Below are positions 1 to 43,348 of a stretch of DNA of 43,348 nt, piece by piece. Both the position numbers and the translations under genes were made by a program. This stretch comes from Pseudomonadota bacterium. Its GTDB lineage: Bacteria > Pseudomonadota > Gammaproteobacteria > Burkholderiales > Rhodocyclaceae. Location: assembly GCA_021849505.1 (NCBI GenBank), contig JAJZSW010000014.1, forward strand, positions 1 to 43,348, given 5' to 3'. Position 1 is the first letter of the stretch. Each line of letters begins with the position of its first letter. The notes below the pieces were generated by a model. The model saw nothing but the letters and a program-made list of their open reading frames with translations, did not search any database and had not been told where the DNA came from.

Positions 1-17
1 ATCAACAAGATCGTCGG

Positions 18-650
18 CTAGGACTGTTTTCCGTAGTCCTTGAATTTTTCAAGGACGCGCGCCATTTCGTCGGCCGGCAGCAGTTTCGGCGCGCCGAGTT
101 GCAGCACACGCCAATATTGTTCGGACAGCGATTCGAACTCGACCGCCAGCGCGAGCGTCTCCTTGAGATCGGCGCCGAACACCACCATGCCGTGATGCGC
201 CATCAGACAGGCACGGCGATCCTGCAGCGCGGCCAGCATTGCGTCGGACAACGCCTGCGTGCCGAAGGTCGCATAGCCCGCGCAGCGGATCGTGGCGCCG
301 CCGAAGCGCGCGATCATGTAGTGGAACGGTGGCATCTCGATCGACTGGCAGGCCAGCGCAGTGGCGAACGGCGAATGCGCGTGGAGGATCGCCCCCGCCT
401 CGGATCGCGCGACATAGATGTCGCGATGGAAGCGCCACTCGGAAGAGGGTTTGCGGCATCCCTGTGCCATTCCGTCGAGACTGACTTTCACCATGTCCGC
501 GGGCACGCACTCATCGTAAGCCATGCCGGTCGGGGTGATGATGAATCCATCACCGTCACGAACACTGACATTGCCTGCCGCGCCGCGATTGATGCCGACG
601 GCGTTCATCTGGCGGGCAGTCGCCAATACCTCGGCAGCCAGGTCGCTCAC
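18..650 (-). CDS. Class II aldolase (FucA/Ald2-like sugar-phosphate aldolase)
   Basis: A 210-residue class II aldolase/adducin-fold protein. Visible family motifs are GNVS and TPTG (phosphate-binding loops), PSSE with the catalytic glutamate, HAHSP (zinc-binding histidines) and a later HHG histidine, in the order expected for L-fuculose-phosphate aldolases. The GTG start overlaps the mtnA stop by 4 bp (GTGA), so the two genes are translationally coupled. Known family context: a class II aldolase beside mtnA is the signature of the DHAP shunt. In that shunt 5-methylthioribulose-1-phosphate or 5-deoxyribulose-1-phosphate is cleaved to dihydroxyacetone phosphate plus an aldehyde. That role is inferred here from the neighbour. 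MtnB dehydratase belongs to the same fold and is the main alternative. The fold is certain, the substrate is not. Confidence 0.85.
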   Translation of the reverse strand: MSDLAAEVLATARQMNAVGINRGAAGNVSVRDGDGFIITPTGMAYDECVPADMVKVSLDGMAQGCRKPSSEWRFHRDIYVARSEAGAILHAHSPFATALACQSIEMPPFHYMIARFGGATIRCAGYATFGTQALSDAMLAALQDRRACLMAHHGMVVFGADLKETLALAVEFESLSEQYWRVLQLGAPKLLPADEMARVLEKFKDYGKQS

Positions 651-1627
651 GGTTTCACCCGTGCCAGCTGATCGGCCGGCACGATGCCGTGCTCGGTGAT
701 GATGCCGGCGATCAGCGCCGCCGGCGTCACGTCGAAGGCAGGATTGGCAACCGGCGTATGCAGTGCGCCGAACTCTGCGGCGGAACGCTCCTCGATGGGA
801 ATGTGCATACCATCGGAACAGGCGAAGTCGATCGTCGAGACCGGCGCCGCAACGTAGAACGGCACGCCGTGCGCGTGCGCCGCCAGCGCCTTGAGATAGG
901 TGCCGACCTTGTTGGCCGTGTCGCCGTTCGCCGCGATGCGGTCGGCGCCGACGATCACGCAGTCGACCTTGCCCTGCATCATCAGCAGTCCGGCGGCATT
1001 GTCGGCGATGAAGGTATGTGGAACACCTTCCTGCGCGAGTTCCCAGGCGGTGAGCTGGCCCTGATTGCGTGGCCGGGTCTCGGAAACCCAGACATGCACC
1101 GCAAGGCCGGCCTCATGGGCGGCGTAGATCGGCGCGAGCGCCGTGCCGTGGGCCACGGTCGCCAGCCAGCCGGCATTGCAGTGGGTCATGACCTCGACGC
1201 GCCCCTTGCGGGCGGCGACAGGCTCGAGCACTGCCAGTCCGTGCCGGCCGATGGCGGCATTCGCCGCGGCATCCTCGCGCGCGATGGCACGGGCCTCGGT
1301 CCAGGCTACCTCTTGCCGTACCGCCTGCGCCGACTTTTCGAGAACGCCCCGCATGCGCTCCAGCGCCCAGTGCAGGTTGACTGCGGTCGGCCGCGTCGCG
1401 GCCAGGGTGTCGATGCTGCGTTCAAGGGTCAGGCCTTCCCGCAGGCCCAGCGCGACGCCGAAGGCTGCGGTGGCGCCGATCAGCGGCGCGCCGCGCACCT
1501 GCATGACGCGGATCGCATGCGCGGTGTCGGCCAGCGACCTCAGCCGGACGAAGGCCGTCTCACGCGGCAGCCTAGTCTGGTCTAGTATGACGACGTCACC
1601 GCCGTCTTCGGCGATGGTCACCAGCAT
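647..1627 (-). CDS. mtnA: S-methyl-5-thioribose-1-phosphate isomerase
   Basis: This enzyme of the eIF-2B alpha/MtnA family isomerises the aldose 5-methylthioribose-1-phosphate to the ketose 5-methylthioribulose-1-phosphate in S-adenosylmethionine by-product salvage. It shows RGAPLIG near residue 45, the active-site cysteine in THCNAG (C150) and the active-site aspartate in GADRI (D229). At 326 residues it is slightly shorter than the usual 340-370 because the N-terminus begins right after the secA stop (2-bp gap). An in-frame start inside secA is possible. The aldolase gene follows with a 4-bp overlap. A two-mismatch copy of the window's dispersed 24-bp repeat lies at 1314-1337. It encodes the variable stretch KSAQAVRQ at residues 98-105. 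Confidence 0.93.
   Translation of the reverse strand: MLVTIAEDGGDVVILDQTRLPRETAFVRLRSLADTAHAIRVMQVRGAPLIGATAAFGVALGLREGLTLERSIDTLAATRPTAVNLHWALERMRGVLEKSAQAVRQEVAWTEARAIAREDAAANAAIGRHGLAVLEPVAARKGRVEVMTHCNAGWLATVAHGTALAPIYAAHEAGLAVHVWVSETRPRNQGQLTAWELAQEGVPHTFIADNAAGLLMMQGKVDCVIVGADRIAANGDTANKVGTYLKALAAHAHGVPFYVAAPVSTIDFACSDGMHIPIEERSAAEFGALHTPVANPAFDVTPAALIAGIITEHGIVPADQLARVKP
1314..1337 (+). repeat. Dispersed 24-bp repeat, copy in mtnA (22/24 match)
   Basis: It matches the repeat consensus except for A at position 7 and T at position 13, counting from the T before GCCGTC. It is in plus orientation inside the minus-strand mtnA. The host gene reads it in a frame not used by the other genic copies (KSAQAVRQ), in a variable segment between conserved MtnA blocks. 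Probably an older, diverged copy. Confidence 0.7.
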
Positions 1628-1629
1628 GT

Positions 1630-4362
<2,733 letters not shown>

Positions 4363-4476
4363 GGGAAATTACGCCTTGAAATGCAAGTAGGCACAGCGGG
4401 CGGAATCCGCTCGTGCGAAGTGCGCAATCTTATCACGCGGGGGTGGCCGACCCTCGACGCGGGTCAGCCATTGGCA

Positions 4477-5421
4477 CTACCGACGGGCAAGCAAAGCGCT
4501 GCCCATGTCAAGGAAACGCGCGGGATTCTGCGGTGCGCCCCTGAGCAGCACCTCGAAATGCAGATGCGGACCGGTCGAGCGGCCGGTATTGCCGACCGCG
4601 GCGATATGCTGACCGCGCTTGACGAATTCGCCTTGCTTGACCAGCACCAGCGAGGCATGGGCATAGCGGGTCACCAGTTCGTCGCCGTGGTCGATTTCGA
4701 CGAGGTTGCCATATTGCGGGTGACGTTCGACATTCCGGACGATCCCCGCCGCCGCCGCAAGAATTGGCGTGCCAGGCTCGGCGATGAAATCGATGCCTTC
4801 GTGCATCGCGGCCTGCCCGGTGAAAGGATCGGAACGCAAGCCGAAGTTCGAGGAACGAACCCCCTCGGTTACCGGAATCGAGGTCGGCAGCAGATTCTTG
4901 CGGATGCGCTCGTCGAGGATACGGCTTTCCAGTGCCAGCAGCGCTTCACTGCGTGCCTCGACCTGTCGCGCCAAATCGTCGAGGGCCTGCTGCAGCGACG
5001 CGGCAGAAAGACTCTCCGGACTAACCAGCGGTCCGCCGCTGCCCTCCCTGGCTGGCTTCCCTTCTGGCTTTCCTTTTGCATCTTTCTGCTTGATGCCCGC
5101 CATCCCGGCGAGCCGTTCGCCGAGGGAATCGAGTTGCATCAACTGGCCCTGCATCTGGCCGAGCCTGGCCGCCATGTTCGCGAGATTGTCGCGCACCAGA
5201 TCACGCGTCCTGGCGGCTTCCTCGAGGCTGATATTGCGCAGCATGTCCTGCAGGAAGGGGAGGCGGATTTCGGCGGCATGCCGCATCGTCAGATAGGAAA
5301 ACAGCGAGGACAGCATCAACACCGTCAGAACCAGCACGGTGATGGCCACGACCAGATGGCGGATCGTCAGCGTGATGCTGCGGGCCGTGGCCATGTGGTT
5401 GGAAACCAGAATGATCTGCAC
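4477..5421 (-). CDS. M23 family murein endopeptidase, membrane-anchored
   Basis: A LytM/M23 zinc metallopeptidase that probably cleaves peptidoglycan cross-links or regulates an amidase in the periplasm. The product is 314 residues from the GTG at 5421. This start is preferred because AAGGAG lies 7 nt upstream. A longer ATG start at 5466 would remove that spacing. The N-terminus has one transmembrane segment (about residues 14-38), then a coiled-coil stretch (about 45-170), then the M23 domain. The domain's zinc motifs are HEGIDF and HLHFEV. Family members between secA and lpxC are common in betaproteobacteria. The 5' end lies close to the divergent dciA-like gene. Confidence 0.92.
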   Translation of the reverse strand: MQIILVSNHMATARSITLTIRHLVVAITVLVLTVLMLSSLFSYLTMRHAAEIRLPFLQDMLRNISLEEAARTRDLVRDNLANMAARLGQMQGQLMQLDSLGERLAGMAGIKQKDAKGKPEGKPAREGSGGPLVSPESLSAASLQQALDDLARQVEARSEALLALESRILDERIRKNLLPTSIPVTEGVRSSNFGLRSDPFTGQAAMHEGIDFIAEPGTPILAAAAGIVRNVERHPQYGNLVEIDHGDELVTRYAHASLVLVKQGEFVKRGQHIAAVGNTGRSTGPHLHFEVLLRGAPQNPARFLDMGSALLARR

Positions 5422-5464
5422 GCGTATACTCCTTGTAATTTCTTCAAGACCCCGGTCCGCAGAC

Positions 5465-5941
5465 ATGACGCCACGCCAGAAATCTCACCATCCGGGCAGC
5501 ATGTCCTCGAGAAAACGAGGCTTGTTGAAAGACCATCTTGCCGCCAGCGACAGCTTCGCCCGACTATCCGGGCAGGCGGATCGCCTGCGGCAACTACAAA
5601 CTCTGCTCGACGCAGCACTGCCACCCCATCTGGCGCCGGGCGCTCACGTCGCGAATCTCAAGCGGGGCAAAGTCGTTATTCACGCCGACAGCGGCGCGGT
5701 CGCGGTCAAGCTGAGGCAGTTGGCGCCACGGCTCGCCGAGGGTTTTATTCAACAAGGTCAAGAGGTTAACGGAATCGAGGTACGCGTGCAACCCGGCTGG
5801 CGTCCTTTGTCCCCATCCCGGAAAAAACAACCGCAAACACTGGGTATTCAGTCGAAGCGCTCACTTACATCCCTGATCGCCGGGCTGAACGAGGATTCGC
5901 CGGTGCGACGGGCGCTGGAAAGACTCCTGAGAAACAGCTAG
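5465..5941 (+). CDS. dciA: DciA-like DUF721 protein (replicative helicase loader)
   Basis: A DUF721/DciA-family protein of about 158 residues. DciA is the ancestral bacterial loader of the DnaB helicase. The N-terminal KH-like half is recognisable: a helical region with LRQLQTLLDAALPPHL, then strands with GKVVIHADSGAVAVKLRQ and a GIEVRVQPGW ending. The C-terminal tail is basic. The start is uncertain: ATG 5465 is used here, ATG 5501 is possible, and neither has a strong ribosome site. It is divergent from the M23 peptidase, and its promoter must lie within that gene's 5' region. Its stop overlaps the stop of the small membrane gene on the other strand by 4 bp. Conserved placement next to secA/lpxC supports the call. 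Confidence 0.75.
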   Translation: MTPRQKSHHPGSMSSRKRGLLKDHLAASDSFARLSGQADRLRQLQTLLDAALPPHLAPGAHVANLKRGKVVIHADSGAVAVKLRQLAPRLAEGFIQQGQEVNGIEVRVQPGWRPLSPSRKKQPQTLGIQSKRSLTSLIAGLNEDSPVRRALERLLRNS

Positions 5942-6123
5942 AGAATGACTATCAGGCGCTCGAAGGCCAGCAGGGCAAACAGCACGAGCGCAAATATCAG
6001 GGCGTATTTGGCGACGCGCCAGGAAAATCCCAGGTATTTCCTGTCACGTGTAAACAGAAAGGCGACGATGCCGGCGCCGATGGCGATCGCCGCGAGGATG
6101 CCGACGATGCGCAGCAGCAGCAT
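5938..6123 (-). CDS. Small two-TM membrane protein, unknown function
   Basis: A 61-residue hydrophobic protein. One transmembrane helix spans about residues 5-24, a short basic loop (TRDRKYLGFSWR) follows, and a second helix spans about 38-58. ATG start. It follows lpxC by 6 bp on the same strand and is therefore probably co-transcribed with it. I do not recognise a named family. Its reading frame is intact and its position between lpxC and dciA suggests a real gene rather than a chance frame. Confidence 0.65.
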   Translation of the reverse strand: MLLLRIVGILAAIAIGAGIVAFLFTRDRKYLGFSWRVAKYALIFALVLFALLAFERLIVIL

Positions 6124-6129
6124 GACCGG

Positions 6130-7050
6130 TCAGGCGAACTGCAAGTCGGGATAGAGCTGCGCCACGCGCGCCGGGGTCGTACCCGGCTGCTCGAAGGTCG
6201 CCCACTCCCAGGCCGTGGCATCGGCCAGCAGGGCGCGCAGCAGCCGGTTGTTCAGCGCATGGCCGGACTTGTGGGCGCTGAAGCTCGCCAGCAGGGGCGC
6301 GCCGACGAGATACAGGTCGCCGACGGCATCGAGTACCTTGTGGCGCACGAACTCGTCGGGTACCCGCAAGCCGTCCGCGTTGAGCACGCGGTACTCGTCC
6401 ATCACGATGGCGTTCTCGAGGCTGCCGCCGAGGGCCAGACCCTGAGCCTGCATCGCCTCGACGTCCTGGGTAAAGCCGAAGGTGCGCGCGCGGGCGATGT
6501 TGCGGATGTAGGACTGGTCGCCGAAATCGACCGCCACCCGGGTGCCCGACTTGTCGACCGCCGGATGGTTGAACTGGATCGAGAACTCGAGCCTGAAGCC
6601 GTCGTAGGGCGACAGGCGCGCCCACTTGTCGCCGTCCTTGACCTCGACGACCTTCTTCACGCGCATGAAGCGTTTGGGCGCGTTCTGCTCCTCGATGCCC
6701 GCCGACTGCAGAAGGAAGACGAAAGGCGCGGCGGAGCCGTCGAGAATCGGGATTTCCTCGGCATCGACATCCACATGGGCGTTGTCGATGCCCAGCCCGG
6801 CCAGCGCGGACATCAAATGCTCGACGGTACCGAGCTTGGCGCCATCCTTCTCGAGACAGGACGCCATGCGGGTATCGCCCACGGCAAAAGGGTCGGCCTT
6901 GATATCCACGACCGGATTCAGATCGACGCGATGGAACACGATGCCCGTGTCCGGCGCTGCGGGACGCAAGACGAGTGTCACCTTGGTGCCGGAGTGGAGG
7001 CCGACGCCGGTGGTGCGAACGGGTAATTTGAGGGTGCGTTGTTTCAACAT
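6130..7050 (-). CDS. lpxC: UDP-3-O-acyl-N-acetylglucosamine deacetylase
   Basis: A zinc deacetylase that catalyses the committed step of lipid A synthesis in the cytoplasm. The 306 residues match the family length. Diagnostic blocks are TGVGLHSG near the N-terminus, [15 protein letters not shown] with a zinc histidine, [13 protein letters not shown] with the second zinc histidine and the aspartate ligand, and the HKSGHALNN segment with the catalytic histidine. The start ATG has no obvious Shine-Dalgarno sequence. Upstream lies the terminator of the DUF2892 gene, so lpxC must have its own promoter or rely on read-through. An AT-rich TAAAAT box sits about 10 bp before the start. Confidence 0.97.
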
Positions 7051-7065
7051 ATACGCATTTTACAA

Positions 7066-7093
7066 GCAAAAACGGCGTGCCGAGCACGCCGTT
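7066..7093 (-). terminator. Rho-independent terminator after the DUF2892 gene
   Basis: A perfect 10-bp stem, AACGGCGTGC (7071-7080) and GCACGCCGTT (7084-7093), with a 3-base loop. On the minus strand it is followed by a run of five T. It separates the DUF2892 gene from lpxC. Confidence 0.88.
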
Positions 7094-7111
7094 GCGGGCC
7101 CCGGACTGCCC

Positions 7112-7300
7112 TTACTTCTTCATCGGGCAGGTATTCATGCCGAGGAGCGGGTAAACCGGGCAGAAGCCAATCAGTCCGGTAGCGAGAGGTACGGCGCCGA
7201 TCCAGGCCCAGACCGGGCCGCCCATCAGTGCCCAGGCAACCAGGGCAAGGCCGACGACGATGCGCAGGATGCGGTCGATGCCACCAACGTTTGCTTTCAT
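7112..7300 (-). CDS. DUF2892 (YgaP-like) inner-membrane protein
   Basis: A 62-residue protein with the DUF2892 pattern: MKANVGGIDRILRIVVG at the N-terminus, two hydrophobic helices and a C-terminal GFCPVYPLLGMNTC with two cysteines. The ATG is preceded by AAGGAG at good spacing. In other bacteria this domain is found alone or fused to rhodanese and is often linked to sulfide or redox stress. The function here is unknown. Its promoter carries a palindrome that is a plausible site for the Crp/Fnr-family regulator encoded next to it, and a strong terminator follows the gene. Confidence 0.85.
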   Translation of the reverse strand: MKANVGGIDRILRIVVGLALVAWALMGGPVWAWIGAVPLATGLIGFCPVYPLLGMNTCPMKK

Positions 7301-7330
7301 TTCTATCTCCTTGGGTTAGGGTGCGCTAAG

Positions 7331-7359
7331 ATTAGAGCATTCCCGACTGTTTCGGTTCA
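7331..7359 (-). promoter_or_regulatory. Promoter of the DUF2892 gene (extended -10)
   Basis: On the minus strand, -35 TGAACC (7354-7359) and -10 TCTAAT (7331-7336) are separated by 17 bp, with an extended -10 TG one base before the -10. The transcript would start near 7324 and carry the AAGGAG site. The -35 lies inside the palindrome at 7350-7369. Confidence 0.6.
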
Positions 7360-7369
7360 GTAACCAAAA
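7350..7369. promoter_or_regulatory. Crp/Fnr-type palindromic operator
   Basis: The half-sites TTTCGGTT and AACCAAAA flank a 4-base centre (CAGT) with one mismatch pair, which is the spacing used by Crp/Fnr-family dimers. It covers the -35 box of the DUF2892 promoter and lies between that gene and the regulator gene. Overlap with the -35 favours repression, but this is inference. Confidence 0.55.
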
Positions 7370-7382
7370 TCACATTGCCGGT

Positions 7383-7405
7383 GCCGTCCCGCGGGTACTG
7401 ACTTT
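7383..7405 (+). repeat. Degenerate dispersed repeat copy, intergenic (18/23)
   Basis: It has the same first ten bases (GCCGTCCCGC) and the same last six (GACTTT) at exactly the consensus distance, with most of the central seven bases changed. It lies just past the Crp/Fnr gene stop, in plus orientation. It is either a decayed or a variant member. Confidence 0.45.
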
Positions 7406-7412
7406 CGCTCAC

Positions 7413-8051
7413 TCAGGCGGCGATGCGGCGCAGCCCGGCGGGATCGAGAATCTCGATCTGTTCGCGCCCCAGCCTGACCAGCCCCTGGTCGGCGAAGCCC
7501 TTGAGCAGCCGGCTGACCATCTCGCGCACGCTGCCCAGTTCGTCGGCGAGATGCTGGTGCGTCGTGTGCAGCTGGCGCCCCTTGCCGAGCAGCAGGTTGG
7601 CCAGCCGCTGGTCGAGCTTGCGGAAGGCCACTTCCTCGACCAGCTGCATGAGTTCGGCTATGCGCTCGGCGAACAGGTCGAACACGAAGCCGCGGAAGCT
7701 CGCCTCGCGCAATAGTTCGTCGAACAGCGCGCGCGGCAGCAGCACCAGCGTCGTGTCGCTCTCGGTCACGCCACGGGCGTTGTAGTCGGCATGACCGAGC
7801 AGGCAGCTCGAGGTGATGATGCAGCTCTCGCCGGGCAGAACCTTGTAGAGCGGCAGCTCGCGTCCGTTCGCCGCGAGCTTGACGACCCGGATGCCGCCGG
7901 CCAGCACGAAGGGAAAGCCCTGGCAGGGCTGGTGCTCGTCGAAAAGTACCGTGCCGGCCGGCACGGTCATCGGCTGGATCGCAGCGGCGAGGCGGTTGCG
8001 CAAGCCGGCGGGCAGTTCCTGCAGGACAGGATACAGCTCGAACAAAGTCAC
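7413..8051 (-). CDS. Crp/Fnr-family transcriptional regulator
   Basis: A 212-residue regulator with an N-terminal cyclic-nucleotide-binding-like beta-roll (about residues 5-120), a dimer helix and a C-terminal winged helix. The winged helix has the recognition region [20 protein letters not shown]. The segment [13 protein letters not shown] has two cysteines (C77, C83), and C43 lies nearby. The four-cysteine FNR iron-sulfur pattern is absent, so it is not a classical FNR, and a redox role is only possible. The GTG start overlaps the xth stop by 4 bp (GTGA). The palindrome at 7350-7369, between this gene and DUF2892, is its likely target. Confidence 0.9.
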
Positions 8052-8824
8052 TTAGCGAACTCCGCAAACTCGGCCACCACAGGCGCATGATCCGAAGGGC
8101 GCTCCAGCTTGCGCGGCGCCTTGTCGATGCCGCAGGCGCGGCAGTGTGCCGCGAGCGCCGGCGAGACGAGGATGTGGTCGATGCGCAAGCCCTGATTGCG
8201 GCGGAAGGCCATCATCCGGTAATCCCACCACGAGAAGCTCTTTTCCGGCTGCTCGAACAGCCTGAAGGCATCGGCGAAACCCATCCCGACGAACTTGCGG
8301 AAGGCCTCGCGCTCAGGTTCGCTGCAAAGGATCTGCCCCTGCCAGGCCACCGGATCATGCACGTCGCGGTCCTCGGGCGCAATGTTGAAGTCGCCCAGCA
8401 GGACGAGCTGAGGATGGCGCTGCATTTCCTCGCCCAGCCAGCGGGCGAGCGCGGCCAGCCACTTCAGCTTGTATTCATACTTGTCGGAGCCGACCGCCTG
8501 GCCATTGGGCATGTAGGCGCAGACCAGCCTCACGCCACCCACCGTCGCGGCAATGATGCGCTTCTGGGCATCCTCGAAACCCGGCAGATCACGCAGGACA
8601 TCGGCCGGCTCGGCGCGCGCGAGTATCGCCACGCCGTTGTAGGTCTTCTGCCCGTTGTGGATGGCGCGATAGCCGGCCGCCTCGATTTCCTTGAAGGGGA
8701 AACCGCCATCCTCGGTCTTGGTTTCCTGCAGGCACAGCGCATCCGGCTGCGCGGCCGCCAGCCAGTCGAGCACGTGGGGCAGGCGCACCTTGAGCGAGTT
8801 GACGTTCCATGTCGCGATTTTCAT
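8048..8824 (-). CDS. xth: Exodeoxyribonuclease III
   Basis: An exonuclease III/AP endonuclease of the EEP superfamily, acting in base-excision repair at abasic sites. The start is ATG 8824, giving [15 protein letters not shown], the invariant N-terminus of the family, and 258 residues. Other motifs are LQETKTED (metal glutamate), [24 protein letters not shown], a SWWDYR segment and the C-terminal RIDHILVS and SDHAPV with the catalytic aspartate and histidine. An upstream in-frame start at 8857 would add 11 residues that do not belong to the family. It is divergent from the PilZ gene and coupled to the Crp/Fnr regulator gene. Confidence 0.96.
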
Positions 8825-8868
8825 GCAAGGTATGATACGGGAAGCCCATCGCCGCAAGGAAGCGCATC

Positions 8869-9243
8869 ATGACCGCATTGAAGAACCGCCGCCAGTTCTG
8901 GCGCGCCCACTTTCACTCTCCCGTGCACTTCGTCGCCCATGGTCAGGTGACCGAAGCCGAACTGTTCGACATTTCACTCAAGGGCGCACTGCTCAAGGCG
9001 CCGGAAGGCTGGACCGGCAAGATCGGCGACCGCTGCCAATTGCGGCTCAATCTCGCCGCGGACTCCAAGATCAGCATGCACGCCAGCATCGCGCACATCG
9101 CCGGCCGGCGCGTCGGACTGCACTGCGAGGACATCGACGTCGACAGCGTGACCCATCTGCGGCGCCTGGTCGCTTTGAACTCGGGCAATCCGCAGCTCCT
9201 CGATCGGGAGCTGACGGCACTGCTGTCAGAAGCGGTAGACTAG
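8869..9243 (+). CDS. PilZ domain protein (probable c-di-GMP receptor)
   Basis: A 124-residue stand-alone PilZ domain. Near the N-terminus it has RRQFWR, resembling the RxxxR half of the cyclic di-GMP motif, followed by DISLKGALL, the D/NxSxxG half. A beta-barrel and a C-terminal helix complete it. The ATG is preceded by AAGGA at 8 nt. Both binding half-motifs are present, so c-di-GMP binding is likely. The output is unknown. A minor-pilin cluster lies 4 kb away, but there is no operon link. Its stop overlaps the stop of the opposite-strand DUF4124 gene by 4 bp. Confidence 0.88.
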   Translation: MTALKNRRQFWRAHFHSPVHFVAHGQVTEAELFDISLKGALLKAPEGWTGKIGDRCQLRLNLAADSKISMHASIAHIAGRRVGLHCEDIDVDSVTHLRRLVALNSGNPQLLDRELTALLSEAVD

Positions 9244-9704
9244 CGCGGCCGATCCGACGGATAACCCGCGGCGTCGAGCAGCCGCTGCCAATCGGACTTC
9301 AGCCAGCCTTTCGCGCTTTTCGAACCGACCGCCAGCACCGGCACGACCGCTTCTCCGCCGGCCAGTTTCATGAGGGCATCGATGTCCTCCTTCGACGCCA
9401 CACTCTTCTCGCTGAACGGAATCCCGCGCTGCTTGAGGTAGTCGCGGCCCTCATTGCAACTCTCTCCGCAATCGGCGCTGACGTAGAGCGTCACCGGAAA
9501 GTTGGCCATGGCCTGCTGCATGCCGTACGACAAGGATTTGTCGGCGGCTGGCGTGCTCAACCTGCGTTCCTGCACCTGCCCCCCGGCGGATGCAGGCGGA
9601 CGATCACCGTAATGCACCTTGCCGTCCTTGTCGACCCAGCGATAGGTCTGGGCATGGATCGCCCCGGCAGACAACAATGCCAGCGCCAATGCCGCTCGCT
9701 TCAT
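9240..9704 (-). CDS. Exported DUF4124 protein with thioredoxin/glutaredoxin-like domain
   Basis: A 154-residue protein. A signal peptide of about 18 residues (cleavage near AIHA) leads into a DUF4124 module, YRWVDKDGKVHYGDRPP. A C-terminal glutaredoxin-like fold follows, with VTLYVSADCGESCNEGRDYLKQRGIPF and VPVLAVG. The redox-active pair would be CGESC, three residues between the cysteines instead of the usual two, so it may not act as a normal CxxC oxidoreductase. The periplasmic location is inferred from the signal. GAGG precedes the ATG. Function unknown. Confidence 0.82.
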   Translation of the reverse strand: MKRAALALALLSAGAIHAQTYRWVDKDGKVHYGDRPPASAGGQVQERRLSTPAADKSLSYGMQQAMANFPVTLYVSADCGESCNEGRDYLKQRGIPFSEKSVASKEDIDALMKLAGGEAVVPVLAVGSKSAKGWLKSDWQRLLDAAGYPSDRPR

Positions 9705-9716
9705 GGCAGCCTCCGA

Positions 9717-11774
<2,058 letters not shown>

Positions 11775-11795
11775 AGTCGGGAAATGGGGGCAACC

Positions 11796-11821
11796 GCGCC
11801 GACTTCAATAAAAGTCGGCGC
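11796..11821. repeat. Hairpin from two facing repeat ends, purC-prlC gap
   Basis: GCGCCGACTT (11796-11805) and its exact complement AAGTCGGCGC (11812-11821) flank a 6-base loop. The right arm is the end of a dispersed-repeat copy and the left arm is the same ten bases in opposite orientation. There is no T-run, so it is not a standard terminator. Confidence 0.7.
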
Positions 11822-11833
11822 TGGCAAGACGGC
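11811..11833 (-). repeat. Dispersed 23-bp repeat, intergenic inverted copy (21/23)
   Basis: It reads as the repeat on the minus strand, with GCCGTCTTGCC instead of GCCGTCCCGCC. It is the only copy in the window pointing this way, and it is paired with a partial opposite copy to form a hairpin. Confidence 0.75.
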
Positions 11834-11840
11834 ACCGGAA

Positions 11841-12722
11841 TCAGGTCGTCAGTCTTTGCAGTGCTTCGCGGTACTTCGCGGCGGTCTTTTCCAGAATCCC
11901 GGCCGGCAGCTTCGGACCGGGCGCCTGCTTGTTCCAGTCCAGCGTCTCAAGGTAGTCGCGCACGAACTGCTTGTCGAAGCTGGCCGGGCTGGTACCCACC
12001 TTGTACGTATCGGCCGGCCAGAAGCGCGACGAATCCGGCGTCAGCACCTCGTCGATCAGGTAGAGCTTGCCGGCCGCGTCAAGGCCGAACTCGAACTTGG
12101 TGTCGGCGATGATGATGCCGCGCGTCAGCGCATAGGCCGCCGCCTCGGTGTACAGGCGCAGCGCCGCGTCGCGCAACTGGGCGGCCAGCGCCGGGCCGAT
12201 GGTCTTCTCGACCGTGGCGAAATCGATGTTCTCGTCGTGCGTCCCCAGTTCGGCTTTCGTCGAGGGCGTGAACAGCGGCTGCGGCAGCTTCTCGGCCATC
12301 CGCAGGCCGGCTGGCAGCTTGATGCCGCAAACCTTGCCGGTCGCCTGGTAGTCCTTCCAGCCCGAACCGATCAGGTAACCGCGCACCACCGCCTCGATCG
12401 GCAGCGGCTTGAGACGCTTCACGACGATGGCGCGGCCGCGCACTTGATCACGCTCGCCCGGCGCCACCACGGTTTCGGGATCGATGCCGGTCAACTGGTT
12501 GGGAATGATGTGGCCGAGCTTGCCGAACCAGAAATTGGCCATGGCGGTCAGCACCTCGCCCTTGCCCGGAATCGGATCGGGCAGGATCACATCGAAAGCG
12601 GACAGGCGATCGCTGGTCACGATCAGCATCCGGTCGTCGCCGATGGCATAGTTGTCGCGCACCTTGCCGCGGCCGAGCAGCGGCAGACTGGTGATGGTCG
12701 ATTCGTAAAGGGGGGTAGTCAT
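11841..12722 (-). CDS. purC: Phosphoribosylaminoimidazole-succinocarboxamide synthase
   Basis: SAICAR synthetase of de novo purine synthesis, which joins CAIR and aspartate using ATP. The start is ATG 12722 ([25 protein letters not shown]), giving 293 residues of the long (yeast-like) subclass. GRGKVRDNY, the ATP-binding start, [19 protein letters not shown] and DTKFEFGL with [13 protein letters not shown] are diagnostic. A TTG start at 12767 would add a non-family extension. A 9-bp inverted repeat ends 2 nt before the ATG (see its own entry). The tRNA-Thr terminator lies just upstream. Confidence 0.96.
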
Positions 12723-12724
12723 CG

Positions 12725-12758
12725 AAAGCTCGCAAGGTTGGACAAACAAGCGAGCTTT
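12725..12758 (-). promoter_or_regulatory. Leader hairpin abutting the purC start codon
   Basis: AAAGCTCGC and GCGAGCTTT form a perfect 9-bp inverted repeat with a 16-nt loop, ending 2 nt before the purC ATG. The only GAG-like ribosome site is inside the stem. A TATAAA box overlaps the distal arm, so part of the repeat may instead be promoter or operator. Confidence 0.5.
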
Positions 12759-12763
12759 ATAAA

Positions 12764-12792
12764 CCAAAACGGCCCCCGTTGCCGGGGGCCGT
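12764..12792 (-). terminator. Terminator downstream of tRNA-Thr
   Basis: A 10-bp stem, ACGGCCCCCG and CGGGGGCCGT (12769-12792), with a 4-base loop. On the minus strand it is followed by TTTT. It ends the tRNA-Thr transcript about 6 nt after CCA. Confidence 0.85.
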
Positions 12793-12797
12793 GAAAC

Positions 12798-12873
<76 letters not shown>

Positions 12874-12883
12874 AAGCGTTGCA

Positions 12884-12889
12884 ATTATA
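12884..12889 (-). promoter_or_regulatory. -10 box of the tRNA-Thr promoter
   Basis: A perfect TATAAT on the minus strand lies 10 bp before the mature tRNA 5' end. The nearest -35 candidate, TTGCAG, has only 14-bp spacing, so the -35 is weak or unclear. Confidence 0.55.
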
Positions 12890-12919
12890 CAAGCAAGTCA
12901 CTGCTGCAACTACGAACGA

Positions 12920-15900
12920 TCAGCGCGTCAACTCCCTCCAGTACAACCTTCTGACCTTTGAACTCAACGGAAGCTCAGGATTCCCAATCTGCGGATACTT
13001 CGCATCCGATGTCGTCACGATCGTAACCACCTTGCCATTGGGAAGCTTGATGGTGTTGATGCCAACGATCAAAGCATTGCCAATCAGCGTCATCTGATTG
13101 CTAGCCGCCAGCTTGGTGTCTCTCGGCCATGGATCGATGAAATAGAGCCAACTCTTCCCTCCGATGTTGCATACGTTTGGATCAGGAATATTGCCAGGGA
13201 CGGTCCACCAACCCATCTGATACTTTGGATCGACATTGACTCGCTCGCCCAACTCCGCATCCAGATCCATGTACCAACCGATGTTGTCATCGACCATGGC
13301 GGTGTAGGAAATCGACCTAGTACCAGCACTGCCGGAGAATCCCTGTTCTTTTACATTGGGGTGCGTACGGAAATTTCCGTAGGGTGGAGAAGTCAGGTCG
13401 TCCTTGATCGCGTACAACGACATCTTGTCAGTTGTTGCGATATCGGAGGAACCGAAGTACTTGCCCGTACCGATCAGAACAACCCTTCTTGGAGCCCCCC
13501 CGATCTTCACCTCGGCCAACTCAGGTTTGGTCGTGACCGGTTGCGTCGGCGCTCCGGCGACCTTGCCGAGCGTTGCAAGTTTGACCACCGATCCGGTCGT
13601 CGTGGTGATATCGAAGCGCCAAACATTGCCATCCAGATCACCGCCATACACATGCTGGGTGGAATTGTCGTACATCGTGTTATCCACCCAGTTGCTGATC
13701 TTGGCGATCCCGCTCCTGGCTGGATCAGTCACGCTATTGTCAGTGACGATCTCCTTGATCTTGGTGCCGGTTACCGCATTGATGACATACAAACGCCCCT
13801 TGCCGTCCCCGCCCCCCGCGTCATTGTTGTAGCCGGAAGCCACCACTACCACCCATTGGTCCGACATCTTGGTGATGATCGGGTTGCCGTAGGTATAGCC
13901 GAGGTTGGCGTCCGTAAACTCCCACAGTAGCGCAGGGCTTGCCGGATTGGTGACGTCGAGTGCGTAGTAGGCCTTGCCACCCTTGCCCAGGCCACCGACC
14001 AGGATGGTCTTCCACTGGTTGGCGTTATTGCAGGGAGGAGAGGAACAGATGTCTCCAACCACGATCGGACCATCCACGTAGAAGCGGTGATTGACCGAGT
14101 AGGCCTTGTCGGCCAGTTTATAGAGGTTCGGGATTACCGCATTCGGCACGAAGGCCCACATTTCCGCACCGGTATCGCCGTTGAAGGCATGCAGCATGCC
14201 GTCGTTGCCTCCAGCATAGACGACCGACTGGCGGTCCTTATTGTTTTCAGCATAGATTTCATACTTGCTGTCGGCATACTTGAAGGGTGGCTTCTTCACG
14301 TAGACTGGCGCGGCATTGACGATATCTCCGAGCACATGCTTGCGGTCGCGATAGAGCCGATAGGTATTGCCGCCCTGATCTTCATGCTGCGTCTGACCGC
14401 GGATATAGGCGATGATCGAGGTTTGCGTCGCCTGTCCCTGCTCCGCCGACGTCATCTCAGCCCATTGCGACAGCGCCCCGTTAGGATTGTCCGTTCCGGG
14501 GTTGAAATTCTTTGCCGCGACATAGGCCGACAGATTTGTTGCGTTGAACGCCTTCAGCGTGCCGCCAGAAGCGAAATGAATTGTTCGGGTATCGCTTGTC
14601 CCGGACACCCGGCCATCCAACTGGGCTTGAGCCGACCAGATCGAATTCTCGGATACCTGGCCGGTCGACAGGTTGATTTCCCGGGCCTGGATATCGCCAT
14701 CCCAATCGACAGTGGTGTACATCGCCACATAGGCATAGTTGTCGCCCGCAACCGGTTCGAGGTTGGATGTCGCTGCCGCGGCAGCGGAAGCGGTACGCGC
14801 CGAAACTCCGGCCAGTGCTTTTTGCAGGCCGCTGGCCATGGCTTGCGGCGTACTGGCCGAGAAATACTTGCCTCGCCCATTGACGGCAGCATGCCAGAGA
14901 TCGTCGACGCGTGTGAGGTTCTCGTCGGGCATCGGATCGGGCCAGATTTTGGTGCCCTGCTTGAGTGCATCGAAGTCCGGGCAGCCACCGGAGTCGTAGT
15001 TTTCACAATACTTGAGCGTGCCATCCACTCCCAGTCCAAGGGTAAAAGTCGTCATGTGCTGCCAGCTTGCGGTATCGCTTCCCGCCCCAGGAACATTATT
15101 TTCGCATACGTTGTAAGTCGTACCGCCGACTGATGCTCCCGTGCAATTTCCTAATTCAGAAGTGCGCAAGTCAGTCTGGTAGTAGTACATGGCAACATCA
15201 GAAAGGGAGTTCGATGTGCCACCCGTTGTCGTATTCGTTGTCGCCACAAATTCTGATGCAGTGGGATTCGGGCTAGGAATAGAGCTTGACCAAGTCGTGG
15301 AACATACAACCACAGTCGTAGCACTACCATGATTAGTCCAGGAGCTTGATGTTGCTGGCCCAGCCGGCTCAAGTGGAGTAGTGACGGTTTGCCGCTGCTC
15401 TTGTTTGAATACAGACCTCCTGCTGCCAGAGCAGCCGCTTGTGCTGCTGGTGTAGTTGTATCGGCGATAGGTATCGACCCGATTACTTGTCGTACCATCC
15501 CACATCGGCTTCGCGGCGGAACCATCCTGGTTGCCTAACGCAGTCGAACCATCGATCTGATAACCGGCTGCACCGTTCCAGAAACCGTCCGTTGTCAGAA
15601 TCGTGAAGTTCTGCTGACAGGAATATTGCACGGGATCAGTTCCGACTTTCCCTGCGAATATGCGTCCTGCCTTGGATAGTGCCGCGCGTAGCGGTGTGCC
15701 GCCATCGGCGGAGGCCTTGTAAATTTTTTGGTACAAGGTGGTTCGCTGCGTGCAACCTGGATCCCCGGCACAAAAATCATTGATATTTTGAAATTCGTCG
15801 TTCGTCGTATTCGTACCGGTATAGCTATGCGTCGTATAGCCGATTCGGTAGTTTTGCGGATCTATCAGGGTTTTTAGCGCGGTTCCCAAGGCCGTTTTCG

Positions 15901-16528
15901 CGGTATAGATTCGAATACGGTAGTAGCTGTACCAGTTGGCGAAATTCTGGCGCTCGGAACTTCCCACCGTCACTTTCGTGAATTTGCTGGTGTTGATTTC
16001 GCCGTTGCACTCCTTGTAGAAGTTGGTCGATGTATCGACGTTTCCAGCCGAAGTGTAGGTATAAGACATTGTCGGTTGCGTGCCCGAATAGTTGTAGTAA
16101 TACGCCGCCTGCTCGGTATCGTCACCGCCACCCCAACTTGTGGTGTCGTCATAGGCCTTGAACTTTGTCGAAAGGTTGACCTTCGCGGAAGCCGAGTCAA
16201 AACCGTTGTAAGGCGCGTTGAAAAAATCAACATCTGGATAGGATGCTCCATCCGCGTTTACCGGCGGTTTATAAGTCACTGCAGGGTTGTAGTAGATGCC
16301 ATTGCACTGCGCCGTCTTGTAGCCCACCTTGGTGCGTATGCCACGCACATGATCAGGCATGTGTGTCCAGCCCATCGACCCGGAATCGTCGAGGATGATC
16401 ATTACATTCGGCTTGACCTCGCCGCTGGAACCCGAAGCGAGCGGTTTGTCGGCAAGATCGATGGTGGCTGCTCCGGCGGATAAAGCAAGGCCGAGAAAGG
16501 CTGCGAGGATAAGATGTTTGGCTTTCAT
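12920..16528 (-). CDS. pilY1: Type IV pilus adhesin/assembly factor PilY1
   Basis: A 1202-residue exported PilY1 protein. ATG 16528 is chosen because GAGGAG precedes it. A signal peptide of about 21 residues is followed by a von Willebrand A region whose MIDAS motif starts at DDSGSM (about residues 47-52). A large variable central part follows. The C-terminal half is the conserved PilY1 beta-propeller, with SVVYAGGNDGMLHAF, EMWAFVPNAVIPNLY, KTILVGGLGKGG and the terminal RRLYWRELTR. Calcium-site-like NNDAGGGDGKG lies in the propeller. PilY1 promotes pilus extension, sits at the pilus tip with minor pilins and acts in adhesion and surface sensing. It is the last gene of the minor-pilin operon, and the composition is visibly less GC-rich than flanking genes. 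Confidence 0.95.
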   Translation of the reverse strand: MKAKHLILAAFLGLALSAGAATIDLADKPLASGSSGEVKPNVMIILDDSGSMGWTHMPDHVRGIRTKVGYKTAQCNGIYYNPAVTYKPPVNADGASYPDVDFFNAPYNGFDSASAKVNLSTKFKAYDDTTSWGGGDDTEQAAYYYNYSGTQPTMSYTYTSAGNVDTSTNFYKECNGEINTSKFTKVTVGSSERQNFANWYSYYRIRIYTAKTALGTALKTLIDPQNYRIGYTTHSYTGTNTTNDEFQNINDFCAGDPGCTQRTTLYQKIYKASADGGTPLRAALSKAGRIFAGKVGTDPVQYSCQQNFTILTTDGFWNGAAGYQIDGSTALGNQDGSAAKPMWDGTTSNRVDTYRRYNYTSSTSGCSGSRRSVFKQEQRQTVTTPLEPAGPATSSSWTNHGSATTVVVCSTTWSSSIPSPNPTASEFVATTNTTTGGTSNSLSDVAMYYYQTDLRTSELGNCTGASVGGTTYNVCENNVPGAGSDTASWQHMTTFTLGLGVDGTLKYCENYDSGGCPDFDALKQGTKIWPDPMPDENLTRVDDLWHAAVNGRGKYFSASTPQAMASGLQKALAGVSARTASAAAAATSNLEPVAGDNYAYVAMYTTVDWDGDIQAREINLSTGQVSENSIWSAQAQLDGRVSGTSDTRTIHFASGGTLKAFNATNLSAYVAAKNFNPGTDNPNGALSQWAEMTSAEQGQATQTSIIAYIRGQTQHEDQGGNTYRLYRDRKHVLGDIVNAAPVYVKKPPFKYADSKYEIYAENNKDRQSVVYAGGNDGMLHAFNGDTGAEMWAFVPNAVIPNLYKLADKAYSVNHRFYVDGPIVVGDICSSPPCNNANQWKTILVGGLGKGGKAYYALDVTNPASPALLWEFTDANLGYTYGNPIITKMSDQWVVVVASGYNNDAGGGDGKGRLYVINAVTGTKIKEIVTDNSVTDPARSGIAKISNWVDNTMYDNSTQHVYGGDLDGNVWRFDITTTTGSVVKLATLGKVAGAPTQPVTTKPELAEVKIGGAPRRVVLIGTGKYFGSSDIATTDKMSLYAIKDDLTSPPYGNFRTHPNVKEQGFSGSAGTRSISYTAMVDDNIGWYMDLDAELGERVNVDPKYQMGWWTVPGNIPDPNVCNIGGKSWLYFIDPWPRDTKLAASNQMTLIGNALIVGINTIKLPNGKVVTIVTTSDAKYPQIGNPELPLSSKVRRLYWRELTR

Positions 16529-16538
16529 GGCGCACTCC

Positions 16539-17177
16539 TCAGAGAGCAATAACAGTTTGGATCATTGCGGAGGTATTGCGCGGACCGTCGACGCGCGTGG
16601 TGATGCGGTAATAGATCTGGCTGGGGCCGGAAAGCGGCGTCGCACCGTAACTGCCACCCGTTTTGGTGCTGCTGCTATCGCTGCCTGCCTGTCCTTGCAA
16701 CCGGGAGCACTGGATGGCATTGGGCGAGCCTGGCGAATCGCACATGCGGTGTATGACAAAGCTTGCCATATAACCATCCACCAAGCTTTCGGAACCTACA
16801 GCTACTGCCAACATGTTGCATCCGCTTTGTGCAGTGCCATTCGGATCCCAGACTGCATCATCATCCGTTGAATCCGTCTCGCCCGTCAGGTCGCACATAT
16901 CCATCCTGCTGGCATAATAGCCGGCCGCCTTGACGTCATTATCGAGCGACGCACTGTTGGATGTCAGCCAAGTGACCGCCTGCTCTGTACCGGCGTCGGC
17001 GATCTGCACGCTGGTCTGCCGGAAAGCCAGATTGCCGGATACCACCAGGCCGGTATCGACCGATCGCATCAAAGCGACACCTGCCAGCGAGATGGCGACG
17101 AGAGCAATCAGTGCGATCAGCAGCACGATCCCCGACTGGCGCCGAACAATTCGTGCAACGGTATGGTCTGATTTCAT
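16539..17177 (-). CDS. pilX: Type IV pilus minor protein PilX
   Basis: A 212-residue PilX-type minor pilin. The N-terminus has a basic leader and RRQSGIVLLIALIALVAISLAG, a class III-like signal with glycine before the hydrophobic helix but without the glutamate at position 5. That matches PilX proteins. GGAG precedes the ATG. The body has the paired cysteines and GNLAFRQTSVQIADAGTEQA common to PilX N-termini. It is 10 bp upstream of pilY1 and 3 bp after pilW. PilX works with PilV, PilW, FimT-type pilins and PilY1 in a tip complex that primes pilus assembly. Confidence 0.9.
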   Translation of the reverse strand: MKSDHTVARIVRRQSGIVLLIALIALVAISLAGVALMRSVDTGLVVSGNLAFRQTSVQIADAGTEQAVTWLTSNSASLDNDVKAAGYYASRMDMCDLTGETDSTDDDAVWDPNGTAQSGCNMLAVAVGSESLVDGYMASFVIHRMCDSPGSPNAIQCSRLQGQAGSDSSSTKTGGSYGATPLSGPSQIYYRITTRVDGPRNTSAMIQTVIAL

Positions 17178-17180
17178 CGG

Positions 17181-18257
17181 CTAGTAACTCCAGATCAGAT
17201 TGCGGATCGGGATGATGGTCGTATAGACCTTGTAACGATAGTGGCGCTGCTCGTCGGTGAGTGCGCGCACCGGCGACGCATCGTCGTTGGCCGCGTCGAC
17301 TTCGCCCCACAGCGTCAGGGTGGCAGGACTCACCATTTCTTTTTCATACTGGATACTGCGTGCCACGATCGCAATGCGCAATGCGCGCACGCGCATGATG
17401 TCGGTTGAACTCGGATTGCTCCAGTCACCGCACTTCGATGCCGCAGTCGCGTCGCACCAGTGGGCGATCTGCTGGCTGCCGGCATCCACGATGCCATACT
17501 GCGCCTGAAGATCGATGATCTGATCGACCAGCGGCGACACGGCTCCGACGATATTGTCGATCTCGGTCAGCCGTTCGTTCAAAATTACGAAGCGCCGCTG
17601 GATGAAACTGCCCATGTTGATGACGACATCACCGATACCATAAGTCGGAGCAATCGCATAAACATTATTCGGATTCGGCGGGTTGTAGAGGTATTGTCCC
17701 GGATTGTGTTGCAGATTCCATCCATTGCCAGTCAATTGCGGGTCTTGGGACATTTGCATTAATGTGCATATCTTGCTGCCATCCGCCGCGCCAACGACAA
17801 ACACCATTGCCTGCTTTAGGCCTGCCGTGGCGTCAGCGGTGATTTCAGCGGACGTATTCGGCATATTCTTGACGATCGAGGTTGGCAGCGCACCTACTTC
17901 GGCACTGGATCGGACAAAATCGATGGTATCCGGCCCGGCGCCCCCATCGGTGATGCGAATCGGCAACAAAGCGCCGCCGTTCGAAATCGTCACGCCGTTG
18001 TAGTGAATATTGATACCCAGCGGGCACATGAGCTTGCCTCCGACCAGCAAGCCATATCCTGCCTGGCGAACCTCACGCTCGATAGATGTGAGCGCCACGG
18101 CGCCATTGACCTGAGCATCCGATCCGCTGCCGCTGGTACGCTTCTGCCCTTCGAAAACGGCCATGACCTGCTGGATCACCAGTGCCGCCAGAGATCCAAT
18201 TAAAAGCGCGACCAGCAATTCGATCAGGGTGACGCCTCTTTGCACAGTACCTTTCAT
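17181..18257 (-). CDS. pilW: Type IV pilus minor pilin PilW
   Basis: A 358-residue protein with an N-terminal prepilin signal, MKGTVQRGVTLIELLVALL, that should be cut by PilD between glycine and valine, with glutamate at position 5 of the mature protein. A long membrane helix, the conserved GGSGSDAQVNGA-like stretch and a C-terminal region ending in YTTIIPIRNL are typical of PilW. It is the largest minor pilin of the cluster, consistent with a position near the pilus tip. Confidence 0.92.
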   Translation of the reverse strand: MKGTVQRGVTLIELLVALLIGSLAALVIQQVMAVFEGQKRTSGSGSDAQVNGAVALTSIEREVRQAGYGLLVGGKLMCPLGINIHYNGVTISNGGALLPIRITDGGAGPDTIDFVRSSAEVGALPTSIVKNMPNTSAEITADATAGLKQAMVFVVGAADGSKICTLMQMSQDPQLTGNGWNLQHNPGQYLYNPPNPNNVYAIAPTYGIGDVVINMGSFIQRRFVILNERLTEIDNIVGAVSPLVDQIIDLQAQYGIVDAGSQQIAHWCDATAASKCGDWSNPSSTDIMRVRALRIAIVARSIQYEKEMVSPATLTLWGEVDAANDDASPVRALTDEQRHYRYKVYTTIIPIRNLIWSY

Positions 18258-18266
18258 GTAGGCGCC

Positions 18267-18629
18267 TCAATTATTCACATTGATAAAGCCGACGGCGACG
18301 AACTCACGCTCGCTTGCGTCCTGAGGACTTTGCCAGTTAACTGTGACTTCTACCCGGTTGCCTGCGACGGCAACGGTACGCCTGCCACTTGGCAAGTCGT
18401 CTATGTCAGTTGTTCCAACGTAATTTCCGATATTGGTTGGATCGCCCCAAAGCCGCGACAAGGCTGCGCTTGCGACGAAACTGGCGTCGGCGCGGTACTT
18501 GGCCTCCGAGGTGGTTTGAATAGCCACCGCCTGCAGGCCGACGACGGCCAGCACGCCGATCGAAAAAATCAGCACGGCGACCAGAACCTCGATCAGTGTT
18601 GCACCTTTTTGCATTCGGGACTGTTTCAT
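18267..18629 (-). CDS. pilV: Type IV pilus modification/minor pilin PilV
   Basis: A 120-residue minor pilin. ATG 18629 overlaps the fimT-type gene's stop by 4 bp (ATGA), which decides the start. The prepilin signal is MQKGATLIEVLVAVLIFS, with cleavage after glycine and glutamate at mature position 5. The LAVVGLQAVAI segment is the usual PilV N-terminus. It has no long C-terminal domain. Part of the co-directional minor-pilin operon. Confidence 0.88.
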   Translation of the reverse strand: MKQSRMQKGATLIEVLVAVLIFSIGVLAVVGLQAVAIQTTSEAKYRADASFVASAALSRLWGDPTNIGNYVGTTDIDDLPSGRRTVAVAGNRVEVTVNWQSPQDASEREFVAVGFINVNN

Positions 18630-19156
18630 GGGCATTTTCTGACATCCCCAGTGGCTGTGACAGTCGGATCGCACATGATGATCTGCCCGCCGATGCCCAC
18701 CAACAAGCGCAAGTCGCGGGACTTGTCAGCAGGCAGAACCGTTGTCGGCAAGTCGATGTCGATACGCTCTACGGAAGCTGACCCATCGATGTTCGCCCGC
18801 CTGCGGCCCAAACCATCGAAGGTGACGCGAGTAGTGTTGTCCGGCGTGACGGCAATCACGACATCCGCCGTGCCTTCCCCCGCCGAGCGTGTTTGTACAT
18901 CGGTACCCGATACCGTGCGAACCATCCATCCCGTACCACCAGTCAATACGAACTCGACCAAATCGTTGCGCCGCACCGCTTCTGCTCGCGCAAGCTGCAG
19001 ACCCGCCAACATGCTTTCGCTTGCGGTCCTGATTCGGCTGTTGGCCAGCCATTCCGTAGTCATAGGCAGGCCCACGGCAATGATGATCGCGATCAAGGCA
19101 ACAACAATCATTGCCTCGATGACCGTCACACCACGCTGTGCAGCGCGCATCAGCAT
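18626..19156 (-). CDS. fimT: GspH/FimT-family minor pseudopilin
   Basis: A 176-residue GspH/FimT-type minor pilin. The signal [19 protein letters not shown] is cleaved after glycine. [25 protein letters not shown] is the characteristic FimT/GspH helix after the membrane segment, and a beta-rich globular domain follows. ATG 19156 has AAGGG at 6-7 nt. ATG 19150 would share TGATG with the upstream pilin stop and shorten the leader by two residues. FimT proteins in some bacteria bind DNA at the pilus for uptake. That role cannot be judged from this sequence alone. Confidence 0.88.
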
Positions 19157-19548
19157 GATTCGCCCTTGCGTGTAATCCAGCAAGTCAATCCATTGCCCCA
19201 TGGCGTCGCCGATGTACGCGCGTTGTTTTGGTCGATCGTATAGGTGAAGCCAGCCATGCCGCTTGTTCCAGTCGCCGTAATGGTGAATGTGGTTGCTGTC
19301 GTAACACAACCAAAATTGAAATTCTTGCCATTACCTGGACAGGCCGCACCAACGTAGGTTCTGTTATCCTGAAACCATTGCTCCATGGCGATCCGCCCCT
19401 GCCCCAACCCCCCGGTTGCCTCGGGAATGTTTCCGCGCCTGACATAATCCCGATAGGAAGGGAGTGCCACCGCCGCGAGAATTGCGACGAGCGCCACGGC
19501 GATCATCAGTTCGATGAGGGTAAAACCGAATTGGGTTGGCTTTTTCAT
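19150..19548 (-). CDS. pilE: Type IV pilin PilE-like (minor pilin)
   Basis: A 132-residue type IV pilin with the signal [32 protein letters not shown] (cleavage between glycine and phenylalanine) and the proline-containing N-terminal helix. [15 protein letters not shown] and a C-terminal cysteine pair follow, resembling ComE/PilE-type minor pilins of betaproteobacteria. AGGAGT precedes the ATG. It is the first gene of the six-gene minor-pilin cluster. It is short for a major pilin, so the minor role is preferred. Confidence 0.88.
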
Positions 19549-19569
19549 GGCAGCACTCCTTTTTCATGC

Positions 19570-19593
19570 ATTAGATTAGTCCGATGGCATCGG
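19570..19593. promoter_or_regulatory. Possible minor-pilin operon promoter with palindrome
   Basis: Upstream of the pilE-like gene a TCTAAT box on the minus strand (19570-19575) is followed on its upstream side by the perfect palindrome CCGATGGCATCGG (19581-19593). No good -35 is seen at 17 bp. It may be an activator-dependent promoter. Weak evidence. Confidence 0.3.
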
Positions 19594-19662
19594 CAAGACC
19601 ACCCTGCTCCGACGAACGGCAACTTGCGGCAGTCAAACGGTAGCCAGGCCAAGGGCCAACAG

Positions 19663-20589
19663 TCAAATCAAAGCTGATGGCAAAGGGAAGCGGACCCCCT
19701 CATCCTCACGCCTGATATCCGGCAAGGATGCTCCAGTCAGTCGAGCAACCGCTTCGACGACCTCATTCACGAGAGATTCCGGGGCGGATGCACCCGCTGT
19801 CACACCGATGCGCCACGTGGCAACAAACCAGCCGGGGTCGATCTCGGCGGCACGATCGATCAGGTAAGCACTCGCCCCTTGCTGGACAGCCACTTCTCGA
19901 AGACGGTTCGAGTTCGAGCTGTTCTGCGAACCCACGACAAGGATTACGTCGCAGCTTTCAGCCAAGCGCCTGACCGCATCCTGTCGGTTTTGCGTCGCAT
20001 AGCAAATATCGTCCTTTTTCGGACCGACGATCTTCGGGAAGCGCCCCTTCAAGGCAGACACGATGTTCGCCGCGTCATCGACCGAGAGTGTCGTCTGCGT
20101 CACATAGGCCAAGGGTGCCGTGCCGTCAGGGCCGACTTTCAGGGCGGCGACATCGGCAACACCTTCGACCAGATGCATGCCGCCGTCGCTCTGTCCCATG
20201 GTGCCTTCGACCTCGGGATGGCCCTTGTGGCCGATCATCACGACCTCGCGGCCGTGCTTGCGGTGGCGCTCGACTTCCAGATGCACCTTGGTGACGAGCG
20301 GGCAGGTCGCGTCGAAGACCTTGAGCCCGCGCCGCTCCGCCTCGGCGCGGACCGCCTTCGGGACGCCGTGCGCGCTAAAGATGACCGTCGCGCCGTCGGG
20401 CACTTCGTCAAGCTCATGGACGAAGATCGCACCCTTCGCCTTGAGGTTGTCGACGACGAAGCGGTTATGCACGACTTCGTGCCGCACGTAGATCGGCGCG
20501 CCGAACTTCTCGAGCGCGCGCTCGACGATGGCGATGGCGCGCTCGACGCCGGCGCAGAATCCGCGAGGATTGGCAAGCAGGATTTCCAT
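19663..20589 (-). CDS. ispH: 4-hydroxy-3-methylbut-2-enyl diphosphate reductase
   Basis: The last enzyme of the MEP isoprenoid pathway, an iron-sulfur reductase that makes IPP and DMAPP. It is 308 residues with [13 protein letters not shown] (first cluster cysteine), [20 protein letters not shown] (second) and [12 protein letters not shown] plus a mid-protein cysteine (third). The start shares TGATG with the fkpB stop. It ends the run tsaE-amiC-ribF-ileS-lspA-fkpB-ispH. Residues 151-158 (KVGPDGTA) are encoded by a three-mismatch copy of the dispersed repeat, just before the conserved [11 protein letters not shown]. dxs and ispA of the same pathway lie 11 kb away. Confidence 0.96.
20116..20139 (+). 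repeat. Dispersed 24-bp repeat, diverged copy in ispH (21/24)
   Basis: It differs from the consensus at positions 7, 11 and 15 and encodes KVGPDGTA, in the same frame as the exact KVGAGGTA copies. It is in plus orientation in a minus-strand gene. Either an old copy under protein-level drift or a chance resemblance. The matching frame and orientation favour the first. Confidence 0.55.
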
Positions 20590-21023
20590 CAGAGGATCCC
20601 TATCACTTCGACTTCGAAACGGATCGACTTGCCGGCGAGCGGATGATTGAAGTCGACCAGCGCAGCCTGCGCGTCGATTTCGCGCACCAGGCCGGCGAAT
20701 TTGGCTCCGTTCGGCGCGGCGAATTCGACCAGCGTCAGCGGGCCGATGTCGGTACCGCCGTTAGGCAGCTCGCTGGTCGGCAGGCGCTTGAGCAGTTCGG
20801 GGTTGTGCGGGCCGAAGGCCTGATGCGGCTCGAGCAGGAAGACATGGCGCTCGCCGACCGGCAGATCCTCGAGGCAGGCTTCGAGCGGCGGCGCCAGCTC
20901 GCCGCTGCCAAGTTGCAGCGTGGCGGGCGTGCTCCCGAAGGTCGAGACGATTTCCGTATCGTCGGCGGTCGCGACGCGGTAGTGCAAGGTGACGAGGCTG
21001 TCGAGCTTGACGAGTTCAGTCAT
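20589..21023 (-). CDS. fkpB: FKBP-type peptidyl-prolyl isomerase (SlpA-like)
   Basis: A 144-residue FKBP-fold prolyl isomerase of the SlyD/SlpA type, a cytosolic folding helper. It begins [41 protein letters not shown] is the conserved FKBP active-site block. An inserted flap with [16 protein letters not shown] follows, and [17 protein letters not shown] closes the domain. There is no His-rich SlyD tail. The start overlaps the lspA stop by 4 bp and the stop overlaps the ispH start. The lspA-fkpB-ispH order is widely conserved. Confidence 0.94.
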
Positions 21024-21488
21024 GGGGTTTGTGGCTCATTGTGCCTGAGTTGCTGCCAGACCAGCAGTATGACACCGACGGTGATGGCGGAATCGGCGAC
21101 GTTGAAGGCCGGCCAGTGCCAGCCGGCGACATGGAAGTCGAGAAAGTCCACCACGGCGCCGAAGCGCAAGCGGTCAATGACATTGCCGAGCGCCCCGCCG
21201 AGCACCAGTGCCAGTGCGGTCGGCATGAGCCTTTCCGCCGCATGGCGACGGATCATGACGACCAGCCAGACGGAAATCGCCAGCGCAAGCACGATGAAGA
21301 ACCAGCGCTGCCAGCCACCCGCATCGGCGAGGAAGCTGAACGAAGCACCGGGGTTCATCACCAGCACGAGATTGAAGAAAGGTGTCACCGCCACGCGCTC
21401 GTACAGGTGGAAAGCGGACAGCACCCAGGCTTTGGTCGCAAAGTCGGCGGCAATGACTGCTGCCGCCAGCGCCAGCCAGCGGCCAAAC

Positions 21489-21496
<8 letters not shown>
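21020..21496 (-). CDS. lspA: Lipoprotein signal peptidase (SPase II)
   Basis: The integral-membrane aspartyl protease that removes signal peptides from prolipoproteins. It has four hydrophobic helices. The catalytic aspartates lie in [22 protein letters not shown] and [11 protein letters not shown], and [10 protein letters not shown] is the conserved N-terminal block. No ATG fits. TTG 21496, overlapping the ileS end by 8 bp, gives the expected 158 residues beginning [13 protein letters not shown]. Longer readings add a low-complexity non-family N-terminus that is really ileS sequence in another frame. Confidence 0.93.
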
Positions 21497-24290
<2,794 letters not shown>

Positions 24291-24291
24291 G

Positions 24292-25221
24292 TCAGGACTT
24301 GCCTTCAAAGTATTTCCGGGTCGCCGCGACGTCGCGGGCGATCTGCGCGGACAACGCGTCGAACGAAGCGAATTTCATCTCGTCGCGCAGCTTGTGGAGG
24401 AAATGCACGGTGACATGCGCGCCGTAGATTTCCTGGTCGAAATCGAAGAGATGGACTTCGAGCACCGGCCGCAGTCCGAGGCCGAGCGTCGGCCGCACGC
24501 CGAGGCTGGCAGCACCGGGAAGGTGGCGCTTGTCGAGGCCCGAGACAGTGGCGGCGAACACGCCGGTCAGCGCCACGCGCTTGCGCTTGAGCTGGATGTT
24601 GGCAGTCGGCCAGCCAATCTTGCGGCCGATCTTGTCACCATGGACGACGCGGCCGGAGATGTTGTAGGGCCGGCCGAGCAGGCGCGCCGCATGCTCGAGA
24701 TCGCCCGCTCCGAGCACGTCGCGCACGGCCGAGCTCGAGACGCGCTCGCCGTCGATCTCGATGGTATGCATCGCCTCGACGCCGAAGCCATGCTGCCGAC
24801 CCGCCTCCTGCAGCATCGCGAAGTCGCCGCCGCGGCCCTTGCCGAAGCGGAAGTCGTCGCCGATGATCAGATGGCGCACGCCAAGGCCGCGCACGAGGAT
24901 GCGCTCGACGAACTCCCCGGCGGTCAGGCCCGCCAGCTTGCGGCTGAAGTGCAGGAGATGCACCTCGTCGATGCCGCAGGCCTCGAGCAGGGCGAGTTTC
25001 TCGCGCAGGCTGGTCAGGCGCGCCGGTGCCTGCTCGGGCGTGAACAACTCACGGGGATGCGGCTCGAAGGTCATCACCGCGCTCGGCAGGCCGTGCTGGC
25101 GCGCCGTGGCGGTCAGGCGTTCGAGCAACGCGCGATGCCCGAGATGCAGGCCGTCGAAATTGCCGATGGCCAGCACGCGGGAAGTCGTCGCCTGCGCAGG
25201 AATGGTCCGGAAAAACTGCAT
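24292..25221 (-). CDS. ribF: Bifunctional riboflavin kinase/FAD synthetase
   Basis: It makes FMN and then FAD from riboflavin. The 309 residues hold an N-terminal nucleotidyltransferase domain, with [13 protein letters not shown] (the HxGH signature) and [10 protein letters not shown], and a C-terminal riboflavin kinase domain. The kinase domain has [27 protein letters not shown] and [12 protein letters not shown]. It lies 44 bp after amiC and 2 bp before ileS. The ribF-ileS-lspA order is conserved in proteobacteria. Confidence 0.97.
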
Positions 25222-25265
25222 TGCCGCAGTGGTAACAGGTGCCGTTGGGAAAGCCGCGAATTGTA

Positions 25266-26516
25266 TCAGTCAAGCCGTGCCAGCTTGGATTTCGACAGCG
25301 GCGGATTCTGCGCGAAATAGCGCTTCATGCCGGCCAGCAGCGCCTCGGCCATCTGGTCCTGGTAACCCTCGTCGGTCAGGCGTTTCTCTTCCTCGGGATT
25401 CGAGATGAAGGCCGTCTCGACGAGGATCGACGGAATGTCGGGCGCCTTGAGTACCGCGAAGCCGGCCTGCTCGACATGATTCTTGTGCAGGGTGTTGATG
25501 CCGCCGATCTCGCCCAGCACGGCCTTGCCGAGCTTCAGGCTGTCGTTGATCGTCGCGGTTTGCGAGAGATCGAACAGCGTGCGCGCCAGATGCGGATCCT
25601 TGACGCCGAGGTTCACGCCGCCGATCAGGTCGGCCGCGTTCTCGCGGTCGGCGAGCCAGCGCGCGGCCGAACTCGTCGCGCCGTTTTCCGAGAGCACGAA
25701 AACCGACGACCCGCGCGCGGTCGGCTTGATCCAGGCGTCGGCATGCACGGAGACGAACAGGTCGGCCTTCACGCGCCGTGCCTTGGCGACGCGCTGGCCG
25801 AGGGGGATGAAGTAGTCGCCGTCCCGCGTCAGGACCGCGCGCATGTTCGGCGTGGCGTCGATCTTCGCCTTGAGCCGCCGCGCGATCGCCAGCGTGACGT
25901 TCTTTTCGAGACTGCCGCCGCGCCCCACGGCGCCGGGATCCTCGCCGCCGTGGCCCGGATCGATGACGATTGTCACCAGACGGGCGATGTCGGACGCCTG
26001 CGTCTTGCGCTCCGATGTAGCAAAAGGATCGCCCTTGCCGTGCTTTTCTAGCAGCGCCAGCAGCGGGTCGGGCGGTTCGGCGGGATAGAGGTCAAGCACC
26101 AGCCGATGGCCATAGTCGCCAATCGGCTTGAGCGAGAACAATTGCGGCTTCACTTCACCCTTCAGTTCGATGACGATGCGCACCACGCCCGGCTTGAAGC
26201 GGCCGGCGCGGATCAGCTTGATCTGCGGATCGTTCTCGATGATCTTGCCCGGCAAACTCTGCAGCACCGAATTGAATTCGACGCCTTCGAGATCGAGCAC
26301 GACGCGGTCCGGATCTTTCAGCTGCAGATGGCTGAATTTGAGCGGTTGATCATGCTCGAGCGTGACGCGTGTGTAGTCCGCGGCCGGCCAGACGCGCACG
26401 CCAAGCAGCGTCGGTGCCGCCGACGCAGCTGCGACCGGCGTGACCAGCAGGGTCAGGACGGCGCCGCTGCTCCTGAGGAAATCGCGTCGATTGAAGCCGG
26501 CAGCGTCGCTAGCCAT
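25266..26516 (-). CDS. amiC: N-acetylmuramoyl-L-alanine amidase, Tat-exported
   Basis: A periplasmic amidase that splits septal peptidoglycan during daughter-cell separation. The start is ATG 26516 (416 residues). The N-terminus FNRRDFLRSSGAVLTLLV carries a twin-arginine signal and needs this start. An AMIN domain (about residues 38-135) for septal targeting follows, then an Amidase_3 domain with VIDPGHGGEDPGA, the zinc-site histidines and glutamate, SVHADAW and LVETAFISNPEEEKRL. The first 64 bp overlap the 3' end of tsaE. Overlapping tsaE-amiC organisation is common in betaproteobacteria. Confidence 0.95.
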   Translation of the reverse strand: MASDAAGFNRRDFLRSSGAVLTLLVTPVAAASAAPTLLGVRVWPAADYTRVTLEHDQPLKFSHLQLKDPDRVVLDLEGVEFNSVLQSLPGKIIENDPQIKLIRAGRFKPGVVRIVIELKGEVKPQLFSLKPIGDYGHRLVLDLYPAEPPDPLLALLEKHGKGDPFATSERKTQASDIARLVTIVIDPGHGGEDPGAVGRGGSLEKNVTLAIARRLKAKIDATPNMRAVLTRDGDYFIPLGQRVAKARRVKADLFVSVHADAWIKPTARGSSVFVLSENGATSSAARWLADRENAADLIGGVNLGVKDPHLARTLFDLSQTATINDSLKLGKAVLGEIGGINTLHKNHVEQAGFAVLKAPDIPSILVETAFISNPEEEKRLTDEGYQDQMAEALLAGMKRYFAQNPPLSKSKLARLD

Positions 26517-26980
26517 TGCCGCCCCCGCTCGCTCGCAGCCTCGATGCTGGCTTGCCGGCCAGTGCCGGTATGGACGAGCCGAATCCGCAGGTCGGCGTCG
26601 GGCAGGTACGGCCGTGCCCGATCCGGCCATTCGACCAGACAGATCCCGCTATCGGAGAAGTATTCGTCCAGGCCTGCATCGAGAAATTCTTCCGGAACAT
26701 TGAACCTATAGAAATCAAAGTGATATAAGTTTAATCCAGAAATTACGTAAGGTTCAACCAGGGTGTAGGTAGGGCTTTTTGCCGTCCCGCCAGCGCCGAC
26801 TTTGCGCAACAGTCCGCGCACCAGCGTCGTCTTGCCCGCGCCGAGGTCGCCTTCGAGGTAAATAACGGCGGCGGGGCGCTGATCTTGCGGCAGGCACGCA
26901 CCGAGCAAGGCACCGAGCGCCTGTGTCGCCGCCTCGTCGGGCAACGCAAATTCACGGCGGTTATCATCGGCAGCATGCAT
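26453..26980 (-). CDS. tsaE: tRNA threonylcarbamoyladenosine biosynthesis ATPase TsaE
   Basis: An ATPase partner of TsaB/TsaD in making t6A on ANN-reading tRNAs. The start is ATG 26980, giving 175 residues. Walker A GDLGAGKTT (about residues 44-52), SPTYTLVEPY, NLYHFDFYRF and the Walker B-like LVEWPDR are clear. The start codon lies in the palindrome ATGCAT, whose other strand is the queG start. The dispersed repeat encodes KVGAGGTA (residues 60-67) immediately before KSPTYTL. From memory, E. coli TsaE has the same segment length here, so the repeat may have replaced rather than lengthened sequence. Confidence 0.95.
   Translation of the reverse strand: MHAADDNRREFALPDEAATQALGALLGACLPQDQRPAAVIYLEGDLGAGKTTLVRGLLRKVGAGGTAKSPTYTLVEPYVISGLNLYHFDFYRFNVPEEFLDAGLDEYFSDSGICLVEWPDRARPYLPDADLRIRLVHTGTGRQASIEAASERGRQWLATLPASIDAISSGAAAPS
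26781..26803 (+). repeat. Dispersed 23-bp repeat, perfect copy in tsaE
   Basis: A perfect copy preceded by T, in plus orientation in minus-strand tsaE, read as KVGAGGTA (residues 60-67) between the Walker A helix and the SPTYTL motif. Confidence 0.92.
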
Positions 26981-28012
26981 GACTGGATTGCTCTGAAGGA
27001 AAGGATACGCGGCTGGGGGCAGGGGCTCGGCTTCGGCATGGTCGGCTTCGCCGGCAGCGATCTGGGAGTTGCCGAACAAGGCCTGCTGGACTGGCTCGCG
27101 GCCGGCTGCCACGGTTCGATGGATTATATGGCGCGCCACGGCACGAAGCGCGCGCGGCCTGCCGAACTGGTGCCGGGCACGCAGGCGGTAATCGTCTGCC
27201 GCATGAATTACCTGACCGCCACATCGGGGTGCCGTCCCGCCAGCGCCGACTTTGCAGAGATATCCCGCTACGCTCTCGGCCGCGATTACCACAAGCTGCT
27301 GCGCAACCGTCTGCAGAAGCTCGCCGACCGGATAATGGCCGAGGTCGGCGCTTTCGGCTGCCGCGCATTCGTCGACTCGGCGCCGGTCATGGAAGTGGAA
27401 CTGGCGCAGAACGCCGGCCTCGGCTGGCGCGGCAAGCACACGCTGCTGCTGTCGCAGACCGGCTCGTGGTTCTTCCTCGGCGAGCTGTTCGTCGATCTGC
27501 CGCTGCCCGCCGACGGGTCAATCGAGCCGCATTGCGGCACCTGCACCGCCTGCCTCGACATCTGCCCGACACAGGCATTCATCGCGCCCTGGCGGCTGGA
27601 CGCGCGGCGCTGCATTTCCTACCTGACCATCGAGCATCCCGGCAGCATCCCGGAGGAATTGCGGCCGCTCATGGGCAACCGCATCTACGGCTGCGACGAC
27701 TGCCAGATCGTCTGTCCGTGGAACCGCTTCGCGACGCCGACGCGCGAAGCGGACTTCCTGCCGCGCAACGGGTTCGATCACGCAACGCTGGCAGAACTGT
27801 TTTCCTGGACGAAAGCCGATTTCAACGACCGGCTGGCCGGCTCCCCGATCCGGCGCATCGGCCACGAACGCTGGCTGCGCAATATTGCTGTTGCGCTGGG
27901 GAACGCCGCGCCATCGGAAAAGGCCAGAGCCGCCCTGCTCTCGCGCGCCGACTGTCCGTCGGCGCTGGTGCGCGAACACGTTGGCTGGGCCTTGTCCCGC
28001 TACCCTGGCTGA
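26975..28012 (+). CDS. queG: Epoxyqueuosine reductase QueG
   Basis: A cobalamin-dependent iron-sulfur enzyme that makes queuosine in tRNA from epoxyqueuosine. ATG 26975 gives 345 residues. YALGRDYHKLLRNRLQKLA, the catalytic-aspartate region GCRAFVDSAPVMEVELA and two 4Fe-4S motifs, CGTCTACLDICPTQAF and YGCDDCQIVCPWNRFA, are clear, and a HEAT-like C-terminus follows. An upstream start at 26885 would run inside tsaE and is not family-like. The dispersed repeat encodes CRPASADF (residues 86-93) in the variable stretch before SRYALGRDYH. The 3' end overlaps the opposite-strand rhodanese gene by 13 bp. Confidence 0.95.
   Translation: MHDWIALKERIRGWGQGLGFGMVGFAGSDLGVAEQGLLDWLAAGCHGSMDYMARHGTKRARPAELVPGTQAVIVCRMNYLTATSGCRPASADFAEISRYALGRDYHKLLRNRLQKLADRIMAEVGAFGCRAFVDSAPVMEVELAQNAGLGWRGKHTLLLSQTGSWFFLGELFVDLPLPADGSIEPHCGTCTACLDICPTQAFIAPWRLDARRCISYLTIEHPGSIPEELRPLMGNRIYGCDDCQIVCPWNRFATPTREADFLPRNGFDHATLAELFSWTKADFNDRLAGSPIRRIGHERWLRNIAVALGNAAPSEKARAALLSRADCPSALVREHVGWALSRYPG
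27231..27253 (+). repeat. Dispersed 23-bp repeat, perfect copy in queG
   Basis: A perfect copy preceded by T. Both element and gene are on the plus strand. It is read as CRPASADF (residues 86-93), a different frame from the ileS, tsaE and prmC copies. Confidence 0.92.
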
Positions 28013-28854
28013 TCTCCGGTCGCGACAGGACGCGACGGGTCGCTGCACCACTCGCTCCACGAACCCGCATAGAGCTTCGAGCCATGCAGGCCGGCGACCT
28101 CCATCGCCAGCATGTTGTGGCAGGCCGTCACGCCGGATCCGCAAACCTGCACGACCGTACGCGGGTCGCGCCCCTCGATGATCTCCGCAAATTCGGCACG
28201 CAACTCGTCGGCCGGCTTGAAATAAATGCCGGCATCGTCGAGGTTGTCGTAGAAGAAACGGTTGATCGCACCGGGAATATGGCCGCCGACCGGGTCGAGC
28301 GTTTCCTTCCGTCCGGCGTAGCGATCCTCGTTGCGCGCATCGAGCAACAGCATGTCCGGCGCACGCAGATGCGCAAGGACGTAGGCCGCATCGACCTGGA
28401 TGTCCCGGGGGCGCGGCACGAAGGCGGCTGGTGCGAAGCGGCGCACCTCGATTTCCATGAGCTGCTTGGCGCGCTTCCAGCCGGCCAGCCCGCCGTCGAG
28501 CAGCGCGGCCTTGTCGTGACCCAGCCAGCGCAGCATCCACCAGAGCCGGGAGGCGAACACGCCCCCTTCGTTGTCGTAGGCGACGACCTGGGTCTCCGGT
28601 CCCACGCCGCAGGCACTCAGGCGCGCCGCGAAGGTGGCGATGTCGGGCAGCGGATGGCGCCCGTTCCTGCCCGTCAGCGGCCCGGAGAGATCGCGGTCGC
28701 AGTGCATGAAAAGGGCGCCGGGGATGTGGCCCTTGGCATAGGCCTGCGCGCCATAATCGAGGTTGCTCAGATCGTGGCGGCAATCGAAGATGCGCCAGTT
28801 CGGGTCATCGAGATGGGCAACGAGTTCGTCGACCTTGACCAGGGTATTCGACAT
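28000..28854 (-). CDS. sseA: Thiosulfate/3-mercaptopyruvate sulfurtransferase (rhodanese)
   Basis: A 284-residue sulfurtransferase with two rhodanese domains. The inactive N-terminal domain has the conserved FDCRHDL, KGHIPGALFMHCDRDLS and DNEGGVFASRLWWMLR. The catalytic domain ends with the active-site loop CGSGVTA and LYAGSWSEW. Of two adjacent ATG codons, 28854 is chosen because AGGAGG lies 4 nt before it, while 28857 has almost no spacing. The gene overlaps the stop of the SpoIIAA-like gene (TGATG). The loop type CGSGVTA fits either thiosulfate or mercaptopyruvate enzymes. Confidence 0.92.
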   Translation of the reverse strand: MSNTLVKVDELVAHLDDPNWRIFDCRHDLSNLDYGAQAYAKGHIPGALFMHCDRDLSGPLTGRNGRHPLPDIATFAARLSACGVGPETQVVAYDNEGGVFASRLWWMLRWLGHDKAALLDGGLAGWKRAKQLMEIEVRRFAPAAFVPRPRDIQVDAAYVLAHLRAPDMLLLDARNEDRYAGRKETLDPVGGHIPGAINRFFYDNLDDAGIYFKPADELRAEFAEIIEGRDPRTVVQVCGSGVTACHNMLAMEVAGLHGSKLYAGSWSEWCSDPSRPVATGDQPG

Positions 28855-29213
28855 CATGCCTCCTCCGCCAGCCAGGCCTGCGCCTCGCCGGCATCGTCGA
28901 ACACGCGCAGTTCGGCCTTGACGAAGGTCTTCTCCAGCCACGCGCTCCAGGCCACCCACTGGCTCTCGGTCACCACCGCGACGCGACGAAAGTCGCCGCC
29001 GTGGAGACGCGAGAACTTGATCTCCTCCCAGGCCATGTCCACCGTGAAGCCGGCCATTTCGCGCAGGTCGAACAGCAGGTCGTGGCTGCCGTCGAACAGT
29101 TCGTTGGCGATCAGGTATTCCTCGAACTCGGTGAAATCCTCGAGGGTGAATTCGCCCAGTACTGTAACGGCGACGAGATTGACGCGGTCTTTGCTGTGAT
29201 CAACGGTAATCAT
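28854..29213 (-). CDS. SpoIIAA-like (STAS-fold) protein
   Basis: A 119-residue protein of the SpoIIAA-like/DUF3478 type: MITVDHSKDRVNLVAVTVLGEF, then FTEFEEYLIANELFDGSHDLLFDLREMAGF and a C-terminal FVKAELRVFDDAGEAQAWL. The fold is related to STAS and lipid-binding CRAL-TRIO domains, and no phosphorylatable SpoIIAA serine motif is evident. Start and stop overlap its neighbours by 4 and 3 bp, so the Rieske oxygenase and the rhodanese gene are coupled to it. Function unknown. A small-ligand or membrane-surface role is conceivable. Confidence 0.8.
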   Translation of the reverse strand: MITVDHSKDRVNLVAVTVLGEFTLEDFTEFEEYLIANELFDGSHDLLFDLREMAGFTVDMAWEEIKFSRLHGGDFRRVAVVTESQWVAWSAWLEKTFVKAELRVFDDAGEAQAWLAEEA

Positions 29214-30322
29214 TTTTGGGTCAGTGCCTCGGCCATGATGCGGCGATAGAACTCGTGGAAATGCTGCATGCCATCCTCCATCGGTGACTGGTAGGGGCCG
29301 ATTTCGCTGCGTCCCTGCTTGAGCAGCGCATGGCGGCCGCGATCCATGCGCTCGCCGATGTCGTCGTCCTCGATCGCCGTCTCCATGTAGGCGGCCTGTT
29401 CGGCCTTGATGAACTCGGGCTCGAACAGCGCGATGTCTTCGGGGTAGTAGAACTCGACGACGTTGAGCGTCTTGTCGACATCCTGCGGGATCAGCGACGA
29501 CACGACCAGCACGTGCGGATACCACTCGACCATGATGTTCGGGTAGTAGGTGAGCCAGACGGCGCCCTGCGGCGGCAGCTGGCCGTTGTAGTAGTCGAGC
29601 ACCGCCTTGTGCCACTGCGCGTAGGTCTTCGAGCCGCTCTTCGCCAGCGAGGTGATGCCGACCTTCTGCACCGAATACCAGTCGGCGAACTGCCAAGTCA
29701 GGTCGTCGCAGGTGACGAAGTTGCCGAGGCCCGGGTGGTAGGGCACGACGTGGTAGTCCTCGAGGTAGACCTCGATGAAGGTCTTCCAGTTGTAATTGCA
29801 CTCGTGCAGTTCGACGTGGTCGAGCCTGTAGCCGGAAAAATCGAACTCGCCGGCGACCTTCATGCCAGCGAGGTCGGCATTGGCCGAACGCGGGCCCTTG
29901 AACAGCAGGCCGTTCCAGTTTTCCAGCTTAGTCTTGCGCAGGTTCAGGCAGGGATTCTGCGGGAAATGCGGCGCGCCGATGAGTTCACCCTGCGTATCGT
30001 AAGTCCAGCGGTGGATCGGGCAGACGATGGTCTTGTCGGCCGTGCCGCTGCCCTGCAGCATGATCGCCTGGCGATGGCGGCAGACGTTGGACATCTGGTA
30101 GATGCCGTCCGGCTGGCGCACGAGGATGTGGGAGTGGTCGGTCCATTCGGTCGAGCGGTAGTTGTAGAGTTCCGGCACCATCAGCTCGTGGCCGACGTAG
30201 CCCGGTCCGGCATCGAAGATGAGTTGCTTCTCCAGCTCGAAAAGCTTTTCGTCGAAATACCATTCGACGGGAAACTGGGAAACACCCGGTGCCAATTGCA
30301 CCTTCGATGCGATATCGGACAT
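29210..30322 (-). CDS. Rieske non-heme iron oxygenase, alpha-subunit type
   Basis: A 370-residue protein starting at ATG 30322, which has GGAGG about 10 nt upstream. A GTG at 30349 is less likely. The Rieske motif CRH (C81, H83), 17 residues, then CPIH (C101, H104) binds a 2Fe-2S cluster. The catalytic domain has NYNWKTFIEVYLEDYHVVPYHPGL with the two iron histidines and a bridging acid. It resembles ring-hydroxylating oxygenase alpha subunits, but no beta subunit, ferredoxin or reductase gene is nearby. The substrate is unknown. The adjacent divergent xseB-ispA-dxs genes may hint at an isoprenoid-derived substrate, but only weakly. Confidence 0.88.
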   Translation of the reverse strand: MSDIASKVQLAPGVSQFPVEWYFDEKLFELEKQLIFDAGPGYVGHELMVPELYNYRSTEWTDHSHILVRQPDGIYQMSNVCRHRQAIMLQGSGTADKTIVCPIHRWTYDTQGELIGAPHFPQNPCLNLRKTKLENWNGLLFKGPRSANADLAGMKVAGEFDFSGYRLDHVELHECNYNWKTFIEVYLEDYHVVPYHPGLGNFVTCDDLTWQFADWYSVQKVGITSLAKSGSKTYAQWHKAVLDYYNGQLPPQGAVWLTYYPNIMVEWYPHVLVVSSLIPQDVDKTLNVVEFYYPEDIALFEPEFIKAEQAAYMETAIEDDDIGERMDRGRHALLKQGRSEIGPYQSPMEDGMQHFHEFYRRIMAEALTQK

Positions 30323-30426
30323 GTACGACCAACCTCCAGGAATAAACACCTAAAAACTGGCGCCCTGCGCGCCCTCCGCAGGCCAAAAAGCGGATGAAAT
30401 ACAGGCATAAGAAGTATACCGATGAT

Positions 30427-30455
30427 TTGACCGAAAGGGGCGCCATAGGCTATTT
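30427..30455 (+). promoter_or_regulatory. Candidate promoter of xseB-ispA-dxs
   Basis: TTGACC (30427-30432) and CTATTT (30450-30455) are 17 bp apart on the plus strand, about 30 bp upstream of the xseB ATG, in the divergent gap with the Rieske gene. The -35 is good and the -10 is weak. Confidence 0.5.
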
Positions 30456-30483
30456 TGCGGGGTTCGCAAACTTGCTTCAGACG

Positions 30484-30741
30484 ATGAAATCCGCCTCACC
30501 CAAGCCCCCCGCCTCTTTCGAGGCCGCTTTGCAGGAACTCGAACGCCTCGTCCAGACGCTGGAAAGCGGCGGCATACCGCTCGAAGATTCCCTGAAATCC
30601 TACGAGCGCGGCATGGCATTGCTCAAGCATTGCCAGGAAACGCTCGCGCAAGCGGAACAGAAAATCCGCATCCTCGACGGCGGCACGCTGAACGATTTTT
30701 CCGTGCCCGCCGCCAATGCCGAAGAAGGCGGTGCGGATTGA
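30484..30741 (+). CDS. xseB: Exodeoxyribonuclease VII small subunit
   Basis: An 85-residue XseB, partner of XseA in a single-strand DNA exonuclease. SFEAALQELERLVQTLESGGIPLEDSLKSYERGM is the complete family signature, and AQAEQKIRIL follows. ATG 30484 gives the normal length. An in-frame ATG at 30394 would add 30 residues of non-family sequence. It heads the xseB-ispA-dxs operon, and its stop overlaps the ispA start (TTGA). Confidence 0.95.
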   Translation: MKSASPKPPASFEAALQELERLVQTLESGGIPLEDSLKSYERGMALLKHCQETLAQAEQKIRILDGGTLNDFSVPAANAEEGGAD

Positions 30742-31625
30742 GCGACAGCTTCGCCCACTGGATGGCGGCGATCCAGCAGCGTACCGAAAGCGCGCTTGAG
30801 CGCTGGCTGCCGGCAAGCACGACCGCCCCCGCACGCCTGCACGAGGCGATGCGCTACAGCACGCTCGGCGGCGGCAAGCGCATGCGCCCGCTGCTCTGCC
30901 ACGCCGCCGGCGAGGCGCTCGGCGCCGATCCGCAGGCGCTCGATGCCGCTGCCTGCGCGGTCGAACTGATCCACGCCTATTCGCTGGTGCATGACGACCT
31001 GCCCTGCATGGACGACGACGTGCTGCGCCGCGGCCGCCCCACCTGCCACGTCGAATTCGACGAAGCTACCGCCCTGCTCGTCGGCGATGCGCTGCAGACG
31101 CTGGCTTTCCAGGTGATTGCGGATAGTGTGATGCCGTCCCGCCAGCGCCGACTTTCGATGATTGCCCTACTGGCGCAGGCCAGCGGTTCGCGTGGCATGG
31201 CCGGCGGCCAGGCCATCGACCTCGCCGCCGTCGGCACGACGCTGACGCTCGAGGAGCTCGAGTTCATGCACATCCGCAAGACCGGCGCACTGATCCGTGC
31301 CGCCCTGCTGCTCGGCGCGCATTGCGGCGATGCCGATGATGCAACGTTGTCCGCATTGGGTCATTACGCCAATCGCGCCGGCCTGCTGTTCCAAGTGGTC
31401 GACGATATCCTCGATGCCGAAGGCAGCACGGTCACGCTGGGCAAGACCGCCGGCAAGGATGCGGCGCAGGACAAGCCGACCTACGTCAGCATGCTCGGCC
31501 TCGCACGCGCCAAGGAGTTCGCCGCGCAACTGCGCACGCATTCGCACGAAGCTTTGGCCGCCTGTCCGGTGTCCACGACGCGCCTCGCCACCCTGACCGA
31601 CTACATCGCCGACCGCAGCTTCTAA
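30738..31625 (+). CDS. ispA: Farnesyl diphosphate synthase (IspA)
   Basis: A prenyltransferase that condenses DMAPP and IPP to farnesyl diphosphate. It is 295 residues from TTG 30738, which overlaps the xseB stop by 4 bp and has AAGGCGG upstream. ATG 30762 is the alternative. [10 protein letters not shown], the first aspartate-rich motif [28 protein letters not shown] and the second motif VVDDILD are present. The dispersed repeat encodes PSRQRRL (residues 133-139) in the variable loop before [11 protein letters not shown]. dxs follows after 2 bp. Confidence 0.96.
31133..31155 (+). repeat. Dispersed 23-bp repeat, perfect copy in ispA
   Basis: A perfect copy preceded by T. Element and gene are both on the plus strand. 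It is read as PSRQRRL (residues 133-139), a third frame of the same sequence. Confidence 0.92.
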
Positions 31626-31627
31626 TA

Positions 31628-33481
31628 ATGACTCCACTGCTCGACACCATCAACGACCCGGCCGACCTGCGCGCGCTGCCGCGCGAGCAGCTGCCGACGC
31701 TGGCCGAGGAGCTGCGCGCCTACCTTCTCGATTCAGTGGCGAAGACCGGCGGCCACCTGTCGTCGAACCTCGGCACCATCGAGCTGACGATCGCGCTGCA
31801 CTACATCTATGACACGCCCGAGGACAAGCTCGTCTGGGACGTCGGCCACCAGACCTACGCGCACAAGGTGCTCACCGGCCGCCGCACAGGCATGGCGCGG
31901 CTGCGCATGAAGGATGGTCTCTCCGGCTTCCCGAAGCGCGACGAAAGCCCCTACGACACCTTCGGCGTCGGCCATTCATCGACCTCGATCTCGGCTGCGC
32001 TCGGCATGGCCGTCGCAGCGCGCGACCGCGGCGAGGACCGCCGCGTCGTCGCGATCATCGGCGACGGTGCGATGTCCGCCGGCCAGGCCTTCGAGGCGCT
32101 CAACAACGCCGGGGTGATCGACGCCAACCTGCTCGTGATCCTCAACGACAACAAGATGTCAATCTCGCCGCCGGTCGGCGCGCTCAACAAGTACCTCGCG
32201 CGGCTGTTCTCGGGCCGCAGCTTCAACGCCGCGCGCAAGGCCGGCGAGAAGGTGCTGTCGGTCGCCCCGCCGCTGCTGGAGCTCGCCAAGCGCGCCGAGG
32301 AACACGTCAAGGGCATGTTCGTGCCGGGCACGCTGTTCGAGGAGTTCGGCTTCAACTACATTGGTCCGATCGACGGCCACGACCTCGAAGCACTGATCCC
32401 GACGCTGGAGAACCTGCGCAAGCTCAAGGGTCCGCAGTTCCTGCACATCATCACGAAGAAAGGCCAAGGCTACAAGCTCGCCGAGGCCGATCCGGTGCTC
32501 TATCACGGCGTCTCGAAGTTCGACGCCAGCAATGGCATCGCCTCGGGAAAAGGCGGCGGCAAGCTCACCTTCACGCAGGTCTTCGGCGACTGGCTATGCG
32601 ACATGGCTGCGAGCGACGACCGTCTCGTCGGCGTCACTCCCGCGATGTGCGAAGGCTCGGGCATGACGCGCTTCGCCCAGCAGTTCCCGCAACGCTACCA
32701 CGACGTCGGCATCGCCGAGCAGCATGCCGTCACCTTCGCCGCCGGCCTCGCCTGCGGGGGCATGAAGCCGGTGGTGGCGATCTACTCTACCTTCCTGCAG
32801 CGCGGCTACGACCAGTTGATCCATGACGTCGCGCTGCAGAACCTTGACGTCACCTTCGCCATCGACCGTGGCGGGCTGGTCGGTGCCGATGGCGCGACGC
32901 ACCAGGGTGCCTTCGACCTCTCCTACCTCGCATGCATCCCGAACATGGTGGTCATGACGCCGGCCGACGAGGCCGAATGCCGCCGCATGCTGACCACCGC
33001 CTACCGCCATCCCGGCCCGGCCACGGTACGCTATCCGCGCGGCACGGGACCAGCCGTCCCGCCAGCGCCGACTTTGGACACCATCAAAGTCGGCAAGGGA
33101 GAAATGCGCCGACAGGGCAAGCGCGTGGCAATCCTCGCCTTCGGCACCCTGCTCACTGCCGCACTCGAGGCGGGCGAGGCGCTCGACGCCAGCGTCGCCA
33201 ACATGCGCTGCGTCAAGCCACTGGATATCGACTTGATCAAGCAACTGGCGGACACACATGAATTTCTGGTCACGCTGGAAGAAAACGCGATCATCGGCGG
33301 CGCCGGATCTGAAGTCGCCCGTGCGCTGGAAGCGCTGGGTATCGTCAAGCCGCTGCTGCGACTGGGGCTGCCGGACTGCTTCATCGAACAGGGTGAGCAG
33401 GTACAGATGCTCGCCGAACTGGGTTTGAGCGCCGCGGCGATAGCCGAACGCATCAATAATTTTATCGACCCCATTACTTGA
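31628..33481 (+). CDS. dxs: 1-deoxy-D-xylulose-5-phosphate synthase
   Basis: A thiamine-diphosphate enzyme that condenses pyruvate and glyceraldehyde-3-phosphate, the first step of the MEP pathway. The 617 residues are normal. [19 protein letters not shown], the ThDP motif [19 protein letters not shown] with [30 protein letters not shown] and [18 protein letters not shown] are diagnostic. The dispersed repeat encodes AVPPAPTL (residues 476-483) in the linker between RYPRG and the C-terminal transketolase-like domain ([11 protein letters not shown]). The stop codon overlaps the candidate folE2 promoter. Confidence 0.98.
33053..33075 (+). repeat. Dispersed 23-bp repeat, perfect copy in dxs
   Basis: A perfect copy preceded by A rather than T, read as AVPPAPT (from residue 476). 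Ten bases downstream the host codons for IKVG contain AAAGTCGGC (33086-33094), an exact complement of the element's end, so a 9-bp stem can form. Confidence 0.92.
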
Positions 33482-33506
33482 GATATTTAGTCGGGAATGT
33501 TATATA
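33478..33506 (+). promoter_or_regulatory. Promoter of folE2
   Basis: TTGAGA (33478-33483) and TATATA (33501-33506) with 17-bp spacing and an extended -10 TG, about 64 bp before the folE2 start. The -35 overlaps the dxs stop codon. Confidence 0.65.
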
Positions 33507-33569
33507 GGGTGACAAAACGACTGGCCGGCATCGATTGGCCCGCGCGCCCAACCCCCTGGAGACATTCCC

Positions 33570-34376
33570 GTGAACCTGAAAGACATCACCATGGCCATTC
33601 CTGACGTTCAATCCAGCGCCGATTCACGCCAGCTGCCGATCAACAAGGTCGGCATCAAGTCCATCCGCCACCCGGTCAAGGTGCTGGACAAGAGCGGCGG
33701 CGTGCAGCACACGATCGCCAACTTCAACATGTACGTCGGCTTGCCCCACAATTTCAAGGGCACCCACATGTCGCGCTTCGTCGAGATCCTCAACGCCCAC
33801 GAGCGCGAGATCTCCGTCGAGAGCTTCGAGTCGATGCTGCGCGAGATGGTGCACAAGCTCGAAGCCAAGACCGGCCATCTGGAGATGGGATTTCCCTACT
33901 TCATCAACAAGTCGGCCCCGGTCTCGAAGGTCAAGAGTTTGCTCGACTACGAGGTCACTTTCCTCGGCGAGATCGTCGAGGGCGACGGCTACAGGCAGAC
34001 CACGCGCGTCGTCGTGCCGGCGACCAGCCTGTGCCCCTGCTCCAAGAAAATTTCGGAGCGTGGCGCGCACAACCAGCGTTCGCACATCACCATCACCGCC
34101 ACCACCAACAGCTTCGTCTGGATCGAGGAGATCGTGCGGATGGCCGAAAGCCAGGCCTCCTGCGAGCTCTACGGCCTGCTCAAGCGGCCGGACGAGAAAC
34201 TGGTGACCGAGCGCGCCTACGACAACCCGAAATTTGTCGAGGACATTGTGCGCGACGTCGCCGGCGTGCTCAACGCCGATCCGCGCATCGATGCCTACAG
34301 CGTGGAATCGGAAAACTTCGAGTCGATCCACAATCACTCTGCCTACGCGCTGATCGAAAGAGACAAGCGCGCCTGA
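33570..34376 (+). CDS. folE2: GTP cyclohydrolase FolE2
   Basis: The type IB GTP cyclohydrolase, first step of folate synthesis. It is 268 residues with the FolE2 signature: [39 protein letters not shown], the metal cysteine block [10 protein letters not shown] and GAHNQRSHI, and a C-terminal [13 protein letters not shown] 33570 follows TGGAGA. ATG 33591 is a shorter option. FolE2 can use metals other than zinc and in some bacteria replaces FolE under zinc limitation. No clear Zur site is seen. A strong bidirectional terminator follows. Confidence 0.95.
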
Positions 34377-34389
34377 TCGACTCCGTAAC

Positions 34390-34433
34390 CCCCAACAAAA
34401 AAAGGACGCCGGAGCGTCCTTTTTTTGTTGGGG
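34390..34433. terminator. Bidirectional terminator between folE2 and rplS
   Basis: A perfect 20-bp stem around a CGGA loop. One arm has seven A and the other seven T before GTTGGGG, so each strand presents a GC stem followed by a T-run. It serves both convergent transcription units. Confidence 0.95.
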
Positions 34434-34443
34434 CAAGGAAGGC

Positions 34444-34824
34444 TTACTCCTTGGTGGCGGCCTCGGCCTTCTTGGTGAGTTTCTCCTTGATCCGCGCCGA
34501 CTTGCCGGAGCGGTCACGCAGGTAGTAGAGCTTGGCACGACGCACGTCGCCCTTGCGCTTGACCTCGATGCTGGCGAGCAGCGGCGAGTAGGTCTGGAAG
34601 GTGCGCTCGACGCCTTCGCCGGAGGAGATCTTGCGGACGGTGAAGCTGGAATTGAGGCCACGGTTGCGCTTGGCGATCACCACGCCTTCGAAGGCCTGGA
34701 CGCGCTTGCGTTCGCCTTCGACCACGTTCACGTTGACGATCAGGGTGTCGCCGGGGGCAAATTCGGGGATGGTCTTGCCCAGACGTTCGATTTCTTCTTT
34801 TTCCAGTTGCTGAATCAGGTTCAT
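34444..34824 (-). CDS. rplS: Ribosomal protein bL19
   Basis: A 126-residue large-subunit protein at the 30S/50S interface. [54 protein letters not shown] and [18 protein letters not shown] are the full bL19 signature, with a short charged C-terminal extension. It is the last gene of rpsP-rimM-trmD-rplS, 47 bp after trmD, and ends at the bidirectional terminator. Confidence 0.98.
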
Positions 34825-34871
34825 GTCGTTTTCCTTGTCAAATCAAACTACGTTTTCTTACGACCGCAGAG

Positions 34872-35642
34872 CTACTTGTTCGAATCCGCTTCGATCTCGC
34901 GCAGTAGTTGCGTTTCTTCCTTGCTCAAACCGCGAGCACTTCCTGCTCTTTGCGCCAGCCATTTGGCAAACAGCTCCGGGCGGCGCTCCCGGGTCCGCAG
35001 CAGCGACTGCTTGAGTCGCCAGCGGCGGATATTCTCATGATGCCCGGACAGCAGCACGTCCGGCACCGGCATTCCTTCATACACTTCGGGCCGCGTGTAA
35101 TGCGGACAATCAAGCAAACCTTCGACGAATGAATCTTCCGCCGCCGAGGCCTCGTCGTTCAATGCCCCCGGCAGCTGCCGCACACAGGCGTCGATCAACG
35201 CCAGCGCCGCAATCTCCCCGCCGGACAACACGAAGTCGCCCAGCGACACTTCCTGATCGACGCAACGCGCGATGACGCGCTCGTCGATGCCTTCGTAGCG
35301 GCCGCAGAGCAGGATCGCTCCATCACCCGCCGCCAGCTCCGCCACCTTCGCGTGTCCGAGCGGCTGGCCTTGCGGCGAGAGGTAGATCACTCGACCTGCA
35401 CCACCCCGTGCCTCCTTCGCCGCGCCGATCGCAGCTTCCAGCGGCCGCGCCTGCATCACCATGCCGGGGCCGCCGCCGAAGGGCCGGTCATCGACCGAAC
35501 CGTAGGCATTCTCGGCCCACTGCCGCGGATTCCAGCACTCCAGCCGCCACAAACCGCGCTCCAGCGCGCGGCGGCTGATGCCGCATTCCGTTACCGCCGC
35601 GAACATCTCCGGGAACAGGGTGATAACGTCGAAGCGCAGCAT
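34872..35642 (-). CDS. trmD: tRNA (guanine-N1-)-methyltransferase TrmD
   Basis: It methylates G37 of tRNAs reading CNN and some GNN codons, preventing +1 frameshifts. It is 256 residues of the SPOUT knot class: [62 protein letters not shown] and [21 protein letters not shown]. It lies 22 bp after rimM on the minus strand. Confidence 0.98.
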
Positions 35643-35664
35643 CCCGGCGCCTACCAGTCTCTCA

Positions 35665-36180
35665 TCACCAGTCTTTGTTCCAGGCGACGCGCATCACGCC
35701 GGCCGGCACATCCACTTCCATCACCACCTGGCTGACAAAGGGCAACAACCGTTGAGTCGCCTCTTTGCCTTCGCCTTCCTGCACGACCGCCACTGCATGG
35801 GCACCCGACTCGATCAGTTCGGTCACGCGTCCCAGCGTTTCCTGCTGTTCATTCACCACTGTCAGGCCGACCAGGTCGGCCCAGTAGAACTCATCCTGCT
35901 CCGTCGCCGGCAGCGCGTTGCGCGGTGCGCCGACGAACTGTCCGACCAGCTGCTCGGCGGCGTCGCGACCCTCGATTCCGGTCAGCTTCACCACCCAGCC
36001 GTTGCCCTGTTGTCGCATCATCTGCAAAGGCCAGGATTTCCAGCCGGAAAAATCCTGATCGTCGCGGCCCAGCCACCAGTGCCTGATGTCGCGCCAGCGC
36101 TCAGGCTCGTCGCCGAAGGGGTGCAGCCGCACCCAGCCTTTCACCCCGTATGGGGCAGTGATCCGCCCCAGGACGATCAT
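35665..36180 (-). CDS. rimM: 16S rRNA processing/30S maturation factor RimM
   Basis: A 171-residue assembly factor that binds uS19 and helps mature the 30S head. [49 protein letters not shown] and [13 protein letters not shown] are the RimM and PRC-barrel blocks. Its final few codons (AWNKDW) fit the family. It lies 6 bp after rpsP and 22 bp before trmD. Confidence 0.96.
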
Positions 36181-36186
36181 CGGTGC

Positions 36187-36441
36187 TTAGGCGGCCTTCG
36201 CAACGGCAGCCTGCTTCACCAGACGCGCGGCGGTCGGCGACAGCTGGGCGCCCTTGCCCTGCCAGTAGGCCAGACGCTCGGTGTCGATCGTCAGCGCCTT
36301 TTCGTTGGCGGCGGCCTTGGGATTGTAAAAGCCGACACGCTCGACGAAACGACCGTCGCGGCGATTGCGCGAGTCGGTGACGACCATGTTGAAGAAGGGG
36401 CGCTTCTTGGCGCCGCTGCGGGCAAGACGGATGACGACCAT
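36187..36441 (-). CDS. rpsP: Ribosomal protein bS16
   Basis: An 84-residue 30S assembly protein. [38 protein letters not shown] and [15 protein letters not shown] are the family signature. AGAGG precedes the ATG. It is the first gene of the operon, with its candidate promoter at the end of prmC. Confidence 0.98.
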
Positions 36442-36480
36442 GCAGGACCTCTGGATTCGGTGAGAGATGAAAAGGGCGCG

Positions 36481-36509
36481 ATTTTATTGATTATTTGCGG
36501 GAAATACAA
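36481..36509 (-). promoter_or_regulatory. Candidate promoter of the rpsP operon
   Basis: On the minus strand TTGTAT (36504-36509) and TAAAAT (36481-36486) are 17 bp apart. The -10 overlaps the prmC stop codon. The leader before rpsP would be about 33 nt. Confidence 0.55.
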
Positions 36510-37332
36510 TAGCTTCCGCCCCAGGCCCGCGGCCCCCCGTTGCCCGCAGGATGCCCGCCAGGTCGCGGTGCTGCTCGATCTGGCTGAAACCCGCCGCGGC
36601 GAGCAGGGCTTGCACCGCGGTGTCCTGATCGTAGCCGTGTTCAAGGAACAGCCAGCCCCCTTCCGCCAGCCAGTCGTGGGCTTGCGCCACGATCAGGCGG
36701 ATCCCCATGAGACCGTCTGCGTGATCGGTCAGTGCATCGGCGGGTTCGAAGCGCAGGTCGCCTTGCGCCAGATGCGGATCGCCCGCCGCGACATAGGGCG
36801 GATTCGCCAGGATCAGTTCGAAGCGTTGCGGCGGCAGCGCGGCGAACCAGTCGCTTTCGACAAATTCGACCTGCGCACCGAACCGCTGCGCATTGCCGCG
36901 TGCGACCCCGAGCGCCGCCGGCGACACATCGACGGCCGTCACCCGCGCCTGCGGCAGTTCGAGCGCCAGCGTAACAGCCAGGCAGCCGCTGCCGGTGCCC
37001 AGATCCAGAACCCGTGCCGTCCTGCCAGCGCCGACTTTCGTCTTGGCAACATCGACCAGCAACTCGGTTTCGGGACGCGGGATCAGCACATCCGGCGACA
37101 CGACAAAATCGCGTCCATAGAACTCGCGCACGCCGATCAGGTAAGCAATCGGCTCGCCAGCCTCGCGCCGTGCCACCAACGCGGTGTAATCGCTATCGGC
37201 AGCAACCTCATCGTCGCGATGCGCCTCCAGCCAGGCCGCGTTCCTGCCGAGCACATGCCCGAGCAACAGCCGCGCCTCGCTTGCAGGTATGCGCCGGCGC
37301 GCCTCGGCCAGCAGCGCCGCGATCGTGGTCAT
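36484..37332 (-). CDS. prmC: Peptide chain release factor N5-glutamine methyltransferase
   Basis: It methylates the GGQ glutamine of release factors RF1 and RF2. The 282 residues have an N-terminal helical RF-binding domain and a SAM-binding domain. The latter shows [28 protein letters not shown] and the catalytic NPPYVA. The start overlaps the prfA stop by 4 bp, so enzyme and substrate are coupled. A one-mismatch copy of the dispersed repeat encodes KVGAGRTA (residues 99-106) directly before ARVLDLGTG. Confidence 0.97.
37016..37038 (+). repeat. Dispersed 23-bp repeat, copy in prmC (22/23)
   Basis: One C-to-T change at position 8, preceded by T. Plus orientation in minus-strand prmC, read as KVGAGRTA (residues 99-106), same frame as ileS and tsaE. 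Confidence 0.9.
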
Positions 37333-38411
37333 TCCTCGCCGGCCAGCGCCGCAAGTTGCTCAGCCTGATGCTCGGCGTTCAGTCCGGCGAGCAGATCGTC
37401 GAGGTCGCCGTCCATGATCGCGTCGATCTTGTAGAGCGTCAGGTTGATGCGGTGATCGGTGACGCGTCCCTGCGGGAAGTTATAGGTGCGGATGCGCTCC
37501 GAGCGGTCGCCGCTGCCGATCAGCGACTTGCGCGTGCTGGCGATCTGCAGTTGCTGCGCGCGCAACTGCATGTCCGCCAGCCGCGCGGCGAGGACGCTCA
37601 GCGCCTGAGCCTTGTTGCGGTGCTGCGAGCGGTCATCCTGGCATTCGACGACGAGCCCGCTCGGCAGGTGCGTGATGCGTACCGCCGAATCGGTCTTGTT
37701 GATGTGCTGCCCCCCCGCGCCGCTGGCGCGGAAGGTATCGATGCGCAGGTCGGCGGGATTGATGTCGATGGCGCCGAGCTGGTCGGCCTCGGGCAGCACG
37801 GCCACCGTGCAGGCCGAGGTGTGGATGCGGCCCTGCGCCTCGGTTTCCGGCACGCGCTGCACGCGATGGCCGCCCGACTCGAACTTGAGCTTCGAATAGG
37901 CGCCGCTGCCCTCGATGCGCGCGATGATCTCGCGATAGCCGCCGAGGTCGGATTCGTTCTTCGACACCACCTCGACCTTCCAGCGCTGCCGCTCGGCGTA
38001 GCGCGCGTACATGCGGAACAGGTCGCCGGCGAACAGCGCCGACTCCTCCCCGCCCGTGCCGGCGCGGATCTCGAGGAAGATGTTCTTGTCGTCGTTCGGA
38101 TCGCGCGGCAGCAGCGCGCGCTGCAACTCGTCCTCGAGCCGGGCCATCGTCGCCTGCGCGGCCTGCGTTTCCTCCTGGGCAAACGCGCGCATGTCGGCGT
38201 CGCCTTCCATTGCCGCGGCGGTCGCGAGATCCGACTCGGCCCGGCGATAGGCCGCAAACAGGTCGACGACTGCGGCAATGTCGGCGCGCTCGCGATTGAG
38301 GCGACGGAAGGCCTCCATGTCGCGGATCGCCTCCTCCTGCCCCAACAGGGCATCGAGTTCGGCAAGGCGGTCAGCCAGCTGCTCGAGGCGCTGGCGGATA
38401 CTGGACTTCAT
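37329..38411 (-). CDS. prfA: Peptide chain release factor 1
   Basis: RF1 terminates translation at UAA and UAG. It is 360 residues, the standard length. [18 protein letters not shown], the [13 protein letters not shown] block and the peptidyl-hydrolase motif [22 protein letters not shown] (containing GGQ) are clear. The stop-recognition loop residues lie between these. It is 3 bp downstream of hemA and overlaps prmC. The hemA-prfA-prmC order is conserved widely. Confidence 0.98.
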
Positions 38412-38414
38412 CAG

Positions 38415-39668
38415 CTACTTCTCGGGATGCAGACGCCAGATGCGCGAGATCAACTCGGCGACCTCGCCGCGTTCATGGCCTTCGGCAAGATTGAGCGCCT
38501 CGGTCGGCGGATGCAGCAGCTTGTTGGTCAAGCCTTTTGAGAGTGCTTCAAGGACCTGCGTCGGGTCGTCGCCCCGCTGCAGCAGCTTGAGCGCATGCTC
38601 GACCTCGTGGCGGCGCGCGCGCTCGCCCGCATCGCGCAGGGCGCGGATGGTCGGCACCGTCTCGCGCGCTTCCATCCAGTGGATGAAATCGTCGACGCGG
38701 TGCGTGATGATCTCCTCGGCCTCGACGATCGCCGCCTGGCGCGATTCCTGGCCGGATTCGACGATCTGGCCGAGGTCGTCGAGCGTGTAGAGGAACACGT
38801 CGTCGAGCGCGCCGACTTCGGCCTCGATGTCGCGCGGCAGGGCGAGATCCACCATCACCATCGGGCGATGCCTTCTTGCCTTCAAGGCGCGCTCGACCAT
38901 GCCGAGACCGATGATCGGCAGCGTGCTCGCGGTGCAGGAGACGACGATGTCGTAATCGGCAAGCTTCTCGCTGACTTCTTCGAGGCGCAGCACGTCGCCG
39001 CTGAAACGGTCGGCGATCGGGCGGGCGCGCTCGGGGGTGCGGTTGGCGATCGACAGACGCTTCGGCTTCGCGCCGGCGAAGTGCGCCGCGCAGAGCTCGA
39101 TCATCTCGCCCGCGCCGATGAACAGCACACGCTGCTCGTCGAGCCGTTCGAAGATGCGTTCCGAAAGATGCACGGCGGCGGCGGCCATCGAGACGATGTT
39201 GGCACCGATGGCCGTGGTCGAGCGCACTTCCTTCGCCACCGCGAAGGTGCGCTGGAACAGCTTGTTGAGCAGCGTGCCGAGGGTGCCGGCCTCTTCGGCG
39301 GCACGCGCCGCCTGCTTCATCTGGCCGAGGATCTGTGGCTCGCCGAGCACCATCGAGTCGAGGCCGGAAGCGACGCGGAACATGTGGCGCACCGCATCCT
39401 TCTGCGGATGGCGATAGAGGTAGGGCTCGATGCGGCGCGCCGGCAGCGCGTGATACTCGGCCAGCCAATCGATCGCCGCAGCAGGCTCCTCGGTAGCGCA
39501 ATACAGTTCCATGCGGTTGCAGGTCGACAGGATCGCCGCCTCGCGCACCGGCCGGCCGCGCAGCAGATCGTGCAGCGCCTGCGTCAGCCGCTTCGGGTCG
39601 AACGCCACCTGCTCGCGAATGTCGAGCGGGGCCGTATGGTGATTGATGCCGAGAGTGAATACCTGCAC
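38415..39668 (-). CDS. hemA: Glutamyl-tRNA reductase
   Basis: It converts glutamyl-tRNA to glutamate-1-semialdehyde, the first step of C5-pathway heme synthesis. The GTG start at 39668 gives [21 protein letters not shown], the family N-terminus, and 417 residues. A TTG at 39689 lies at the probable transcription start and is less likely. The catalytic cysteine [26 protein letters not shown] and the NADPH-binding LFIGAGEM are present. Confidence 0.96.
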
Positions 39669-39687
39669 GGTGCCTGTCTGCGAATGC

Positions 39688-39727
39688 AATATCTTGATAT
39701 TAGAGACGATCCGTGCGGAAGGTTCAA
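39688..39727 (-). promoter_or_regulatory. hemA promoter with start-site palindrome
   Basis: On the minus strand TTGAAC (39722-39727) and TCTAAT (39699-39704) are 17 bp apart. The perfect palindrome AATATCTTGATATT (39688-39701) overlaps the -10 and the start region and could be an operator. Confidence 0.55.
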
Positions 39728-39870
39728 CCCGGCCAGATCAAGTTTTCCTCTTTTCGGCATCGGGACGCACCATGGAAAACGGGCCATCGCGCGCAGAGCC
39801 GCTGGGGATGCCTTATGGCCGGGGACGCTCCCCACGCTTCTCACCCATCAACGGGATCGACTGTTCCCGG

Positions 39871-40110
39871 CTAGGTCGAACTGGAGGACTTCCCGGCGTT
39901 AAGGGTAATCCTTGCCCTGCTCTGGCTCTCAGCGCGGTTGATTTCGGTGACCTTCTTGCCGAAAGCGTCACGGGTTTCCCGATTCACCTTCGTGGCTTCG
40001 ATGCTCTTGATGCAGCGCCAGCGCTTGCCGGTCTTGGTGGCGATCTGGCGCATCTCCTCGATGGGATGATGTTTTCCGCAGTGGTAGCAATACGCGGTTT
40101 CGGCAGCCAT
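39871..40110 (-). CDS. Small Cys-rich (possible zinc) protein, unknown function
   Basis: A 79-residue basic protein beginning MAAETAYCYHCGKHHP and followed by KRWRCIKSI. The CxxC pair, nearby histidines and the third cysteine suggest a small metal-binding motif. The remainder is rich in K, R and E, helical-looking and low in hydrophobic residues. It follows the winged-helix gene by 6 bp and lacks a visible ribosome site, so coupled translation is likely. I do not recognise a named family. The 200-bp stretch between this gene and hemA holds the hemA promoter and nothing else I can support. Confidence 0.6.
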   Translation of the reverse strand: MAAETAYCYHCGKHHPIEEMRQIATKTGKRWRCIKSIEATKVNRETRDAFGKKVTEINRAESQSRARITLNAGKSSSST

Positions 40111-40116
40111 GGCGGA

Positions 40117-40362
40117 TTATTGTCCAGGCTTCCGCCCCGGCGCGGCCGGCGGTACATAACCAGAGATGCGGCACTGAATGGATTCAACCGGCTGGCCGGC
40201 GTTGTACCGGGTCACGTTGCAGCGGGAAATCTCGCCACGTACCGACAGGTCGGCGAGTGAAGCGCGCACGTTTTTCAAGGAGATCCCGGTCGCCGCGGCA
40301 ATTTCGTGATCCAGAAGCTGCCCGTGCCTCTTCAGGTATTCAAGGATTGAAGCTGTATGCAT
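40117..40362 (-). CDS. Small winged-helix DNA-binding protein
   Basis: An 81-residue protein from ATG 40362, which has GGGAGG close upstream. The first 50 residues form a helix-turn-helix: ILEYLKRHGQLLDHEIAAATGISLKNVRASLADLSVRGEISRCNV. This resembles the minimal winged helix of MarR/PapI-like regulators. The tail PPAAPGRKPGQ is disordered. A longer reading frame up to 40596 runs through the tRNA-Phe gene and is spurious. Probably co-transcribed with the Cys-rich protein. Target unknown. Confidence 0.65.
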   Translation of the reverse strand: MHTASILEYLKRHGQLLDHEIAAATGISLKNVRASLADLSVRGEISRCNVTRYNAGQPVESIQCRISGYVPPAAPGRKPGQ

Positions 40363-40430
40363 GCGCCTCCCTACTCCTTCCGATAGAGACAATGCCCTCA
40401 GACCCAAGGGCAATGCCGGTTCTTCTCCAA

Positions 40431-40470
40431 TGAGAAAGACCCCGACCGGTGAAAATCCAGACGGGGCCTT
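40431..40470 (-). terminator. Terminator downstream of tRNA-Phe
   Basis: GGCCCCG (as CGGGGCC at 40462-40468) pairs with CGGGGTC (as GACCCCG at 40438-40444), with a 17-nt loop and one G-U pair. A T-rich TCTTTCTC follows on the minus strand. Confidence 0.65.
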
Positions 40471-40478
40471 GCTGTAAC

Positions 40479-40554
<76 letters not shown>

Positions 40555-40595
40555 AGGAAATTCGTGGCGAACTGCCTGACTGCAAAGAGCCCCCA

Positions 40596-40624
40596 ATTAT
40601 AGTGGCTGTCCTCGCCGCCGTCAA
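40596..40624 (-). promoter_or_regulatory. tRNA-Phe promoter
   Basis: On the minus strand TTGACG (40619-40624) and a perfect TATAAT (40596-40601) are exactly 17 bp apart. A G-rich start region and a leader of about 35 nt before the mature tRNA follow. The best sigma-70 promoter in the window. Confidence 0.85.
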
Positions 40625-40698
40625 AACCAATCTGACAAACGCCCCTCCCGGGTGCGACCTGCTTCAAGGTCAGTAGCGCGCGGTAAGATGGCGTCGCC

Positions 40699-41361
40699 AT
40701 GAAAATTCTGCTTGCCGAAGATGACCCCCTGGTAGGCGACGCAGTCGCCCAAGGTTTGCGTTTGGCAGGCTTCACGATCGACTGGGTACGCGATGGCCGA
40801 GAGGCCATGCATGCCTTGAAGGTCGGCAGCTATTCGCTATTGCTGCTTGATCTTGGTTTGCCCATGCTGGACGGGCTGTCCCTGCTCGACAAGTTGCGCC
40901 GCATGGGTTACAAGATTCCTGTCCTCGTAATTACGGCGCGCGATGCCCTGCCCGACCGCATCGACGGCCTGAATCGCGGCGCCGACGATTATCTGGTCAA
41001 ACCCTTCGACCTAGAGGAACTGGTGGCTCGTGTACATGCGCTGCTGCGCCGAGGACAGGGACGCAGCCATTCCGAACTGCGTCTTGGCAAGCTCTGTGTC
41101 AGCCCGCTCAACCATACCGTGACCTACGATGGTCAGGACATCGCGCTGACATCACGTGAGTTTGCCCTGCTTGCGGCGTTGATGGAAAACCCTGGCGCGG
41201 TCATCTCGGTGCGCGATATCGAAGAGCGGCTGTATGGCTGGGAAGAAGAGGTATCGAGCAATGCCGTCGAAGTGCTGCTCCACCGTCTACGTCGTAAACT
41301 CGGGGGCAAGTGGGTGCGCAATGTGCGCGGAGTCGGTTTCAAGATCGTCGAGCCTTCTTGA
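40699..41361 (+). CDS. OmpR-family response regulator (QseB/PmrA-like)
   Basis: A 220-residue response regulator. The receiver domain has the acidic pair EDD, the phospho-acceptor aspartate in LLLLDLGLPMLDG (about D51), a threonine in VITARD and the lysine in LVKPFDLEEL. The C-terminal OmpR winged helix has LTSREFALLAALMENPG and VEVLLHRLRRKLG. Its TGA overlaps the kinase TTG start. It probably controls the DUF485-symporter operon that follows, whose promoter carries spaced direct repeats. Confidence 0.95.
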   Translation: MKILLAEDDPLVGDAVAQGLRLAGFTIDWVRDGREAMHALKVGSYSLLLLDLGLPMLDGLSLLDKLRRMGYKIPVLVITARDALPDRIDGLNRGADDYLVKPFDLEELVARVHALLRRGQGRSHSELRLGKLCVSPLNHTVTYDGQDIALTSREFALLAALMENPGAVISVRDIEERLYGWEEEVSSNAVEVLLHRLRRKLGGKWVRNVRGVGFKIVEPS

Positions 41362-42647
41362 ACTCGATACGCATTCGCCTGTTTCTGTGGCTGACGCTTG
41401 CGCTGGCCGTCTCCAGCATCTTCGTCGGCCTGATTGCCTACCAACTCGCCTGGGACGGCTTTAACCGCTTGCGCGACTTTGCTCTCGATCAGGCCGCTTA
41501 CACGATCCTTCAGCACGAAGTGGATCCCAGTCCCGTCGCCGACCAGGCGGGCCAATATCTGAGTCAGGTCTGGAATCGGGATGGCAGCCTGCGCTTCAGT
41601 ACCCGGCCTGAAATCAGACTCCCCCTGCAGCCCACTGGCCACCACCTGATCGAATGGCTGGGCGAGGAGTGGCATGTGTTCACTGTCATGGAGGGCGAGC
41701 GTATCGTCCAGGTCGCCAACACCGCTGCCAATCGGAGTCTGATGTTCAAGGAAGTCCGCTTGTGGTTGTGGATTCCATTATTGTTGCTGGTGCTGTTGCT
41801 GGGTGTCCTGATGTCGGGAGCGGTCGGCGAAGCACTGGTGCCGCTCGACGCCTTGCGCCGACAGATTCTTGCCCAGGCCCCTGCCCAGTTGCAGTCCCTG
41901 CCTGTGGAAGAGTACCCGGTCGAGATTGCGCCACTGGTTGATTCGATCAATGATCTGCTCGCCCGCTTCGACCGCTTGCTCAGCAAGCAACGCAGTTTTA
42001 TCGCTGATGCCGCCCATGAAATGCGCACGCCATTGACAGCCATCAAGTTGCAGGCACAAGTCATGGCCGCCAGCACGACCATGGCAGACCGACAACTGGC
42101 GCTGGCGGCGCTGCGCGCCGGCGTGGATCGTGCCACCCATCTCGTCGAGCAGTTGCTCCAGCTAGCCCGCTTCGATGCTGCCGCGATGCCTGCCCAGATA
42201 CTGTACCCCTGCCAGCCCGCACAACTGGCACGCCAGTTGGTGATCGAGTTTTCGCACCTGGCGGAATCCCGTGGCATCGATTTTGGCCTGGGGCATTGCG
42301 ATGACGGCGCGATCGCGGCCGACGAAGAGGGGCTGCGCATCCTGCTGGGCAATCTGATCGACAATGCCCTGCGCTATGCGGGCACGGGCAGCCGTGTCGA
42401 TGTCGAAGTGAGGATGGGGCTGGATCGGGCGTCGCTGTGGGTGATCGATAACGGCCCGGGCATTCCGCCAGAGGGGCGGGAACAGGTGTTCGAGCGCTTC
42501 CGCCGTCTCGCCGGCGCAGACATTCCGGGCAGCGGGCTTGGGCTCGCTATCGTCAGGGAGATTGTCGAACTGCATCACGGCCAGATCAGCTTGCTCGATA
42601 CGCCCGGCGGCGGACTGAGTGTCCGCGTCGACCTGCCGTTCGCCTGA
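41358..42647 (+). CDS. Sensor histidine kinase (QseC/TctE-like)
   Basis: 429 residues from TTG 41358, overlapping the regulator stop (TTGA). One membrane helix (about residues 6-26), a periplasmic sensor of about 115 residues and a second helix (LWIPLLLLVLLLGVLMS) come first. A HAMP-like linker, the HisKA box AAHEMRTPLTAIKLQ (phospho-histidine) and an ATPase domain follow. The ATPase domain has NLIDNALRYA, DNGPGIPP and GSGLGLAIV. The class resembles kinases that regulate carboxylate uptake (TctE) or QseC, which fits the downstream acetate-permease-like gene. Confidence 0.94.
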   Translation: MNSIRIRLFLWLTLALAVSSIFVGLIAYQLAWDGFNRLRDFALDQAAYTILQHEVDPSPVADQAGQYLSQVWNRDGSLRFSTRPEIRLPLQPTGHHLIEWLGEEWHVFTVMEGERIVQVANTAANRSLMFKEVRLWLWIPLLLLVLLLGVLMSGAVGEALVPLDALRRQILAQAPAQLQSLPVEEYPVEIAPLVDSINDLLARFDRLLSKQRSFIADAAHEMRTPLTAIKLQAQVMAASTTMADRQLALAALRAGVDRATHLVEQLLQLARFDAAAMPAQILYPCQPAQLARQLVIEFSHLAESRGIDFGLGHCDDGAIAADEEGLRILLGNLIDNALRYAGTGSRVDVEVRMGLDRASLWVIDNGPGIPPEGREQVFERFRRLAGADIPGSGLGLAIVREIVELHHGQISLLDTPGGGLSVRVDLPFA

Positions 42648-42688
42648 ATCCGGAACTTCTGCAGCTTTCGAGAGAATTCTTGCGCAAA

Positions 42689-42725
42689 ACTTACAAACGC
42701 ACGCCTCGGTAAGTGGACGGTAAGT
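42689..42725. promoter_or_regulatory. Probable response-regulator binding sites before DUF485-actP
   Basis: GTAAGT occurs twice, 11 bp apart (42709-42714 and 42720-42725), within the repeat CGGTAAG. The inverted copy ACTTAC lies at 42689-42694. One-turn direct repeats just upstream of a weak CATAGA -10 (42734-42739) suit an OmpR-type activator. The rest of this 144-bp gap shows nothing else. Confidence 0.55.
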
Positions 42726-42791
42726 CGAGCTTGCATAGAGTCCCCGCTGCGGCAATTTTGCCGTTACGCAAACTCGTTTAGAGGGGATCAG

Positions 42792-43103
42792 ATGGCACAA
42801 GAAACCTACGAGCGGATTCGGGCCAATCCGAAGTTCCAGCAATTTGTCAGCAAGCGCAACAAGTACTCGATCGTGATGAGCATTTTGATGATCATCGCCT
42901 ACTACGGCTATATCCTGCTGATCGCCTTCGACAAGCCCTTCCTGGCGACCAAGCTCAGCCAGGGCATGGTCACGTCGATCGGCATTCCCATGGGCGTCGG
43001 TGTGATCGTGTTCACCATTGTCCTCACCTGGATCTACGTGCGTCGCGCCAATAGCGAGTTTGATGCCGAGGCCGAAACCATCATCAAGGAGGCCCAGCAA
43101 TGA
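42792..43103 (+). CDS. DUF485 inner-membrane protein (YjcH-like)
   Basis: A 103-residue protein with the DUF485 pattern RIRANPKFQQFVSKRNKYSIVMSILMIIAYYGYILLIAF. A second helix, VGVIVFTIVLTWIYVRRAN, and a charged tail follow. GAGGGG precedes the ATG. It is the usual small partner gene upstream of acetate/cation symporters (yjcH-actP). The stop overlaps the actP-like start by 4 bp. Confidence 0.93.
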   Translation: MAQETYERIRANPKFQQFVSKRNKYSIVMSILMIIAYYGYILLIAFDKPFLATKLSQGMVTSIGIPMGVGVIVFTIVLTWIYVRRANSEFDAEAETIIKEAQQ

Positions 43104-43348
43104 ATTCGGGACTCAAGTTCCTCTATGCTGCCGCAGCCGTGCTGCTGGCCGGCGCGGCCGGCATGGCGATTGCCGCCGGTGCCGATCTCGGCCAGACGGC
43201 CAAGCAGGCCACCAACTGGACGGCGATTGCGATGTTTGCCATCTTCGTCGGCGCCACCATGTACATCACCAAGTGGGCGGCCGGCAAGACCAAGTCCGCA
43301 GCTGACTTCTATACCGCCGGCGGCGGCATCACCGGCTTCCAGAACGGC
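43100..43348 (+). CDS. actP: Acetate permease-like sodium:solute symporter (partial, 5' end)
   Basis: The first 83 codons of a solute:sodium symporter family protein, cut by the window end. An N-terminal hydrophobic segment (LKFLYAAAAVLLAGAAGMAI) resembles the extended N-terminus of ActP. A second helix (TAIAMFAIFVGATMYITKWAA) and the SSS signature-like SAADFYTAGGGITGFQNG follow. AAGGAGG is at 8 nt. Substrate by context: acetate or another short carboxylate, not proven here. Confidence 0.88.
   Translation, partial: MNSGLKFLYAAAAVLLAGAAGMAIAAGADLGQTAKQATNWTAIAMFAIFVGATMYITKWAAGKTKSAADFYTAGGGITGFQNG

Follow-up and report, generated by a model that had tools for sequence, protein, structure and literature searches.

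An abundant 24-bp repeat confined to one Rhodocyclaceae clade as a probable DNA uptake sequence-like motif

What is the same short DNA string doing in one housekeeping gene after another? The question is raised by the window analyzed here, i.e., the whole stretch of 43,348 nucleotides that makes up contig 7 of the genome G000. A mismatch scan found the 23-mer GCCGTCCCGCCAGCGCCGACTTT exactly at positions 21637, 26781, 27231, 31133 and 33053, with one mismatch at 37016, two at 1315 and three at 20117, and reproduced all the coordinates and the five exact copies reported in the initial annotation. Dinucleotide-preserving shuffles of the window (n = 100) gave zero matches at ≤3 mismatches, in agreement with its claim that five such strings are beyond chance. 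Its placement of eight copies within genes was also upheld, but its list was incomplete: a ninth, intergenic copy on the minus strand (11811..11834, 23-mer at 11811-11833, two mismatches) had been missed, in a 66-base gap between the SAICAR synthetase and M3 peptidase ORFs. The window total is therefore nine copies.

The eight genic copies are all on the plus strand. Exact 24-bp copies were found in ileS close to the C-terminus (21636..21659, antisense, peptide KVGAGGTA), tsaE (26780..26803, antisense, where KVGAGGTA immediately precedes KSPTYTL), queG (27230..27253, sense, CRPASADF) and ispA (31132..31155, sense, in a seldom-used frame giving PSRQRRL). The dxs copy (33052..33075, sense, AVPPAPTL) has the exact 23-mer with A and not T at base 1, and loci L042 and L054 carry the full 24-mer exactly at this site. 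The remaining copies are antisense, in prmC (37015..37038, one mismatch), mtnA (1314..1337, two mismatches in the 23-mer) and ispH (20116..20139, three mismatches). The host gene names previously given for mtnA, ispH, tsaE, queG, ispA, dxs and prmC fit the Pfam families, seven genes in all; the eighth gene we take, as the initial annotation did, to be ileS, a name with which ORF size and conservation agree. Weaker matches on the plus strand were a dialect-like one at 7382..7405 (TGCCGTCCCGCGGGTACTGACTTT), one at 465..488 whose end, GACTGACTTT, is that of the g11 dialect described below, and one at 42501..42524 (CGCCGTCTCGCCGGCGCAGACATT). Between 11834 and 20116 there were zero copies at ≤3 mismatches and just a weak weight-matrix match at 17823.

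The repeat is not peculiar to this contig, whereas absence from the rest of the genome would have refuted the initial annotation. When G000 (2.75 Mb, 161 contigs) was searched at ≤3 mismatches, 239 forward and 273 reverse copies were found, i.e., 512 copies or approximately 190 per Mb, at least 100 of them exact, as against none on either strand in the reversed-pattern control. A position-weight matrix built on 421 kb of this genome (20 stretches plus the window) returned 107 sites, with one in the reversed control, and the 24-bp consensus TGCCGTCCCGCCAGCGCCGACTTT. Its edges were sharp, with information near background about one base beyond either end and random flanks; the strongest blocks were bases 1-6 and 16-24, and bases 7-9, 13 and 15 were more variable. 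The matrix was trained on the same DNA that was used for the G000 context and spacing counts given below; the complete congener G017 is a separate genome, and there the G000 matrix found 101 sites in 380 kb (control 0), with bases 7-9 and 21 weak. The hairpin potential of the 24-mer was minimal (-2.6 kcal/mol, RNA parameters), consistent with the earlier impression that the repeat is scarcely palindromic.

To establish its distribution, copies at ≤3 mismatches were counted in 61 genomes, i.e., G000 and 60 relatives (controls 0-1). Within the source genus, 18 of the 19 genomes had 311-728 copies, and G006 (87% complete) had none. Two genomes of other genera were also rich, G019 of g2 (528 copies) and G026 of g9 (751), and the remaining 16 family genomes had 0-5 copies and the 24 genomes of other families 0-4. 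An order-wide scan of 399 genomes from 51 families with a dialect-tolerant pattern gave any match in 70 (controls summing to 0-3 per genome), and more than 10 matches in only four, G000 (480), G017 (334), G087 (245) and G002 (179), all from family f1, which was represented by 13 genomes; the next were G292 with 10 and G245 with 5. The IleS best matches beyond G000 were to Sulfuritalea, Sulfurisoma and Rhodocyclaceae MAGs, and most of the 15 of 80 named loci that carried a copy at ≤3 mismatches had such names. The locus of the cultured Sulfurisoma sediminicola BSN1 had two such copies in 22.8 kb. Copy-bearing loci under other names were L043 ('Gammaproteobacteria') and L050 ('Burkholderiaceae'), both MAGs that fell in the same IleS clade; loci named Azonexus, Herbaspirillum, Paraburkholderia, Pandoraea and Pseudomonas had zero copies in this set at the same threshold. 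NCBI files Sulfuritalea under Sterolibacteriaceae and GTDB under Rhodocyclaceae. The possibility considered in the initial annotation, that the string is ancestral and conserved in distant genera, did not survive the genome, named-locus, ortholog and order-wide comparisons. In a collection of 2.9 million viral contigs, 40 stretches contained the exact 23-mer, in 42 copies, and these are possibly host flanks.

For an IleS tree, 36 of the 80 named loci were combined with nine G loci and the window, and 44 rows remained once two identical ones were dropped; loci with ≥2 copies at ≤4 mismatches were labeled as motif-bearing. All 17 labeled rows fell in one 26-row clade (support 100/98), and the 18 rows outside it had no copy. 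The other nine rows of the clade had 0 or 1 copy, although some of these loci were short and absence there is insecure; one of them is G002, yet its genome has 311 copies. The label changed seven times on the tree, as compared with 13.8 in shuffles. G006 was nested within the carriers (99/100), on a long branch of the kind that the program flags as unsure, and this position of a genome with zero copies suggests that the motif was lost in its lineage. The abundant repeat is thus confined to one clade of Rhodocyclaceae as defined by GTDB.

The motif itself varies within this clade. Counting k-mers de novo in G028, a g11 genome, led to the form GGGACTGACTTT, and a broader pattern applied to 199 family genomes matched in 74 (controls 0-1). 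Each of g1, g2, g9, g11, g47, g62, g70 and g88 had one or more genomes with tens or hundreds of copies, and genomes of other genera had 0-9. Near-empty genomes were found inside g11 (G194, one copy) and g47 (G124, two). Dialect consensuses were derived from fetched stretches at ≤3 mismatches, and were TGCCGTCcCGCCaGCGCCGACTTT for g1 (106 sites, three reversed-control matches), CGCCGTgccGcnGgGACTGACTTT for g11 (29 sites, control 4), nGGCGTcCCGCCaCGgCTGACTTT for g90 (16 sites, control 0) and CGCCGTccCGCCAGCGCCGACTTT for g62 (10 sites, control 1). Provisional ones were CGCCGTatCGtCAGCgCCGACTTT for g2 (seven sites, control 0) and nGCCGTncCgCCAGCGTCGACTTT for g69 (five sites, control 0), and in g9, also provisionally, many copies among the matches listed were AGCACCGACTTT. 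Judged by these consensuses, the dialects are clade-specific among g1, g11 and g90, and provisionally so in g2, g9 and g69; the variants in related genera have an altered motif middle, and the positions that distinguish the dialects are bases 1, 3 and 13-18. No dispersed relative of the motif that would represent a further dialect appeared in k-mer tables (16-76 kb each) of G006, G020-G025, G027, G030, G033 and G036, nor in 40 kb of G064, which has 33 copies genome-wide; the dialect pattern scan also took in short samples of G029, G031, G032, G034 and G035.

Abundance on both strands, substitution within genes, even dispersal, dialects and restriction to a clade are features of the DNA uptake sequences (DUS) and uptake signal sequences (USS) of other bacteria, and on this analogy we consider it probable that the repeat is an uptake sequence-like watermark of 'self' DNA. 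DUS and USS accumulate because motif-bearing fragments are preferentially taken up and recombined. Here, the type IV pilus machinery for DNA uptake would include a surface protein that binds the motif in environmental DNA, and motif-carrying fragments would be preferentially taken up and recombined. Point mutations that improve the match would spread through transformation, until the copy number levels off at approximately one per 4-5 kb, at places where the encoded protein or the intergenic sequence can accommodate the motif; co-evolution of the receptors would account for the dialects.

The even dispersal was apparent in both genomes analyzed. The coefficient of variation of the spacing was 0.67 in G000, against 0.94 ± 0.08 in random sets (1 of 2000 as low), and 0.65 in G017, against 0.98 ± 0.10 (0 of 2000 as low). 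Gaps under 500 bp numbered two in G000 and one in G017, where random placement gave 10.4 and 12.3, respectively. No two strong copies lay within 200 bp of each other in the 421-kb G000 sample, and Haemophilus-like inverted-pair terminators were not found there. Even spacing is known for USS and is shared by the repeat. The strands were balanced over the G000 sample (49 forward, 50 reverse); locally, orientation was lopsided, 10:1 in the window and 7:1 in contig C31, which counts against the uptake reading.

Evenly spaced copies along the whole chromosome would also suit a nucleoid architecture site, that is, a KOPS-, matS-, SlmA-, parS- or Chi-like target of a chromosome-organizing or segregation protein, dispersed for structural ends. 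KOPS and Chi are polarized along the replichores, and matS and parS are clustered. By comparison, the copies here were not clustered, and replichore polarity was absent from the complete genome of G017, where 100 forward copies at ≤1 mismatch were uniformly distributed (χ2 = 1.44, df = 3), with a maximum of 55 of the 100 in any half circle when random sets averaged 58.7. Genus dialects, near-absence from most sister genera and absence from G006 would be unusual for such a site, and 24 bp would be long for one. We therefore regard a segregation or architecture role as unlikely.

The DNA import machinery was examined for the uptake reading. ComEC was detected in 194 of 199 family genomes, a frequency that rules it out as a discriminator between carriers and non-carriers, and in 18 of 19 chosen genomes, being missing from the carrier G018 (83% complete). 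DprA was detected in 18 of the 19, above the cut-off in 17; in two carriers it was not clear, with none in G114 and a match below the cut-off in G019. Type IV pilin operons were present. G006 has both ComEC and DprA with zero copies, so the motif and the machinery are not tightly linked. When ComEA (TIGR00426) was searched for in the 19 genomes, only G187 was above the cut-off; this genome represents g88 and is itself a carrier, with 35 copies. In 14 of the 19, the only match was below the cut-off and in a frame of 784-1723 aa, and four gave no match, and none of the 11 source-genus genomes searched with this model had ComEA above the cut-off. When the G187 ComEA was compared by tblastn with 4.4 Mb of fetched DNA, its own locus was the only match.

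Receptor candidates were also considered. Matches to the ComP_DUS family (PF16732) were not linked with the repeat: PilE-like pilins were picked up in 53 of 61 genomes, whether or not these are carriers, and the match in the window is such a pilin, at 19150-19548. The pilin operon that contains it (12920-19548) is a poor candidate, as it resembles the operons of low-copy genomes: identity was 53-82% to G006 and G022 (0 and 2 copies) and 26-56% to seven congeners, which are 82-91% identical at IleS. By these identities, the minor-pilin operon of the window is of a foreign type. A prepilin survey of six genomes showed two pilin families common to G000, G017, G028 and G194. Both were unseen among the fetched G006 prepilins, although three G006 matches (contigs 33 and 55) that were left out may include them, and one, family A1, occurred in 156 of 199 family genomes, giving no discrimination. 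A receptor that separates carriers from non-carriers was thus not found with PF16732 in 61 genomes or with A1 in 199, which, like the ComEA counts, weighs against the uptake reading.

This outcome, together with the lack of ComEA above the cut-off in the 11 source-genus genomes, would fit a motif that serves another channel of gene exchange, such as donor-side DNA release, packaging by a gene transfer agent or conjugation, and the same population-genetic drive would let the motif accumulate there. Nevertheless, almost all family genomes have ComEC and DprA is frequent, and the precedents of which we are aware for a motif that is dispersed, lies in genes and splits into dialects are uptake sequences; for these reasons, we hold a different channel to be improbable.

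How the copies came to lie within genes was assessed by aligning six window sites to orthologs from 56 loci, which gave 166 rows when identical ones were counted once. None of the 166 lacked ≥6 residues at the motif, and 114 differed from it by ≥10 bases. Sixty rows were gap-free at the motif, 45 were one to five residues short, 26 of those at the IspH site, and 17 were longer by ≥6 residues, with other, longer in-frame stretches in the same loops of some orthologs. The TsaE site was gap-free in 32/32 rows, which had 1 to 15 mismatches, and the Dxs site in 8/10; on these alignments, both sites show plain substitution. The IspH, IleS and QueG sites are in length-variable loops, so the rows there show merely that no 8-codon unit was added. 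Relatives had the motif at the same site, at ≤4 mismatches, in 9/41 rows for IspH, 7/41 for IleS, 4/32 for TsaE, 6/30 for QueG, 2/12 for IspA and 2/10 for Dxs. In a separate set, 98 loci lacking the motif provided a spanning homolog for 11 of the 79 coding sites, and the resulting 138 pairs showed a gap of ≥6 residues in two and some gap in 50. Between G000 and G017, the motif was kept at two of the three sites with an ortholog in the fetched DNA, a comparison of three sites only. As no row was short by ≥6 residues, the alignments argue strongly against insertion of a unit and for replacement of host codons, which answers the question of insertion or replacement left by the initial annotation.

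That annotation had offered Rickettsia palindromic elements (RPE), repeats within the coding sequences of essential genes, as a precedent. The repeat shares this setting; unlike RPE, it is nearly hairpin-free, 24 bp long, used in all six reading modes and replaces codons instead of being inserted. With 0/166 rows short by ≥6 residues and TsaE gap-free in 32/32, the precedent is not supported, and, since the copies are in-place substitutions, the one that fits is the DNA uptake sequence. More broadly, hundreds of near-identical copies, and the 17 rows with additional in-frame residues at the same loops, are what an RPE-, REP- or MITE-like mobile element transposed in frame into genes could leave behind, but the two long gaps in 138 pairs (set against some gap in 50), the minimal hairpin, the sharp 24-bp edges with random flanks, the avoidance of close pairs and the dialects make this origin very improbable.

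Gene context was determined with a crude ORF/GC3 caller, and the coding fractions are approximate. Of 106 sites in G000, 79 were in genes, six at gene edges and 21 intergenic, with about 91% of the DNA coding; the 101 sites in G017 were distributed as 67, seven and 27, and non-coding DNA is approximately 9-10% in both genomes. The 79 coding copies in G000 comprised 40 sense and 39 antisense, with all six reading modes in use. Frame 1, in which the encoded peptide is PSRQRRL or SRRWRDG, accounted for 11/79 in G000 and 8/67 in G017. Four of the six modes were favored in both genomes, as selection of codons for a peptide such as KVGAGGTA, and not for DNA, might produce, but the use of all six, the unrelated peptides and the intergenic excess (21/106 and 27/101) over the non-coding share leave such protein-level convergence with next to no probability.

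Returning to the uptake reading, we lean toward a wider proposal, that the Sulfuritalea-type Rhodocyclaceae/Sterolibacteriaceae would have a self-DNA uptake code of independent origin, the third after those of Neisseriaceae and Pasteurellaceae, with a bipartite 24-bp motif, genus-level dialects, a surface receptor not recognizable as a ComP and encoded outside the main minor-pilin operon, and loss in some nested lineages. The available part of a 2025 paper (PMC12616744) names only those two families as users of uptake motifs, and in that of PMC5217627, five names from the Sulfuritalea-type group are absent. The initial annotation did not recognize the repeat as a described family, and likewise we found no description in the literature searched, several of the lists showing best matches only. 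Among open-licence papers, none joined DNA uptake sequences with Rhodocyclaceae or Rhodocyclales and none dealt with natural transformation of Sulfuritalea; in the broader literature, none of the titles among the matches listed concerned an uptake motif in this clade, and the motif strings gave no bacterial-repeat title among the matches listed. If the proposal is true, a third uptake-code family in free-living environmental bacteria would allow ideas on why these codes evolve to be tested independently. The dialects and apparent nested losses within one clade would inform on receptor-motif co-evolution, and the code would bear on which bacteria exchange genes with each other in nature. The motif would also be usable as a sequence watermark for DNA transferred out of the Sulfuritalea-type clade.

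Compared with the known systems, the repeat differs from the neisserial DUS in length, 24 bp against approximately 9-12 nt in the available text of PMC12616744. The accessible part of PMC3630211 describes eight DUS dialects with a common CTG core; here, no CTG is common to all dialects, as bases 12-14 are CAG (CTG on the other strand) in g1 and not in g11 or g90, and bases 17-19 are CTG in g11 and g90 and CCG in g1. The density of approximately 190 per Mb is also below the counts given in that part of PMC3630211, no copy pair lies within 200 bp in the 421-kb sample, and the matches to PF16732 in 61 genomes did not track the motif. The likeness lies in the great number of copies in each genome, in dialects that track phylogeny and in the occurrence of family genomes without the abundant repeat, as set out in the same portion of PMC3630211. 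The USS core AAGTGCGGT, as given in the available part of PMC5217627, is on neither strand of the consensus, and, unlike in Pasteurellaceae, the 421-kb sample showed no inverted-pair terminators. With the USS, the repeat shares a dispersed motif built of strong and weaker positions, and division into dialects, of which Pasteurellaceae have two according to the accessible text of PMC12616744.

The minor-pilin operon pilE-fimT-pilV-pilW-pilX-pilY1 of the window (12920-19548) shared 53-82% identity with the operons of G022, a genome with two copies of the 24-bp motif, and G006, a genome of the same genus as that of the window. Its identity with the operons of seven congeners was only 26-56%, although IleS was 82-91% identical in these organisms. 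No strong motif copy was found within this operon, and from these sequence comparisons it looks to have been replaced by horizontal exchange. A tRNA-Thr (cgt) gene (12798-12873) is located at the edge of this foreign-looking operon, and it is possible that this is an exchange boundary.

The motif was absent from G006 and found only once in G194, a genome of genus g11, even though both stand beside carriers, i.e., genomes with many copies; ComEC and DprA were nonetheless present in both. In the IleS tree, G006 had a long branch. Five genomes that do not belong to the family (G292, G245, G047, G387, and G371) had sporadic copies that matched the motif exactly or almost exactly, at times several per contig, and these copies are possibly watermarks of DNA acquired from carriers.

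Motif orientation was skewed within single contigs, with ratios of 10:1 in the window and 7:1 in contig C31 of the same genome (L139-L140), and was even over the whole sample of this genome (49:50). The window also contains a likely bidirectional terminator (34390-34433), in which a perfect inverted repeat of 20 bases encloses a loop of 4 bases and is accompanied by A/T runs.

A different pair of strings, AACAGCTATA and ACAGCTATAC, was over-represented in genome G036, each with 16 dispersed or tandem copies in 76 kb (L171, L172, L235, and L236; expected, 0.03-0.04). In the loops that hold the motif, some relatives had other, longer, G+C-rich in-frame stretches (L227 and L223 for IleS, L226 and L042 for QueG). 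These were 23-27 residues long and partly palindromic, and resemble insertional repeats more closely than the 24-mer does. With regard to known uptake sequences, the first bases of the 24-mer, TGCCGTC, are identical to one part of the neisserial DUS, and the 24-mer reverse complement, AAAGTCGGC, is similar to the Haemophilus USS, AAGTGCGGT, minus one base; both likenesses may be coincidence.
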